Positions 1 through 64,000 of a stretch of DNA of 64,000 bases are shown in pieces (positions within the stretch are counted from its first letter, which is position 1; every line of letters begins with the position of its first letter). The DNA lies in assembly GCA_003725745.1 (NCBI GenBank), contig RHDP01000002.1, positions 55,032 to 119,031 of the forward strand, in the 5' to 3' direction. Below the pieces are notes generated by a model. The model ran no database searches, was not told where the DNA came from, and was given only the letters and a program-made list of their open reading frames with translations. Origin of the DNA: Streptomyces sp. I6 (GTDB taxonomy: Bacteria; Actinomycetota; Actinomycetes; Streptomycetales; Streptomycetaceae). The position numbers and the translations under genes were made by a program.

Positions 1-1
1 C

Positions 2-310
2 CGCTGGTCCCTGGCACAGGCCCCGTCGTCCGGCGCGCCCGCACTGATCCGCTACGAGCACTTCGGCGACCTCGCCGCGCTGCTGCCGACGGACTCCCCC
101 TTCGCGCTCGTCGCCGCGGACGAGGCCGACTTCACCGTCCTGCCCGGGACCGGCCGGGACACGGTGACGGTCAGCGGCGTGGTCCGGCAGGGGGTGCTCC
201 ACCTGGACTGGTGGTGCCCGCCCGGCCGGCGGGGCCGGCTGCTTGCCGCCGCGGTACCCGAGCGGGTGGCACGCCGGCTGACGGCGGCCACGGACTCCGC
301 GGCGCCATGA
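2..310 (+). CDS. C-terminal fragment of a free-standing condensation-like protein (cut by window edge)
   Basis: An open frame of 102 codons runs in from the left edge and ends in TGA at 308-310. Its last third has the pattern typical of the C-terminal beta-strand and helix of NRPS condensation domains: a hydrophobic strand ending LHLDWW, then a basic loop and a helix VPERVARRLTAA. The stop overlaps the ATG of the next gene by the ATGA arrangement, which implies translational coupling with the racemase gene. The body with the HHxxxDG motif lies outside the window, so the condensation assignment rests on the tail only. It could be another acyltransferase of the same fold. Confidence 0.5.
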   Translation, partial: RWSLAQAPSSGAPALIRYEHFGDLAALLPTDSPFALVAADEADFTVLPGTGRDTVTVSGVVRQGVLHLDWWCPPGRRGRLLAAAVPERVARRLTAATDSAAP

Positions 311-1110
311 TGCCCCCGGGGCCGGAGCCGGAACCGGAGCCGGGGCCCGACCCCGGACCGGATCCGGACCGGATGCCCGCCGGGACCCTCGGTGTGCTCG
401 GTGGGATGGGGCCCGCCGCGACGGCCGAGTTCCTGCGGCTGCTCGCCGCCCGGGTGCCGGCGGCGGAGGACCAGCACCATCCCCGCATCGTCATGCTGTC
501 GGACCCGTCGGTCCCCGACCGGTCCACCGCACTGCTGGAGGGCGGTGACGCCCCGCTGCCCGCCATCCGGGAGGGACTGGCGACCCTGGCCCGCTGGGGC
601 GCCGACCTGCTGGCCGTGCCGTGCAACACCGCGCACGTGTACATCGACCGGATCCGGGCGGAGCTGCCGGTCCCCGTCGTCCACATCGTCGACGCCACGC
701 TGCGGGCGGCGATGGCGCTCAGCCCGGAGGGCGGCTGGCTGGCCGCCACCGCCGGTACCGTCGCCAGCGGCCTCTACCAGCGGCGGGCCGCGGAGCTGGG
801 CTACCGGCTGGCCGTCCCCGGCCCGGCGGTCCGGGCGCGGATCCACCACGCGGCCGTCCTGGTCAAGGCGGGCCGTACGGACGAGGGCGGGCGGCTGCTC
901 GCGTCGGCCGTCCGCCCGCTGTGGCGTGAGGAGCGCCTGCCGGTGCTGACCGCGTGCACGGAACTTCCGCTGGCCTACGACGCGTCCGGGCTGCCCGCGG
1001 CGGCGGCGGTCTCCAGCCTGGACGCCCTCGCGACGGCCTGCGTGGACGCCCTCTACGCCGCGCCCGCCCGGCCCTCCTCCCGCGCGGCCGGACTGACGGC
1101 GGCGGCGTAG
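307..1110 (+). CDS. Aspartate/glutamate racemase family protein
   Basis: The 267-aa product has the PLP-independent Asp/Glu racemase layout. A GGMGP loop lies near the N-terminus, the first catalytic cysteine is in VPCNTAH, and the second is in LTACTEL. Both cysteines are present, so two-base racemisation is feasible. Amino acids 3-21 are an unusual Pro/Glu/Asp-rich leader before the fold begins at PAGTLGVLGG. A second possible ATG is at 373. The chosen ATG at 307 overlaps the upstream stop (ATGA) and has no clear ribosome site, as expected for a coupled cistron. Family members interconvert L- and D-aspartate or glutamate. Next to a condensation gene it might supply a D-amino acid, but that is inference. 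Confidence 0.8.
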   Translation: MMPPGPEPEPEPGPDPGPDPDRMPAGTLGVLGGMGPAATAEFLRLLAARVPAAEDQHHPRIVMLSDPSVPDRSTALLEGGDAPLPAIREGLATLARWGADLLAVPCNTAHVYIDRIRAELPVPVVHIVDATLRAAMALSPEGGWLAATAGTVASGLYQRRAAELGYRLAVPGPAVRARIHHAAVLVKAGRTDEGGRLLASAVRPLWREERLPVLTACTELPLAYDASGLPAAAAVSSLDALATACVDALYAAPARPSSRAAGLTAAA

Positions 1111-1181
1111 CGGGCGGGCGGGGCCGAGAACGGTTCGCCCTCGCGCCGGTGGGCGTCGTCCCGGGTGGAGGAGGGAGGTTG

Positions 1182-2356
1182 TCAGCCGTCGATGCGGCTG
1201 GCCCGCTCTCGAAGGTCCTGGGCCCGGGGCAGGCTCTGGAAGCGGCACAACCGTACGCGCGTGTCTCGCAGAGCGGCCTGTACCTTCACCGGCTGGATGC
1301 CGTCGGCACACTCGACGAAGTCGCTCCAGGTGTCGAGGGCACCGTCCACGTCGCCTTGGCGGAGGCGAACGCCGCCGAGGTCGGCCAGGACGATGGCACG
1401 GGTGCGACGCCGGTCCACACCGTGGATCTCCAGAGCGAGGTGGAGGTGTTCCTCGGCGGCGTCGAGATCGCCGAGCCGGGAGAGGATCATCCCGGGCTCG
1501 TGGGCCCACCGGCCGGGCGAGTAGTGAGCCGCCCAGGACTCGCCGCCGGTCGCGGTCGGCTTGCCGATCGCCGTCTCGGACAGGCCCAGATGCCGGGTGG
1601 CCGTCCTGCGGTCGTCGTCCTGGGCGGCGGCGTTCGCGAGGGTGGCCTCGTAGTAGGCGACGGCGCGGCCGTCGCGTACGTGACCGCCGTACTCGACACA
1701 GGCTTCGCCGAGTTGCACGACCTCCGCCCGGAAACCCAGCTCGACACACTGCACTGCGTGTCCCCGCAAGGCAGTGGCGGACAACTCGGGATCCCCGGCC
1801 TCGGCGGCGAGACGGAAGGCATGCGCGTAGTAGCCCTGGGCGAGCCCCCGCAGATGTGGGGTGTCGCCCTCGTCCTGGGCCATCCATCCGGCCAGGTGGA
1901 CGAGCTGGGAGGCCGCGGCGTACAGCTCTCGCCGGTGGCTGCGGTGAACCGCCCGTTCAGCCAAGGGCCGACGTCTTCGGTGAGGTAGCGCACGGCCAGA
2001 TGGCGGGCGTGGCCCCCGCCGAGTTCGGAAGCGGAGTCGCCCAGAGCCTTGACCATCTGCTTGACGGCAGCCACTTCGCCCCTGCCTACGCGGACCGCTC
2101 CGGCTGGGGTACCGCGGGTGCGGCGGATGATGCTCTCGGGGTCGGGCAGACCAAGGGCCGCCAGGGCGTATCCGCTGGACGCGGTGATGAAGATCCGGCG
2201 GTCCACATCGCTCCTTCCCAGGGATAGGACTGATGCCACGGTATCCGTGAGGAGTCCACCCGGCCCGGTCTCGGGAAGGTTGATCGACTCCGGGTCCAGG
2301 TTGAGGACCTGGGCGGTGTACGGCCACCAGTGCTCCGGGCTCCGCTCGCCGGTCAT
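1182..2356 (-). pseudogene. Helix-turn-helix/TPR-type regulator remnant, HTH missing and frame-shifted
   Basis: The frame starting at 2356 reads through a VDRRIFITASSGYALAALGLP stretch (first part of the common Streptomyces VDRRTF-type linker) and then breaks near 1930. The next frame continues with tetratricopeptide-like helices (ELYAAASQLVHLAGWM, HAFRLAAEAGDPELSATALRG) to the stop at 1182. One inserted base near 1927-1936 restores a single protein of about 391 aa. These proteins normally start with a Cro/C1-type HTH of about 80 residues, and none is recognisable here or upstream. The gene is therefore either N-terminally truncated or belongs to a subgroup lacking the HTH. The break could be a sequencing deletion, but the missing HTH argues for real decay. 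It lies at the left flank of the tailoring genes. Confidence 0.55.
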
Positions 2357-2484
2357 CCAGCGGCGGGCGCGCTGGCGTTGTAAGCGGCGGGGATCACCAT
2401 GCCTGCACGCCTCTGATCCCGCTGACCGGCACGTTCAACTTGACCACCCAAGATGACGATCGCCGTGCGGAACAGCCGCGCCGG

Positions 2485-3828
2485 TCAGATGCGGACCGTG
2501 AGGCAGTCGGGGGTCTCCGGGCCGGTCCCGAGCGCGTAGGCGTTGTACGCGTCGAGGTGCCCCTGGGCCTCGGCGGTGGCCCGGGCGAGGCGGGCGTCCG
2601 GGTCGGCGCCCTCGGTCAGGATCTCCTCCATCGCGGCCATGAACACGATCTGCACCGCGTGGAACGCGCCCAGCACCGCACCGTGCGCCTCGGGCGGGCC
2701 GACGCGCAGTTCGAGCTGCTCGCTCGTGGCCCGGTGGTGCGGGTGTGCGTCGAACCAGCCCTCCTCCTCCAGCAGGGCGATACATCCGTACGTCGCCGGG
2801 GCGGAGCCGCTGGCCTTGTGCCAGGCGGCGGCCGCGCGGGGGCTGTTCAGGTACTGCATGAACGCCAGCGCGCCGTCCCGGGTCGCCTCGTCGAGGCCGT
2901 CTGCGAGCCACAGCGAGTCCCCGCCGATCCAGTTGCCGGCGCAGGGCAGGGCACCGTTGCGGGGCAGGACACCGACCTCGATGTCGAAGCCGGCGGCGGC
3001 CGCCGCCCGCACCATGTAGTTGGCGTCGAAGGACGAGCTCAGCCGCAGGGCCACCTCCTGGTCGGCGAAGGCCCTGAAGGTGCCGGCCCAGTCCTCCTGT
3101 ACGCCGGTGTGCAGGTAGTGCCCGGCCCGGTGCAGGCCGCGCCACCAGTCCACGTACGCCTTCACCGCGTCGGAGGCCAGGTCGACGCGGGTGGCCCGGC
3201 CGTGTCGCCCGTTGCCCGCGTCGGTGAGCAGGGCGCCCTGCTGGGCGACCGCATGCTGCAGGAACTTGCCGTCCACGGGCCAGGCGATGCCGTGCGGGGG
3301 GCCGTCGGCGAGGCGGGCGACGGCCTCGCACGCGGCCGTGGTCTCCTCCCAGGTCCGGGGTGCGGCGGCGACCCCGGCCCGGCGCAGCACGGTGGTGTTG
3401 GCGTACAGGAGCATGGTCGAGAGGGTCAGCGGCATCGTCGCGAAGTCGCCGTCGACGGTGTAGTACTCGCGTACGCCCGGCAGGAAGTCGTCGAGGACGA
3501 CCGCCTCGCCGAGGATCTCCGTACGTCCGGCGACGGCCTTCTCCACGGAGACGAAGAGCGGGCTGCCGTCCTGGGCACGGGCGTCGCGCGCCAGCTGCGA
3601 GGCTCCGGCGTAGTAGGTGGCGATCGCGGGGGCACGGCCCGCGGCCGCCGCCCGGGCGATCGCGTCGGGGAGCTCCTGGTAGGAGAAGCCGCGGAGGTTG
3701 ATCTGGTGGCCGGGGTGGGCCTTCTCGAACTCCCGGGCGCGTTCCCGGATCGGCTCCAGAAAGTCGGGGAACGGGAACTCGGACAGCCATGCCTCGATGA
3801 CGACGGCGTCGTCCGGGGCGGGATGCAT
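2485..3828 (-). CDS. Extracellular solute-binding-like protein without signal peptide
   Basis: The 447-aa product matches the type-1 solute-binding fold of ABC sugar importers (UgpB/MalE type). Examples are IEAWLSEFPFPDFLEPIRER at the N-terminus, FATMPLTLSTMLLYANTTVL in the middle, and NWIGGDSLWLADG followed by a helix of the type FMQYLNSPRAAAAW near the C-terminus. The ATG at 3828 has a GGAGG five bases upstream. There is no hydrophobic signal sequence or lipobox cysteine at the N-terminus, so the protein should stay in the cytoplasm, which is odd for this family. No permease or ATPase gene is nearby. It is the next gene after the molybdopterin oxidoreductase on the same strand, 43 bases away. 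The role is unknown; it could be a ligand-binding or sequestration protein. Confidence 0.75.
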   Translation of the reverse strand: MHPAPDDAVVIEAWLSEFPFPDFLEPIRERAREFEKAHPGHQINLRGFSYQELPDAIARAAAAGRAPAIATYYAGASQLARDARAQDGSPLFVSVEKAVAGRTEILGEAVVLDDFLPGVREYYTVDGDFATMPLTLSTMLLYANTTVLRRAGVAAAPRTWEETTAACEAVARLADGPPHGIAWPVDGKFLQHAVAQQGALLTDAGNGRHGRATRVDLASDAVKAYVDWWRGLHRAGHYLHTGVQEDWAGTFRAFADQEVALRLSSSFDANYMVRAAAAAGFDIEVGVLPRNGALPCAGNWIGGDSLWLADGLDEATRDGALAFMQYLNSPRAAAAWHKASGSAPATYGCIALLEEEGWFDAHPHHRATSEQLELRVGPPEAHGAVLGAFHAVQIVFMAAMEEILTEGADPDARLARATAEAQGHLDAYNAYALGTGPETPDCLTVRI

Positions 3829-3871
3829 GGGTCCTCCAGTCGGGGGATCGGAGCGGAGCACGGGAGCGGCC

Positions 3872-6104
3872 TCAGGCCGTGACGACCGGGAGCAGGACCC
3901 GCTGCGGGGCGGCGGTCTCGTCGGTGCCGGCTGGAGCCGGGCGGGGGCGACCGTGACCGGGGCACCGTTGAAGACGGCGTTGCCGGACAGCGCGTCGGTC
4001 ACGGAGTCGTCGGTGAGGGCGTTGGCGTTCACACCCGGGTGGAGCGAGGCGGTGCGCTGCGCCGACCCGGCGTGTCCCCAGCCGTGGGGCAGGCTGACGA
4101 CGCCCGGCATGATGCGGTCGTTGGGCTCGACGGGCACGACCAGGTCGCCGGTGGCGGAGACGACCCTCGCGTGGGTGTCCAGACCCAGCCGGGCCAGGTC
4201 GTCGGGGTGGATGTGCAGCGTGCACCGGTTGCTGCCGCCCATCAGCGACGGAACGTTGTGCAGCCAGCTGTTGTTGGAGCGGAGCTGGCGCCTGCCGATG
4301 AGGACCATCGGCGGGGCCGGGGCGGCGAGCCGTTCGCGCAGCCGGCCGATCTCCTCGCCCAGCTCGGCGGGGGCGAGCCGGACGAGCCCCGACTCCGTGC
4401 TGAGCACCTCGTTCAGCCGCGGCTCGAGCGGCCCGAGGTCGATCCCGTGGGGGTGCTTGCGCAGTTCGGCGAGGGAGAGCCCGTACGGGCCGAGGCGCAG
4501 CATCGCGTCGAGCATCAGCTCAGGACCGCTGTCGCCGTCGAGCAGGGCGCGGGCCTCGGCGGCCTCCATGCCCTCGAAGGGCGAGCCGGGGATCTGGACC
4601 CCGGCGCCGAGGAGCTCGCCGAGCACCATCTCGTCGACCGCGGCGGGGTCGGCGTCGGCGCCCTGGCCGGCGGCGATCAGGCAGAGCCGGGCCATGATCT
4701 CCGCCTCGGAGAGCTGCCCGGGTTCGAGCGGGAGGACCGGTGGCGAGAACCGGGTGTAGTTGCGCACGGTGACGGTGAGCAGCAGCAGGTCGTAGTGCGG
4801 CATCTGCATCATGCGCGGCGGCGGCAGGATGACGTGGGCGCGCCGGGTGGTCTCGTTCAGGTACGGGTCGACGCAGACCATGAAGTCCAGGCCGTCGAGG
4901 GCCCGTCCCAGGCGGGGGCCGTTGGGCGCGGACAGGACGAGGTTCCCGGCCACGCAGATCAGCGCCCTGACCTGCCCCTCGCCGGGGGTCTCCATCTCGT
5001 CGGCGAGGGTTGCGACGGGCAGTTCCCCGAGGGCCTCCGGCAGTCCCCGCACCCGGCTGTGCCAGCGGCCCGAGGTGAAGGGGCGCGGTCCCCACGGCAC
5101 TTCGAGGGTGGCGGGACGGGTGAACATGACGCCGCCGGGCCGGTCGAGGTTGCCGGTGAGGGTGTTGAGCACGTCCACCAGGTACTGGGTGAGGGTGCCG
5201 AAGTCGGCGGTGCTGGTGCCCATGCGGGTGTAGACGGCCGCGGTGGGCGCGGAGGCGAGTTCGCGCGCGAGCCGGACGATGGTCGCGGCGGGCACCCCGG
5301 TCGCGGCGGACACGGCGTCGGGGGTGAAGGGGCGGCGTGCGCCCGCAGTTCCCCAAGGCCTTCCGTCTCGACGCGTACGGTGGTGAGGTCCTCCGCGAAC
5401 AGCGTGTGGACCAGGGCGAACAGCAGCAGGGCGTCGGTGCCGGGCCGGACGAAGACGTGCTCGTCGGCGAGGTCGGCGGTGCGGGTGCGGCGCGGGTCGA
5501 CGACGACGATCCGGCCACCGCGCGCCCGGATCGCCTTCAGCCGGCCGGGGAAGTCGGGGGCGGCGCACAGCGAGCCGTGCGACTCGGCCGGGTTGGCGCC
5601 GATGATCAGCAGGTGGTCGGTGCGGTCCAGGTCGGGCACGGAGATCGCCATGGCGTTGCCGAACATGAGACCGCAGGAGACGTGCTTGGGCATCTGGTCG
5701 ATGGTGCCGGCGCTGTAGAGGTTGGTGGTGCCCAGGGACTGCGAGAGCGGGCCGCGGTAGAAGATGCCGCCCATGGTGTGGAAGGTCGGGTTGCCGAAGT
5801 AGGCGGCGACTGACTGGCGGCCGTGGTCCTCGACGACGCCGGCCAGGCCCTTCTCGACGGCTCGGAAGGCCTCGTCCCAGGTGGCCTCGCGCCACTGGTC
5901 GCCGGTGCGGATCATCGGCACGCGCAACCGGTCGGGATCCTCGTCGATGCGGCCCAGGCTGGCGCCCTTGGGGCAGACGTAGCCCTTGGAGAACGGGTCG
6001 TCCGCGTCGCCGCGGACGCCGGTGACACGGCCGTCGTCGTCGAGCTCGATCCGCAGTCCGCAGACGGCGTCGCAGACGGGGCAGGTGCGGTGCGCGGTTC
6101 TCAA
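3872..6104 (-). CDS. Molybdopterin oxidoreductase (formate dehydrogenase/nitrate reductase-like), two apparent frameshifts
   Basis: The frame-corrected product is about 744 aa. It begins with a 4Fe-4S motif CPVCDAVCGL and then GYVCPKG, followed by the bis-MGD-binding core (HLLIIGANPAESH, GGRIVVVDPRRT) and the C-terminal dinucleotide-binding lobe (VSLPHGWGH). The start is TTG at 6104, with GGAG five bases upstream. The reading frame breaks in a C-run at about 5328-5331 (family sequence resumes at FTPDAVSAATGVP) and again near 3928-3931, where the natural tail ends TAAPQRVLLPVVTA. One inserted base at each repairs it. Uncorrected, the frame runs on into the solute-binding gene, which is a false fusion. 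Such enzymes oxidise or reduce small substrates with Mo or W. One inside an enediyne cluster is unusual. Confidence 0.75.
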
Positions 6105-6419
6105 CGGGACTCCAGATCGTCGGGTGGCGGATCCGTCGCGGCCGGCTCGACGGACCGGGCGGTCCGACGATCGCACCGCCCCTTCGCGGGCCGCATCTTC
6201 CCGCGTGCGGTCCTGCCGCGGGCGGCCCTGCCCGCCGGACCCGCCGCCCGTTCGCGGGTGCCGTGTCGGCGCTGCGCAATCAAGGAGATGCCCGCGTCGG
6301 CGGGTGGGTGCGACGCTGCGAGCCATGGCCGTGGGCCAGGGTCGCAGCGCGGCGCGACATGGGCGGGTGCCCTGTGCCGCGGTGCGGCTTCATTCCAAGG
6401 CGAAGGAAACCGCGCAGCA
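6105..6419. other. Divergent intergenic region, no gene seen
   Basis: These 315 bases separate the minus-strand molybdoenzyme gene from the plus-strand monooxygenase gene. They should hold both promoters. I see no convincing open frame, terminator hairpin or palindrome here. A purine-rich ribosome site (GAAGGA) precedes the ATG at 6420. Confidence 0.4.
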
Positions 6420-7658
6420 ATGACCGTCACCGCGAGTGCTCCCGAACGGACCGCCGTCCCGGTACCGGAACCCGGACTGACCCCGGACGAGGTCGTGGCC
6501 CGGGCCGAGGAGCTCGCCCGCGGGCTGATCGGCCGTCAGGCCGAGACGGAGCAGCGCGGCTTCTACGCCGAGGACACCCATGAGGCGTTCCGCAGGGCGG
6601 GCCTGTACCGGATCCTCGTTCCGCGGCGCTACGGCGGTTACGAGTTCGGCGTCGAGACCTTCATGCGTGTGGTGGTCGCCCTTTCCCGGGGCTGCCCCTC
6701 GACGGGCTGGATGTACTGTCTGGGCGCCGCCCACGCACACGCGGTGGCCGCCCTGTTCGACGAGCGGGCGCAGGCGGAGATCTTCGCCTGCGGCGACTTC
6801 CTGTGCCCCGCGACGGTGGCTCCGAGCGGCACGGGCCGGCGCACGGCCGACGGGCGGTGGCTGGTCGAGGGCACCTGGCGCTACTGCTCCGGATCGCCGT
6901 ACGCCACGCACTTCCTGGGCCACACCCTGGTCGACGACGGGGACGGCGACGTACGCCCCCTGCTGTTCGTCGCGCCGCGCGAGACGTTCAGCCGGCTCGA
7001 CGACTGGGGCGCGCAGCTCGGTCTGCGGGGCAGCGGTTCGCACGGCCTCCGGATCGAGAACGCGCTGATCCCGGACCACTTCACCCTGGACACCCACCTC
7101 AGCCGGGTGAATGTCGCCGACGGCACCCCGGGGCGCGCCCTGCACGGCAACCCGATGTACGGGGGCGGTCCGCTGAGCTTCATGATCCTGGAGGACGCGG
7201 CGCTAGCGGTCGGCATGGCCAAGGGGGCTCTCGACGCGTACGAGGAGCTGATGAGGTCGCGGCAGACGATGTTCCCGCCCGTCGTCACCCGCTTCGAGGA
7301 TCCCGACTTCCAGTACTGGTACGGCGAGGCGGCCGGTCTGGTGCACTCCGCGGAGGCCGGTCTGCTGGGCGCTATCCGGATGTGGGACGAGGTCGCCGCT
7401 CTGGGGGACGTCACTCCCGAGCACGAGCTGCGGGTCGCCACGGTCTGCCGTGAGTCGGTGCGGATGAGCTGGCGCGCGGTCGAGAGGTATCTCTTCCCGA
7501 CTGCCGGTTCCAGTGCCGTCCGCAACGGCGAGCGCATGGAACGGATCTGGCGCGACATGTCCATGCAGCAGAGCCATGCCGGAATCGCCGTCTTCCTCTT
7601 CACCGCCGCCAACCGCGAACTCGCGCGCGCCCGCTTCGGTGCCGCGGGCGACCACTGA
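6420..7658 (+). CDS. Acyl-CoA-dehydrogenase-fold flavin monooxygenase (group D), first copy
   Basis: The 412-aa product has the HsaA/HpaB-like acyl-CoA dehydrogenase fold. An all-helical N-terminal part contains GLYRILVPRRYGGYEFG, a central beta-domain contains GTWRYCSGSPYATH, the LRGSGSHGLRIENALIP segment precedes the C-terminal helical domain, and the C-terminus is of the type SAVRNGERMERIWRDMSMQQSH. Members take reduced flavin from a separate reductase and hydroxylate aromatic or N-containing substrates; the reductase at 29158-29703 is a candidate partner. It heads a plus-strand run of five biosynthetic genes. The substrate is unknown. Confidence 0.75.
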   Translation: MTVTASAPERTAVPVPEPGLTPDEVVARAEELARGLIGRQAETEQRGFYAEDTHEAFRRAGLYRILVPRRYGGYEFGVETFMRVVVALSRGCPSTGWMYCLGAAHAHAVAALFDERAQAEIFACGDFLCPATVAPSGTGRRTADGRWLVEGTWRYCSGSPYATHFLGHTLVDDGDGDVRPLLFVAPRETFSRLDDWGAQLGLRGSGSHGLRIENALIPDHFTLDTHLSRVNVADGTPGRALHGNPMYGGGPLSFMILEDAALAVGMAKGALDAYEELMRSRQTMFPPVVTRFEDPDFQYWYGEAAGLVHSAEAGLLGAIRMWDEVAALGDVTPEHELRVATVCRESVRMSWRAVERYLFPTAGSSAVRNGERMERIWRDMSMQQSHAGIAVFLFTAANRELARARFGAAGDH

Positions 7659-7739
7659 GCTCCCCGGCCGCCCGCCCGGACGGGGCGGGGGCCGGGGGCA
7701 GCACACCAGGAGATGCGCCGCGGTGAGCCGGGGCGCGAC

Positions 7740-7762
7740 GATCGGCTCCTCTGGAGCCGATC
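7740..7762. promoter_or_regulatory. Hairpin/inverted repeat between monooxygenase and FAD oxidoreductase genes
   Basis: GATCGGCTCC at 7740-7749 pairs perfectly with GGAGCCGATC at 7753-7762 around a 3-base loop. It lies 60 bases upstream of the GTG at 7823. A second inverted repeat (AATTCC...GGAATT, about 7785-7808) follows just before the GAGGAGG ribosome site at 7811. It could be an attenuating hairpin or an operator; no T-tract follows, so a simple intrinsic terminator is less likely. Confidence 0.4.
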
Positions 7763-7822
7763 ACCTGATGGCAGACCAGACCAGAATTCCACCCCATACC
7801 GGGGAATTTCGAGGAGGTACCC

Positions 7823-9283
7823 GTGTCGGGCGACAAGACCGGTACTCGCGCGGTGGTACTCGGCGGAAGCATCGCCGGCCTGTTCGCGGCCAGAGTGCTC
7901 GCCGATGCCTATGACGACGTACTCATTGTGGACCGCGACGTCCTGGTCGGGGTGGAAGGGCCGCGCAAGCACTGCCCCCAGAGCCGGCACATCAACGGCC
8001 TGCTGGCCCGCGGCCAGCTCGCCATGGAGGAGATGTACCCGGGGATCACCGAGGAGATCTTCGCGGACGGCGTCCCCACCGGCGACCTCGCCGGCCATGT
8101 GCGCTGGTACTTCAACGGCCGGCGCCTGAAGCCGGAGGTCGCGGGCCTGACCTGCGTGGCCGCGAGCCGCCCCATGCTGGAGAAGCACATCCGCCGGCGC
8201 ACCGCGGCGCTGCCGGGGGTCTCCTTCCGTGAACAGCACGACATCCTGGGCCTGGTGACGACCTCGGACCGCGGCCGGGTCACCGGCGTCCGCGTCCAGA
8301 GCCTGCTCGGGGAGGCCGGCGAGGAGGTCATCGAGGCCGACCTCGTGGTCGACGCGACCGGCCGCGGCTCGCGCACCCCCGTATGGCTGGAGGAACTCGG
8401 CTACCCGCGGGTGGTCGAGGAGCGTAAGAAGATCGGCCTCGGCTACGTCACCCAGCACTACAAGCTGCTGGCGGACCCGTACGACGGCGATCTGTCGATC
8501 AACCCGGTGGCCTCGCCCGCGCTGCCCCGCGGCGCCATCTTCACCAAGACCGACGGCGGCCGGGTGGAGCTGACCACGTACGGCCTGCTCGGCGACCACC
8601 CGCCGACCGACCAGGAGGGCCTGTACGCCTGGGTGAAGTCGCTGGCGGTCCCGGACATCCACGACGCGCTGCAGCACGCCGTGCCGCTGGACGAACCGGT
8701 CGCCTTCCGCTTCCCGACGACGCTGCGCCGCCACTACGAGGACATGGACCGCTTCCCGCTGGGCCTGCTGGTCACCGGCGACGCCGTCACCACCTTCAAC
8801 CCGGTCTACGCCCAGGGCATGACGGCCGCCGCGCTCGGCGCCCTGACCCTGCGCGACCACCTGCACAGCGGCGCGACCCCGATCCCGGCGCAGTACTTCC
8901 GCGATCTCGCCCGCGATGTCATCGACCCGCCGTGGGAGATGACCAACGCCGTCGACCTCACCTTCCCCGGGGTCCAGGGCGAGCGCACCAAGCAGGTCAA
9001 GGCTGCGCAGACCTTCCTGAAGCTGGTGCAGACCGCGGCCGTCCACGACGGCAAGGTCACCGCCGCGTACATGCGGGGCGCCGGACTCGTCGACAAGCCC
9101 GACGCCATGATGCGCCCGGCGTTCCTCGCGCGTGTGCTGTGGAGCGTGGTGCGCGGCGCGGTCACGGACCGGCTCGGCGGCGGCGCGAAGGGCGCCACCG
9201 CCCACCGCCCGGTGGCGACGGCCCCGTCGGCGCCCCGGGCGTCCTCACCGTCCCGCGACGACGAACTCGTCTCGACGAACTGA
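7823..9283 (+). CDS. FAD-dependent monooxygenase/oxidoreductase (PHBH-fold)
   Basis: The 486-aa product opens with the FAD-binding motif VVLGGSIAGLFAARVLAD (GxSxxG form). It has an internal VDATGRGSRTPVWLEELGY segment and the GDAVTTFNPVYAQGMTAAA motif that binds the flavin ribityl chain. This is the pattern of single-component FAD monooxygenases and related dehydrogenases. The tryptophan motif WxWxIP of flavin-dependent halogenases is absent, so I do not call it the SgcC3-type chlorinase. The GTG at 7823 has a strong GAGGAGG site six bases upstream. It lies between the first group D monooxygenase and the adenylation gene and probably modifies the enediyne core or the aromatic amino acid arm. 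Confidence 0.75.
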   Translation: MSGDKTGTRAVVLGGSIAGLFAARVLADAYDDVLIVDRDVLVGVEGPRKHCPQSRHINGLLARGQLAMEEMYPGITEEIFADGVPTGDLAGHVRWYFNGRRLKPEVAGLTCVAASRPMLEKHIRRRTAALPGVSFREQHDILGLVTTSDRGRVTGVRVQSLLGEAGEEVIEADLVVDATGRGSRTPVWLEELGYPRVVEERKKIGLGYVTQHYKLLADPYDGDLSINPVASPALPRGAIFTKTDGGRVELTTYGLLGDHPPTDQEGLYAWVKSLAVPDIHDALQHAVPLDEPVAFRFPTTLRRHYEDMDRFPLGLLVTGDAVTTFNPVYAQGMTAAALGALTLRDHLHSGATPIPAQYFRDLARDVIDPPWEMTNAVDLTFPGVQGERTKQVKAAQTFLKLVQTAAVHDGKVTAAYMRGAGLVDKPDAMMRPAFLARVLWSVVRGAVTDRLGGGAKGATAHRPVATAPSAPRASSPSRDDELVSTN

Positions 9284-9315
9284 GCCGCACCCGGCCTGCG
9301 ACGAAGGGAGTGGGC

Positions 9316-12021
9316 GTGACCGAGACGGCCCAGGTGGTCCGTGCGTACGCCGTGACCGGCGGCCTCGACCTGCCGGCGCTGCGCGCCGCCTGGCACGAGG
9401 TCGCCGCGCGGTACCGCGTCCAGGACGGCGGTGCCGCCGGGCCGGGCGGGGACGCCCGCTGGATCACGGAGCTCGGCGACGTCACGGACCCCGGCCCCTG
9501 GCAGGCCGCCGAACGGCTGTGGGCCGACCCCTCGTCCCTCGCCTTCCCCGCCGGACACGGTCCGGCCGCGCACCTGACCGTCGCGCGGCCCGCCGATGGC
9601 GGACACCTCGTGCTGCTGGCCGCGAACCGGGCGTTCGCGGCCGGCGGCCACCGGCTCGCCTCCCTCGTCGACGGTCTCGGTGCCGCGTACACGGCCGCGG
9701 TCGGGACCGGGGACAACCCGGCCGTCACCTCGTTCGACTGGGGTACGGGGCAGGCCGGGGCGGTCGAGGCGCTGGCCGCCTCCGAGGGGGCCGCCCCTTC
9801 CGACGTCCTGCTGGCCGCGTACTGCTGCCTGACCGGGCGCCACCGCGACACGCAGCAGCCGGTCGTGGCCGTGCGTGGGACGGACGGCGGCCGGACGGCG
9901 GTCCGCGCCGACCTGTCCGGCATCGACGTGCCCTGCGGCGACGTGCCCTGTGACCCGTCCTTCCGTGAACTGGTACGGCAGATCTCCGTGGCGGCCCACG
10001 AGCCGGCCCCGGACGCTCCCGTGGACGCGGCGTTCATCGTGGAAGACCCGGCCGAGCCAGTGCTCCGGCTGCCCGGTGCACGGGTTCGGCGGCTGCGGGC
10101 CGGCGGGGTCCCGCCCGACACGGACCTCACCCTCACGGTGCACGACGGCGCGTACCGCCTCACGGGCTCGCTGGAGTACCGGACCGTTCCCTTCGACTCC
10201 GCGGCCGCCCCAGGTCTGCTGGGCCAGCTCCGCACCCTTCTGGACGCGGCGCTGACCGACCCCGGCACACCGGTGGCCGCCCTCCCTCTGGAGACGCCCG
10301 AGCAGCTCCGCTCGGCCGTGCGCGAGGCGGACCTGACCGGCACCGGCACGGTGCCGGTGCCTGACAGCGGGCCGCCCGTGCACGAGCGGGTGCGGGCTGC
10401 GGCCCTGGCCGCGCCCGGCGCGCCGGCCCTGGACGCCGCCCAGGGCACCGTCACCTACGCCGAGTTGACCGCCCGGGCCGCGGGGATCACGGAGGCGCTG
10501 CGCGCGCTCGGCGTCGGCGAGGGCGCGCCGGTGGCGTTGCGGCTGCCCAACGGCCCCGGCCAGGCCGCGGCGCTGCTCGGCGTCCTCGGCGCGGGCGCCC
10601 ACGCGGTGGGCCTCGCCGCCCGGGACTCGGGGGAACGCGTCAAGGCCGTCCTTGCCGGGCTGCGCCCGCACTGCCTGGTGGTGGCCGGGGAGCAGGCCAC
10701 CGCGCCGCTGCCGACCTGGTACCGCGTCGAACTGGGCGGCCACGTCCTCGACCTGGACGCCCTGCCCCTGCCGGACCTCGGTACCTCCCCCGGCTCCGCC
10801 GCCCCGCTCCCGAAGGATTTCCCGACCGGCCCGGCCTCCCCCGCCCGGGCCCTGCCCGGCGCGGGTGGCGCGACCGCGCCGCCCGCGCCGGGCCTCCACG
10901 GCGCCGCGTCCGACCGGTGGGCCTACATCGCCTACACGTCCGGCTCGACCGGCGTACCCAAGGGCATTCCGCAGACACACCGGACCTTCGCACAGTTCAT
11001 CGACTGGTTCACCGGCGCCTTCGGCATCGGGCCCGGGTCCCGCGTGGCGCAGTGGGCCCAGCCCGGCTACGACGCCGCGCTGGTCGAGCTGTTCGCGGCA
11101 CTGACCACGGGTGCCGCCCTCTGCCCGGTCCCGGACCGGCTCCGGGCCCACCCGGAGAAGCTGGCCGGCTGGCTGGAGTCGGAGAACATCACCCACTTCC
11201 AGACGGTGCCGAGCTTCGCCCGGGAACTGCTCGCCGCGCTCGGCACCACGGGCGTACGGCTCCCCTCGCTGAGCCACCTCCTGCTCGCGGGCGAGGCGCT
11301 GCACGGGGAACTCGCCGATGCCCTGCGCACCGCGCTGCCCGGCGCCCGGCTGGTCAACCTGTACGGAGCCACCGAGACCGTTCTGGCCACCTGGCACGTG
11401 GTGGGCGGGGCGGCCGGCGACGGCTTCGTCCCGGTCGGACGTCCGATCCCGGGCCGTCAGGTGCTCGTCCTCGACGAGCACGACCGGCCCTGCCCCACGG
11501 GTGTCACCGGCCGCATCGTGGTGTGCGGCCCGTATGTCACCCCCGGTTACGTCGGTGCCGAGCGGCCCGACGAGGCCTTCCGTCCCGTGGCCGGCCCCGC
11601 CGGGTCGGGTCTCGTCGGCGGAGCCTGCTACCGCGGCGGGGACCTGGGGCGCAGGCGGTGGGACGGCCTGCTGGAGTTCCGGGGCCGGGCGGACTCCCGG
11701 GTCAAGATCCGCGGTACCCGGCTGGAGCTGACCGACATCGAAGCCGCGCTCGGCTCCGACCCGTCGGTGGCCGCGTGCGCCGTGGTCGCCCGTACCGCCG
11801 CGGACGGGCTGGTGGAGCGGCTGGTGGCGTACGTGGTGCCGAGCGGCGGAGGGGACGGCGATCCGGCCGACGCCTCGGGCGCCTGGCGCACCACGTTGCG
11901 CGGCTGGTTCGGCAGGGCCCTGCCTCCGGTGTCGTTCGTGACGCTCGCGCGCCTGCCCCACAACACCGGCGGAAAGGTCGACCGCCGTGCGCTGGCGGAC
12001 CTCGCGCACCCCCCGCGCTGA
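9316..12021 (+). CDS. NRPS adenylation enzyme with degenerate condensation-like N-terminus (SgcC1-like, beta-tyrosine activation)
   Basis: The 901-aa product has two parts. Residues 1 to about 360 resemble a condensation domain that has lost the HHxxxDG motif. The rest is an adenylation domain with A3 (YIAYTSGSTGVPKG), A5 (LYGATETV), A7 (YRGGDLGRR), A8 (FRGRADSRVKIRGTRLEL) and A10 (LPHNTGGKVDRRAL). There is no thiolation domain. This is the architecture of SgcC1-type enzymes, which activate beta-tyrosine and load a free carrier protein. The carrier at 21047-21310 fits that role. GTG at 9316 is preferred over GTG 9310 because GAAGGGAG ends five bases upstream. The aminomutase gene follows directly. 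Substrate identity is inferred from context, not from a specificity code. Confidence 0.8.
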   Translation: MTETAQVVRAYAVTGGLDLPALRAAWHEVAARYRVQDGGAAGPGGDARWITELGDVTDPGPWQAAERLWADPSSLAFPAGHGPAAHLTVARPADGGHLVLLAANRAFAAGGHRLASLVDGLGAAYTAAVGTGDNPAVTSFDWGTGQAGAVEALAASEGAAPSDVLLAAYCCLTGRHRDTQQPVVAVRGTDGGRTAVRADLSGIDVPCGDVPCDPSFRELVRQISVAAHEPAPDAPVDAAFIVEDPAEPVLRLPGARVRRLRAGGVPPDTDLTLTVHDGAYRLTGSLEYRTVPFDSAAAPGLLGQLRTLLDAALTDPGTPVAALPLETPEQLRSAVREADLTGTGTVPVPDSGPPVHERVRAAALAAPGAPALDAAQGTVTYAELTARAAGITEALRALGVGEGAPVALRLPNGPGQAAALLGVLGAGAHAVGLAARDSGERVKAVLAGLRPHCLVVAGEQATAPLPTWYRVELGGHVLDLDALPLPDLGTSPGSAAPLPKDFPTGPASPARALPGAGGATAPPAPGLHGAASDRWAYIAYTSGSTGVPKGIPQTHRTFAQFIDWFTGAFGIGPGSRVAQWAQPGYDAALVELFAALTTGAALCPVPDRLRAHPEKLAGWLESENITHFQTVPSFARELLAALGTTGVRLPSLSHLLLAGEALHGELADALRTALPGARLVNLYGATETVLATWHVVGGAAGDGFVPVGRPIPGRQVLVLDEHDRPCPTGVTGRIVVCGPYVTPGYVGAERPDEAFRPVAGPAGSGLVGGACYRGGDLGRRRWDGLLEFRGRADSRVKIRGTRLELTDIEAALGSDPSVAACAVVARTAADGLVERLVAYVVPSGGGDGDPADASGAWRTTLRGWFGRALPPVSFVTLARLPHNTGGKVDRRALADLAHPPR

Positions 12022-12093
12022 GCGCCTTCCGGCGCCCGCCGTGCGCCGGCTTCCTACCTGTATACGTATCCAATCCATGATGGGGTGAATATC

Positions 12094-13719
12094 GTGACCA
12101 TGCTCGAAACCGGCTTCTCGGTCGACTCGGACGGGTCGAGCGTCAGCTTCGACGGCGAGAACCTTGACATCCCGGCGGTGCGCCGGGTCGCCGAGGACCT
12201 GGCACAGGTCTCCGTCGCTCCGGAGGCCCTGGCCAAGGCCGCGCGGAGCCGCGCCCAGTTCGAGAAGATCATCCATGACGGCGCCCCCGTCTACGGCGTC
12301 ACCACCGGTTACGGCGAGATGATCTACATGCTGGTCGACCCCTCCAAGGAGGTCGAACTCCAGACCAACCTGGTGCGCAGTCACAGCTCCGGCGTCGGCC
12401 CGCTCTTCGCCCAGGACGAGTCCCGCGCCGTTGTCGCCGCCCGCCTCAACGCCCTCTCCAAGGGCTACTCCGCGGTCCGGCCCGAGCTGCTGGAGCGCCT
12501 GGCCCTCTACCTGAACCGGGGCATCACCCCGGCCATCCCGGAGATCGGCTCGCTGGGCGCCAGCGGCGACCTGGCCCCGCTCTCGCACATCGCCAGCACC
12601 CTGATCGGCGAGGGGTACGTCCTCCAGGACGGCAAGCGGGTGCCGACCGGCCAGGTGCTGCGCGAGGAGGGTATCGAGCCGCTCCAGCTGCGCTTCAAGG
12701 AAGGCCTCGCACTCATCAACGGCACCTCGGCCATGACCGGCCTCGGCTCCCTGGTCGTGGGCCGCGCCCTGGACCAGGTGCGCCAGGCCGAGATCGGCAC
12801 CGCGCTCGTCCTGGAGGTGCTGCGCGGATCGACCAGCCCGTTCCAGGCCGAGGGCCACGACATCGCCCGCCCGCACCGGGGCCAGATCGACACCGCGGCC
12901 AACATGCGCGCGCTGCTGGCCGGCAGCGGTCTGGTCCTCGACCACGCCGAGCTGCGCCACCAGGCCGAGGAGCAGCGCGGCGGCGGCGACGTCTCACGCA
13001 CCGAGGTCTACCTGCAGAAGGCGTACACGCTGCGCGCCATCCCGCAGGTGGTCGGCGCCGTCCGCGACACGCTCTACCACGCCGCGGAGAAGCTGCAGAC
13101 CGAGCTGAACTCCTCCAACGACAACCCGCTGTTCTTCGACGGCAAGGAGGTCTTCCACGGCGCGAACTTCCACGGCCAGCCGATCGCCTTCGCGATGGAC
13201 TTCGTCGTCCTGGCCCTCACCCAGCTCGGTGTCTTCTCCGAGCGGCGCACCAACCGCCTGCTCAACCGTCACCTCAGCGACGGGCTGCCGGAGTTCCTCG
13301 TCGCCGGCGAGCCCGGCCTCAGCAGCGGTTTCGCCGGCGCCCAGTACCCGGCCACCGCCCTGGTCGCCGAGAACCGCACGATCGGCCCCGCCTCCACCCA
13401 GTCCGTCCCGTCCAACGGCGACAACCAGGACGTGGTCAGCATGGGCCTGATCGCCGCCCGCAACGCCCGCCGCGTGCTGTCCAACAACACCCGCATCCTC
13501 GCCGTCGAGTTCCTCGCCGCCGCCCAGGCCGTCGACCTCTCCGGCCGCCGCGACGGACTCAGCCCGACCGGCCGGGCGACCTACGACACGATCCGTTCGC
13601 TGGTGCCCACGCTCGACCGCGACCGCTACATGTCCGACGACATCGAACTGGTGGCCGCGGCCCTCTCCCGCGGCGAGTTCCTCGGGGCCGCCGAGCAGAC
13701 CGGCACAGTGCTGGCCTGA
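12094..13719 (+). CDS. MIO-dependent tyrosine 2,3-aminomutase (SgcC4-like)
   Basis: The 541-aa product belongs to the ammonia-lyase/aminomutase family. The Ala156-Ser157-Gly158 triad in GSLGASGDLAPL forms the MIO cofactor. Tyr67 in VYGVTTGYGEM is the catalytic base. The stretch GPASTQSVPSNGDNQDVVSM is the family signature. Length and long identical stretches match, from memory, the C-1027 enzyme SgcC4, which converts L-tyrosine to (S)-beta-tyrosine. Stereochemistry and acceptance of substituted tyrosine cannot be read from the sequence. The start is GTG at 12094 with GGGGTGA upstream; an in-frame GTG at 12085 and ATG at 12100 are alternatives. The gene lies between the adenylation and condensation genes and makes their building block. 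Confidence 0.92.
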   Translation: MTMLETGFSVDSDGSSVSFDGENLDIPAVRRVAEDLAQVSVAPEALAKAARSRAQFEKIIHDGAPVYGVTTGYGEMIYMLVDPSKEVELQTNLVRSHSSGVGPLFAQDESRAVVAARLNALSKGYSAVRPELLERLALYLNRGITPAIPEIGSLGASGDLAPLSHIASTLIGEGYVLQDGKRVPTGQVLREEGIEPLQLRFKEGLALINGTSAMTGLGSLVVGRALDQVRQAEIGTALVLEVLRGSTSPFQAEGHDIARPHRGQIDTAANMRALLAGSGLVLDHAELRHQAEEQRGGGDVSRTEVYLQKAYTLRAIPQVVGAVRDTLYHAAEKLQTELNSSNDNPLFFDGKEVFHGANFHGQPIAFAMDFVVLALTQLGVFSERRTNRLLNRHLSDGLPEFLVAGEPGLSSGFAGAQYPATALVAENRTIGPASTQSVPSNGDNQDVVSMGLIAARNARRVLSNNTRILAVEFLAAAQAVDLSGRRDGLSPTGRATYDTIRSLVPTLDRDRYMSDDIELVAAALSRGEFLGAAEQTGTVLA

Positions 13720-13816
13720 ACCCCGCGCTCCCTCGACCCGGTCGCTTCCGGCGGGGCCGCCCCGAGGCGCCCCGCCGCGAGTGACGCCCGACCCCCACAA
13801 GACCTGGGACGAACCC

Positions 13817-15157
13817 ATGAGTATTCCGCTCTCCTTCAACCAAGAATTCCTCTGCATGTTCGACCAGGGCGACGAGGAGGGCCCCTTCGGGCCCCTCTAC
13901 AACATCGTCGGCGGCTGGCGGATCACCGGGAAGATCGACACGGAAGCGCTCCAGGGGGCACTGAACGACGTCGTGGCCCGTCACGAGGCGCTGCGCACGA
14001 CCGTCGTGCGGACCCCGGGCGAGCAGCGCCAGGAGATCCGCCCGCCCTTGCCGGTGTCCCTGGCCGTCCGGGAGATCCCCGAGCCGGACCCGGCCCTGCG
14101 CGACCGCCGCGCCGAGGAGCTGCTCATCGAGCTGGAGGGCGGGCGGTACGGCGTCACGGAACTGCCGCTGATGCGCGCGGTGCTGGGCCGGTTCGACGAG
14201 GAGGATGCGGTACTGGTCCTGGTCGTCCACCACACGGCGGCCGACGAGGTCTCCATGCAGCTCATCATCCGCGACCTCGGCGTACTGTACGCCCGGCGGC
14301 GCGGGCACGACGCCGGGGAACTGCCGGAGGCGACGCCGTTCCGCGACTTCGCCGTCTGGGAGCGGGAGCGATACGCGCCCACCGCGGAGGTCAAGGCCCG
14401 CGCCTACTGGCGCGAGCAGCTCGCCGGGGCGACCATCACCGGTGTTCCCAGCGACCACCTGAAGTCCGCGGGCGTGCCGAAGACGACCTCCGTGCACCGC
14501 TTCCTGGTCGACGCGGAGCTGACCTCCGCGGCGCTGGCGGTGGCGAAGGAGACCCGCAGCTCGGCCTTCATGGTGCTGCTCGCCGCCTACAAGGTGTTCC
14601 TCAACGAGCGGGTCGGCGCCACCGACGTCGCCGTACCGACGATGGCCTCGGGCCGTGGCCCCGCCCGGTTCCAGAACACCGTCGGAGCGTTCTTCAACTT
14701 CGTCCCGCTGCGCACCGACCTGTCGGGGGCGGCGACCTTCCGCGAGGTGGTGGAGCGCACCCGCGCCACCTGCCTGAAGGCGTACGGGAACTTCCTGCCG
14801 TTCGGCCAGGTGGTGGCCGAGGCCCCCGCCTCGGCGGCCTCGTTCGCCGCGGACGACCTCGGTGTCGTCGCCTTCCAGGTGTTCCAGTTCCCGGCGCTGG
14901 AGAGCGAGGAGGCCGGCGACCTGCGGATCTCCGAGATCCGCCGCCGCCTGCTGTCGCAGGACGTCTCCACCGACATCCCGGACGGTGTGATGTTCCAGCT
15001 CGACATCGACCCCCTGTCGGGCGAGATGCTGGGCCACCTGGGGTTCAACACCAACCTGTTCCGCGAGGCGACGATGAGGGAGTTCGCCGCCGGGTTCGTC
15101 AGGGTCCTGGCCCGTACGGTCACCACCCCCGACGCGCCGCTGGAGCCGGCCTCCTGA
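13817..15157 (+). CDS. Free-standing condensation enzyme (SgcC5-like)
   Basis: The 446-aa product is a complete stand-alone condensation domain. The start LSFNQEFLCMFDQG is a C1-type motif. The active-site region reads VVHHTAADE, with His138, the catalytic His139, Asp143 and a glutamate (144) where HHxxxDG normally has glycine. Later motifs include NTVGAFFNFVPLRTDLSG. In C-1027, SgcC5 joins carrier-bound beta-tyrosine to the enediyne core by an ester bond, and stand-alone members in kedarcidin and maduropeptin form ester or amide links. This gene is probably the arm-attaching enzyme. Whether Glu144 matters is unknown. ATG 13817 is favoured because upstream in-frame starts would add a sequence not seen in the family. 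Confidence 0.85.
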   Translation: MSIPLSFNQEFLCMFDQGDEEGPFGPLYNIVGGWRITGKIDTEALQGALNDVVARHEALRTTVVRTPGEQRQEIRPPLPVSLAVREIPEPDPALRDRRAEELLIELEGGRYGVTELPLMRAVLGRFDEEDAVLVLVVHHTAADEVSMQLIIRDLGVLYARRRGHDAGELPEATPFRDFAVWERERYAPTAEVKARAYWREQLAGATITGVPSDHLKSAGVPKTTSVHRFLVDAELTSAALAVAKETRSSAFMVLLAAYKVFLNERVGATDVAVPTMASGRGPARFQNTVGAFFNFVPLRTDLSGAATFREVVERTRATCLKAYGNFLPFGQVVAEAPASAASFAADDLGVVAFQVFQFPALESEEAGDLRISEIRRRLLSQDVSTDIPDGVMFQLDIDPLSGEMLGHLGFNTNLFREATMREFAAGFVRVLARTVTTPDAPLEPAS

Positions 15158-15177
15158 GCTCTCGCGGTCCGTCCCCC

Positions 15178-15211
15178 GTCCGCCCGCACTCCCCCGGGGA
15201 TGCGGGCGGAC
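15178..15211. terminator. Bidirectional terminator hairpin between convergent genes
   Basis: GTCCGCCCGCA (15178-15188) pairs with TGCGGGCGGAC (15201-15211) around a 12-base loop. It lies between the stops of the condensation gene (15157) and the hydroxylase gene (15224), which converge. Confidence 0.65.
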
Positions 15212-15223
15212 CGCCGGGTGCGC

Positions 15224-16810
<1,587 letters not shown>

Positions 16811-17051
16811 CGGATTTCTTCCCTCTTCCTCTTCCACGAGGCGCGTTCGAAGACATGCTGCGCGCCTCATGGTCGCAGCCCGGGCCGGTCGGGGCTTCTC
16901 CCAGGATGCGGCATCGGGCCTCGCGCGGGCCCGCGCGGACGGTCCCGCAATCCTGAAGATGCAGGCCTTCGCAGCCGGCTGGGAGGGTCGTCGTCATGTA
17001 TCGCGGACGGCCGTTTTCCGGCGTCCGGGGATGGGACGTCTTTTGGAGGAT

Positions 17052-18242
17052 ATGGTGCTGACGACGACCGATGTTCCTGCGCGGGAACAGCTTGTTCGTC
17101 GAGCGTCCGAACTCGTGCCGCAGCTTCGTGAGAATGCAGCCTGGTCGGAGCAGAACCGGCGTATTCACGACGATTCGATCGATGCCCTGGCAGACGCCGG
17201 AATCTTCCGGATGCGGGTGCCCGCCCGTTTCGGCGGGTACGAGGCCGACACGCGCACGCTCGTCGACGTGGCGGCCGAGATCGGCCGCGCCGACGGCTCC
17301 ACCGGCTGGACCGCCTCGGTGTACTGGATCCCCACCTGGATGGCCGGCCTGTTCCCGGACCACGTCCAGGACGAGGTGTTCTCCACTCCCGACGTCCGGA
17401 TCTGCGGCACGCTGAGCCCGAGCGCGATGGCCTCCCCCACCGAGGGCGGCCTCGTCGTCAACGGCAAGTGGGGCTTCATCAGCGGTGCGCTGCACGCCCA
17501 CTGGCAGGTCGTCGTCGCCGTCCGGATCGAGCCGGACAGCGAGCCGATGCCGGTCATGGCGCTCGTGCCGCTGTCGGACCTGCGGATCGCCGACGACTGG
17601 GACACCTCCGGCCTCAGGGGCACGGGCAGTGTCAGCACCGTCGCCGAGAACGTCTTCGTCCCGGCCGACCGCGTCCTGCCGCTGGGCGTCATCATGCAGG
17701 GCCAGGGCGGCGCCTCGCAGGCGAACGCCGAGTCCGCGATCCACCGCGCCCCGCTGCTGCCGGTCGCCTCGGCGTCCTCGGTCGGCGCGGTGCTCGGCAT
17801 GGCGCGCGCCGCCAAGGAGGCGTTCCTGGAGCGGCTGCCCGAGCGCAAGATCACGTACACGGACTACGCGAGCCAGGCCGAGGCCCCGCTCACCCACCAC
17901 CAGGTCGCGAACGCCACACTCAAGATCGATCAGGCCGAGTTCCACGCCCACCGCCTCGCGGACCTCGTCGACTCCAAGTCCGCGCAGGACACGCCGTGGA
18001 CCCTGGAGGAGCGGGCGCGTGCCCGCGCCGACATGGGCGCGGTGATCCAGCTGGCCAAAGAGGCCGTGGACATCCTCGCCTCGGCGAGCGGCGGCTCCTC
18101 CATCTACAGCGACGTGGCGATCCAGCGCATCGCCCGGGACATCCAGGCCGTCAGCCTGCACGCCCTGATGCACCCCGACACCAACACCGAGCTGTACGGG
18201 CGGGTCCTGTGCGGCCTCGAGCCCAACACGCTCTACGTCTGA
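17052..18242 (+). CDS. Acyl-CoA-dehydrogenase-fold flavin monooxygenase (group D), second copy
   Basis: The 396-aa product has the same overall fold as the one at 6420, but the two share little beyond fold motifs (here [20 protein letters not shown] and [20 protein letters not shown]). The C-terminus [20 protein letters not shown] matches the HsaA/nitrososynthase-type group D enzymes. These oxidise aromatic rings or amines with reduced flavin. ATG 17052 is preceded by GGAGGA with ideal spacing. It probably forms a two-gene transcript with the SgcJ-like gene 34 bases downstream. Hydroxylation of the core or oxidation of an amine are both possible; I cannot choose. Confidence 0.75.
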
Positions 18243-18276
18243 TCCGACCGGACCAACGCACAGCAAGGGGACCAGC

Positions 18277-18708
18277 ATGACCGCAGCACCATCGGCCGCG
18301 CCCGGCGCCGCCGTCTCCGACGCGGACAAGGCGGCCGTCGCCGCACTGCCCGGCCGTATCGTCGAGGCCTGGGCCGCGCACGACGCGGCGGCCTTCGCCC
18401 AGGTCTTCACCGCCGACGGCACGATGATCCTGCCCGGCGTCTACCGCAGCGGGCGCTCGGACATCGAGGCCTTCATGTCCGCGGCCTTCCAGGGCCCGTT
18501 CAAGGGCACGCAGGTCACGGGCGCGCCGCTGGCGCTGAAGTTCCTCAGTGAGGACGTGGCCCTCGTGATCACCGAGGGCGGTGTCCTGGCCCCGGGCGAG
18601 TCCACCGTCGCCGACGAGCGTGCCATACGCGCCACCTGGGTGGCCGCCAAGCAGGACGGTGCCTGGCTGCTCGCCGCGTACCAGAACAGCCCGCGCGACA
18701 GCGCCTGA
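18277..18708 (+). CDS. SnoaL/NTF2-fold protein of the SgcJ/EcaC family
   Basis: The 143-aa protein has the cone-shaped NTF2-like pattern: a helix [40 protein letters not shown], and a C-terminal strand [19 protein letters not shown]. This matches the family named after SgcJ of the C-1027 cluster and EcaC. SgcJ-type proteins are common in enediyne clusters and, from the literature as I recall it, help the PKS and its partners form the correct polyene or bind it. The gene follows the second group D monooxygenase closely and has its own AAGGGG ribosome site upstream of ATG 18277. Confidence 0.8.
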
Positions 18709-18756
18709 TCCGTCCGCGGCGGCGTCCCACCCACCCGGCGCCGCCGCGGCGCACAC

Positions 18757-18800
18757 GAAGAGCGGCGCCCCCGGATCCAGAAGCGGGGGCGCCGCTCTTC
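18757..18800. terminator. Strong bidirectional intrinsic terminator
   Basis: A perfect 16-bp stem is formed by 18757-18772 (GAAGAGCGGCGCCCCC) and 18785-18800 with a 12-base loop. It lies between the convergent stops of the SgcJ-like gene (18708) and the P450 gene (18814). Confidence 0.85.
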
Positions 18801-18813
18801 CCCATGCCCGGGG

Positions 18814-20070
18814 TCAGCGGGCGCCGACGCCGGCCGGCACGGGGGCGGCCAGGCGCACGGGCAGCGCGCGGTGGCCGTTCATGATGAACGTGGGCAGCGG
18901 CTGCAGCTCATCGGCCGGCACCGCCAGGGACAGGTCGGGGAAGCGCTCGAACAGGGTGGACAGGCCCACGGTGGCGACCAGGCGGGCGACGCCGGCACCC
19001 AGGCAGTAGTGGGGGCCGTGGCCGAACGACAGGTGCTCCTTGTCGGCGCGGGTGATGTCGAATTCGCCGGCGGTCTCGCCGTGCAGCTTCGGGTCGCGGC
19101 CGACGCCGCTGTAGTTGACGAGGATCGGGTCGCCCTTGGGAATCGTCACCCCGTCCAGCTCGATGTCCTCGACGGCGTACCGCAGCGGCAGGTGGGCCAG
19201 CGGCGACTCCACGCGCAGTGTCTCGTCGATCACGTCGTCCCACGAGGCGCGGCCGGACCGGACGAGTTCGAGCTGCTCGGGGTGGGTGAGCAGGGCGGTG
19301 ATGGCGTTGTCGAAGAAGTTGATGGTGGTCTCCGAGCCGGCTCCGAGGATGGCGAAGATGGTGTCGCACAGCTCGGCCTCCGACAGCCGGGAGCCGTCCT
19401 CGTCGCGGGCCGCGATCAGGTCGCTGGTGATGTCCTCGCCGGGGTCGGCGCGCTTGTGGGCGACCAGCTCCTCCATGGCGCCGCGCCAGTTGAGCAGGAC
19501 CGCCTGGGCCTGCTCGGGGGTGACGGTGGTGTCCACCATCATGTCGATGACCTTGGCGGTGGCGGTGCGCGCCTCCTCGGACATGCCGATCAGCTCGGCG
19601 ACGAGCATGGCCGGCAGCGGATACGCGAAGCGCTCGCGCAGATCGACGACCTCACCGGGCTCGGCGGCCTCCAGCGCGTCGAGGAGCCCGTTGGTGAGTC
19701 CCTCGATGAGCGGGCGGACGGCCTGGGTGCGGCGGGGTGTGAAGGCCTTGCCGACGAGCCGGCGCAGCCGGATGTGGTCCTTGCCGTAGGCGGTGACCAT
19801 GTTGTCCATGGCGACCCAGCTGATCATCTCCCAGTCGGGACGGACGCGGCCCTCGATGAAGTCCGGCCAGTGGTTGCGGGCGCTCTTGGTGACCTTCGGG
19901 TCGGTCAGGATCCTGCGCACGGACGCGTAGTCGTTGACGGACCAGGCATGGACGCCGCCGGGGAGCTCCACCCGCACGGCCGGTCCTCGGGCGCGCAGGC
20001 CCGCGGCCTCGGAGTGAATGTCCCGGCCCGTGGTGTCGAGGGTGTGTGCGACGGGGCATTGCAGCGACAT
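18814..20070 (-). CDS. Cytochrome P450, first copy
   Basis: The 418-aa soluble bacterial P450 has an I-helix oxygen motif LGAGSETT, a K-helix ETLR (ExxR), and the heme-binding loop FGHGPHYCLG with the ligand cysteine near residue 356. The N-terminus MSLQCPVAHTLD is typical of the CYP105/107-like secondary-metabolite group. It sits 114 bases downstream of the PhyH dioxygenase gene on the same strand. The substrate is not evident; hydroxylation of the enediyne core or the aromatic arm are the obvious options. ATG 20070 is preceded by a GGGAGA-type site. Confidence 0.88.
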   Translation of the reverse strand: MSLQCPVAHTLDTTGRDIHSEAAGLRARGPAVRVELPGGVHAWSVNDYASVRRILTDPKVTKSARNHWPDFIEGRVRPDWEMISWVAMDNMVTAYGKDHIRLRRLVGKAFTPRRTQAVRPLIEGLTNGLLDALEAAEPGEVVDLRERFAYPLPAMLVAELIGMSEEARTATAKVIDMMVDTTVTPEQAQAVLLNWRGAMEELVAHKRADPGEDITSDLIAARDEDGSRLSEAELCDTIFAILGAGSETTINFFDNAITALLTHPEQLELVRSGRASWDDVIDETLRVESPLAHLPLRYAVEDIELDGVTIPKGDPILVNYSGVGRDPKLHGETAGEFDITRADKEHLSFGHGPHYCLGAGVARLVATVGLSTLFERFPDLSLAVPADELQPLPTFIMNGHRALPVRLAAPVPAGVGAR

Positions 20071-20184
20071 GGGTTCTCCCGCGAAGACGTTTTCGGTGGT
20101 GGGGGGCCGGGCGGGACGGGCGTCGGTGCCGGCCGCGGAGTGGCGGGGCCGGCCGGTACGTACCGGCCGGCGTGCCCGGGGGTG

Positions 20185-21050
20185 CTACGGGACGGGTGCC
20201 GGCCGGGGCCCGGGGCCGCCGTCGTCCAGGAGGACGTACGGGTCGTCCATCTCGTACCAGCCGAGGCCGGGCGGGCAGCGGTCGTAGCCGAGCAGCCGTC
20301 GCACCTCCTCCGGGTAGGCCAGGACGGACTCCCGGGGCACCGCGAGGTACTGGTTCTCCTCCTGGCGGAGGTTGCCGAGATCGAGCGCGATGGTCAGGCC
20401 CGTACGCGGGGTGTCCGTGGTGTTGGCGCCGCCCCGTGGTAGACCCCGCCGAGCCAGATCAGGCCCGAACCGGCCCGCATCTCGGTGGGGAAGGCCTCCT
20501 CGGCCCGCGGCGGGCGCTCGTCGTCCCAGTGATGGCTGCCGGGGATCATCAGGGTGCCGCCGTTGTCGGCGGTGAAGTCGCTCATGGCCAGCATCAGCTG
20601 CACCCGGCTGGTGGGGCCGGGGTGGCGGCGCAGGTGGAGCGCGTCGTCCCGGTGCAGGGGCTGCTTGCCCTGGCCGTGGTGGATCTGGATGGCCTGGGTG
20701 CCGCTGATCTGGACGGTCGGCACGAGAGCGGTACGGGACCGGCCGATCCAGACATGGACCGGCTGCTGCATGATCCGGCGGGCGGCGCCCAGGAACAGAG
20801 GGTGCGTCACCACCGGGGTGAGGCGGTTGGTCCGGGCGAAGATGGAGGAGACCCGGCGGGTGCGGGTCCCGTTGTACCAGTCGCCGCTGTAGTCGCGGGC
20901 GTCGAGGGCGGGGCCCAGGTCGTCCCACAGCGCCTTGAGGGTGCCGGCGTCCGCGAGGTCCTCGACGATCAGCGCTCCGTCGCGCTCGAGGATCTCCACG
21001 GCCTCCTCGAGGCCGCTGTCGGGTGCGACCCGTCGAAGACCAGCCGTCAC
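20185..21050 (-). CDS. PhyH-type Fe(II)/2-oxoglutarate dioxygenase, coupled to the carrier protein gene; one frameshift
   Basis: The corrected product is about 288 aa. The iron ligands fit the family: His and Asp in QPLHRDDAL, and the distal His in LGGVYHGGGANTTD once the frame is repaired. TPRTGLTIALDLG supplies the 2-oxoglutarate-binding Arg. The frame breaks in a four-base C-run (plus-strand 20432-20435); one extra base restores it. The GTG start at 21050 overlaps the stop of the carrier-protein gene (GTGA), so the two proteins should be made together. That coupling suggests the dioxygenase may act on a carrier-bound substrate, for example hydroxylation of an amino acid, but this is inference. 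The C-terminus ends at 20185. Confidence 0.78.
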
Positions 21051-21310
21051 GGCGTCACCTTGGTGCCGCCGGAACGGGCCTCGACGAGGCGGACGAGGGA
21101 CTCGAGGGTCGGGTCCTCCTCGAAGATGTCGCCGACCTCGATCTCCGCGCCGAGTTCCTCCTCGATACGGATCACCAGGCGGGTGGCGGAGATGGACTCA
21201 CCGCCGGACTCGAAGAAGGTGGCCTCGGACCCGTTCCCGGGTGCGTCTCCGAGAACCTCGGTCCAGATCTTCCTCACCGTCTCAGCGGCCGTCGCCACAT
21301 CGGTGCTCAT
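21047..21310 (-). CDS. Free-standing peptidyl carrier protein (SgcC2-like)
   Basis: The 87-aa protein has the four-helix carrier fold with the phosphopantetheine site FESGGESISATRL (Ser39). The acidic patch EEELGAEIEVGDIFEEDPT is usual for carrier proteins. A stand-alone carrier is the partner needed by the adenylation enzyme at 9316, which has no thiolation domain, and by the free condensation enzyme at 13817. In C-1027 the equivalent SgcC2 carries beta-tyrosine through hydroxylation and transfer. It overlaps the PhyH gene by GTGA and follows the prephenate dehydrogenase gene by 55 bases. ATG 21310 has a GGGAGAG ribosome site. Confidence 0.88.
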   Translation of the reverse strand: MSTDVATAAETVRKIWTEVLGDAPGNGSEATFFESGGESISATRLVIRIEEELGAEIEVGDIFEEDPTLESLVRLVEARSGGTKVTP

Positions 21311-21365
21311 GCGCTGCTCTCCCTCTCCCGTCGGGCCGCCCACCGGGGCGGGTGCGGTGGCAGCT

Positions 21366-22261
21366 TCACACCCGCGTCCGGGAGCGGGCATCTCCTGGAT
21401 TGCGGGACCCGGTGGCGTCGAGCAGGGCGGCCCGCCCGCGACGGCCCTGGAGGAGCAGTCCGCCGACGGAGACGGAGCAGGTGTCGCCGCCGTCCCTCAA
21501 CGCCGACGCCATCAGGGCGAGATCGGCGGCCACGCGCTCCACCGAGGCGGCCACGGCGGGGGCGTTGTGGGTGAGGATGTCGCTCCACAGGCCGGGGTCC
21601 GAGGCGGCGATCCGCGTGGTGTCGCGCAGACCGCCGCCCGCGAGGGCGAGGACGTCGGGAGCGGTGTCCGCGAGCTGGGCCGCGAGCGCGACGGCCACCA
21701 GCATCGGGGTGTGGGAGACGGTGGCGACGGCCTCGTCGTGGGCCGCGGGCGGCATCGTGTGCGGAACCGCGCCGCACAGGGAGACGAGTTCCTCGACCGC
21801 GGCCACGGCCTCGGGGTGGACGGAGGGGCCGGGGCACAGGATCCAGGGCCGGCCGGCGAACAGGCCGGGCTCCGCGGCGGCCGTGCCGGACGGTCCCCGT
21901 CCGGCCATCGGGTGCCCGGGAACGTACCCGCGCAGGTCGCAGCCGCGCAGCACGGCCTCCTCCCAGATCAGCCCCTTGGCCGCGGCCACATCGGTGTAGG
22001 CACGGCCCAGCCCGCGGGCCTGGGCTTCGTAGAGCACGTCCACGACGGCGGACGGCGGGGTGGCGACGACGACGAGGTCGGCGGGCGGGGCGTCCGGTGC
22101 CAGCGGGGCGCCGGCCCCCCGGCCGGCGCCCAGCGCCACCGCCGCGGGGTCCAGGTCGGCGAGGGAGACGGCGATCCCGGCGCGGGTGAGGCGCAGAGCG
22201 AGGGAGGTGCCGATCAGTCCGCAGCCGATCACGGTGACGCTGCGCAGTCGGGGCGGCTCAT
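21366..22261 (-). CDS. Prephenate dehydrogenase (TyrA-like), one frameshift near the start
   Basis: The corrected product is about 298 aa. It has an N-terminal Rossmann fold VTVIGCGLIGTSLALRL, the motif VPGHPMAGRGPSGT (catalytic His in GHPMAG), and SHTPMLVAVALA with the second conserved His. The natural start is ATG 22261, with AGGAG six bases upstream. Seven codons later a G/C run (plus-strand 22250-22253) lacks one base; adding it reads M-S-R-P-R-L-R-S-V-T-V-I-G. The enzyme oxidises prephenate to 4-hydroxyphenylpyruvate. A pathway-dedicated copy would raise tyrosine supply for the aminomutase, which fits its position next to the carrier protein gene. Confidence 0.85.
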
Positions 22262-22357
22262 GGTGACTCCTGGTGGGCTTCTGCTCTGCGCGGGCGGCCG
22301 GGGCCGCCGGGCGGGGACGGGGGCCGCCGGGCGGCCCGGCGGCGGCACGGGGGCGGG

Positions 22358-23164
22358 TCAGTCGCAGCACGGGTCGGCGAACTGTCCGGGGGCCCGGCCC
22401 TCTCCGGCGGGACCGCGGTAGGCCTGGGCGATGTCGAGCCAGCGGTCTGCCTCGTCGCCGGCGGCGGTCAGGGCGAGGTCGTCGCGGTGACGGCGCCGGG
22501 TCACCAGGAGGCAGAAGTCGTGGACGGGGCCGGTGATCTTCTGCGCGGCGTCCTCGGGGCCGAAGGCGAGCACCTCGCCGGCGGGGGTGGTGAGCTCGAA
22601 GCGGAACGGCTCCTCCGGCGGGGTCAGGCCGCGGGAGAGGTATCCGAAGTCGCGTGTCAGTACCGCGAATCGGGCGAGGTGGCGAAGGCGCTCGGTGGGC
22701 TCGCGGCGCACCCCGAGGGCGTCGGCGATGTCCTGTCCGTGACCGAAGAGCTCCATGATTCCGGCGGAGGCCAGGACGGCCGGGGGCAGCGGGTTGACCA
22801 GCCACGGCACCACCGAGTTCTCCGGGACCGCGGCCAGCGCCTCGACCGAGGCGTCGCCCTCGCTGCGGAACCGGGCGAGCAGTTCGTTCGGCGGGAAGCA
22901 GTTGAACTGCTGGAGGGCGGCGTTGACGGCTCCGTCGAAGTTCTGGGAGGCCGAGGCGGCGATGCCCTTGAAGGTGTCCGGGTCGGCGGCGGCCGTCTTG
23001 GCGAGCCGGAAGATGAAGGTCAGATGGGCGACCTGGTCCGCGACGTTCCAGCCGGGGGCCGGGGTGGGCTTGCTCCAGTCGGCCTCGTCGATGTCGCGGA
23101 CGAGGTTCTCGACCTCGTCGATGTCGGCGGCCAGTGCCTTGAGTACGTCGTTGAGGGTGTCCAT
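22358..23164 (-). CDS. DinB-fold/maleylpyruvate isomerase-like protein (TIGR03084 type)
   Basis: The 268-aa product starts with a four-helix DinB/mycothiol-dependent domain: DEADWSKPTPAPGWNVADQV followed by AHLTFIF supplies the first metal histidine, and MELFGHGQDIADALG supplies the second part. The C-terminal half is a small alpha/beta domain ending in a basic tail. Members bind a metal and often use mycothiol, as in maleylpyruvate isomerase, but the TIGR03084 group has no assigned reaction. It is the first gene of the transcript that runs on to TyrA, the carrier protein and PhyH. Near-identical 18-base repeats lie just upstream (23204-23252). Confidence 0.72.
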   Translation of the reverse strand: MDTLNDVLKALAADIDEVENLVRDIDEADWSKPTPAPGWNVADQVAHLTFIFRLAKTAAADPDTFKGIAASASQNFDGAVNAALQQFNCFPPNELLARFRSEGDASVEALAAVPENSVVPWLVNPLPPAVLASAGIMELFGHGQDIADALGVRREPTERLRHLARFAVLTRDFGYLSRGLTPPEEPFRFELTTPAGEVLAFGPEDAAQKITGPVHDFCLLVTRRRHRDDLALTAAGDEADRWLDIAQAYRGPAGEGRAPGQFADPCCD

Positions 23165-23203
23165 GTCCTGCTCACTCCCGAAAGGTAGGTCCGAGGTTGA
23201 TTG

Positions 23204-23252
23204 TTTGATGCAACTCACTGGAGCCGTTGAGTCCTTTGACGCAACTCACTGG
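23204..23252. repeat. Two 18-bp direct repeats in the promoter region of the 23164->20185 operon
   Basis: TTTGATGCAACTCACTGG (23204-23221) and TTTGACGCAACTCACTGG (23235-23252) differ by one base with a 31-base period (three helical turns). Between them ACTCA...TGAGT forms an inverted repeat. The core GACGCAACTC resembles CACGCAACTC upstream of the HxlR gene (41712-41730). This looks like a pair of activator or repressor sites for the DinB-TyrA-PCP-PhyH transcript. Confidence 0.45.
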
Positions 23253-24920
23253 TCAGACGCCGGCGAGCTGCTTCTTCCGCAGCAGCGGCAGTACGGCGTT
23301 GCGTCCGCTCTTGTAGCCCGTGGGGGCGGGGGCGCCGTAGGTGACGGCGATGCCCTTGGCCCGGGCGGTGGCCACGATGTGCGGCACGGCGCGCTCGGCG
23401 AGGGCGGCGATGGTCATGGCCGGGTTGACGGTGAGGGCGCCGGGGACGGCGGATCCGTCGGTGACGAAGATGCCGGAGTGGCCGCGCAGTTCGTTGGTGT
23501 CGTCGAGAGCCGAGGTGTGCGGGTCGTCGCCCATGCGGCAGGACGCCAGGGGGTGCACGGTGTAGGCGCCGACGAGGTCGTTGGTCCACGGCATCACCTT
23601 GGCGAGGCCGTCCTTCTCCAGGATCTCCTTCACATCGGCGTCGGCCTGGTTCCATCCGTGCCAGGTGTTCTCGGTCGGCTTGTACGAGAGGTTGCCGCGG
23701 CCGAGCATCTGCTGGGAGATGCGGTGGGAGTTGCCGGTGGCCGGCGGCGGGCCGAAGACGCCCTCGTTGTCGTCCTCGGTCATGCAGAAGATCGTCAGCC
23801 AGGACTTCCAGTGCTTGAGGATCTCCTTCTTCTCCTTGCCGAACCAGGTCGGTCCGGAGGCGTCGGGCACCTGGGCGAGGATGGTGCCGAGGCCCGGCGG
23901 GAAGTAGAGCTGCTCCAGGGAGTAGCGGGAGTACTCGGGCAGGGAGCCGTCGAGCTTGTCCCAGCTCGCCACGGTCGGGCCCTTGCCGATCGCGTTGGCG
24001 CCGTAGGGCAGCTGCCCGTCGCCGCGGCTCAGGCCGAGGATCTCGGCGACCTTGTCCTCGTTGAGGATGGCGGTGTTGAGGCGTTCTCCGTTGCCGGAGA
24101 AGTAGCGGCCGACCGCATGCGGCATCGTGCCGAGGTGGGCCTCGCTGCGCTGCAGGATGACCGGGGTGGCGGCGGCGCCGGCGGCCATCACGACGATCTT
24201 GGCCTCGATGACGCCGGAGCCGCTCTGCAGGCGGTAGTCCTCGTCGTCGACGATGTTGTAGTGGACCCGGTAGTCGCCCTCGGGGGTCCGCTCCAGGTAC
24301 TGCACCTCGTGCAGCGGGCGGATCTCCGCGCCGTGGGCGAGCGCGCCGGGCAGGTAGTTGACGGTCAGCGACTGCTTCGCCTCGAAGCGGCAGCCCGCCA
24401 TCATGAAGTTGCAGTTGACGCACTTGGAGTTGTCGATGGCCGCGGCGAGCGGGTTGGCGGTGCGTCCGGCGTGGTTGCAGGCCGCGGCCCACAGGCCGCC
24501 CGCGTAGGAGGCGTCGCTCCAGTCCTGCTTGCTGACCGAGAGGGACTCCTCGATCCGGTCGTACCACGGGTCGAGGGTCTCGCGGCTGACGGACTTCGGC
24601 CACATCCGGCGACCGATACTGCCGTGCCGGTCGAAGACGAACCTGGGAGCGCGCGGCATGGCGGCGAAGTAGACGACGCTGCCGCCGCCGACGCAGTTGC
24701 CGCCCAGCACGCTCATGCCGTCGCCGACGACGAAGTCGAAGATCCGGGTGTAGGAGGAGCCGAGCTTGTAGTCGTGCTCGAACTCGTCGTTCTTCAGCCA
24801 GGGCCCTCGCTCCAGGACGGTGACCTTGGCGCCGCCGGCGGCCAGGTGGTAGGCGGCGATCGCGCCGCCGAACCCGCTGCCGATGACCAGGACGTCGGTC
24901 TTCTCGGTCGTGCCGCTCAT
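23253..24920 (-). CDS. GMC-family FAD oxidoreductase (cholesterol oxidase-like)
   Basis: The 555-aa protein starts with DVLVIGSGFGGAIAAYHLAA (FAD-binding GxGxxG). It then has GGNCVGGGSVVYFAAMPRAP, a Cys-rich segment KCVNCNFMMAGC, and the C-terminal family block VTDGSAVPGALTVNPAMTIA. HPLASCRMG contains the active-site His region. GMC enzymes oxidise alcohols to aldehydes or ketones with O2 or another acceptor. No Tat or Sec signal is seen, so it is cytoplasmic. Its ATG overlaps the stop of the small upstream gene (ATGA), the arrangement of gluconate-dehydrogenase-like complexes. The substrate is unknown; an alcohol on the enediyne core is plausible. Confidence 0.85.
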   Translation of the reverse strand: MSGTTEKTDVLVIGSGFGGAIAAYHLAAGGAKVTVLERGPWLKNDEFEHDYKLGSSYTRIFDFVVGDGMSVLGGNCVGGGSVVYFAAMPRAPRFVFDRHGSIGRRMWPKSVSRETLDPWYDRIEESLSVSKQDWSDASYAGGLWAAACNHAGRTANPLAAAIDNSKCVNCNFMMAGCRFEAKQSLTVNYLPGALAHGAEIRPLHEVQYLERTPEGDYRVHYNIVDDEDYRLQSGSGVIEAKIVVMAAGAAATPVILQRSEAHLGTMPHAVGRYFSGNGERLNTAILNEDKVAEILGLSRGDGQLPYGANAIGKGPTVASWDKLDGSLPEYSRYSLEQLYFPPGLGTILAQVPDASGPTWFGKEKKEILKHWKSWLTIFCMTEDDNEGVFGPPPATGNSHRISQQMLGRGNLSYKPTENTWHGWNQADADVKEILEKDGLAKVMPWTNDLVGAYTVHPLASCRMGDDPHTSALDDTNELRGHSGIFVTDGSAVPGALTVNPAMTIAALAERAVPHIVATARAKGIAVTYGAPAPTGYKSGRNAVLPLLRKKQLAGV

Positions 24921-25513
24921 GCTGGGCTCCCGGAGTGGGTGGTGTCGGGGTGGAGGTCGGCGAGCTGGCGGCCGTAGCCGAAGTCCTGGAAGCGCCACAG
25001 TCCGTCGGCGTCCGGGACGGTGATGCCCATGGCCGCCAGGCCCGGGTGGCCGTTCTCGATGGACTCGTCGGTGTGCAGATGGGCGGCGGAGTCGAAGGCC
25101 ATGTTGCAGAAGAGGGAGAGCAGGACCCAGAAGTCCTTCTCCGGGTGGCCCGGCGTCGTCAGTTCCTCGATGAGCCGGACGCGGTCGTCGTAGTCGAGGG
25201 ACACGAACGGCGGGACGGTCCCGTCGAGCGTGCGGCCGGTCTTCTCGGCGTACGCCCTGGCATGGTCGTTGACCCGGCTCGCCAGGTCCTCGAGCCCGTC
25301 GTGGATGCCGGTGGCGTCCCAGCGGAGCAGGTCGAGGGCTCCGCAGGCGACCGCGCCGCCGCCGGTGCTGACTCCGGCGACGGCCCGGTCTCCGGGCCAG
25401 CGCTTCTCCCCCGGCACGATGGTGTCCGCGTAGGCCTCGAGGGTGACGGTGGCGGCTTCTGCGATGTCGACCTTGCGCTCGGGGATCCTTCTGATCCTTC
25501 TCACGGCAGTCAA
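24917..25513 (-). CDS. Small partner of the GMC oxidoreductase (DUF5987-like)
   Basis: The 198-aa product contains the segment TLEAYADTIVPGEKRWPGD, which resembles the beginning of gluconate 2-dehydrogenase subunit 3 proteins. A helical middle and the ending LWRFQDFGYGRQLADLHPD follow. I associate this pattern with DUF5987 proteins found next to GMC oxidoreductases. No signal peptide is present. The start is TTG 25513 with GGAGG five bases upstream. The ATGA overlap with the GMC gene indicates coupled synthesis and probably a two-subunit enzyme. The function alone is unknown; it may help FAD insertion or electron transfer. Confidence 0.65.
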   Translation of the reverse strand: MTAVRRIRRIPERKVDIAEAATVTLEAYADTIVPGEKRWPGDRAVAGVSTGGGAVACGALDLLRWDATGIHDGLEDLASRVNDHARAYAEKTGRTLDGTVPPFVSLDYDDRVRLIEELTTPGHPEKDFWVLLSLFCNMAFDSAAHLHTDESIENGHPGLAAMGITVPDADGLWRFQDFGYGRQLADLHPDTTHSGSPA

Positions 25514-25787
25514 CTCATCCTCCAGGCGGTTGGTGGGGACTTCCTGCTGGCGACGAGAAGAACGTAGAACTGCTGAGTTCTTTCAAACAACCAACACATG
25601 CGGCGTTCACCGAACGCGAGTTGCACCACACAACCAGGCGAAGTCGAAGCATCGCCCCCACCTGACCACAAAGAAAAACGGTCGACCGGTTATATTCTGG
25701 GGTGCGTGTCGCGTTCCGTGGTTCCCAGGCCTCCTGCGGATACGAGGCGGAACGCAGTGGCGGCCCTATCCGACCCAGGGGGTGGAG
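25514..25787. promoter_or_regulatory. Divergent promoter region of GMC operon and pathway regulators, with inverted repeats
   Basis: This 274-base A/T-rich region (for this genome) separates the minus-strand DUF5987/GMC pair from the plus-strand StrR-like gene. GCGTTCACCGAACGC at 25603-25617 is a perfect 6-3-6 inverted repeat. AGAACT...AGTTCT at 25566-25581 is another. A TATATT box at 25691-25696 is a possible -10 for the regulator gene. The first repeat could be a self-binding site of the StrR-like regulator, but the match to the StrR consensus is only partial. Confidence 0.45.
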
Positions 25788-26888
25788 ATGGAGAGCACGG
25801 ACAAGCGCCTGGAACTGCCCACGAACTTCACTCACCGGGTCCACATAGCGGCCCTCCTCCCGGCGGACTCACCACGGTTGAACGGTGTCGACGAGAGCCA
25901 TGTACGACGACTCGCCGACACCTACGCCTCGCTTCCGCCGATCCTCGTCCACCGTCCGACGATGCGCGTCATCGACGGCTCGCACCGGGTGGCGGCCGCC
26001 GCGCTCGTCGGCCAGGACAGCGTGGAGGCGCACTACTTCGACGGCCCCGAGGAGGACCTCTTCCTGCGGTCGGTGTCCGCGAACACGGCGCACGGCCTCC
26101 CCCTGACGGTCGGCGACCGCAAGGCCGCCGCGGCACGCATCCTGCGCTCGCACACGGACCTGTCCGACCGCGCCGTGGCCACCTACACCGGCCTCGACGC
26201 GAAGACGGTCGCCGCCGTGCGCCGCAGTTCAACCGAGGATGCGACACGGTCGAACACACGTATAGGGAGCGACGGCAAGGCGCATCCCCTGGACCGCACC
26301 ACCGAGCGTCTGCACGCCGCCCGGCTGATGGCAAGCCGGCCGGATCTGCCGCTGCGGGCGATCGTCAAGGAGACCGGGCTGTCCCTCGGCACCGCCCATG
26401 ACGTGCGGCAGCGCCTGCGGCGCGGCGAGTCGCCGGTTCCCGACCAGCGCCGCGGTGCCGCGGCCGCCCCGGACCGCGCGACCATCACCGCCCCACCCGG
26501 CACCGGCCGGCCCGCCCCTTCCACGAGGCAAGGCCCGGGCAGACCCATGAGGCCGGCGGTGCGGCAGCCGACGGCCGGGACCGCGGGAAGCTCCGGACGG
26601 ACCCGGACCTCGCTGGAGACGCTGCGCAACCTCGCCGGGGACCCGTCGCTGCGCCACTCCGAAACCGGTCGGCACTTCCTGCGCTGGCTCCACACGCACT
26701 TCCTGGTGGACGACTCCTGGCGGCAGCAGCTCGACGCCGTCCCCCCGCACTGCACGGCCACGGTGGCCGAACTCGCCCTGCAGTGCGCGCAGACCTGGCG
26801 CAGGTTCGCCGAGGACCTGAGCAGCAGGCGCCTGACCGACATCGCGCCCGCCCCCACCGCACGGCCCGCCTCGGAATCCCGGCACTGA
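25788..26888 (+). CDS. StrR/ParB-like pathway-specific transcriptional regulator
   Basis: The 366-aa protein begins with a ParB-type domain: ADTYASLPPILVHRPTMRVI followed by DGSHRVAAA, where the family has the DGxHR motif. HTH segments follow (SDRAVATYTGLDAKTVAAVR and LPLRAIVKETGLSLGTAHDV). The Arg/Pro-rich linker leads to a helical C-terminus containing LRHSETGRHFLRWLHTHFLV. This is the architecture of StrR/TylR-type activators of antibiotic clusters, not of chromosome partition proteins. C-1027 has comparable StrR-like and AraC-like regulators side by side, as here. ATG 25788 is preceded by AGGGGG. It is likely a cluster-specific activator. Confidence 0.82.
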   Translation: MESTDKRLELPTNFTHRVHIAALLPADSPRLNGVDESHVRRLADTYASLPPILVHRPTMRVIDGSHRVAAAALVGQDSVEAHYFDGPEEDLFLRSVSANTAHGLPLTVGDRKAAAARILRSHTDLSDRAVATYTGLDAKTVAAVRRSSTEDATRSNTRIGSDGKAHPLDRTTERLHAARLMASRPDLPLRAIVKETGLSLGTAHDVRQRLRRGESPVPDQRRGAAAAPDRATITAPPGTGRPAPSTRQGPGRPMRPAVRQPTAGTAGSSGRTRTSLETLRNLAGDPSLRHSETGRHFLRWLHTHFLVDDSWRQQLDAVPPHCTATVAELALQCAQTWRRFAEDLSSRRLTDIAPAPTARPASESRH

Positions 26889-26927
26889 CGAGGCCGGACA
26901 TCGTCAACTCAACGACAGGGAGAAACG

Positions 26928-27697
26928 GTGACCTCCACCGCCATCGAGCGTGCCGTCCGCAATGTGATCCAGGATATGCACACAAATCTCGGTCAGGATC
27001 TGACGATTGACGACATGGCCCGCACCGCCATGTTCAGCAAGTTCCATTTCACCCGGGCATTCCGAGACGTGACCGGTACGTCTCCCGGCCGCTTTCTGTC
27101 CGCTCTTCGGCTCCAGGAGGCGAAACGCCTCCTCGTCGACACCGGATTCAGCGTCGCCGACATCAGCAGCCAGGTCGGATACAGCAGTGTGGGCACTTTC
27201 AGCTCGCGCTTCAAAGCATGCGTCGGCGTTTCTCCGAGCATGTTCCGGGAGCTCGGCGGATTCACGCCCGCCATTGAGACCGACCCGACCGGAGACGACA
27301 TCTCCTCGAGCAACACCCTGCGCGGCCGCATCGCCCTTCCCGAAGGCCGCGCCCCGGGCAACTGCTTCCTCGGCCTCTTCCCCGCGCCCGTCCCGCAGGG
27401 CAGCCCGTGCGCTGCGCCGTCCTGGACGGCCCCGGCTCCTTCGAGCTGCGCGACATCCCGTCCGGCACCTGGTACGTGCTCGTCCACTCGGTCCCGTACG
27501 GCTACGAGCACCTGGCGTCGGGCACCGGTGACGAGGACGTCGTGTCCGTCGGCCGCTACGGGCCGGTCACCGCGCACACCGACACCCTGCTGCTGCCCGT
27601 CGAGATCACGCTGCGCCCGGTGGAGTCCCTGGACCCGCCGGTCCTGATGGCCCTGCTCGACCTGCGGACCAACGCCCGGGAGCGCCACGCCGCCTGA
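26928..27697 (+). CDS. AraC-family regulator with extra C-terminal domain, one frameshift
   Basis: The corrected product is about 256 aa. The N-terminal half holds both AraC helix-turn-helix motifs (LTIDDMARTAMFSKFHFTRA and FSVADISSQVGYSSVGTFSS). The frame breaks at a C-run (27404-27406); with one base added, the sequence continues with a beta-rich domain (GSFELRDIPSGTWYVLVHSV). An HTH at the N-terminus and a sensory-like C-terminus is the reverse of classical AraC but is common in actinomycete antibiotic clusters. GTG 26928 has an AGGGAGA site. It lies 39 bases after the StrR-like gene and probably shares its transcript. Confidence 0.78.
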
Positions 27698-27744
27698 CGG
27701 CCGCGCACCACACCGGGACCACGCCCGGACCCATGCGAAGCCAC

Positions 27745-27788
27745 GAAGAAGGCCGGCCGCGGTGTTTCCACCGCGGCCGGCCTTCTTC
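27745..27788. terminator. Strong bidirectional intrinsic terminator
   Basis: A perfect 20-bp stem (27745-27764 with 27769-27788) and a TTTC loop lie between the convergent AraC (27697) and P450 (27812) genes. The flanking TTCTTCC supports termination of the leftward core operon. Confidence 0.9.
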
Positions 27789-27811
27789 CTTCCTCGTGCG
27801 TCCCGGCGTCC

Positions 27812-29161
27812 TCAGTCCGCCGGACGGACCGTCATCGGCAGTCCCCCGCGCATCCGCAGGGACATCATCGGCTCGGCGACCGCCTCGTGCCCTGGCAACA
27901 CGGCCAGGTCGAGATCCCGGGTGACCAACGCCGTGACGAACACCGCCTCCATCATGCCGAGGTTGCTGCCCACGCAGAAGCGCGGCCCCGCACCGAAGGG
28001 GATGTAGGCGTACCGCGGGCGGTTCGCGACCCGTGACGGGTCGAAGCGGCCCGGGTCGTACCGCTCCGGCTCCTCCCACAGATCCGGGTGGCGGTGCAGC
28101 GTGTACGGGCATATCAGCACGTCGGCGCCGGCCGGAACCGGGAACCCGCCGACCACGTCGTCGCTCTGGGCGACACGAGGAAGGATCCACACCGGCGGAT
28201 ACAGCCGCATGGCCTCCTGCACGGCCTGGGTCGTGTACGTGAGCTTGTGCAGGTCCTCCGCCTCCGGGACGCGGCCGCCGGCCAGCACGGAGCGGGCCTC
28301 CTCACGGACCAGATCGCGGATGTGCGGGTGGCGGGCGAGCAGCAGCAGGGTCCAGCCGAGCGTGCTCGCCGTCGTCTCGTGGCCGGCGAGCAGCAGCGTG
28401 ACCAGTTCCTCCTGGAGGAGCCGGCGGCCGGCGGCCGGGTCGCCGTGCTCCCGTGCCGCGAGGATCATCCGGGCGAACGCGTCGTCGGCGCCGTCGCCTT
28501 CGGTCATACGGGCGCTGCGATCGGCGACGAGTCCGGTGACGGTCCGGGTCAGTTCCCGGCGGGCCCTGCGGAACCGCCGCTGAGTCCCCAGCGGCACCCA
28601 GGTCGGCACCAGGCCCTGCGTGACCATGTCGAACATCGCCTGGTCCTGTACGGCCTCGAAGGCGTGAGCGATGCCGTCGTACCGGTCGAGGGCCGTGTCC
28701 ATCAGGGTCCGGCCCAGCACTCCGAGGGTCAGACCGGTCACCTCCCTCAGCACGTCCACGGGCCCCGCGCCGGCGCGGGCGGCAAGCAGCTCCACCAGCC
28801 GCGCGGACTCCTCCGCCACGGCCCCGGCCTGGGCGGCGATCCGGCCGGGCTTGAACGCGGGCTGCACATTGCGCCGCTGGGCGCGCCACAGCTCGCCCTC
28901 GCTGGTGAGCAGACCGTCGCCGAGTACCTTGCGGGACTCCACGAGGCCGATGCCCTTGTGGTAGTTGGCGGCGTTGTCCGCCAGCACGTGCTTGGCGTAG
29001 TCGGGCCGGTTGAAGATGTACATCTTCTTCGGGCCCATGGAGACCCGTACGGCGTCGGAGAGCGCCGCCGCGTCCCGCATCATGCCGAGCCGGTCGACCG
29101 CCAGCTTGCGCAGCAGACCGGGCAGGGCCCACACCGGCGGGCCCGGTGGACGGACGCTCAT
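27812..29161 (-). CDS. Cytochrome P450, second copy, last gene of the enediyne core operon
   Basis: The 449-aa P450 has the class common to fatty-acid and polyketide hydroxylases: I-helix LLLAGHETTAS, K-helix EAMRLYPPVW (ExxR), and heme loop FGAGPRFCVGSNLGMME with Cys near residue 396. Its style differs clearly from the P450 at 18814. The ATG overlaps the flavin reductase stop (ATGA). Being in the PKS operon, it is a candidate core-modifying oxygenase comparable to the P450s associated with enediyne cores (SgcE7/SgcD3 types). Which reaction it performs cannot be told from sequence. Confidence 0.88.
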   Translation of the reverse strand: MSVRPPGPPVWALPGLLRKLAVDRLGMMRDAAALSDAVRVSMGPKKMYIFNRPDYAKHVLADNAANYHKGIGLVESRKVLGDGLLTSEGELWRAQRRNVQPAFKPGRIAAQAGAVAEESARLVELLAARAGAGPVDVLREVTGLTLGVLGRTLMDTALDRYDGIAHAFEAVQDQAMFDMVTQGLVPTWVPLGTQRRFRRARRELTRTVTGLVADRSARMTEGDGADDAFARMILAAREHGDPAAGRRLLQEELVTLLLAGHETTASTLGWTLLLLARHPHIRDLVREEARSVLAGGRVPEAEDLHKLTYTTQAVQEAMRLYPPVWILPRVAQSDDVVGGFPVPAGADVLICPYTLHRHPDLWEEPERYDPGRFDPSRVANRPRYAYIPFGAGPRFCVGSNLGMMEAVFVTALVTRDLDLAVLPGHEAVAEPMMSLRMRGGLPMTVRPAD

Positions 29162-29703
29162 GCCGCGCCTCCCTGCGCCTGGCCGGCGAGCTGCCGGAAG
29201 CGGCCGCGGTGGAACACCAGCGGGTCGCGCTCCGGCAGATCGTCCAGGGTGATCACCCGTCCGACACGGATGGTGTGGTCGCCACCGTCGTACGCACCCC
29301 ATCGCACGCACTCGAAGTGGGCCGCCGCCCCGGCTATCAGCGGGGAGCCGGTCGCCCGGCCGGGCAGCCAGTCGACCGCGTCGAACTGCTCGACGCCCAT
29401 GGGCCGGGACCGGTCGGCGAAGTGCCGGGCCACGTCCTCCTGACCGGCGCCGAGGACCGACACCGCAAAGGTGTCGGCCTCGGCGAGGGCGCGGTTCATG
29501 ACCGCGTCGTTTCCCACGCACACCAGCACCAGGGCCGGATCCAGCGACACCGAGGTGAAGGAGTTGGCGGTCATGCCCCGCGGCGAGGCCCCGCCGACCG
29601 TCACGACGGTCACGCCGGTGGCGAAGGCCCCCAGTGCCCGCCGCAGCCTCGCGGGGTCGCCGGCGACGGCGGCCCTCGGCGCTGCGGCGGTCAGGGTGCT
29701 CAT
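29158..29703 (-). CDS. Flavin reductase (SgcE6-like)
   Basis: The 181-aa protein has the FMN/FAD reductase fold of two-component monooxygenases: RRALGAFATGVTVVTV, GMTANSFTSVSLDPALVLVC, and the C-terminal GDHTIRVGRVITLDDLPERD with conserved His. SgcE6 of C-1027 is such a reductase and delivers FADH2 to the hydroxylase and halogenase. Here it can serve the SgcC-like hydroxylase (15224) and the two group D enzymes (6420, 17052). ATGA overlaps tie it to both the thioesterase gene upstream and the P450 gene downstream. Confidence 0.88.
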   Translation of the reverse strand: MSTLTAAAPRAAVAGDPARLRRALGAFATGVTVVTVGGASPRGMTANSFTSVSLDPALVLVCVGNDAVMNRALAEADTFAVSVLGAGQEDVARHFADRSRPMGVEQFDAVDWLPGRATGSPLIAGAAAHFECVRWGAYDGGDHTIRVGRVITLDDLPERDPLVFHRGRFRQLAGQAQGGAA

Positions 29704-30158
29704 GCCACCTGCCCCGTCAGAACCCGGCCCCGGGCGGCGTACGGCTCCAGGGCGCGCGCCAGGCCCTCCGGGATACGGGAGGGCACGGTGTTGGTGTTCG
29801 GGCCGCGCATGCACGCGATCCGCTGCCGGCCGCGGGCGATCAGTACCTCCGCCCCGCCGGTCACCTTGACGTAGTCGAAGGTGAACTCCAGCTGTGTCTG
29901 GCCCAGTTCGGACAGCCGCATCCGGATGGACAGCTCGTCGAAGGCGGTGATCTCGGCGAAGAACTCGCAGTCCACCTTCAGCGTGAACAGCTTCAGGTCG
30001 TCTTGCACCTCGGCGAGCACGTCCGGTGCCTTCTGCTGCAGGAACAGCTCCCGGCACCGGCCCTGCCAGCGCAGGTAGTTCACGTAGTACACGTTCCCGA
30101 CGAGGTTGGTCTCCTCGAAGCCCACCGTGTGCCGGTACTCGAAGTAGTCTTCCGCCAT
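29700..30158 (-). CDS. Enediyne hotdog thioesterase (SgcE10/CalE7-like)
   Basis: The 152-aa protein contains EDYFEYRHTVGFEETNLVGN and VYYVNYLRWQGRCRE, the conserved start of enediyne thioesterases (TEBC family). FDYVKVTGGAEVLIARGRQR and NTNTVPSRIPEGL complete the hotdog fold. These enzymes release the PksE-bound polyene; with PksE they give heptaene or related products in vitro. The gene is 3 bases downstream of the pksE stop and overlaps the flavin reductase gene by 4 bases. PksE plus this thioesterase is the diagnostic pair of enediyne clusters. Confidence 0.93.
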   Translation of the reverse strand: MAEDYFEYRHTVGFEETNLVGNVYYVNYLRWQGRCRELFLQQKAPDVLAEVQDDLKLFTLKVDCEFFAEITAFDELSIRMRLSELGQTQLEFTFDYVKVTGGAEVLIARGRQRIACMRGPNTNTVPSRIPEGLARALEPYAARGRVLTGQVA

Positions 30159-30161
30159 GGT

Positions 30162-33100
30162 CTAGGACCGCCCTTCGGTGAGATCCGATGCGTGCGTGAG
30201 AAAGGCGAAGACGGCGGGCTCGAGGGCGTCGCGCAGGGCGGTGACGAAGGTCGCGATCCGCAGGTCGCCGACGGCGAAGACCACCCAGGCGTCCTTGCGG
30301 CGCGGCAGCACCGTCAGCGGCGCTCCCGCCATGATCCCGGCCTTGGCCAGGCACTCCACGGCGCTCCACACCCGCGTGGCGGCGGTGTCGGGCGCCTCGC
30401 CCGTCTCGCTGGCGACGAGCTCCGCGACGGCCGCGTGGTCGCCGAGGAGGCCCTTCCACTCCGGGGCCGAGCGCATGCTGACGGCCTCGATGTCGCAGGA
30501 CACCTCGGTGTCGGAGACCGCGCTGAGGGTGACCCCCAGACCGTGCGCGGCCGACATCGACATGTGTGTGCCCGCCTCGAGCTCCGGTCGGCCGTCGGGA
30601 CGGTGCCGGACCGCGACCGGGGTGCCGAGCGCCCTGGAGGCCGCATCGGAGGTGAAGCCCCGGCGCTGCGCTACCGAACCTGCGGGAGCGTCACCGTGCG
30701 GTTCGACGGCGACCGCGATACGGCCGCCGAGGACGTCCTCCAGTGAGCGCTCCAGGTACGGGCCGAGGAGCGGCGCGACCCAGGGGCCGGACCCGTCGTT
30801 CTTCCGTACGGCGTGCAGCGTCAGGCCGTCCCAGCGTTCGACGACGGTGCCGTTCCCGTCGCGCACCGCGATGTCGTACACGTAGGTGTCGCCGTCCCGG
30901 CTGCGCTCGACCGCGGTGTACCGCAGCTGGTCGGGAACGTGCTCCCCGGAGCCCAGCGGATGGATCCGCTCCACACCCGAGGGCAGCAGCGTCGCGTCGG
31001 GAACGCACACCTGGTTGCCGTGCATGAGCGAGTCGCGCATGCCGGGGTCGGCCAGGAGCAGCTCACCGGGCAGGAAGCCGGCGAACCAGCCCTCGGGACT
31101 CCGCTGCACGGCGACTTCGGCGTCGACGTGCCGGGCGGCGGCCCGGTGGAAGCGGCGCAGCCGCTGGAAACGGGCGCCCTGGAACAGGACGCTGCCGTAC
31201 AGGTCGGTGGCCGGATCCAGGGGGACGACCGGGGTGTCCTCGGGCACCTGGAGCGGCGGTCCGTCCGGTGCCGGGGCCTCGGTGTAGACCAGCCGCGCCC
31301 GGAAGTGTTCGGCGACGAAGCCGGTGTCCTCGGCGTGGATGGCGACATCGACGGTGTCCGCGCCGGTGACGGTCGCCGCGATACGGATCCGGGTGCTGCC
31401 GTTCGGCGGCACCACGATGGGCCGCAGGAACTTGGCACCCTCGATGACCGGGGCCGCGGTGCGGCCGGTGACCGCGGACGCGACCTGGGCCATGGCCTCC
31501 ATGCCGATCACGGCGGGCAGCAGCAGGTTGCCGTCGAGCAGGTGGTCGGCCAGGTAGGGGTCGCTGCCGGCGTTCAGTTCGACCTCGGTGACCAGCTCGA
31601 CGCCGTGGTACCGCACCAGCGGGGTGCCGGTGAAGCGCAGCATCGGCAGCGCGGGCAGGTCGCGGCGGACGGTGCCGATGCCCTCCGTCCGGCCGCTGAT
31701 GACCGTGACGACGGGCGCGTCCGGGTCCGAGATCAGGCGCAGCAGGATCTTCACACCCTGGTCCGGGGAGACCGGTGTGATGCCCTCGCGGGACAGCGAT
31801 TCGACGACGGAGAGCTTCTCGCCCATGCCGACGCCGGACCACACCGACCACTCCATGCACCGGGCACGGACCTGCGGGTGGTTGCGGGCGACGTCCTCGG
31901 TGAGATCCGCCAGCCACTCGTTGGCGGTGGCGTAGTGCGCCTCGCCGCGCAGGCCCGCCCGGCCGATGATGCTGCCGAAGGCGACCAGCAGCTTCAGATT
32001 GCCGGCTCCCACCGCCTCCAGAACCGTTCGCAGCCCGTCGACCTTGGGGGCGAAGGTCCGCCGGAAGTCCTCGGGGCCGAGCTGGGTCAGCGGGGCGGGC
32101 TCGTTGCGGCCGGCGCCGTGCAGCAGACCGGTGATCCTGCCGAGTTCGGCCTCCAGTTCGGCGACGGCCGCCGTGACCTGCTCCGGCGCTGTGACGTCGG
32201 CGCGCGCGTAGTGCACGGTGACGCCGCTGTCGCGCATCCGGCCCAGGTTCTCGGCGAGTTCGCGGTCCTGGGCCGGGTCCGAGCGGCCGAGCACGGCCAG
32301 CTTGGCCCCCGTGTCCAGGGCGATGGCCAGGGCGCACTCCGCGGAGATGCCCTTGCCGCCGCCGGTCACCAGCAGGACGTCGGTGGGGTCCAGGGGCGCG
32401 TCGGTGCGCAGCGGCTCCACCGGCAGGGCCCGCAGCGTCGGTACGCGCCGCACGTCGGCCTCGTCGTAGTGGACCTCGGTGAACCGGCCGGTCGCCGCCA
32501 CCTCGGCCACGACCCGCTCCACCGTGTCCTGTCTCGTCGGAGTGTGGACGATGGTCGTGCGCAGGTGCGGTGCCTCCAGGTGCAGGGTCTTGGCCAGACC
32601 CGCGGCACCGCGGCCGTCCTGCACCAGGACGAAGCGCCGCTCGCGGCCGCCGGCGAGAGCGTTCTTCGCGGCGGCGAGCACCTGGTCCAGCGCCTGCGCG
32701 GAGCAGCCCTCGGGCAGGACGGCCAGGACGCCCGAGCCCAGCCGGGACGTCGCCAGAGCCTGCCTGAGGCGCTCGGCGAACGGGTGCCCCTCGGGGGCGA
32801 ACAGCTCCCACGCGCCGTCGGTTCCGCCGGCCGCGGCGTGCGGCCGGGCCAGCTCGTCGAGGTCCACGGCGAAGGGCCGCGCCCAGGTGGCCGCACCCGC
32901 GATCACGGGGCTGGTGGTGGGCTCCTGCGTGCCACCGGTGCTGATGAGGGTCTCCAGCGCCTCGGCCAGCTGGGCCAGGGTGGCGGTGGCGAAGTTGGTC
33001 GGCACCTGGGCCGCGGCGATCCCGAGGCGGGACGCCGCCTGGTTGACGATCTGGCCGACGGTGATCGAGCTCATGTGGAGGTCGTCCAGGAGCCGGCTGT

Positions 33101-36046
33101 CGGGGTCGACGAGATCGGCCGGAAGCTCCGCGCGTTCGGCGACGAGAGTGCGCAGCACACCGAGTACGTCGGCGCCGCCCTCGCCTGACGGCTCGGCGTC
33201 AGCACCGGTGGCCGTGGCCGTGGTGGGACCCGGCCGGTCGGCGGGTGCGGCCTGCTCGGGCCGCGGGGCCGCGGCGGGCGCCGGCGCGGCAGGGCGCGGC
33301 CGGCGCCCGGCCGCGGCCGGTGTGTCGCGCGGCGCGTGCTCGCAGGGGCTGGCGAGGAAGGAGAACTCCTGGCCGACCTCCAGGGGCCGGATCAGCCGGT
33401 CCTGGAAGAGCCGTTCGAGGGCGACGGGCGCACCTGCGACGAACGCGGCACCGGCGACCTGGAGGACGCCGCGCAGCGACTCGTCGTCGGTGTTCAGCGC
33501 GATGGCGGGTACACCGGTGGTGGCCTGGGCGAGTCCGCTGAGCACCCGTCCCGGGCCGACCTCGACGAACAGGTCGACGCTCTCGGCCGCCTCGCTCACC
33601 GCCTGGGTGAAGCGGACGGGTCCGGTGATCTGCTCGCGGAGCAGGCCGGCCAGGTCGGCGTCACGGGGCAGTTCGCCGCCGGTGACGGTGGAGACGACCC
33701 GGCCCGAGACATCGCCGGGGCGGACGCCGTCGAGCCAGGCCCCGAAGGACGCGGCGGATGCGGCGACGAGCGGCGAGTGGAAGGCGTGCGAGACGTTGAG
33801 GCGGGTGCAGGCCACGTCGGCGAGACCGGCCCGGCGCTGCACCTCCTCGATGTCCGCGACCGGTCCGGCGACCACCGTCTGTTCGGGGCCGTTGTAGCCG
33901 GCGATGACGACGCCGAGGCCGTCGATGAGTTCCTCGGCCCGCTCGGGCTCCGCGTTCAGCGAGGCCATCGTGCCCGAGGCACTGTGCTCGGCCATGGCCC
34001 GCCCGCGGACCCGGGCCGCCTCGAGCAGTGTCTCCTCGTCCAGGGCGCCGGCCCAGTGGAGGGCGGAGAGTTCGCCGAGGCTGTGTCCGACGGCGACGGT
34101 CGCCTCCAGGCGGAGCGAGTCCAGCACGCGCAGCCCGGCGGCCGAACCGGTGGCGATGCGCGGCTGTGCCACGTCGGTGGCGACCATGTCGCCGGTCGTG
34201 GGCAGGGCGGACCGCTCGAAGACCTCGGCGGCCTCGGGGAAGCGGCGGCGCAGCGCGCCTCCGCCGGTGCCGCTGCCCGAGCCCTGTCCGGGGAAGAGGA
34301 AGCCGATCCGGGCGCGGCCGTTGGTGCGTCCCATGAAGCTGCGGCCGTCCGCGGCGGTGTGGGCGCTCTCGCCGGAGTCGAGCAGATCGGCCAGGTGCAG
34401 CAGGCGGCGCTCGGCGTCCTCCGGAGAGGAGACGACGACCGCCGCGCGGTGCGGCAGGCCGCGCAGTTCGCGTTGCAGCGTGGCGGCCAGGTCCGCGACC
34501 TGCCCGTACGAGACCTGGGCGGCGAAGGCGGCGACCTCGGTGAGCCGGGCACGCAGCTCGCGCGGCGACTCGCCGTCGACGACGAGCAGTTCGGAGTCCT
34601 GCAGCGAGCCGGCCAGGACGGCGGAGCGGCGGCTGGGCGCCGGGCGCCGCCGGGCGGCGGGCTCGTCCAGGACGACATGGGTGTTGATGCCGCCGAAGCC
34701 CATGGCGGTGATGCCGGCGCGGCGCGGCCCGTCCTCGGGCCAGGCCTCGGCCTTGCGCAGTGCCTTGAGGTTGGCGTTCTCGTCGGCGAGCAGCTCATGC
34801 GGGTCGACCGTGCCGATGGCCGGTGGGAGGGTCTGGTTGTCGACGGCCATGGCCGCCTTGATCAGGCCGGCGACGCCGGCGGCGGCCTTGGTGTGGCCGA
34901 TCATGCCCTTGATGGAGGTGATGGCCGCGACCGGGGCGTCGGGGTCGGCCTCCCGGCGCGCGCCCATGAGGGCGGTCAGCTCGGTGGCGTCGCCGACGGC
35001 GGTGCCGGTGCCGTGGCCTTCGAAGAGCCGTACGGTCTCGATGCCGAACCCGGCCCGCTCGTAGGCGCGTGCGAGGGCCAGCTGGTAGCCGCTGACCTCG
35101 GGGCGGGTGATGCCGCCGTGGCCGTCGGAGGACACGCCCCAGCCCGCGATGGTCGCGTAGACGCGGTGGCCGGCGGCGAGAGCGTCCGCCTCCCGCATCA
35201 GCACGATCATCCCGCAGCCCTCGCCCGGCCAGAAGCCGTTGGACCCGCGGTCGTACAGCTTCATCTCGCCCTTGGCGAGCGCGCCTGTCTTGGCGAAGCC
35301 GATGATCTCGAACGGGTCGATCGACAGGTCCACGCCGCCCGCGACGGCGACGTCGATGTCGCCGTTGATCAGCGAGGTTCCGGCGGTGGTCACCGACAGC
35401 AGCGAGGAGGAGCAGGCGCCGTCGACGGTGTAGCCGCCGCCGTTGAGGTCGTAGTGGTTGCAGATCCGGCCGGCGATGGTGTTGGCGAGTCCACCGGCGA
35501 GGGTGTCCTCGTCGATCGCCGGGAACGGCTCCTTGTACGCGGTCTCGACGTCGTCGAGGAAGTCCGCGATCCGGGACTCGTCCCAGTCGTCCTGGCTCTT
35601 GAGGGCCGCGGCCATCACCCGCCTGACGTACGGCCAGCGCAGCCGCATCACGTTGGCGCGGGAGAACTCGCCGGTGAGGGTGTTGCCGACGACGACGCCG
35701 GTGCGTTCGCGCGGCAGGCCCTCGCCGCCGGGGAACCCGGCGTCGGCGAGCGCACGGCCGGCGGTGTCGAGGGCGAGCCAGTGTGTGAGGTCGGTCGACC
35801 GGAAGGTGCTGCCGGCGATCTTGTGGGCGACCCGGTCGAACGCGTAGCCCTCGATGACCGCGGCGTTGCGGGCGTAGAAGGTGTCGGGGTCGCCGGGTCT
35901 GCGTCCCAGTAGTCGTCCAGGTTCATCCGGGCATCGGGCAGGCGGCGGAACGCACGCCGTCCGGCGACGGCGTTGTCCCACAGCTCGTTCGGGTTCGTGG
36001 CGTCGGGGTAGCGGCAGGCCATGCCGACGATGGCGATTCTGGTCAT
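30162..36046 (-). CDS. pksE: Iterative enediyne polyketide synthase PksE (one frameshift near the N-terminus)
   Basis: The corrected product is about 1,961 aa, the normal size. Order of domains: ketosynthase (MTRIAIVGMACRYPDATNP; Cys near 212 in YTVDGACSSSLLS), acyltransferase (VAVGHSLGELSALHWAG), carrier protein (SRLLDDLHMSSITVGQIVN), ketoreductase (LLVTGGGKGISAECALAIA), dehydratase (DHLLDGNLLLPAVIGMEAMA), and a C-terminal phosphopantetheinyl transferase-like domain (WSAVECLAKAG). It builds the linear polyene that becomes the enediyne warhead. After residue 51 the frame breaks in a C-run (plus-strand 35894-35896), and one added base joins DYWDADP to GDPDTFYARNAAV. ATG 36046 overlaps the UnbU stop. 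I see no sign that the gene is really broken. Confidence 0.95.
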
Positions 36047-37179
36047 GCGGGCACCGGGACCTTCTTCGTCTCGGCCTCGGCCGACGCCGGGGCGGGGCAG
36101 GCGCAGGCGCCCTCGGGGCACGCGCACGCCGGGGCCCCGGACCCGGACGCGGCCGGGGCGGGGCAGGCGCAGGCGCCCTCGGGGCACGCGCACGCGGCGG
36201 CGGTGGTGGTGGTGCCGGTCTCGGCGGCGGCTTCGGCCTGGGTGACGGACCGGGTGACGGCGGCGAGGGCGAGGGCTTCTTCGGCACGCTTCCTGGAGAC
36301 GATGTCGGCGGTCCACAGGAACGCGCCGCGGATGGCGCAGACGAGGGCGGTGGCGAAGAACAGGCCGTAGGCGACGCTCATCGCGGTCAGCACGCCGTAC
36401 AGGGCGGCGACGCCTCCGCCGAAGGCGATCTGCCCCCACTTCGAGGACGGGGTCGTACCGGGGTCCGTGATCATGTAGTTGGTGAAGAGCACGAACGCCA
36501 CGCCGGTCATCATCGCCAGGCCCGCGAGTATGGAGGTGTCGAACAGCAGGCCGCGGACGATCGCCTGGAGGGCGAAGACGCCGACCCAGCCCAGGATGAG
36601 CCACATGCGCTCGGTGAGCTTGGCGTTGAGCATCGTGCCGAGGACGATGATGATCGCCGGCACCAGCCAGTCGAAGCCGCCGTCGAGGTACTCGGTGAAG
36701 TGGTACGGCGGGGCGATCGAGGCCCACGGGAAGAGCAGCAGGATGACGGCGATGCCGAAGTTCGACGGGTTCATGAAGTGCCGCATCCGGCCCTTGACCG
36801 GGGCGCGCAGCACCCACTTGGTGCCGACGGCGACGATCACGCCGAACACCATGACCCATACGAGGTCGTTGACGTAGGTGAGCATGTTCACCGCGAGGGC
36901 GGTGATGTGGGCCGGGAAGAGGAACTCGACCAGGCCCTTGAACCCGCCGCCGGCGAAGCGCGGCGCGCGTCCCTCGGCGCGAGCGCCGAAGAGCTCCAGG
37001 ACGATCTCGACGGTGTAGGCGGTCGCCAGCGCGATGAACGGCCAGGTCCAGGGCTGCTCGAAGCCGAGGACGGTGTAGCCGAAGATGTTGAGCACGGAGA
37101 TGGAGATCGCGAACCGGCGCAGCGCCGTCGTGACCTTCGGGTTGTGCCGTGGGGCGGCGGCGGTCTTCGTTGCGGACAT
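36043..37179 (-). CDS. unbU: Enediyne membrane protein UnbU (E5) with Cys-rich repeat tail
   Basis: The 378-aa protein has about eight hydrophobic segments from FAISISVLNIFGYTVLGF to VLTAMSVAYGLFFATALVC, the RnfD/NqrB-like UnbU pattern. From about residue 325 it ends in a soluble tail with two copies of ACACPEGACACPAPA separated by a short Gly/Ser/Ala linker, giving eight cysteines in C-x-C pairs. I do not know this tail from other UnbU proteins. The homology suggests quinone or electron-transfer chemistry, or export. ATG 37179 is chosen because AAGGAG lies eight bases upstream. It is coupled to pksE by ATGA. Confidence 0.88.
   Translation of the reverse strand: MSATKTAAAPRHNPKVTTALRRFAISISVLNIFGYTVLGFEQPWTWPFIALATAYTVEIVLELFGARAEGRAPRFAGGGFKGLVEFLFPAHITALAVNMLTYVNDLVWVMVFGVIVAVGTKWVLRAPVKGRMRHFMNPSNFGIAVILLLFPWASIAPPYHFTEYLDGGFDWLVPAIIIVLGTMLNAKLTERMWLILGWVGVFALQAIVRGLLFDTSILAGLAMMTGVAFVLFTNYMITDPGTTPSSKWGQIAFGGGVAALYGVLTAMSVAYGLFFATALVCAIRGAFLWTADIVSRKRAEEALALAAVTRSVTQAEAAAETGTTTTAAACACPEGACACPAPAASGSGAPACACPEGACACPAPASAEAETKKVPVPA
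36087..36195. repeat. Two perfect 43-bp direct repeats inside unbU encoding the Cys-rich tail
   Basis: Bases 36087-36129 and 36153-36195 are identical over 43 bp with a 66-bp period. They encode the repeated Cys-Pro segment on the minus strand. Perfect identity, including third positions, means a recent duplication or gene conversion, or an assembly duplication. Confidence 0.9.
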
Positions 37180-37181
37180 CG

Positions 37182-39092
37182 TCACTTCTCCTTGACCTCG
37201 GTGCCCAGCTCGAGGCTGTGCCAGCCCGGCGTGAGCTTCAGCTTCTGCTCGTGGACCTCACCGGTACGGTCGCGCCAGGTGATCACGGCCGGGACGGAGT
37301 CCCGGACGTCCTTGCCCAGGCCGATGTGGACGTCGGTGCTGCGCTTGCCGGAGTGGCCGCCGCCGCCGTCGATACGGGTGACGCGCTTGGTGCCGTCGGG
37401 CAGTTGGACGCGGACCTCCGCGCCGACCGCGGGCGCTCCGTCCGGGTGGGTGAGCTTCAGGCCCAGGTGGGAGCCGGTGGTGTCGGCGACGTTGTGCAGG
37501 AAGACCGGCTCGCCCCACTGGCGGGCGACCGCCAGGTCGAGCCGTCCGTCGCCGTCGACGTCGCCGGTGGCCAGGCCCCGGGTCGGGACGGGTTCGCCGA
37601 TGCCGAGGGCCACGGAGAGGTTGTGGTACTCGCCGGTGCCGGGGTCCTTGGCGAAGAACCGCATGCGCTGGCTGCCGGCGATGTCGTCACCCTGCTTGAC
37701 GTTCGGCCACCAGACGGGGTTGGGGACGAGGGCGTCGTTGGCGGTGGCGAGTTCCTGCAGCTGCGGCCAGCGGTTGTTCTTGCCCTTGACGAAGCCGAGG
37801 GCCTGGGTGATCTCCAGGTCGCCGTTGTTGTCGAAGTCGCCCATCTTCACGTCCCAGCCCCAGCCCGACCAGGCCAGCTTCAGGTCGGTGGACCTGTCCG
37901 TGTACGGGGCCTCGCCGTTCTTGAAGCGGCCCTGCAGCTCGGAGCGGGAGTCGGCGTCGTTCAGGAAGGCGAAGTTCGACTCCTGGATGCCGAAGGACGT
38001 GGTGATGTTGCTGACGAACATGTCGTAGATGCCGTCGTGGTCCAGGTCGCCGAAGTCGACGCCCATGCCCTTGAAGGAGCTGCGGCCCAGTTCCTTGGAC
38101 TTCGGGACGGTGCCGCTGTGCGCGGCCTTGACCTCGGAGAACCGGATCTTTCCGGGGGTGGAGGTGTTGTACAGCAGCGCCGAGGTGCCGAAGTCGTGGG
38201 CGAGGAACATCTCCGGCAGCCGGTCGCCGTCGAGGTCGGCGGCGGAGGCGCCGAGCGACCAGCCCTTGTTCAGGCTCTGCGGGAGGGCGCCGTCGGTCTT
38301 CTCGTAGCCGTCCCGCGTCCACCGGAAGAAGTGGCCGCCGCCGCCGTTCTGGGCGTGCGACAGCGACGCGTTCATGGTGACGTCGCCGTCCTTGGACGGG
38401 TCCAGGACGGGGCTGTCGGGGAAGTAGTTGCCGATGTAGATGTCGTTGTGGCCGTCGCCGTCGAAGTCGGCGACCGCGGCCGCGTTGGAGTTCCACAGCG
38501 GACCGGTGTACGTCCTGCCGGGCTTGCCGGGCAGCAGCTCGGTGGCCGTGAAGGAGGCCGCGGTCAGCGGCTCCCCCTTCTCCCCCTTGTTCACGAAGAT
38601 GACCGGCGTGCGGCCCCAGTAGTAGACGAGGAGGTCCATGCGGCCGTCCTCGTTGTAGTCGCCGGGCATACAGCCCATCGGCGCCATGGTCGTGCTGGTG
38701 CCCAGCGGCGCCGGGTCCAGTGCGAACGGCGCGTACGCGTCCTTCCGGGTCGGCGCCGGGGTGACCACGGCCTGGTCGATCCGCACGTCGTTCACGCACA
38801 GGTCGTTGGCCAGCCCGTCGCCGTCGAGGTCGTTGACCGCGATACCGGCGCCGACCGAGGAGATCCACGCGTCGATGTGCTCGTATGCCTTGTTGACCTT
38901 CCGCACCTCCTGTTTCGGAAATCCGGCGGGCATGGCGATGGACATCGGCTCGAATGCGAAATTCTTCGCCAGTTTGTTGACTTCGAAAGCCGACGACTCG
39001 GGCAGCCGGACGGCATAGAACGTGCCCACCATCAGGGCGAGCGCGACGATTCCCGGTGAATTCCTGCGGAGCCAGTTCTTTGTGACCGTCAC
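37182..39092 (-). CDS. unbV: Enediyne protein UnbV (E4): FG-GAP repeats plus ASPIC/UnbV domain
   Basis: The 636-aa protein starts with a basic residue cluster and a hydrophobic segment SPGIVALALMVGTFYAV, which works as signal anchor or signal peptide. Several integrin-like calcium repeats follow (NDLDGDGLANDLCV, ADFDGDGHNDIYIG, ADLDGDRLPEMFLA, GDVDGDGRLDLAVA). The C-terminal UnbV_ASPIC domain includes GLKLTHPDGAPAVGAEVRVQ. It should sit outside the membrane, next to UnbU. Both are conserved in enediyne clusters, but their reactions are unproven. GTG 39092 overlaps the UnbL stop (GTGA). Confidence 0.92.
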   Translation of the reverse strand: MTVTKNWLRRNSPGIVALALMVGTFYAVRLPESSAFEVNKLAKNFAFEPMSIAMPAGFPKQEVRKVNKAYEHIDAWISSVGAGIAVNDLDGDGLANDLCVNDVRIDQAVVTPAPTRKDAYAPFALDPAPLGTSTTMAPMGCMPGDYNEDGRMDLLVYYWGRTPVIFVNKGEKGEPLTAASFTATELLPGKPGRTYTGPLWNSNAAAVADFDGDGHNDIYIGNYFPDSPVLDPSKDGDVTMNASLSHAQNGGGGHFFRWTRDGYEKTDGALPQSLNKGWSLGASAADLDGDRLPEMFLAHDFGTSALLYNTSTPGKIRFSEVKAAHSGTVPKSKELGRSSFKGMGVDFGDLDHDGIYDMFVSNITTSFGIQESNFAFLNDADSRSELQGRFKNGEAPYTDRSTDLKLAWSGWGWDVKMGDFDNNGDLEITQALGFVKGKNNRWPQLQELATANDALVPNPVWWPNVKQGDDIAGSQRMRFFAKDPGTGEYHNLSVALGIGEPVPTRGLATGDVDGDGRLDLAVARQWGEPVFLHNVADTTGSHLGLKLTHPDGAPAVGAEVRVQLPDGTKRVTRIDGGGGHSGKRSTDVHIGLGKDVRDSVPAVITWRDRTGEVHEQKLKLTPGWHSLELGTEVKEK

Positions 39093-40075
39093 TGGTCGGC
39101 ACCTTTCGAGATGAGCGAGTCTGAAGCGAGTTCTGCGGCGATGTCGCGCCGCCAGGTCTCGTAGTCCGGGGCCACTCCCCCGCCGGGCGCCTGGGGCCGG
39201 GTGTCCCGGCACACCCGGGAGGCCCGCTCGGCCGTCGTGCCGCACACGACACGGGCCGCCAGGTGGGTGTGGTCGATGACCGTGCCCGCCTTGACGCGCG
39301 CCTCGGTGGCGAACGCGGCCCCCTGGGCGAGCGACCAGCGGTGCCGGCCCGCGCTCTCGGCGAAGTGCGCGAGCTCGTCCTCGCTCACGCCGCCCGCGTA
39401 GGCGCAGGCGAGTCCGGCGCCCGCGTAGAGGTCGCCGTGGCGCCGCTCGGGATAGGCGCGGATCAGGTCGGTGACGACCTCGGGATCGGTGCCGCCGACG
39501 AACCACAGAGCGCGGCCTATGCCCTGGTCGATGGCGTTGAGCGTGTAGTGGTTGTGCCCGCCGTTCCAGCGGAACGGGTGCTGGGTCCCCGGGGTGCGCA
39601 CATAGGCACCGGTCTTGAAGTACGCCTGGTGGAAGCCGTAGCCGTCCAGTGCCAGCCAGCGCAGCAGCGGGTCGGTGGTGCGGATGTCGGGCCACAGGGG
39701 CTTCGGCAGGCGGGCCATCGCCCAGCCGATACCGACGTAGATCATGTAGTCGTGGTGGCGGCCCTCGCCGGTCAGCAGCCCCTCCAGGCGGCCGCCGTGC
39801 CCCGGCAGCGAGTCGTACACCGCCGCTCCCATGCCGGCGCCCTCGTAGGCGAAGCCGCGCATGTCTCTCGGGACGTTCTCCAGCAGTTCTTCCGCCTCGG
39901 CGGGGGAAGCGGCCTCCACGGCGTACGCGTATCCCTTGAGAAACACCTCACCGATGTGCTCGAGCCGCGCCTTTGCCTCCGCGCTCTTCACATGGAATCC
40001 GCGTACTTCCATGGTCGTCTCGGAAACAGGTGGCGTGAGCAATCGGCGGCGGAGTGCGCCAAAAACACTGGACAC
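39089..40075 (-). CDS. unbL: Enediyne protein UnbL (E3), DUF1702, first copy
   Basis: The 328-aa DUF1702 protein contains FGALRRRLLTPPVSETTMEV near the N-terminus, RGFAYEGAGMGAAVYDSLPG, YMIYVGIGWAMARLPKPLW and LALDGYGFHQAYFKTG. It has no predicted membrane segment. UnbL is part of the core five-gene enediyne cassette (PksE, TE, UnbL, UnbV, UnbU). The GTG at 40075 keeps the N-terminal motif shared with the second copy at 40166. It overlaps unbV by GTGA. The biochemical role is unknown. Confidence 0.9.
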   Translation of the reverse strand: MSSVFGALRRRLLTPPVSETTMEVRGFHVKSAEAKARLEHIGEVFLKGYAYAVEAASPAEAEELLENVPRDMRGFAYEGAGMGAAVYDSLPGHGGRLEGLLTGEGRHHDYMIYVGIGWAMARLPKPLWPDIRTTDPLLRWLALDGYGFHQAYFKTGAYVRTPGTQHPFRWNGGHNHYTLNAIDQGIGRALWFVGGTDPEVVTDLIRAYPERRHGDLYAGAGLACAYAGGVSEDELAHFAESAGRHRWSLAQGAAFATEARVKAGTVIDHTHLAARVVCGTTAERASRVCRDTRPQAPGGGVAPDYETWRRDIAAELASDSLISKGADQ

Positions 40076-40165
40076 GGCAGAAGACCGCCCCTCTCGAATC
40101 CCTGGAATAGCCCGGCGAATCGAATCTAGCCAGGGGGCCGGGAGGGGCGTCTACTTCGTAAGTGC

Positions 40166-41191
40166 TCAAACAACTGCGGTGGTCAGTCGTGTGCGCACAC
40201 CCCGCCTCCATACCTCGTAGGCGGGTCCTACGCCCTTCACGGGAGCGGTGGCGGCGCAGTCGTCGGCGAGTCGCGCGACGGCGTCGGCCGAGAGTCCCGT
40301 GAACGCGTGGACGGCGGCACTGCTGTGCTCGGGGACGAATCCGGCGTGGTGGCGTGCCTTGGCTGCGAAGACCGCGCCCTGGGCGAGGTGGCCGGCGAGT
40401 TCCGCCGCCTCCCCGCGCAGGGCGGACAGGTCCGCGGCCGAGCTGCCGCCGGCGAAGGTGGCGGCCAGTCCGACACCGCTCCAGAGGTCCGCCTGCCGGT
40501 CGACGGCGAACGCCCGTACGGCCGCGGAGACGTTGCCGACGTTACCTCCGTGTATGAACCAGAGCGCGCGGCCGACGCCCTGGTCGAAGGCTCGCTGCCA
40601 GTACGAGGGGTCCCCGTCCCAGTCGTACGGCGTGTCCAGGCGCTGTCCGGCGACCCAGGTGCCGGTGTCGAAGTAGGCGCGGTCGAAGCCGTAGCCGTCG
40701 ACGCACAGCCAGCTCATCGCCGGGTACAGGTCGGGCTCGGTCAGATCGGGTGCGAGCTTGCCCCACAGCGGTCTGGGCAGTTTGGCCATGGCGAAGCCGA
40801 TGCCGATGTAGTTGAGGAAGATGTGCGGTCTGCCGCCGCCCCGCAGCAGGTCACGGGTGCGGTGCCGGTTCGGGCCCATGGCGTCGCGGACGGCGCAGGC
40901 CATGGTGGCGCCCTCGTAGGCGAATCCCCTGTTCAGCGGGTCGACGAGCGCGAGCCGGCGCTCGGTGGTGGCCAGGTCCTTGTCCTCGATGCCCCACTCG
41001 AAGCCGGCGACGACGGCCTGCGGCACGGCCTCCAGCTGCCGTGTGCGCTCGTTCGGCTCGACGGGGAAACCGCGCCCGGCGAAGCTCACGTCGTCCAGGG
41101 ACGGGGCCAGGATCAGCCTGCGCAGCGCTCCCAGTGCGGGCACGGGCGCCTCCTCTTGTGCGCCGCTGCTGTCGGCGGCGGGAGGGGCCAT
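40166..41191 (-). CDS. Second DUF1702/UnbL-like protein, first gene of the core operon
   Basis: The 341-aa protein is clearly homologous to the neighbouring UnbL: it shares LGALRRLILAPSLDDVSFAG, NRGFAYEGATMACAVRDAMG, YIGIGFAMAKLPRPLW and WLCVDGYGFDRAYFDTGTW. The pair is diverged throughout, so the duplication is old. Some clusters carry such a second DUF1702 gene outside the core cassette; the division of work between copies is not known. Ninety bases separate it from the first copy. ATG 41191 lies in a G/C-rich leader. Confidence 0.88.
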   Translation of the reverse strand: MAPPAADSSGAQEEAPVPALGALRRLILAPSLDDVSFAGRGFPVEPNERTRQLEAVPQAVVAGFEWGIEDKDLATTERRLALVDPLNRGFAYEGATMACAVRDAMGPNRHRTRDLLRGGGRPHIFLNYIGIGFAMAKLPRPLWGKLAPDLTEPDLYPAMSWLCVDGYGFDRAYFDTGTWVAGQRLDTPYDWDGDPSYWQRAFDQGVGRALWFIHGGNVGNVSAAVRAFAVDRQADLWSGVGLAATFAGGSSAADLSALRGEAAELAGHLAQGAVFAAKARHHAGFVPEHSSAAVHAFTGLSADAVARLADDCAATAPVKGVGPAYEVWRRGVRTRLTTAVV

Positions 41192-41246
41192 CGTGGGCGC
41201 ACCGTGCGGCGGGGGGCATCTTCACGTGTGCGCTTCGGTGATGTGT

Positions 41247-41690
41247 TCAGCGGTTGCGGCGCACGTCCACTTCCTCGTCGTGCACGGCGCGCCCGCACTG
41301 GGAGCAGCGAAGTTCGACGTGGACGGGGCCGTCGCAGCCGATGTGGTCGGCGCGGCGCGGCGGCCCCAGCTCCTGCGGCAGATTGCGGTCTCCCCACTGC
41401 ATCAGGGCGATCACGGCCCGGGTCAGATCGCGGCCCGCGGGGGTGAGCCGGTACTCGTGCCGCACGGGCTTGTCCTGGTACGGCACCCGTTCCATGACGC
41501 CGTGCTCGACCAGCCGGGCCAGCCGGCTGGCGAGCACGTTGCGGGCGATGTCCAGGTGGGAGAGGAACCCGTCGAAGCGGGTGGTGCCGAGCAGCGCCGA
41601 CCGGATGATCAGAAGGGTCCAGCGCTCGCCGATGACCTCCAGGGACCGGGCGAGGTTGCAGTCCTGTCCCGCGTACGTGTGTCTCAGCAT
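41247..41690 (-). CDS. HxlR-family transcriptional regulator
   Basis: The 147-aa winged-helix protein has the HxlR signature CNLARSLEVIGERWTLLIIR and a wing RVPYQDKPVRHEYRLTPAGR. The N-terminal cysteine typical of redox- or electrophile-sensing HxlR proteins is present (DCNLARS). A C-terminal tail contains CDGPVHVELRCSQCGRAV with CxxC, possibly a zinc site. It lies just upstream of the enediyne core operon on the same strand, and the inverted repeat at 41712-41730 precedes its ATG. Response to a reactive product or thiol state is an attractive inference. Confidence 0.85.
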   Translation of the reverse strand: MLRHTYAGQDCNLARSLEVIGERWTLLIIRSALLGTTRFDGFLSHLDIARNVLASRLARLVEHGVMERVPYQDKPVRHEYRLTPAGRDLTRAVIALMQWGDRNLPQELGPPRRADHIGCDGPVHVELRCSQCGRAVHDEEVDVRRNR

Positions 41691-41711
41691 GAGCTCACTC
41701 TAGGGCTCGGC

Positions 41712-41730
41712 GAGTTGCGTGAAGGAACTC
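41712..41730. promoter_or_regulatory. Candidate HxlR operator
   Basis: GAGTT (41712-41716) and AACTC (41726-41730) form an inverted repeat with a 9-base spacer, 22 bases upstream of the HxlR ATG. The minus-strand core CACGCAACTC is nearly repeated twice at 23209-23248 in front of the DinB/TyrA operon. Confidence 0.4.
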
Positions 41731-41766
41731 GATGTGGCGAAGTCGTCGCGGGCTCGGCCGGACCGC

Positions 41767-42972
41767 TCATGCGGCGACGAGCTTCCTCTCACCTCCCCCG
41801 GTGGGACGCCGTTCCATGCGGCTGTAGGCGTACGCCGCGGAGACCAGTGACATGTGGTGGTGCCAGCCCGGGTAGGAGCGGCCCTCGAAGTCGAGCAGAC
41901 CGAACTCGTCCGACATCTCCCGCACCGAGTGCCCCGCCTGCCCGAGCGTCCGCGTCAGAGCGAGCAGCGTGTCCGTCCGGGCGTGTGTGAGGCTGGTCAG
42001 CCACAGCTGGAGGGGCCGTCGTCCGCTGTCGGGCCGGGTGGCGAGCAGCCGGTAGGTGCGGTGGATCCGGTCGCCGTTCCCACCGCGCCGCGGCAGCCTG
42101 ACGAAGCACGACATGACGGTGGTGTGGCGGCCCCGTCCGTCCCGGGGTGCCACGCTCTCCATCCGGGTCAGGGTGCCCGCGTCGAACTCGAAGAGGCTTC
42201 GGGCGGCGAGCACCAGGCCCCGCCCGTCGCCTCCGTGGGGAGGCTGGAGTCGCAGATGGCGGCCGACGGCGACCTGGAGGGTGTCCGGGACGGCGACGGC
42301 GAAGTCGCGCCCTCGCAGGGCGAGTCCCCGGACCAGGGCCTCTGCGCTGGTTCCGCCGACCGCCTCCAGGTCGGCGACGACGGGCAGGGGCGCGGTCCGG
42401 CTGGCGGCGGTGAGCGCGTCCACCAGGTCGAGGGCGTGCTGCTCGACGGAGCGGGGGCCGATCTCATCGGGTATGCGGGTTCGCACACGGCGCTCGGGGT
42501 CCTTGGTCCACGAACCGGGAAGCAGAAGGCGCCAGTCGACGGGCACGGCCTGGTCGTAGGAGGAGAGGAAGACTCCGACGCCCAGCTGGCAGGTGACCGA
42601 GCGGCCCGTGGAGGGCAGGAACCGGCGGTGCACACCGCAGGAGTGCTCGCCGCGCTTGCGCAGCACCGCCTGTCCGAGCACCCAGGCGCGCGGGGTCATC
42701 TGCTGCTCGGCCCACCTGGTGAGCTCCGCCCGTACGGGCATCCAGTCCCAGGGGCTGGCGTTGACGAACTGGTGGAGGGACTGCGAGGTGGCGGGTGAGG
42801 AAGAGATCGCTGCCGCGAGGCGGCGCACCGACTTCTTGCCCGAGGTCGTCAGCAGGCTCTGCACGTAGGCCTGAGCCCAGCGCCGCTGGTCGGCCCGTGG
42901 CAGGCACTCGAAGATCCTCTCGGCGAACACCGGCAGCGATGTGCGAGTGGCCGTCAGAGCATACGCACCCAT
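41767..42972 (-). mobile_element. IS701-family-like transposase gene
   Basis: The 401-aa product matches IS701-type DDE transposases of actinomycetes: FAERIFECLPRADQRRWAQA, SPATSQSLHQFVNASPWDW, LGVGVFLSSYDQAVPVDWRL, and LPVVADLEAVGGTS. The C-terminal catalytic segment reads SDEFGLLDFEGRSYPGWHHH. It is full length. I see no terminal inverted repeats or target duplication around it, so it may be immobile or domesticated. Similar single genes often sit next to butyrolactone regulator genes in Streptomyces, as here. ATG 42972; an AT-rich segment upstream (43018-43056) resembles the afsA promoter region. Confidence 0.75.
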
Positions 42973-43017
42973 GGCTAGTTTCCTCCCCTGCTGTCGGCCT
43001 GCGGCTGCCGACCAGGC

Positions 43018-43056
43018 TAAAATAATAGCGAACGACCTCTTTTTTTTGCGACTCAG
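43018..43056. promoter_or_regulatory. AT-rich promoter/operator segment upstream of the transposase gene
   Basis: An AAAATAATAG block followed after a few bases by an eight-T tract stands out in this G/C-rich window. Read on the minus strand it runs A8-GAG-...-CG-...-TATTATTTTAG, similar in layout to the segment in front of afsA/TetR at 46339-46370. It may be a shared binding site of the butyrolactone receptors, but the inverted-repeat match is weak. Confidence 0.3.
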
Positions 43057-43068
43057 GAGAGTTGCCGA

Positions 43069-43185
43069 ATGCACTTCGCCAAGTCCGACCCCGCCACCCG
43101 CGGCGGCGACCGCCGTCCCGCCGCCCCGAAAACACCCGGCAGACCCTCCAAGGGCATCCCGCCAAGGGCGCCGGCCACCCCCTGA
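43069..43185 (+). CDS. Possible 38-residue peptide upstream of TetR gene
   Basis: ATG 43069 follows AGGAGA with suitable spacing and opens 38 codons to TGA at 43183-43185. The peptide is basic and Pro-rich, with no family match that I recognise. It could be a leader peptide, a small protein, or chance. About 180 bases separate it from the TetR start. Confidence 0.2.
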   Translation: MHFAKSDPATRGGDRRPAAPKTPGRPSKGIPPRAPATP

Positions 43186-43366
43186 CCTGCCGTTATCCGG
43201 AACGTCTTGGGCAACTCCGCCTTGCCGGCCGGAGGAAGGGAGCGACAGTCTTGGAGCGAAGAGTGAACGTCAGTCCCACTCGGGACGCACCGGCGGTGCA
43301 CCGACGGGCCGAGGTCAGGACCCTCGCATGTCCGGTGGCCGAGAGCCCTCTTCGGGAGACGGTGTG

Positions 43367-44005
43367 GTGAAGCAGGAGAGGGCCGTGCGCACGCGCCAGG
43401 CGCTGGTCGACGCGGCGGCGGCGGAGTTCGACCGCTACGGGTACGACGGGACGTCGCTGTCGCGCATCAGCACGGTCGCCGGCATGTCCATCGGCGCCGT
43501 GACATTCCACTTTCCGTCGAAGGTGGACCTCGCGGACGCGGTGCAGCAGGAAGGGCGGTCGGTGACGCTGGCCGCGCTGGAACTCCTTGCCGCAGAGCCG
43601 GTGCCGCCGCTGCGCATGGTGGTCGATCTGACCCTCGAACTGGCACGGCTGATGGAGCAGGAGCCTGCGGTGCGCTCCGCCATCCGCCTGGGCCGGGAGC
43701 GCCCCGGCACCGAAGCCTGGTCGGACGCCTGGCTGCCGACGGTCCGCGGGCTGCTCGACCGGGCGTACGAGAGCGGCCAGCTGCGGACGGACGCCCTGCC
43801 CGCGGACGTCACGACGCTCGTGGAGCATCTGACGAACGGGGCCGAGGCGTACCTGCGTAGCCGGACCGGCTCGGACCCTGCCTTCGAGAGCGCCGTCGCC
43901 CAGCTCAAGCGGGTCTGGCATCTCGCGCTCGTCGGCGTGTCCGCCGAGGGATCGGACGTGCGGCACCGGGCGGACCCGCCGACCGAGGAGGCGCAGGCGC
44001 ACTGA
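43367..44005 (+). CDS. TetR-family butyrolactone receptor homologue (pseudo-receptor type), first copy
   Basis: The 212-aa protein begins KQERAVRTRQALVDAAAAEF with the HTH SLSRISTVAGMSIGAVTFHF, the arrangement of ScbR/ArpA-type gamma-butyrolactone receptors. The ligand domain is less conserved than in the copy at 45701, which suggests a pseudo-receptor that may bind other ligands such as antibiotics. The GTG at 43367 is preceded by GGGAG; GTG 43364 is an alternative. It converges with the SDR gene and ends in a strong terminator. Confidence 0.8.
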   Translation: MKQERAVRTRQALVDAAAAEFDRYGYDGTSLSRISTVAGMSIGAVTFHFPSKVDLADAVQQEGRSVTLAALELLAAEPVPPLRMVVDLTLELARLMEQEPAVRSAIRLGRERPGTEAWSDAWLPTVRGLLDRAYESGQLRTDALPADVTTLVEHLTNGAEAYLRSRTGSDPAFESAVAQLKRVWHLALVGVSAEGSDVRHRADPPTEEAQAH

Positions 44006-44048
44006 CGGGCCGTCGGGCGGACGATCACTGTCCGCCCGACGGCCCGTC
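44004..44048. terminator. Strong bidirectional intrinsic terminator
   Basis: A perfect 18-bp stem (44004-44021 with 44031-44048) and a 9-base loop start within the TetR stop codon and lie before the convergent SDR stop at 44059. Confidence 0.88.
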
Positions 44049-44058
44049 AGGCGTGCCG

Positions 44059-44846
44059 CTACACCGCGGTACGGCCGCCGTCCACGGCCATCGCGGCCCC
44101 CGTGACGAAGGAGGCACGCGGGCTGCTGAGCCAGAGCGCGGCGTGTGCCACTTCCTCGGGGGCGGCCATGCGCTTCTGGATCTGGCGCGAGACGAACACG
44201 TCCTGCAGATGAGGGTGGGCCTCCAGCGCCCCGTCGATGAGTTCCGTCCGAGTGCTGCCCACGACCAGGGAGTTGACCCGGATGCCGCGATCGCCGTACT
44301 GGGCCGCGGCGGCCTTCGTCATCCCGATCACCGCGTGCTTGGCGGCGACGTAGGGTGCGCCCGCCACCGTCGCCACCACTCCCGCCGTGCTGGCGGTGTT
44401 CACGACAGCACCCGCCCCGGAGGGGAACATCGCGGGAAGCTGATGGCGCAGGCAGTTCCACGTCCCCGCACGTTCACGTCCATCACCTGCTCGAACACGG
44501 CGTCGTCGGTTTCGTGCAGATCGGTGCCCACCGTGCCCCATCCGGCGTTGTTGAAGGCCACGTCCAGCCGTCCGAAGGCATCCAGAGCGGCTCCCACCAC
44601 CCGTCCCACGTCCTCGGCGAAGACGACGTCGCCCGGTGCCACCAGCGCGCGCCCCCCGCTCGCGACGATCTCATGAGCGACCTTCTTCAGCCTGTCCTCA
44701 CGCCTTGCCATGAGGACGACCGCCGCCCCCTCCGCGGCGAACAGCCGGGCCGCCGCTGCCCCGATCCCGCTGGAAGCCCCGGTGATCATGGCGACCTTGC
44801 CGCTCAGCAGACCGCCGGCCTCTCTTTCCGCACCTTTGTTCAACAT
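44059..44846 (-). CDS. Short-chain dehydrogenase/reductase, one frameshift
   Basis: The corrected product is about 262 aa. It has TGASSGIG near the N-terminus (NAD(P) binding), NNAG, the Ser in VVNTASTAGVVATV, and the catalytic Tyr-Lys pair in APYVAAKHAVIGMTKA. The frame breaks in a G-run (plus-strand CCCC, 44464-44467); one base restores MDVNVRGTWNCLRHQLPAMF. It is the third gene of the minus-strand set TetR-HAD-SDR opposite afsA. In butyrolactone pathways an SDR or BprA-type reductase reduces the butenolide or the side-chain ketone, which fits. ATG 44846 has AGGGGG upstream. Confidence 0.82.
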
Positions 44847-44901
44847 CTTGCCCCCTGATGAATGAGAGAAGGAACCGCGCGTGCGGCCAGGCCAGGCCCG
44901 T

Positions 44902-45618
44902 TCAGACCGGCGCGACAGCCGTGTGCTTCCAGACCGTCCCGCCTGCGGCCTCCGCATCGACGGCACGCAGCATCGCCTCGTCGATGTGATGCAGCGAGTC
45001 CGCTAGATGCCGTACACCCACCTCCTGCATCAGTCCGCGCTGGAAGCCGTGCTCGAAGTCGCTCGGGTGTCCGATGAACGGCACGTCGAGCTCCTTGGCC
45101 TTCTCCGCCACACGGGCCACGTCGTCGATGAACACCGCCTGGGCACCGGCGAGACCGAAGGCGCCGGAGGTGATCTCCGTGATGCCCGGACGGAAGTCGT
45201 TGGTGCAGACGTATCCAGGACCGTCGAAGAGGTGGGCCCATTCGCCGAGGAAACGGTCGAAGTGCTCCCTGCCCAGACCTCCGTAGCAGATCGTCCTCAG
45301 CCCCAGACCCCGCAGGCGCCGCACCAGTTCGATCGCGCCGTCAAGGAGACGGACCGGATGCTCACTCATGTGGGCGACCCGTTCGGCGAAGTACGCCTCC
45401 AGGGCCTCCGGTCCGGTCATCGGCACGCGCACCACGCGTGCCAGGTACTCACTCGCCACCTGCTGCGGCTGCGAGAAGACCCGCCGCTCTACCTCAGCGG
45501 TGTAGGCTCCACCGCGACTGACGACGAAGCGGTGGATAACCGGGCTGAAGGTGTCGTTGAGCAGCACGCCGTCGATGTTTATCGCGGCGAGCCGCAACTG
45601 CCGAAGTCCTTGGGGCAA
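44902..45618 (-). CDS. HAD-superfamily protein of butyrolactone loci, altered nucleophile motif
   Basis: The 238-aa protein contains a HAD motif I region LAAINIDGVLLNDTFSPVIH. Where phosphatases have DxDG, this reads NxDG, so the usual nucleophilic aspartate is asparagine. Motif II may be in RTICYGGLG, and the acidic motif IV is present (AQAVFIDDVARV). Loss of the nucleophile would abolish classic phosphatase chemistry. A phosphatase step occurs in the AfsA route, so a degenerate or repurposed HAD protein here is notable. The start is TTG 45618 with a perfect AGGAGG. It lies between the TetR and SDR genes. Confidence 0.72.
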   Translation of the reverse strand: MPQGLRQLRLAAINIDGVLLNDTFSPVIHRFVVSRGGAYTAEVERRVFSQPQQVASEYLARVVRVPMTGPEALEAYFAERVAHMSEHPVRLLDGAIELVRRLRGLGLRTICYGGLGREHFDRFLGEWAHLFDGPGYVCTNDFRPGITEITSGAFGLAGAQAVFIDDVARVAEKAKELDVPFIGHPSDFEHGFQRGLMQEVGVRHLADSLHHIDEAMLRAVDAEAAGGTVWKHTAVAPV

Positions 45619-45700
45619 CGAGGGCCTCCTGAGTCGGTCACGGACGGTGGACTGGACGAGAGGGTGTTCTCCGGAAGGGGCGCCGACGGGGATGCGACGA

Positions 45701-46318
45701 TCAGGCGAAGCGGTGCACGTTCAGGTCGATGGACTCCACGACCCGCTCGGACGTGATGCCCGGCAGGAGGATCCGCCACATCGCCACGGTCCGCTCGGGG
45801 AGATCCTGGCGCCCGGACACGGCGTTCGCGTACATCTGCATCCCGGTGCACGCTCCCACGATGAACTCGGCGAGCTGACCGATGTCGACCGACTCCCTGA
45901 GTTCGCCCTCCTCCTGAGCCCCCGCCAGGGAGAGTTCCAGGATCCTGGCCCATTCCAGGAACGGCGTCGCGTCCCGCACGGTGGCCCCGTCCTGCTCGTT
46001 GGTGAGCCGGACGCCCGCGCGGAGGAGGACGTCACGCTGTATCTGCCAGGCCCACACGAACGTCATGTCCACGATGCGCTGCAGTCCCTCAGCGCCCAGA
46101 CGGGGGACGACGGTGTCGGGCTGCGCGGTCATCACGGCGCGCGCGAGGTCCTCCTTCGACTTGAAGTGGAAGTACATGGCGCCCTGGGAGACACCGGCCC
46201 GCTTCATGATCTTGCTGATGCTGGCGCCTCTGAACCCGTATTCGTCGAAGACCTCGGCAGCGCCCAGGATGATGGCCTCCCGCGTCTTGACTGCTCGATC
46301 CTGCTGCGGTTTGGCCAT
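45701..46318 (-). CDS. Gamma-butyrolactone receptor (ArpA/ScbR type), second TetR copy
   Basis: The 205-aa protein starts MAKPQQDRAVKTREAIILGA with HTH ASISKIMKRAGVSQGAMYFH. The ligand-domain block VDMTFVWAWQIQRDVLLRAG with conserved tryptophans matches true butyrolactone receptors. Its divergence from afsA, with a shared 113-base AT-rich promoter region, is the usual receptor/synthase arrangement in which the receptor represses itself and nearby regulators until the ligand accumulates. It is the first gene of the leftward TetR-HAD-SDR set. Confidence 0.88.
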   Translation of the reverse strand: MAKPQQDRAVKTREAIILGAAEVFDEYGFRGASISKIMKRAGVSQGAMYFHFKSKEDLARAVMTAQPDTVVPRLGAEGLQRIVDMTFVWAWQIQRDVLLRAGVRLTNEQDGATVRDATPFLEWARILELSLAGAQEEGELRESVDIGQLAEFIVGACTGMQMYANAVSGRQDLPERTVAMWRILLPGITSERVVESIDLNVHRFA

Positions 46319-46338
46319 CGGTCTTGTGCTCCCTCTCG

Positions 46339-46370
46339 ACAAAAAAAAAGAACAACCGATATTTTAAACC
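46339..46370. promoter_or_regulatory. Candidate ARE (butyrolactone receptor operator) between receptor and afsA genes
   Basis: An A9 tract followed by GAACAACCGATATTTTAAAC lies in the divergent region. The left half AACAACCGAT fits half of the actinomycete autoregulatory element consensus (roughly AwACswACCGG then its inverse); the right half is only partly symmetric. The location, 21-52 bases upstream of the receptor ATG and about 60 bases before afsA, fits an operator for both. Confidence 0.4.
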
Positions 46371-46431
46371 CAACCCGCGGTCACCGGTAGTGGCCATCGG
46401 GAAACACCTACGCACGCCCTAGGGGAGAGGC

Positions 46432-47385
46432 ATGCTGACAACCACAGAGCCGCACACCGCGGCAAGACCGGCACTCACCACGACCGTCGCCAGGGAGTAC
46501 GTGCACCGGGCGGCTCTGTCGGAGGTCTTCCTGACCGACTGGAACAGGGCCGGGCACGACGCCTTCACCGTCAAAGCGCAGCTGCCCCGCTGCCACACCT
46601 TCTACGTTCCCGAGTACGGGATGTACGACCCGCTGCTGCTGTGCGAGACGATACGGCAGTCCAGCACCCTGCTGACGCATGTCGCTTACCAGGTTCCGTT
46701 CGGTCACCAACTGTCCTGGTCGCGTCTGCAGTTCGCCGTCAACCCGCAGGCCATGCGCATCGAAGACACCCCTGCGGACGTCGAACTGCACGTGACCTGT
46801 TCGGACATCCGCTACCACCGCTCGCTGCCGGTGACGATGTCGATGCACCTGGAGGCCGTCCGCAACGGCTCGCTGCTCGCCATGGCCAGCGTCCGCTTCG
46901 GCAGCCACTCACCTGCCGTGTACCAGCGACTGCGCCCGGGACGAGGCGACATCGACGAGATCTTCGCCAATGCCCCGAAACCTCCGGAGCCCGTACCGCG
47001 CAGTGCCGTCGGCCGGCTGCGGAAGCAGGACATCGTGCTCTCACCGGCCGCGGAGCCGCTGCGCTGGCAACTCCGCGTCGACACCAGCCATCCGGTCCTC
47101 TTCGACCACGCCCTCGACCACGTTCCGGGCATGCTGCTCCTGGAGTCCGTACGACAGGCGGGACAGGCCGTCCGGCCTTCGCAGGCCGGCGCCGCGATCC
47201 CCGTGTCCATGGACGTCTCGTTCAACCACTACGTCGAGTTCGACGAGCCGTGCTGGATCGAGGCCGAGGAGACGGACGCCCCCTCGCCCACGGGCGCGCG
47301 CCGGACGATCCGCGTCAACGCTCTCCAGAAGGGTTCTTTCGCGTTCAACGCGAGTGCAGAACTAGCGGAGATCGGCTCCTTCTGA
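46432..47385 (+). CDS. afsA: AfsA-family gamma-butyrolactone synthase
   Basis: The 317-aa protein has two tandem AfsA hotdog repeats. The first includes VHRAALSEVFLTDWNRAGHD and LLCETIRQSSTLLTHVAYQV; the second VDTSHPVLFDHALDHVPGML and LLESVRQAGQAVRPSQ. The paired E-S/T-x-RQ motifs are the family hallmark. AfsA condenses a beta-keto acyl chain with dihydroxyacetone phosphate, the first committed step to A-factor-type signals. With the receptor, SDR and HAD genes it makes a nearly complete signalling locus. ATG 46432 is preceded by GGGGAGAGG. Confidence 0.92.
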   Translation: MLTTTEPHTAARPALTTTVAREYVHRAALSEVFLTDWNRAGHDAFTVKAQLPRCHTFYVPEYGMYDPLLLCETIRQSSTLLTHVAYQVPFGHQLSWSRLQFAVNPQAMRIEDTPADVELHVTCSDIRYHRSLPVTMSMHLEAVRNGSLLAMASVRFGSHSPAVYQRLRPGRGDIDEIFANAPKPPEPVPRSAVGRLRKQDIVLSPAAEPLRWQLRVDTSHPVLFDHALDHVPGMLLLESVRQAGQAVRPSQAGAAIPVSMDVSFNHYVEFDEPCWIEAEETDAPSPTGARRTIRVNALQKGSFAFNASAELAEIGSF

Positions 47386-47551
47386 GCTGGCCGCTCCCCC
47401 GTTCACGACGAGCCGGAACGGATCCGATCCAGGAACGGCCCGGATCCTTAACGAGATTGAGGGAGGATGTGGAGTAAAGGCCCTGGCGACTGGCCCCCGA
47501 GGGGACAGCCGCCGACCGACCACCACTGGAATGCGAGGCCAAGTCTTACAG

Positions 47552-47608
47552 CGCCCGTCGAGCTGCAACTCGACGGGCGAAGGCCCGTTCTGGGTACCAC
47601 CCCAGAAC
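47552..47608. terminator. Consecutive hairpins downstream of afsA
   Basis: CGCCCGTCGAG (47552-47562) pairs with CTCGACGGGCG (47569-47579). GTTCTGGG (47587-47594) pairs with CCCAGAAC (47601-47608). A smaller GGTTC/GAACC hairpin follows at about 47620-47635. The first is a credible terminator. Confidence 0.55.
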
Positions 47609-47672
47609 CGTGTTACTACCGGTTCTTCCGGAACCAAGAAGCCGCATGAAACGGCCTCTGACGCCCCCGAGC

Positions 47673-47716
47673 GGATCACGTTCATCAATCGAAAGGATCA
47701 CGTTCGTCAACCGAAA
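47673..47716. repeat. 22-bp tandem repeat, two copies
   Basis: Copies at 47673-47694 and 47695-47716 each begin GGATCACGTTC and end CGAAA; they differ at two positions. Confidence 0.85.
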
Positions 47717-47729
47717 GGAGGACCTATCA

Positions 47730-47925
47730 CCCCAGAGAGAGACCCCATGCAAAGAGCAACCGCATCCCACCTCAGAGAGACATCATGTTGCCCGTGAGTG
47801 GAACCCCATGTTGCCCGTTGCCCGTGAGGAGAGCGCGTGTTGCCCGTGAGTAAAAACGCACGTTGTCCCAGAGAGACATGCCGCCCGTAAGCGAGACCCC
47901 ATGCCGCCCCAGAGGAGACCCCATC
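47730..47925. repeat. Array of GAGA-(N)-ATG modules with TTGCCCGTGAG repeats
   Basis: Variants of CCAGAGAGACCCCATG occur near 47732, 47771, 47868, 47892 and 47909. TTGCCCGTGAG or TTGCCCGT variants occur near 47788, 47811, 47817 and 47839. Each module looks like a ribosome site plus start codon, but the frames that follow are short and differ. Confidence 0.6.
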
Positions 47926-48074
47926 ATGATGAACCAATCCTCCGCGATTCTCCAGCCCCCGTACATGTCGATGGGGCGGATCGCCGTATTGATGCCGATT
48001 TCTTACCGACCAATTCCAGCCGTCCTCAGTCCGGAACGAGCCCCTCCGCCACGGCTTCCACCCACCGTGGACAG

Positions 48075-49582
48075 GTGAAGGTACCCATGCGGCTGGTGGA
48101 GTCCCCCCACTACTCCGACGCGGCGCTGAGCGTCTATATCAAGGTCAAGGCCCTCGCTATGCGCCCCGAGGGCTGCACAGCAAGCCTCGATACCCTCGCC
48201 TCGTACGTCAGGCTCTCCGCCTCCACCGTGCAGCGCGGTCTTGCGCAGCTTCGCGCCACAGCCCCGACGGCGTGGTCGAGCTTCCCGACAGCCAGCGCCG
48301 GTCCCTGCCCGGCGGCAGCGGAACCACGGCATGCCGCCGGGTCCGCCCCTGCGGTCCACCGAGCGGTTCATCTGGATACCCGTCGTCGCCAGCGAAGAGC
48401 TGAAGCCCCGCCTGCTGCGCGCATACGCCGTGATCGCCTATGCCGTCGTACGGGGGATCCCGCTCGCCGAACGCGACCTCGCGGGCTTCCTTCGCCATCA
48501 CTCCGGCCCGCGCGCGGGCGAGGCCCTCACCACGGAAGCCGCCGGCCGCATCATCGACGAACTGGCCACAGCCGGCTGGATCAGCGTATGGCGCCGGGGC
48601 GGCTTCCAGGGGCGTCATCTCTTCCTCGTGCACAACGGCCCGCATCCGGCAACTCCCGCACTTGATGACCGATCGGGTTCCGACGCTGATGCGCGATCGC
48701 TCGCGTATAAGGAAGACCTAAGGATTGACCGACCTGAGAACGACGGGGTGCCTGTGTCACCCGCCGTAGGCGAAGTACCGGTGGAAGAAGCCGCAAAGGA
48801 CCGCACCGACAGACCGGCGCCGGTGGACGCCCAAGGTGGTCGCGCGCTGCGCGCGGAGAACACCGTCCCACCCCCAGGTCCACCGCTCGCCGCACCGGGC
48901 AGACCGCCTGGCCCGGCCCCCAACTGACCTTCAGCCCACGACTCAACGCCGTGCTGGAACCAGTGCGCTTCCTGCTCCGCCAGGTCAACACCTACGTGCA
49001 GCGCCGCATCGGACGGGAGATCGCCAGACAGCTCGACGACGGCTACGGACCCTCCCGCCTGCGCGCCCGGCTCACCCAGCGCCTCGCTCAGACCCTCGTC
49101 TCCGACATCCGGGATCCCGGCCGCTGGCTGCTGGGAGTCGCACTCCCCCGCTGGGGCTGCGCCAACCCTGACTGCGAATCGGGGTCCTCTGGTCAACGGG
49201 CACGAGCTGTGCCGCCTGCCGGGAGGCAGTCATCGAACGTGCGGCGGCCCGCCGGGAGCGGGCCGCGGAGAAGCCCTCCGCCGACGCGCACCACAAACCG
49301 GGCCGGCAACCGGCCGCCGTCCCCCGCGTCGTGGAGTGCTGTCCCGACTGCGAGCGCCCCCATCTGCCCGGCGGCGCAGGTCTCTGCGCCGAGTGCCGTA
49401 CACGCACGGCAACGCCGTCGGTAGCCGCGCCCCTACCCGCACCCACCGCTCCGGCCCCCAGCAGATGCCGGGGGCGGAACGGCCTCTGCGGCCGCCCAGC
49501 CCCGCACGGCCTGTGCTGGCGTTGCCGCACGGAGTCCGAGGCCCGCCCGCCCGGAGAGAGACTCGGCCCGGCCGGCACATGA
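48075..49582 (+). CDS. Plasmid-type helix-turn-helix protein with C-terminal cysteine clusters; four frameshifts
   Basis: The corrected product is about 503 aa. The N-terminus SPHYSDAALSVYIKVKALAM and LASYVRLSASTVQRGLAQLR is a MarR/replication-type winged helix; RSTERFIWIPVVASEELKPR and YKEDLRIDRPENDGVPVSPA are landmarks of a protein family seen on Streptomyces plasmids and chromosome arms. The C-terminal part has DPGRWLLGVALPRWGCANPD and several CxxC pairs (CCPDCE, LCAECR, LCWRC), likely zinc sites. The frame breaks in runs at 48262-48265, 48346-48349, 48897-48899 and 49181-49184; each is cured by one G or C. The start is GTG 48075 or ATG 48087. A role in replication control is inference. 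Confidence 0.65.
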
Positions 49583-49647
49583 GCCCCCGAACACCGCCAG
49601 GAGAAGCCATGCGTCTTGCCAAGCCCCACCGAACGAGCCCTGCGCCG

Positions 49648-50415
49648 CTACGGCCGTCCCACCAGCGCGGGCTCGCGCTCGGGCTGCGCGTGCACGGCGG
49701 GTGCCGGCTCCTCCGCCCCGGCCTCGTCGTAGGCAGCCTTGACCATGCGCTTCTCCTTCCACAGGTGGTAGAGCGAGATGGCGAGGATGGCCGAACCGAT
49801 CATGTTGGCGACGAAGTGCCACCACACCCGGTACGTCACCAGCGCCGGTCCTGGCTCTACCAGGCCGAACCAGGTGGACAGACCGATCGCGCGGCTGGCC
49901 CCCAGCGCGATGGACAACGTCAGCACCACGTGCTCGAGACCGTGGATGCCCTGCATCCAGACTCCCATCCTGGCCCACTTGCGGGACGTGAGATGTCCGG
50001 TGACCCGTCGGGTGATCTGCACGATGCCGACCAGTCCTGCGAGGAAGATGAAGTTTCCGGTGAGGTGCAGGATCTCCATGCCGAGCGAGGGCTTGGTCAT
50101 GTCCACCTGCCCCATCCCACGGGCGAGACTGTGGGCCCACGGGGTCATCCACGCCGGAGCATAGGGATTGGCGACCCAGTAGGCGGCCTGGGCCACATGC
50201 TCTTGGAAATGACCGATCTGCCCGACGACACCGAGCCCGATGACACCCACAGCCGTCCTGTACAGCCAGGGTCGGACCGGGCCCCGGTTCGCATACGCGA
50301 GCACGGCAACGGCAAGCCACATCGCAACGGCCCAGCCGATGAAGAGGACAGCGCCCGCGGTATCCGCGAACGACACAGCACTTCCCATACCGTGCATACC
50401 GGACGGGTGCTCCAT
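49648..50415 (-). CDS. Polytopic membrane protein, His-rich, function unknown
   Basis: The 255-aa protein has about six membrane segments (AVLFIGWAVAMWLAVAVLAY, TAVGVIGLGVVGQIGHF, LTGNFIFLAGLVGIV, LTLSIALGASRAIGL, FVANMIGSAILAISLYHLW). Histidines cluster near the membrane in MEHPSGMHGMG, HFQEH and QGIHGLEHV, which suggests metal or heme binding. The C-terminus is a short charged tail. I do not recognise a characterised family. It converges with the HTH gene and is followed upstream by a strong terminator and a parS-like site. Confidence 0.7.
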   Translation of the reverse strand: MEHPSGMHGMGSAVSFADTAGAVLFIGWAVAMWLAVAVLAYANRGPVRPWLYRTAVGVIGLGVVGQIGHFQEHVAQAAYWVANPYAPAWMTPWAHSLARGMGQVDMTKPSLGMEILHLTGNFIFLAGLVGIVQITRRVTGHLTSRKWARMGVWMQGIHGLEHVVLTLSIALGASRAIGLSTWFGLVEPGPALVTYRVWWHFVANMIGSAILAISLYHLWKEKRMVKAAYDEAGAEEPAPAVHAQPEREPALVGRP

Positions 50416-50580
50416 GTGCGCTCCTTCTCCACGTTCGTATCGGACGACGCCTTTCGCCGTGCCACCCCAGACGCTAGGAAAGGGCGTGCGGAGTCCTCTA
50501 CTTCAGCCGTGCGGACTTGGGCAGACTGCCGCCCGTACGCTCCTCCGGCAGCCGGGCACAGCAGACGGCTGTACGACGCC

Positions 50581-50624
50581 GTCCCGGTGGCGCGTGGAGT
50601 GTCTGCTGCACGCGCCACCGGGAC
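50581..50624. terminator. Intrinsic terminator downstream of parB
   Basis: A perfect 15-bp stem (50581-50595 with 50610-50624) and a 14-base loop lie about 70 bases past the parB stop on the minus strand. Confidence 0.75.
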
Positions 50625-50652
50625 TGGGGGCACCGGGACGGAGAGCAGGTTT

Positions 50653-50665
50653 ATTACGTCGTAAT
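50653..50665. promoter_or_regulatory. Candidate parS site 1
   Basis: ATTACGTCGTAAT, a 6-1-6 inverted repeat, lies 27 bases downstream of the parB stop. It is the same sequence as sites at 50987 and 52246. Confidence 0.7.
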
Positions 50666-50691
50666 GACCTGCCCTCACCGGAACGGAGCTT

Positions 50692-51831
50692 CTACCTCTC
50701 CTCCAGGAGGAGGTCGACCACCTGCTGCAGAAACTCCGCGCTGGTGGCGGCAGCCAGGTCAGCAACGAACGCCTCGGGGCCACCGAGCAGCTCCACGTAT
50801 CGCCCCACCATCCGGTGACGCTCTCGGTCGCTGACCTTCTCGAAGATGATGTCCATACTGGCGACGCCGTCAGCCCACGGCATCTTGACCTGACGTGGGC
50901 TGAGAGCCGATGCCGGACGTGGGTCGGGCACGGTGGCCACGGGCGGTGCGTGTCCCGGTGCCTCAGAGTCCTCGCCGGGAGACCTTATTACGTCGTAATG
51001 AGTCGGCTCAGCGGGCTTCTGCGCTGCGTCAGGACTCGGCCTGGGGACGGTTTCCGCAGCCGGTGAGCCGGTGCCGGTGTTCCGACGGGCGCTCGCCCCA
51101 GCGTGCTTGTCAGCCTTTTCCTGGGCACGCCTGTCCTTGAGGCGCTGTAGGTGTTCTTCCTGCTCCTCCGGATTCTTCCGGCCCACGAGGCGCAGCAGGT
51201 CCGCGCGCTCCTCCCCGGCCTCGAGCTTGTGCTTCAGCTCGGGAGTGAGGCTGAGCAGGGCGAGCCGCTGCGAGATCCAGCCCTGGGAACGGTGCAGACG
51301 AACGGCGAGCGCTTCCTGGGTGCCGTGCACCCCAAGCAGTTGCTGCAGGGCCTTGGCTTCATCGAGCGGGCTGAGGTCCTGCCGGTGGATGTTGGCGACG
51401 AGGGCGGACTCGAGGAGCTCGTCGGGGTTCTTGCCGAGGCCGTCATCGAGCATCACCTTGATGCTCTCCAAGGAGGCTTCTCGTGCTGCGGCAAGGCGGG
51501 AGTTTCCGTCGATCACGACGTACTTGGTGCCTGGCTCGAGTTCGCGTTCACGGGTCGGGTTGGCCTCGAGGTAGGTGAAGCGGGACATGATGGTGATGGC
51601 CTGCTTCTGCCCGTGGTCGCGGAGGCTGCCGGCGAGATCGGTCAGATCGCCGAGCTCGGTCCGAGGGTTGTCCGGGTTGAGGCTGATGGCGCGGAGAGGA
51701 AGGGTGACCGGTGGAGGTGCGCCTTCCGTGGGGGCGGCCGTAGCGGCGTTGATGGCCGCGCGCCGGGAGCTGATGGGTTGTGCGTGCTGGAAGGAGGCGC
51801 CCGCTCCGAGCTTGGCGGCCTTGCTGCTCAC
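50692..51831 (-). CDS. parB: ParB-type partition protein
   Basis: The 379-aa protein has the ParB order: NPDNPRTELGDLTDLAGSLR, YVVIDGNSRLAAAREA (the CTP/ParB-nuclease-fold box), ALVANIHRQDLSPLDEAKAL and the HTH GTQEALAVRLHRSQGWISQR followed by KorB-like helices. The C-terminal region ends in helices that would dimerise. The start GTG 51831 overlaps the parA stop by GTGA. Two parS-like repeats lie close, and one (50987) is inside this gene. The N-terminal segment of about 60 residues should contact ParA. Confidence 0.9.
   Translation of the reverse strand: MSSKAAKLGAGASFQHAQPISSRRAAINAATAAPTEGAPPPVTLPLRAISLNPDNPRTELGDLTDLAGSLRDHGQKQAITIMSRFTYLEANPTRERELEPGTKYVVIDGNSRLAAAREASLESIKVMLDDGLGKNPDELLESALVANIHRQDLSPLDEAKALQQLLGVHGTQEALAVRLHRSQGWISQRLALLSLTPELKHKLEAGEERADLLRLVGRKNPEEQEEHLQRLKDRRAQEKADKHAGASARRNTGTGSPAAETVPRPSPDAAQKPAEPTHYDVIRSPGEDSEAPGHAPPVATVPDPRPASALSPRQVKMPWADGVASMDIIFEKVSDRERHRMVGRYVELLGGPEAFVADLAAATSAEFLQQVVDLLLEER
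50987..50999. promoter_or_regulatory. Candidate parS site 2 (inside parB)
   Basis: ATTACGTCGTAAT within the parB coding sequence, identical to site 1. On the minus strand it is read in the Pro/Ala-rich linker of ParB, where the amino acids are little constrained. Confidence 0.65.
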
Positions 51832-53065
51832 GAGATCTCCCGAGCGAGCGCGCGGAGTGCTACGGCCTGATCGCATCGTGGGGCGTAGGCGAGCAGGGGC
51901 TGCTTCACGCGGACGGCTTCCTTCTGCTCCTTCAGGTCGCCGATGACGCCGACGACCCGAGGGTCCTTTATGGCCATCCAGGCTTCGAGGGAGGAGGTGG
52001 CGATGTAGCCGCGGCGGGCGTCGTAGTGGTTGACGACGATGCCGAGGTATTCGAGTTCGAGTCCCATGTCCCCGCGTAGGTCCTCGATCTGAGAGGTGAG
52101 CAGGGCGTAGGCGTCGGCGCTGCTGTCTTCGGCCTGGACCACGACGAGGACGCCGGAGTTGCCGGGGTCTTCGTCGGGGCGGCGGCGCCCATAGAAGGCG
52201 GCGGCGTCCATGCTGAGGCCGAGACTGGGTGGGCAGTCGACGAGGATTACGTCGTAATAGTGCTCGACGGGGGACAGGGCGCGTTCAAGGGCTGCCTCAC
52301 GGGCGCGGACGCCGGAGAGTTTCACATCCAGCAGGAACGCGTCGGTGCAGGCTGGCAGCAGGTGGAGACGGCCGCCGAAGCGAGGAGCGTCGACTTCGAC
52401 GATGAGGTCGCGAAGATCTCCCTTGGGTTCACCTGCCATGTGCTTGGTGAGACTGTCGCCGTCGAGTTGGAGCGGATCGTGGCCGGTCTGCTTCGTCAGA
52501 TGGCCCTGGGGATCGAAGTCGACCAGCAGCACCCGGAGTCCCGGCCCGGGCAGGTCCTCGTAGTCGAGGGGCGAACGGGGCTGATCCTCGTTGAGGAGGG
52601 CGGCGAAGTGCTTGGAGATGCGGACCGGGTGGAGCAGGTCGGCCCCTTCGGCCAGGGCCTGGCCGGCTCCGGAGGTGACCGCGGTCTTACCGACGCCTCC
52701 CTTTTGGTTGCAGACGATGATGCGCCGGACGACCGCAGGGCGCTGCACGTTCGGAGGCGGGTTCTTGTCGAGCCACACCCGCACGGACTGGGACAAGCCC
52801 TGGACGAGGGAGACACCGCGAGCTTCGCAGTCTCCCTTGAAGGCCTCCCACTGGCCCGGGGGAGCCAGGTGGAGAACGACTTGGCGCCGGCGGTGTCGAT
52901 GGGGGACCGGTTCGCACCCAGCCCGCGCCAGGCGGTAATGCCCGCCTCGACCGCATGCTGGATGTCGATGCCGTGCTGTGCTGTGCGGATCTTCAGATCC
53001 TGCTGCAGCCCGGCTGGCAGCTTGGAGACGACCTTCTCCCGGTCGCTGGATGAGGACGAAGTCAT
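51828..53065 (-). CDS. parA: ParA-type partition ATPase with N-terminal DNA-binding-like extension; one frameshift
   Basis: The corrected product is about 412 aa. The N-terminal 90 residues (DREKVVSKLPAGLQQDLKIR, GIDIQHAVEAGITAWRGL) form an extension seen in plasmid ParA proteins. The P-loop is NQKGGVGKTAV at about residues 120-130, followed by LLVDFDPQGHLTK (Walker A') and VILVDCPPSLGLSMDAA (Walker B). The frame breaks in a five-base run at 52858-52862; one base joins STWLPPG to QWEAFKGDCEARGVSLVQ. ATG 53065. With ParB it should segregate the replicon. The upstream inverted repeat 53075-53119 is a likely autoregulatory site. Confidence 0.9.
52246..52258. promoter_or_regulatory. Candidate parS site 3 (inside parA)
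   Basis: ATTACGTCGTAAT within parA, in the strand VEHYYDVILVDCPP. Here the amino acids Y-Y-D-V are part of Walker B, so the site is embedded in constrained coding sequence. Confidence 0.6.
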
Positions 53066-53074
53066 GCGCGACAC

Positions 53075-53119
53075 CTTACTAACATTCAAGATCTTCTGTT
53101 GCGTCAACACGTTAGTAAG
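53075..53119. promoter_or_regulatory. Inverted repeat in the parAB promoter
   Basis: CTTACTAAC (53075-53083) and GTTAGTAAG (53111-53119) are perfect 9-bp inverted copies 27 bases apart, starting 9 bases upstream of the parA ATG. Such a spacing fits a ParA- or ParB-bound autoregulatory operator that covers the promoter. Confidence 0.5.
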
Positions 53120-53166
53120 CCACAACTTGTGGATCGTTGAGAGCCGGGGAGGAGCACCTCCCCTGT

Positions 53167-53179
53167 ATTACGCCGTAAT
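53167..53179. promoter_or_regulatory. Candidate parS site 4
   Basis: ATTACGCCGTAAT, with the same arms as the other sites and a different central base. It is 49 bases from site 5. Confidence 0.65.
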
Positions 53180-53215
53180 AGCGCCTCGAGGATCGCCGAG
53201 CCCGCGCGACGGAGT

Positions 53216-53228
53216 ATTACGACGTAAT
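53216..53228. promoter_or_regulatory. Candidate parS site 5
   Basis: ATTACGACGTAAT, the reverse complement of site 1. Confidence 0.65.
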
Positions 53229-53492
53229 GAGCACTCGCTCGGAGCACGACAGCCACTCGCCGCCTCTCCCCGGCCCTGGGCAGAGTGGGCCCAACCCGGC
53301 GCTGCCCACTTCTTCCTACTTCTTCAGTCCACTCACTCGTCGTTCAGCTCTGCTCGGACTGTGTGAGCAGGCACCGCTGCCGGCCGTCCGCGGTCGGCTG
53401 GGGCAGCTTCCTGCACGCACCTGCACGCACCTGCGCGATCCATGCGCGATATATCGTGCGATTGATGTAGCGTTCAGAGCGGAGGTGGTGGT

Positions 53493-55710
53493 GTGCCGAG
53501 CGATGAGGACGCGCTGTTCGGTGCGGTCGACGCCCTGCTGGAGGAGGTGGCTTCCAGGGAGCCTCTGCCCGCCCCGGCAGAGCGGAAGCGGCTTCGCGAG
53601 GCCGCCGGTCTCAGCCAGGAGCAGGTGGCCGGTGTCCTGCAGGTCCGCCGTGAGGCGGTCAGCGGCTGGGAGGCCGGCCGCACGGAGCCCAGGGCGCCCA
53701 AGCGCGCAGCCTACGCCCGACTGCTGGAGGGGCTCGCGGCCCGCTACCCGGCTCCGGGAGCGGAGCCGGCGGCCCAGGACGTTGCTGTCCCCGGTCCTGG
53801 CGGCACCGAGCCGCCGCGGGCGCCTGCTGCCGCGCCCCCGCCGCCGGACGCCGCCCGCTCCGCGGCCGTTCCCTCACCGTCCCGCCCCGCGGGCAGCACC
53901 GCGCCCGCCCGGTCAGCAGCCCCACGCCGCACCACCGGGGTGGAGACGAGCACGAAGGGTGCGTCGACCACGGAGGCGCCCGACGCGCGTTTTGCGCACG
54001 GCCCGCTGGGGGTGCTCGACGGAGACGGTTCGGTGTACTGCCTGGGTGGGCTTGTGCTGGACTGCCCGGCCGGGACCGTCGTCGAGGTCGTGGAATGGGT
54101 CCTGGGCGAGGCGAAGCTCGGGGGGCTCGGCTGCATCGCGCGGGCAGGGACTCCGACCCGCTCATCGTGGTCACCGCCGCCGCGGCCGTACGACTCGGGC
54201 TGCCAGCGGAGCTTGAGGACCGGCGGAGCCTGCGGCTGCCACAGAGCCACGCGGTGGTCAAGCAGATCTCCAAGGCGGGGTGGAAGCTCACCAAGCGCGG
54301 GTTCGGCCCGTGGGCTCGGGTCTACCGGCCCGCTGACGGCGACCGGCGGCAGTGCGTGCAGTTCGCCGTCCTGCCGTGGGACGCGCTCGACACACGCTCC
54401 TGGGGCGACACCGCCCGGCTGCCCGCCCCGGACGTCGCCGCCGTCCTCGGCACCTACGCCTCCCGCGTCATCACTCCTCGGGGATCGACGGCCGTGTGCG
54501 GGCTGGAGCTGATGACCGCGCTGCGGCCGCCGACCCGCGCCGTACGCGACGAGACCTCGGGGACGTGGGTGCCGGGCCCGGTGCCCGGCTCCCTGTACGA
54601 GGCCGTGGATCCGGCGCCACCGGAGGCGCCGGCAGAGCATCCGATCGTCGCCGGCCTGTACCCGCGCCATCACCAGCGCACTCCGGATCAGGTGCTCGAC
54701 GAGGAGGCCTTCGACTGGATCCGCGAGCCGGAGCTGCTCACCGGGGCCGAGTGCGCGCGCCGGTTCGCGGTGGGCATCGACGTGAACACCGCCTTCCTCG
54801 CCGCCGCCAACCGCCTCGTTGTGGGCCTTTCGGCCCGGTCCACGTGAAGAAGCCCGCCTTCGACAAAAAGGTCCCCGGGTCCTGGCTGGTCGATCTGTCC
54901 GGTATCGAACTCGACCCCCGGCTGCCCAACCCCTTCACTCCCCACGGGGAACGGCCCGGCGGCCCGGCCTGGTACGCGACGCCCACCGTCGCGTACGCGG
55001 CCGAGCTCGTCGCGACCTACGAACTGCCGGTGCCGATCGAACCCGTCGAGGCATGGCTGCGGCCGGAGTCGGGCCCGTACCTCGACCCCTGGTACAAGCG
55101 GTTGAGCGAGGCGTACAGGGCGACGATGGCCGACCTCGGTGTGATGGCCGGGATGGGCGACGTCGAGTTCCTGACCGCGATGGCGACGCACCGGCAGGCC
55201 GACCCCGGCACGGCAGCGGTGCTGTCCGCCATCAAGGCGACGGTCAAGGGCGGCATCGGCAAGCTGCGTGAGCGGCCACAGGGTGCGGGATACCGGGCCG
55301 GAGAGCGCTGGCCCGCCCTGGAACGCCCTACCTGGCGCCCCGACATCCGGGCCGCCGTAATCTCCACCGCACGCGTCAACATGCACCGCAAGATCCTCAA
55401 GACAGCGCTCGCCACACAGCACGCACCCGCTCCCACCGGGCATCTCGCCCTCGGGGACGACGCACTCGTTCCGGTCGCCCTGCTGTCGGACTGCGCCGTG
55501 TACCTGTCCGACGGCCCTTCGCCGCCGGACGTCCTGCCGTACACGCCGGACGGCAAGCCCGCGCCCGGCACCTTCCGCCTCGGGGTCAGTCCCGGCATGG
55601 TCAAGCACGAGGGCACCCAGGACCTGATGTGGGCCGTCCGGATGCTCGAAGCGGGACACAACCCCGCCCAGCACATCAAGGGCACCGACGCCGCCCACGA
55701 GGGGGAGTAG
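53493..55710 (+). CDS. tap: Telomere-associated protein Tap (two frameshifts)
   Basis: The corrected product is about 739 aa. The N-terminal HTH RLREAAGLSQEQVAGVLQVR and REAVSGWEAGRTEPRAPKRA is followed by a long Pro/Ala linker and a large conserved domain: AVVKQISKAGWKLTKRGFGP, DWIREPELLTGAECARRFAV, GSWLVDLSGIELDPRLP, and IRAAVISTARVNMHRKI. This matches Tap, which binds Streptomyces telomere 3' overhangs and recruits Tpg. Frames break in G/C runs at 54120-54125 and 54834-54836; one base each repairs them. GTG 53493 has GGAGG seven bases upstream. tpg follows 6 bases after the stop. Confidence 0.9.
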
Positions 55711-55716
55711 AACGCG

Positions 55717-56271
55717 ATGGGCATGTTCGACGACAGCCTCGACCAAGCCGTGGCGAACAAGACCACGAGGCCGGTACCGAAGAGCGCACCGGCACAGATG
55801 CGGTACCTGGTCAAGCAGCTCAAGGGGACCCGGCCGGTGGCCGAACTACTGGGCATCTCCCAGCGCACCGTCGAGCGCTATGTGAAGAACCAGATCAAGC
55901 GGCCCCGCCCGGAACTCGCCGCCCGCCTCGCCCAGGAGGTACGCCGACGCTGGCAGCCCCGGGTACGGGAGCGGGCCAGGAAGCAGGCCGCCACGTCGAC
56001 GGGCATCGTGATCGAGACCCGCGCCAGGTTCGGGTTCACCGCTGCCCCTGGCAGCACCGACGACGCCCGCATCCGGCTCATCACGCACCATCTGCCACCC
56101 GCGTACGCCGCGCGCCTCTTCGACGCCCAGACCCAGGGGGCCACCGACCGGGAGCTGAGGGCCATCGCGGCGGAGGGCCTCCAGGAGGAGTACTTCAAGG
56201 ACCGCGGCCGCCGGGCCGCCGGCCTGTCCGTGGAGTTCACCGACATCGATTACGTCGAGTTCGACCTCTGA
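55717..56271 (+). CDS. tpg: Telomere terminal protein Tpg
   Basis: The 184-aa protein is a clear Tpg: MGMFDDSLDQAVANKTTRPV, then VPKSAPAQMRYLVKQLKGTR, the HTH VAELLGISQRTVERYVKNQI, and the conserved block TSTGIVIETRARFGFTAAPG followed by HLPPAYAARLFDAQ. Tpg is covalently attached to the 5' ends of linear Streptomyces replicons and primes end-patching. The size matches the family. A tap-tpg operon normally lies on a linear chromosome or linear plasmid, so this replicon is probably linear. Confidence 0.95.
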   Translation: MGMFDDSLDQAVANKTTRPVPKSAPAQMRYLVKQLKGTRPVAELLGISQRTVERYVKNQIKRPRPELAARLAQEVRRRWQPRVRERARKQAATSTGIVIETRARFGFTAAPGSTDDARIRLITHHLPPAYAARLFDAQTQGATDRELRAIAAEGLQEEYFKDRGRRAAGLSVEFTDIDYVEFDL

Positions 56272-56387
56272 CGCGGCACGGAACTGCGGCCGGGCGCGCG
56301 TTGATACCGAACGGTGCGCAGGCGACGTCTCCGGCCAGAGTCCCCCTGGCCCTTCAGCCTCGGACTTCGAGCGAAACCGAAGGCCGC

Positions 56388-57110
<723 letters not shown>

Positions 57111-57136
57111 CGGCCCAGCCCTTCACCGAACATCAA

Positions 57137-57174
57137 CCTTATGTTGTAAGGCAAGCTAACCTTATGCTGTAAGG
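57137..57174. promoter_or_regulatory. Two tandem TetR operators
   Basis: CCTTATGTTGTAAGG (57137-57151) and CCTTATGCTGTAAGG (57160-57174) are 15-bp palindromes with the same arms, 23 bp centre to centre. They lie between the divergent NmrA-like and TetR genes and should control both. Confidence 0.85.
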
Positions 57175-57201
57175 TAGTCAAGAGGAGCGAAAGGAGGGCC
57201 T

Positions 57202-57987
57202 GTGCGCGAGCGAGGCAAGGGCCGGCGGGGGGCATCGGCGCGCACCCCTCTCAGCCGCGAGCGCGTCATCCGCACCGCGATGGCGGTGGCGGACGACAAG
57301 GGGGCTGCCGCACTCACCATGCGGGCCATCGCCGAACCACTGGGCGTCGAGGCGATGTCGCTCTACCACCACGTCGCCGGCAGGGAGGAGATCCTCGACG
57401 GCATGGTCGACGCTGTCTTCGGCGAAATCGACCTGCCGCCGCGCGACACGGACTGGAAGAGCGCAATGCGCCGACGCGCGTTCTCCGCCCGCCACGTACT
57501 CCGGCGCCATCCCTGGGCCCTCGGCCTGATGGATTCCCGCTCCCACCCCGGCCCCGCTACCCTGCGCCACCACGACGCCCTCATCGGCGCGCTGCGCGCC
57601 GGAGGATTCTCCGTCCCGATGGCCGCGCACGCCTTCTCACTGATCGACAGCTACCTGTACGGGTTCGTCATCCAGGAGTTGAGCCTGCCGTTCAGCAGCT
57701 CGGCGCAGTTGGAAGAGGTCGCGGGCGCCATCCTGCGCGACGCGCCCGCAGGCGCCTACCCCCACCTCACCGAACTCGCCACCGAACACGCCCTCAAGCC
57801 CGGCTACGACTACGCCGACGAGTTCGCCTTCGGCCTCACCCTCATCCTCGACGCCCTCCACCCGGACGAGACCACAGACCCGGATCGGACAAAACCGACG
57901 GCACGCCCCGGCCCCGTCAGGCCGGACACCGACCCCGCCCCACCAAGCCCGCAGCACCGCCGAAACGGGCCATCGGCCACCGGCTGA
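57202..57987 (+). CDS. TetR-family repressor (tetracycline-repressor-like C-domain)
   Basis: The 261-aa protein has [23 protein letters not shown] at residues 40-60, followed by a long helical ligand domain ([20 protein letters not shown]) and a Pro-rich tail of about 35 residues. The C-domain resembles TetR_C type 1. It starts at GTG 57202 after GAAAGGAGG. The paired palindromes at 57137-57174 are its likely binding sites. The inducer is unknown. Confidence 0.85.
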
Positions 57988-58042
57988 ACACCCGGTCACC
58001 TCCACCCACCCCATGGCGCCACGGAAAACGAAAGCTGTGCAC

Positions 58043-60585
58043 ATGACGAAGTCCATGGACCCGCACCAGCGCGAGGCGGTGGACGCGGTCCTGCGCGCCC
58101 TTGAGGTACGCCCGAGCACGAAACTGCCCGAACACGGTCTGCGCACCCAGGTCATCATGGCCACAGGCTCGGGAAAGACCCTGGTCGCCACTCGCAGCGC
58201 CGAGGAACTCCGCGCCGGCCGGGTCCTGGTGCTCGTGCCGTCCCTCGACCTGCTCACCCAGACGGCCGCCGCATGGCGTGAAGGCGGCCGCCGAGGGCCG
58301 CAGATCGGGGTGTCCTCCCTGCGGGCGGCGGAGGCGGCCTTCCCAGCACCACGGACCCCGGCGAACTCGCCGAGTGGACCCGGCACCTGGACAAGGTGAC
58401 GGTGCTCGCGACCTACGCCTCGCTCGGGCTCGGCACGCTGGAGCGCGCGCACGCCGCCGGAATGCCCGCCTGGGACCTGATCGTGGTCGATGAGGCACAC
58501 CGGACCTCCGGCCGGATCGGCAAGCCCTGGGCCGTCGTCCACGACAACCGGAGGATCCCCGCCGCGCGCCGCCTCTACATGACAGCCACCCCGCGTCTGT
58601 GGCAGCTCGAAGAGGACCGGGGCACGCCGGGCGGGCTGGTCGCCAGTATGGAGGACGACCCCGACGGTCCGTTCGGTAGCCGCTGCTTCACCCTGACACT
58701 CTCGGAGGCGATCGAGCGGGGAGTCTGCGCCCCCTACCAGGTCGTGTGCGTCGACGTGTCCGACCCCGGCTTCCAAGTGGCAGTACTCCTCAGCGCCGAC
58801 GGCCGCTCGGCACAGGTACGCGGTGCCCGCATGATGGCCCTGCAGACCGCCCTGATGAAGGCCACCGCCCAGCAGCGTCTCCGCCGCACCCTGGTCTTCC
58901 ACCACCAGGTGAAGGAGGCAGAGGCGTTCGCCACGGGGCTGCCGGACGTCGCGCGACGGCTCCGTCGTACCGACTCCGGCCGTTACCCGGCCACGATCCG
59001 GGCCGGCTGGCTGTGCGGCGACCACGCGCCGCTCCACCGCCGCCGCCTGCTGGGAGAGTTCGCCGACGGCACCACCGCCGAAGGCACTCCCGTCGACGTG
59101 TCCTTCCTCAGTTCGGTGAAAGTCCTCGGGGAAGGCGTCGACACCCGAAACTGCGACAGCGTGTACTTCTGCGACGTCCGCGGCTCCATGCCCGACCTGG
59201 TCCAGGCCGTCGGGCGCGCGCTGCGGATGCGACCCGGTGAGGGCAAGGTCGCCACGCTCATCGTTCCCGTGCTCCTCGGCCCGGGCGAGACCCCCGAGAA
59301 CATGCTCACCTCGAAGGCGTACGGCGGACTGGCCAAACTCCTGGAAGCGCTCAGGGCGCACGATACCCGTGTGGTCGAACAGCTCGCCCAGCCACAGGCT
59401 CCCAGCCCCTCCAGACCCCTCCCGCAGGGGCCCGCGGGGCCGTCAGCCGGCGAGGGGGAGACGGTGGCGGCCGAGGTCTCCGCTCCGGCTCGGGAACTGC
59501 TGAGGTTCTCCACCCCGCGCGATCCCGCCCTGCTGGCAGCCTTCGTCAGACTCCGTGTCATCGACCCTGAGGACGCCTACTGGAAGCGCGGCATCGAGGC
59601 CGCCGTCCGCTACCTCCGCCAGCACCGGCACCTGCGGGTGCCCTTCACCCACCGCATGCCCGAGAGCGGCGCCGAAGCACCCCCGCCTGAAGGCGGAACC
59701 GAGGAGCAGGAAGTGTCGCCCGGCACACCGGCCGGGTTCCCACTGGGGCAGTGGATCGCCGACACCCGCCGCGCCCATGCGGCCGGCCGGCTCACCGACG
59801 GGCGCGTGGGCCAACTGGACGAGCTCGGCATGGTCTGGTCGCACGTCGACATCGCCTGGGAGCAAGGCCTCACCGCAGCCCGAGGATGGGCCGCCGAACA
59901 CGGCCACCACCTGCTGGCCCCGGCCGACGCCACCCACCACGGCTACAGGGTGGGCATCTTCCTGAAGAACGCCCGGGCCGCCGCCCGCCGGGCGGACCGG
60001 ATCGAGCAGTGCCGTGCCGAGGGCCTGCCCGTCGAGTCCGAACACGGCGCACTCTCCCAGGAGCGCCGGGACGCACTGGAGGAGATCGACCCCTCCTGGT
60101 GCCCGGCCTGGGCCATCGACTGGCAGCGCGCCTTCCACCTTGCCCGTCGGCACCTCGAAGAGGGCGGCACCCTTCCCACCGAGCCGGGCATTGTCACCCG
60201 CCACGGCGAGGATCTCGGACGGTGGGTACGCTCACAGCGCCAACGCTGGGACGGGCTCAGCAGCGGTCAGCAGTGGATGCTGAGGACGGTCCTCGGCATC
60301 GAGCCCGCAGAGGCCGCCGGTGAACAGCCGAAGACGCGCACCACGCACGCGGACAGGTGGACCCTCAACCTCGCCGCCGCCACCCAGTACTACGAGCGCG
60401 AGGGGCACCTCCAGGTCCCCCGCAAGCACGTCGAGACCCTTACCCTCTCCGCGGGTGACGGCAGTGCCCAGGAGCAGCGCCCGGTCAAACTCGGAACCTG
60501 GATCAGCAACCAGCGTTCGCGCGCCGACGCGCTGTCCCCTCGGCGAGTGAAGCAGCTGACCGCACTCGGCATGCGCTGGTCGTAG
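58043..60585 (+). CDS. DEAD/DEAH-box helicase with C-terminal helicase-associated (HA) repeats; one frameshift
   Basis: The corrected product is about 847 aa. The helicase core has VIMATGSGKTLVAT (motif I), LIVVDEAHRTSG (II), RLYMTATP (III), and VLGEGVDTRNCDSVYF plus QAVGRALRMRPG (V and VI). The C-terminal 350 residues contain about four HA-type repeats, e.g. FPLGQWIADTRRAHAAGRLT and LGTWISNQRSRADALSPRRV, each ending in a leucine-rich Trp-Ser/Thr unit. The frame breaks in a C-run at 58342-58344 (one base). The start is ATG 58043 or an upstream in-frame ATG at 58013. Such helicases are frequent near telomeres of Streptomyces linear replicons; similarity to TtrA is possible but not certain. Confidence 0.8.
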
Positions 60586-60676
60586 TCCACTGCACGGCAC
60601 GGCGCACCGAACGCCGACCGCGTCCTCACCTCGGTGGCGAGCCTCCCCAGCTGGAACTCCTCTTCGCCCCGCCCCA

Positions 60677-61077
60677 TCACTGGGGAGCGTTATACCCAGT
60701 TCCCGCATCGCCGTCGACGGCGGCCCGCCTTCGGAGCGCTCGGTCTTGTAGCCCTTGGTACGCGCGGCAATGGTTCGGGGGTCGACGGCCTCTGCGGGTG
60801 CCCCCATGGCGTAAAGCCCCTCAGGAGCGGCGTCCCGGTCGTGGGGGAGAAGCCAGAACACCCGCCGCCGGAACGTCCCGGAGGATCGTGAGGCTTTGGC
60901 CATCGGCCCGAGAAGCGCGTATCCGACCATGCGTCCGTCGCGATGGTACGGAGGCTTGCCGGTGCGCGTAGGGAGCCGATCAAGGCTTTGCCTGACGTAG
61001 TCGAGCCGGGTGACGTCCTCGAGCCAGATGATCTCGGATTCGTCTCGAATCTCGTCCTCGGTGATCAGGGAGCTCAT
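60677..61077 (-). CDS. Small protein downstream of the primase gene, function unknown (inferred frameshift at the end)
   Basis: ATG 61077 overlaps the primase stop by ATGA. The reading frame has good Streptomyces codon use for about 130 residues (MSSLITEDEIRDESEIIWLE to STAMRELGITLP). It then runs on antisense over the helicase gene without a stop. One extra base in the run at 60682-60685 would give a natural end at TGA 60677-60679 (...GITLPQ), a 133-aa protein. The middle contains RRRVFWLLPHDRDAAPEGLY. No family is recognised. It is probably part of the replication operon. Confidence 0.5.
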
Positions 61078-62592
61078 ACGCTGGCTTGCCTCTCCTCGTC
61101 AGTGAGCACTCCGATGCCGGGGTAGTACTTGCGCTGGTTCGACAGGATCATTTCCTTCGGAGAGGCGAGCCCGACCAGTTCCCGTGCGCGCGCGGCGAAC
61201 GCGCGTGAGGACATGATGGGTGCTCCTTCGTTCTGACACCATGCCCGGTACGCGGCGTACAAGCCGGTCTGCTCCGCTCGCAGTTCGCCGCCGATGACAC
61301 AGCACTCCTCGAAGAATCGGCCCGTGTGGTCCTCGGTCTCCGCGTAAGCGGTTGTCGCGATACGCACACGTTCGGGGCCCGTCAGGTCCTTCTCCCTCCG
61401 ACGTAACGGCGGGCCCCATCGATGAGCCAGCCCAGAATGCCGGGTCCTTCCTCCGTCACGAGAATGTCCGCCAGGTTGTCGATCTTGCGGTCGTCGGAGA
61501 CCACTCGCTCGAACGGGATCAGCCGCATTCGGCGCCAGAAAGCAAAGCCTCCGGTGCCGACCTCTGGCCGGTGGTTGCCGAGCAGCCACAGCTTGTGGGT
61601 GGGCTGGAAACTGAAGAAGTCCTGTCTCATCCGGCGGGCCTTGATGCGGTCGCCGCCGGTCAGGAGTTTGACTCGTGCTTCGTCGAACTTGTCTCCGTGC
61701 TTGACTTCCGAGCAGACGATCACACGTCGGCCGTGAAGTTCGGCCAGGTCCGTCGGGTGACCTTCGTAGGGGCGGGCCATGAGGAAGCCGGGCGGGGCCG
61801 CGTCCGCGTAGTCTCCGAGCAGTTTCATCAGCACGTCGAGCAGCACGCTCTTGCCGTTCTTGCCGGCCCCGAAGAGGAAGGGCAGGACCTGTCCTCCGAC
61901 GTCGCCGGTGACCGAGTAGCCGAGAAGCAGCTGCAGGAAACCGATCATCTCCCTGCCCTCGGTGTCGCCCCCGAAGGTGTCGGTGAGGAATCGGTCCCAG
62001 CGGGGGTGGGCCCTGCTGGGGCCCACGGTGGTGGAGCGTGAATGGAAGTCCTTGTTCGGGTCCGGAGTCTTCACCAGCCCGGTCCGGAGGTCGACGATGC
62101 CCTCAGGTGTGCACAGAGCATACGGATCGGCGTCCAGCAGGGCCGCGTTGAGGACCATCCCCGGGGCCGCCTTGGCCTGGGTGAGCATCGCGTTCACGCC
62201 CGAGGTGGACAGCGCTCGCCGTCGGTGCTGGTGGAGGGCTTGCGCGGTGAACAACCCTCGCGGGTCGCTGCTGGCGATGTTCTCGGCAAGGTCACCAGCA
62301 GCCCATACGACCGTGTCGTCTTCATCGATCTGCCATCGGGTGGTGTCCCACCGGTACCACCCGATGCCCGGGACGTGCCGGTAGTCATTGGCGTACAGCT
62401 TCACGAACAGCTTCGCGTTGCCGCGGTCCGTCAGGGTGTCGGGCAGCAGACCGTACTGTGTCGCCCCTCCGGCGGCCATGGGGGCTCACCGCCCTGGGCC
62501 GGGACGGGAAGTGCACCCTGAATACGGATCTGGGCGGCAACGGCGGCGGCATCGAAGTCGAACAGGACATCGTCATTGCCGGTAGAGGTCAT
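61074..62592 (-). CDS. P4/D5-type plasmid primase-helicase (two frameshifts)
   Basis: The corrected product is about 506 aa. After an N-terminal segment the D5_N domain and a superfamily 3 helicase follow: LLGYSVTGDVGGQVLPFLFG with the Walker A GAGKNGKSVLLDVLMKLLGD, and HKLWLLGNHRPEVGTGGFAF ending in an arginine-rich sensor segment. The C-terminus DHTGRFFEECCVIGGELRAE fits the DUF5906-like end. Frames break at 62480-62484 (start region) and 61394-61396; each needs one base. The ATG overlaps the prim-pol stop (ATGA) and the next gene overlaps its stop, giving a tightly packed replication operon. Confidence 0.85.
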
Positions 62593-63737
62593 CGGCAGCT
62601 CCCTGGATGCAAGGGGCGCTTGAGGCCGGCGGCCATACCGCTACGGATGATCTGCTCTGCCCGACGCTCTTGACCAGGGCGGGCTGAATGTGCGGTCTCG
62701 ACCAGAGCCCGCTCGGCATCCTCCTGGACGAGACGGCCTGCTGCTACGAGCCCGCCGAGCGTGTAGGCCGCCCGGTTGAGGGCGTCCGTGAACCCAGCTC
62801 CCTCGGCGACCTGACCACACGCCTGAACAGGGGCCAAGACAGCGGCGAGTACGTGGCCCCCGTACCACGGCCGCCACCAGCCGCCAGTACCGCCTGCTGG
62901 GCTCGGGGCGGGACTGACCGGGAGCGGGGATGTGGGGCCCGGGGAGGTGCCCGTGCGCTCGAGCTCCTGGGCAAGCCAGCTGGGAAGCACTGCCGGCTGG
63001 CGGACTTCCCGACAGGCACGTACGTTCCCGCGCTGGTCGTCGTGCCGGGCGCCACGATGTAGCCACCGTGCGCCCGGACGTCGACCTGCCAAGCGAGGGC
63101 GCGGCTTCCGCTGGAGCGCTGGAGCACTGCCAGCGACGGTTGTCTCCTGCCCTGTACCAGACGTGAAGCCCACCGGAAGGGGTCCTGACACGCAGTGTGC
63201 CCTCGTCGTCCGCGGGGCTGGGAGCTCCCCGCAGGGCCGCCAGAACGGCGATGGTGTGGAATCCGTTGGCGAGACCGGTGAGGTCCACGTTCTCGGAGAT
63301 GGAATGCCGGGAAGAATGCGACTCCGATCCGGGGGCTCAGCCTGATGAGCGTCGATGTCGATGACGACCAGCCCTGCGGGGCCGCAGGCCACGCCGACTC
63401 CGAAAAGAGGGTTCGCCGTCCACCATCGGTTGATGCGTCGCTGGTCGAGAGTGGCCGCGTGGAAACCATGACACCAGCGGCCGGAGGGCAGGCACGCACA
63501 GCCCGCGGCGACATGGCCGGGACGCCTGCAGTCGTCACAGTTCGCAGCTGGCGTCTTGCGACCGTGAGCGAGGGGATGCACCGGCCAGCCTCGACGGGCG
63601 CACCACTGCGCCACGGTCAGTGCCGCACGAGCGATCGAGGCCTCTGAGACAGGCTTTCGTGAGTCGCTGAGTGAAAACCCCAGCTCAGCAGGCATTTGCT
63701 CCCCTATCAGCGACCGAAGCGACTCAACGACGGACAC
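62589..63737 (-). CDS. Bifunctional DNA primase/polymerase (prim-pol), about three frameshifts
   Basis: The corrected product is about 383 aa. The prim-pol N-domain is recognised by ALTVAQWCARRGWPVHPLAH, CDDCRRPGHVAAGCACLPSG, WWTANPLFGVGVACGPAGL and the catalytic acidic strand VVIDIDAH, then by the typical ALAWQVDVRAHGGYIVAPGT. The C-terminal helical part is FTDALNRAAYTLGGLVAAGR. Frames shift near 63299, 63155 and 63011, each by one missing base. The start is GTG 63737 or ATG 63695 (GGGGAG upstream). Prim-pol plus D5 helicase is a common plasmid replication pair. Confidence 0.78.
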   Translation of the reverse strand: MSVVESLRSLIGEQMPAELGFSLSDSRKPVSEASIARAALTVAQWCARRGWPVHPLAHGRKTPAANCDDCRRPGHVAAGCACLPSGRWCHGFHAATLDQRRINRWWTANPLFGVGVACGPAGLVVIDIDAHQAEPPDRSRILPGIPSPRTWTSPVSPTDSTPSPFWRPCGELPAPRTTRAHCVSGPLPVGFTSGTGQETTVAGSAPALQRKPRPRLAGRRPGARWLHRGARHDDQRGNVRACREVRQPAVLPSWLAQELERTGTSPGPTSPLPVSPAPSPAGGTGGWWRPWYGGHVLAAVLAPVQACGQVAEGAGFTDALNRAAYTLGGLVAAGRLVQEDAERALVETAHSARPGQERRAEQIIRSGMAAGLKRPLHPGSCR

Positions 63738-63938
63738 ACCTTAGCGAACAGGTGCTCCAGAGAGGTGCAGCGCGGGGAGACAACCCCCGATCGTGTCGAT
63801 GGTTGACCGGATCGAGCATGTCTCAGCGACCCAAGACTTCGGGCAGCGACTCGGTGGGAACAGTCGCTGCGCCCCATCGCAGGCAGAACTCACAGGTCGC
63901 ATAGGCTGTGACGCAGCAAACAGCGACTGAAGCGACTC
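63661..63938. repeat. Iteron-like AGCGACTC repeats upstream of the replication operon
   Basis: AGCGACTC or its complement occurs at 63661-63668, 63718-63725, 63845-63852 and 63931-63938. A longer unit, CAGCGACYGAAGCGACTCAA, occurs at 63708-63727 and 63921-63940 with one mismatch, and CAGCGAC occurs twice more near 63824 and 63844. The stretch 63738-64000 has no gene and is AT-richer toward the right edge (TATATATGA near 63950). Confidence 0.6.
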
Positions 63939-64000
63939 AAGTCTTCTATATATGACGCACACGCGCGCACAGGAGTAGCTCATATATCCATCGCTTCAGT

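What the first reader, a model, noticed from the sequence alone, without database searches (positions are those of the whole stretch)
1..64000. Enediyne cluster joined to a tap-tpg/parAB linear-replicon backbone
A near-complete enediyne core with beta-tyrosine genes lies in the same 64 kb as tap, tpg, parA, parB, a prim-pol/D5 helicase pair and iterons. This is the inventory of a giant linear plasmid. The parS-like repeats differ from the chromosomal GTTTCACGTGAAAC site, which favours a plasmid over a chromosome arm. If so, the whole warhead pathway with its own quorum switch is transferable.
Basis: partly seen in the sequence, partly recalled or inferred. Interest (0 to 1): 0.8.

Follow-up and report, generated by a model that had tools for sequence, protein, structure and literature searches.

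The report
Enediyne plasmid with its own centromere
The window is the end of a separate plasmid-sized DNA molecule of a Streptomyces that carries a C-1027-like antibiotic pathway together with its own telomere and partition genes, a known kind of plasmid; its short centromere-like sites belong to a family whose letters change in step with the protein expected to bind them.

Summary
The window is positions 55,032-119,031 of a 119,031-bp contig (C2), separate from a 6.94-Mb contig. It carries a C-1027-like enediyne core, beta-tyrosine genes, an AfsA/ScbR pair, ParA, ParB, Tap, Tpg, a TtrA-like helicase, D5 and Prim-Pol genes. The plasmid reading is well supported. All 16 chromosomal-type parS sites lie on the big contig. 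A different palindrome, ATTACGNCGTAAT, occurs five times in the 7-Mb genome, all at parAB on C2. A complete linear plasmid (NBC_01216) is collinear with C2, and the sister plasmid in S. pacificus ends in a telomere. C2's own ends are not telomeres, so its linearity is inferred. The kind is known: C-1027's own cluster is on linear plasmid SGLP1. 'Transferable' is not shown: C2 has no FtsK/TraB match, and cluster identity is about the same as gyrB identity. The one fresh result concerns centromeres: 27 of 29 ParB loci have palindromes xTyACGNCGTy'Ax' (1-15) within 5 kb, in five letter classes that match five ParB helix types, often inside parB itself. Several C2 frames are split, most likely by assembly error. 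The only tap-tpg pair found in the assembly is on C2.

The parts
9310..12021 (+). AMP-binding (adenylation) protein of the beta-tyrosine branch
   Evidence: Pfam AMP-binding 224 bits; 47% to SGLP1 AMP-binding gene
12085..13719 (+). tyrosine 2,3-aminomutase (beta-tyrosine)
   Evidence: Lyase_aromatic 563 bits; 78% to SGLP1 cmdF-annotated gene
13781..15157 (+). free-standing condensation enzyme
   Evidence: Condensation 211 bits; 51% to SGLP1
15224..16810 (-). HpaB-type 3-hydroxylase of the tyrosine branch
   Evidence: HpaB_N/HpaB; 77% to SGLP1
18277..18708 (+). SgcJ/EcaC family protein
   Evidence: 58% to SGLP1 SgcJ
21047..21310 (-). free-standing peptidyl carrier protein
   Evidence: 45% to SGLP1 PCP; 83% to NBC_01216
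23253..24920 (-). GMC oxidoreductase (E9-like)
   Evidence: 85% to SGLP1
25782..26888 (+). StrR-like pathway regulator, NOT a partition ParB (annotated ParB in NBC_01216)
   Evidence: 56% to SGLP1 'streptomycin biosynthesis operon regulator'; no ParB family hit at E<=0.001
27812..29161 (-). cytochrome P450 (E7-like)
   Evidence: 73% to SGLP1
29158..29703 (-). SgcE6-like flavin reductase
   Evidence: 64% to SGLP1 SgcE6
29700..30158 (-). enediyne thioesterase (TEBC/E10)
   Evidence: 80% to SGLP1
30162..36046 (-). enediyne polyketide synthase PKSE; open frame 30162-35981, first ~50 residues in another frame
   Evidence: 70% to SGLP1 PKSE; 89% to NBC_01216
36043..37179 (-). UNBU/E5 membrane protein
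   Evidence: 78% to SGLP1; no Pfam hit
37182..39032 (-). UNBV/E4 protein
   Evidence: FG-GAP and UnbV_ASPIC; 66% to SGLP1
39089..41143 (-). two DUF1702 (UNBL-type) proteins
   Evidence: DUF1702 396 bits for 39089-40012; 66% to SGLP1 for 40166-41143
41767..42972 (-). IS701-family transposase between cluster and backbone
   Evidence: NF033540 332 bits; SGLP1 has one in the same place
43364..44005 (+). second ScbR-type TetR regulator (just under its family cut-off)
   Evidence: NF041196 140 of 150 bits
45701..46318 (-). ScbR-type TetR regulator
   Evidence: TetR_N 58 bits; 72% to NBC_01216 ScbR
46432..47385 (+). AfsA/ScbA gamma-butyrolactone synthase homologue
   Evidence: AfsA 152 bits
50653..50665 (.). 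parS-like palindrome ATTACGTCGTAAT downstream of parB
50692..51831 (-). ParB, helix type RSQGWISQRLALL
   Evidence: TIGR00180 73.8 bits
50987..50999 (.). parS-like palindrome inside parB (peptide HYDVI)
51828..53044 (-). ParA; N-terminal ~60 residues in another frame
   Evidence: AAA_31 80.5 bits; 73-76% to NBC_01216
52246..52258 (.). parS-like palindrome inside parA
53167..53179 (.). parS-like palindrome upstream of parA
53216..53228 (.). parS-like palindrome upstream of parA
53514..55710 (+). Tap (telomere-associated protein), in three frame pieces
   Evidence: NF047542, pieces below whole-protein cut-off
55717..56271 (+). Tpg (terminal protein), the only one found in the assembly
   Evidence: NF047541 304 bits
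58124..60585 (+). TtrA-like helicase with four helicase-associated repeats, in two frames (name TtrA recalled)
   Evidence: HA 163 bits
61382..62479 (-). D5-type helicase / P4-family primase
   Evidence: D5_N 128 bits; 77% to SGLP1
62589..63737 (-). bifunctional primase/polymerase (Prim-Pol)
   Evidence: Prim-Pol 68 bits
63660..64000 (.). origin-like region: short repeats and AT-rich tail; contig ends here
   Evidence: 73 bp at 85% to an internal part of an S. goshikiensis contig

Best explanation
C2 is an incompletely assembled linear plasmid of the Streptomyces tap-tpg/Prim-Pol family that carries a C-1027-like, nine-membered-type enediyne cluster. Shown here: it is a contig apart from the chromosome, the gene inventory, a private parS-like palindrome set, collinearity with a complete linear plasmid, and a sister plasmid with a telomere. 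Inferred: replication starts at the Prim-Pol/D5 origin region; Tpg and Tap patch and cap the ends; ParB loads at the ATTACGNCGTAAT sites around and inside parAB and, with ParA, segregates the plasmid without interfering with the chromosomal ParABS; AfsA/ScbR proteins gate the pathway. The palindromes belong to a plasmid centromere family xTyACGNCGTy'Ax' whose letters at x and y go with the ParB recognition helix. Plasmids with an enediyne-type PKSE gene occur in all five letter classes, so the cargo and the partition module have been separable in evolution.
For: Separate contig; all 16 chromosomal-type parS (13 exact, 3 with one mismatch) on C1, none on C2. ATTACGNCGTAAT: 5 of 5 in the genome at C2 parAB (0.01 expected in the window). 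NBC_01216 plasmid, recorded as linear, collinear over C2 10-102 kb, at about 89-94% in 24-97 kb. S. pacificus carries the orthologous plasmid, 85-97% identical where C2 matches in the stretches compared (two 20-kb ends of a 66.9-kb contig and a whole 10.9-kb contig), and its tpg/TtrA contig ends exactly in the complement of CCCGCGGAGCGGGT with hairpins before it; C-1027's SGLP1 begins with the same 14 bases. SGLP1 has the same gene set. 17 of the 18 PKSE-bearing plasmid records that I opened (of 49) are recorded as linear. Centromere code: 27 of 29 ParB loci have 1-15 sites within 5 kb, of a single class each, five classes to five helix types; in seven replicons held whole there are 63 such palindromes, 57 of them within 5 kb of ParB, against 1-6 in five Markov samples. 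No tRNA or Rfam family on C2.
Against: C2 has no terminal inverted repeat and none of the long telomere words tested. S. pacificus has no D5/Prim-Pol beside its TtrA except a 116-bp stub, so the two plasmids differ at that end. Tap, ParA, the TtrA-like gene and PKSE are split across frames in C2. Patches of C2's left 6 kb (54-302 bp) are 85-96% identical to pieces of the right end of C1, as an arm-plasmid exchange would leave. One related enediyne plasmid (S. parvus) is recorded as circular. Two of 29 ParB loci, one of them on a PKSE-bearing plasmid (NBC_00846) and the other the second par locus of another (NBC_00887), have no such sites, and one S. anthocyanicus locus has a single site within 5 kb. 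The ParB class-letter match is partly clade inheritance, not 27 independent events.
Confidence: 0.85

Rival explanations
1. C2 is a circular plasmid whose contig was cut open arbitrarily.
For: No terminal inverted repeat or long telomere word on C2; S. parvus enediyne plasmid is recorded as circular.
Against: The left end cuts a DUF2267 gene at profile position 83 of 122, and joining the two ends gives a stop one codon past the junction; no overlap of the ends; tap-tpg present; the sister plasmid ends in a telomere.
Confidence: 0.08
2. C2 is a piece of a chromosome arm that was not joined to C1.
For: Patches of C2's left 6 kb are 85-96% like C1's right end; the long telomere words tested are absent from C1's outer 5 kb too.
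Against: Private parS set, plasmid Prim-Pol/D5 origin and ParAB on C2; collinear with a complete separate plasmid.
Confidence: 0.04
3. The 13-bp palindromes are operators for autoregulation of parAB, not centromeres.
For: Two lie just upstream of parA; no binding was measured here.
Against: Many sites lie inside or downstream of parB, up to 12 tandem copies; SCP1 ParB1 and ParB2 bind 13-bp and 19-bp inverted repeats around their operons and spread ~15-20 kb (PMC13245405, section read).
Confidence: 0.07
4. The split frames are real decay, so Tap and the warhead pathway are dead in this strain.
For: 14 of 73 C2 genes are split against NBC_01216.
Against: Chromosomal gyrA, an essential gene, is split in the same way; genome completeness is 87% for two contigs; S. 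pacificus reads Tap, ParA and PKSE each in one frame (only these three were tested).
Confidence: 0.1

Closest known systems
Streptomyces globisporus C-1027 plasmid SGLP1 (NZ_CP013739.1, linear, 167,754 bp)
   Same: Enediyne core, beta-tyrosine genes, transposase, D5/Prim-Pol, Tpg, Tap, ParB, ParA on one linear plasmid; the same ATTACG parS class
   Different: PKSE 70% identical; no homologue on C2 at E<=1e-10 for SGLP1's dTDP-glucose dehydratase, RmlC-like and glycosyltransferase-like genes
Streptomyces sp. NBC_01216 plasmid unnamed3 (NZ_CP108680.1, linear, 107,176 bp)
   Same: Collinear over ~92 kb, ~90% in the cluster; both ends carry CATCGCTGCGCGATG palindromes
   Different: Other parS/ParB class (ATCACG, 15 sites, 12 tandem inside parB); tap-tpg inverted relative to C2 and only 46-64% identical in protein; no D5/Prim-Pol in its (incomplete) gene table
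Streptomyces pacificus CWH03 contigs (NZ_BLLG01000025, 66.9 kb, and a 10.9-kb contig)
   Same: Orthologous plasmid: PKSE 94% nt, parAB 89%, same parS class, sole Tpg found in that genome on it
   Different: Draft; no D5/Prim-Pol match beyond a 116-bp stub; tap and tpg on different contigs
SCP1 parABS1/parABS2 (PMC13245405)
   Same: Type-I HTH-ParB systems on a linear Streptomyces plasmid with short inverted-repeat parS; two parS said to differ at a single position and by 1 bp in length, without cross-binding
   Different: Only two specificities described there; the site letters are not in the text held, so identity with the classes here is not verified
SCP2 ParT-parS (PMC12260392)
   Same: parS inside the coding sequence of the ParB-like gene
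   Different: 18-bp site, CTP-independent protein; circular plasmid (recalled)

Membership tests
Streptomyces tap-tpg linear plasmid | replicon separate from the chromosome | tested here: met
   own 119,031-bp contig; chromosomal parS and a chromosomal parAB on C1
Streptomyces tap-tpg linear plasmid | Tpg terminal protein gene | tested here: met
   NF047541 304 bits, cut-off 90
Streptomyces tap-tpg linear plasmid | Tap gene beside tpg | tested here: inconclusive
   matches Tap in pieces lying in three frames, each below the 600-bit cut-off; one frame in S. pacificus
Streptomyces tap-tpg linear plasmid | telomere palindromes / terminal inverted repeats | tested here: inconclusive
   none at C2's ends, but the ends lie in a gene and an origin-like region; present in S. 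pacificus and NBC_01216
Streptomyces tap-tpg linear plasmid | protein covalently bound at the 5' ends | not testable with these tools
   needs a gel with and without proteinase
C-1027-type nine-membered enediyne cluster | five-gene cassette PKSE, TEBC, UNBL, UNBV, UNBU (names recalled) | tested here: met
   homologues at 65-80% to SGLP1; PKSE frame split
C-1027-type nine-membered enediyne cluster | beta-tyrosine branch (aminomutase, adenylation, PCP, hydroxylase, condensation) | tested here: met
   5 of 5 found, 45-78% to SGLP1
C-1027-type nine-membered enediyne cluster | deoxysugar genes as in C-1027 | tested here: not met
   no C2 hit for the dTDP-glucose dehydratase, RmlC-like and glycosyltransferase-like genes; so C-1027-like, not C-1027
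C-1027-type nine-membered enediyne cluster | apoprotein gene | not tested
   no apoprotein query was run
type-I HTH-ParB ParABS | parA-parB operon with an HTH ParB | tested here: met
type-I HTH-ParB ParABS | repeated palindromic sites next to parAB, private to the replicon | tested here: met
type-I HTH-ParB ParABS | ParB binds the sites and is a CTPase | not testable with these tools
   needs binding and CTPase assays
self-transmissible Streptomyces plasmid | TraB/FtsK-type transfer gene | tested here: not met
   11 PF01580 matches in the genome, 0 on C2; C2 is incomplete, so a gene in the missing part is possible

The most novel reading that the evidence does not exclude
Linear plasmids of Streptomyces and Pseudonocardia share one centromere design, a 13-bp palindrome xTyACGNCGTy'Ax', in which the letters at two half-site positions set partition specificity and are read by the ParB recognition helix (five classes found in the loci sampled: ATTACG, ATCACG, ATAACG, TTAACG, CTAACG). 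The sites are often written inside parB itself, in places as tandem repeats, and are read in two different frames, so selection acts on the DNA rather than the peptide. Plasmids with enediyne-type PKSE genes occur in all five classes, and C2's nearest complete plasmid relative carries the same cluster with another class, so cargo and centromere have been swapped.
Probability: 0.75. Interest if true: 0.6.

Novelty: new member of a known kind. Interest (0 to 1): 0.45.

Why it matters
The headline, an enediyne pathway on a linear plasmid, repeats the C-1027 case in another species and adds to 49 PLSDB records with a PKSE relative, 46 of them Streptomyces. What could matter more is the centromere code. 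It would let anyone read the partition class of an actinomycete linear plasmid from sequence, predict which plasmids can share a cell, and study how ParB changes specificity using natural series that differ at one or two bases.

Tried and rejected
Chromosome-arm reading: rejected on contig structure, private parS and collinearity with a complete plasmid. Circular reading: the left end cuts a DUF2267 gene (profile 1-83 of 122), the end-join gives a stop one codon past the junction, and there is no overlap; kept as a rival. 'ParB' inside the cluster: rejected, it is StrR-like. Terminal inverted repeat in C2, and between the outer 40 kb of the two C1 ends: none worth the name. Recent horizontal transfer: gyrB nt identity / PKSE nt identity gave 97/94.3 (S. 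pacificus), 84/86.1, 86/86.3, 88/84.5, 86/86.2, 86/87.0, 88/85.9, 82/81.6; no genome has a cluster much closer than its gyrB (largest excess about 2 points), so no support. Ten genomes were asked for: S. griseoflavus was not held and NK15101 gave no full gyrB; the host of NBC_01216's plasmid was not measured. Sole tap-tpg on the plasmid as a chromosome dependency: noted but not pushed. In a genus draw 63 of 295 genomes have no Tpg match at all, and some list a single match on contig 2 of 2 (G083, G180, G074; contig sizes not told); other terminal-protein systems (GtpA/GtpB, Tac/Tpc; PMC7205883 passages) were not searched. ScbR operator: simple palindrome scan, nothing in the AfsA-ScbR intergenic region. 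SCP1 itself was not found in the collection under two accessions, so its parS letters could not be compared. S. clavuligerus pCLA1 has 7 sites, but their places were cut from the listing and its ParB was not examined. Of the 49 PKSE records (two are 40%-identity relatives in Sinorhizobium and Gloeothece, one is an 11.9-Mb Nonomuraea record) I opened 18. Literature: parS with linear plasmids, parS with tandem repeats and single nucleotide (no paper), SLP2 parS, recognition helix; none of the listings shows a multi-class code, but only titles, abstract starts and the named passages and sections were seen.
Full report
Where the window lies. The window is G000:C2:55032-119031; the genome has two contigs, C1 of 6,935,567 bp and C2 of 119,031 bp, and the window's right edge is the end of C2. 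C2 has no tRNA and no Rfam family at gathering threshold.

Backbone. Tpg at 55717-56271 passes the NCBIfam telomere_Tpg cut-off (304 bits, cut-off 90); the frames before it match telomere_Tap in pieces, each below that family's 600-bit cut-off. ParB at 50692-51831 passes TIGR00180; ParA, D5_N, Prim-Pol and a helicase with four helicase-associated repeats (TtrA-like; name recalled) follow from Pfam. The same set, with the same enediyne core, is on SGLP1, the linear plasmid of the C-1027 producer: of 46 SGLP1 genes that I picked from 71 annotated on the two stretches fetched, 32 have homologues on C2 and 14 do not. A paper on S. globisporus TFH56 places the lidamycin (C-1027) cluster on linear plasmids there and in C-1027 (PMC6553541, passages seen). 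In PLSDB, 49 records encode a PKSE relative at E<=1e-100, 47 over at least 80% of the query. Of 18 such records that I opened, 17 are recorded as linear and one, S. parvus, as circular.

Plasmid or chromosome. All 16 GTTTCACGTGAAAC-type sites (13 exact, 3 with one mismatch) are on C1, none on C2, and C1 carries a ParB/ParA locus near them. ATTACGNCGTAAT occurs five times in the genome, all within 2.6 kb at parAB on C2. NBC_01216's linear plasmid is collinear with C2 over about 92 kb: about 89-94% nt in C2 24-97 kb and 77-86% in the flanks; its tap-tpg lie in the opposite sense.

Ends. C2 has no terminal inverted repeat and none of the long telomere words tested at its ends. Its left end cuts a DUF2267 gene at profile position 83 of 122, and joining the ends gives a stop one codon past the junction. 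Its right end lies in an origin-like stretch, part of which (73 bp at 85%) is also found ~29 kb inside an S. goshikiensis contig. In S. pacificus CWH03 the orthologous plasmid is on two contigs: a 66.9-kb one with cluster, parAB and tap, and a 10.9-kb one with tpg and the TtrA-like gene that ends exactly in the reverse complement of CCCGCGGAGCGGGT, with hairpins of 3-nt loops before it. The same 14 bases also occur inside contigs of that genome (four more places) and twice inside C1, so it is the place at the very end and the hairpins that count. Linearity of C2 is therefore an inference from relatives.

Broken frames. Of 79 NBC_01216 proteins, 73 have a match on C2, and 14 of the 73 are split over frames, among them Tap, ParA, the TtrA-like helicase and PKSE. 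Chromosomal gyrA is split too, completeness is 87.4%, and S. pacificus reads Tap, ParA and PKSE in one frame each. Assembly error is the likeliest cause.

Only tap-tpg pair. Tpg and Tap are found once in the assembly, on C2 (one 27-bit partial Tap hit on C1). S. pacificus too has one Tpg match, on the plasmid contig. In a draw of 295 genomes of the genus, 232 have a Tpg match and 214 pass the cut-off. Chromosomes may use another terminal-protein system (GtpA/GtpB, Tac/Tpc; PMC7205883, passages seen), which I did not search for.

Transfer. No FtsK/SpoIIIE-type match is on C2 (0 of 11). Where both could be measured (8 of the 10 genomes asked for), PKSE and gyrB nt identities are close to each other: gyrB 97 and PKSE 94.3 for S. 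pacificus, 82-88 and 81.6-87.0 for the rest. That gives no sign of recent spread.

The centromere family. I first tabulated 16 ParB loci: 11 of 11 with ATTACG sites have the helix RSQGW[IV]SQRLALL, and 5 of 5 with ATCACG sites have a helix ending ISSKLS. I then looked at further loci. Three had one of those helices and carried the matching letters: Pseudonocardia p1, S. pacificus, S. atratus. Eight had new helices and new letters, constant within a helix type: ATAACG in three, TTAACG in three, CTAACG in two. In all, 27 of 29 loci have 1-15 sites of one class within 5 kb and none mixes classes (13 ATTACG, 6 ATCACG, 3 ATAACG, 3 TTAACG, 2 CTAACG); one S. anthocyanicus locus has only a single site within 5 kb, with three more of its class further off. 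The two loci without sites are NBC_00846 (30% identity to the query) and the second par locus of NBC_00887. One record, an S. anthocyanicus plasmid, has two par loci of different class, as described for SCP1. In 23 of the 27, at least one site lies inside parB; the reading frame is one in 19 and another in 4. NBC_01216 has 12 such sites in tandem 39-bp units inside parB. A tree puts the ATAACG proteins among the ATCACG proteins (support 0.96 for a group of both, 0.61 inside it), so at least one switch within a clade is likely, but most of the agreement is by descent. Seven replicons held whole contain 63 such palindromes, 57 within 5 kb of ParB, against 1-6 in five Markov samples.

What is known of it. 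McPhillips et al. 2026 (PMC13245405; abstract, sections 30, 31 and 35 and passages read) show by ChIP-seq and binding that SCP1 ParB1 and ParB2 use 13-bp and 19-bp (15-bp core) inverted repeats, said to differ at a single position and by 1 bp in length, and that they do not cross-react. The letters are not in the text held. A 2025 paper on SCP2 (PMC12260392, passages) finds parS inside the gene of its ParB-like protein. I found no paper with a multi-class code, and the library holds only open-licence papers.

Verdict. The centromere family is the part worth a bench test.

Noticed in passing
G000:C1:3044231-3044407 (L012:9231-9407): Four chromosomal-type parS (1 exact, 3 one-mismatch) within 177 bp, ~287 kb from the nearest site of the main cluster, starting within 30 bp of a phage-type integrase gene in a run with FtsK/TraB, DUF2637 and RepSA genes: looks like a pSAM2-type integrative element with a host-type parS array; no tRNA in the 20 kb.
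   Followed up: partly
C2 1-6,000 and the right end of C1 (L007, L008): Patches of 54-302 bp at 85-96% identity, partly in matching order, as if plasmid and chromosome arm had exchanged ends.
   Followed up: partly
L153 (S. pacificus 10.9-kb contig) and L154 (start of its 66.9-kb contig): tap and tpg, adjacent on C2, lie on different contigs in S. pacificus, both contigs starting TCGGCCG: perhaps an insertion between them.
   Followed up: no
window 44059-44846, 26928-27697: SDR gene of the butyrolactone group and AraC-type regulator are each split over two frames relative to NBC_01216.
   Followed up: no
C2 29,309-32,657 (outside the window): Tandem pair of MFS transporter genes, 89% identical in DNA over 1.4 kb, also paired in NBC_01216.
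   Followed up: no
L001:12964-13743: Part of an S-adenosylmethionine synthetase gene on the plasmid's left arm.
   Followed up: no
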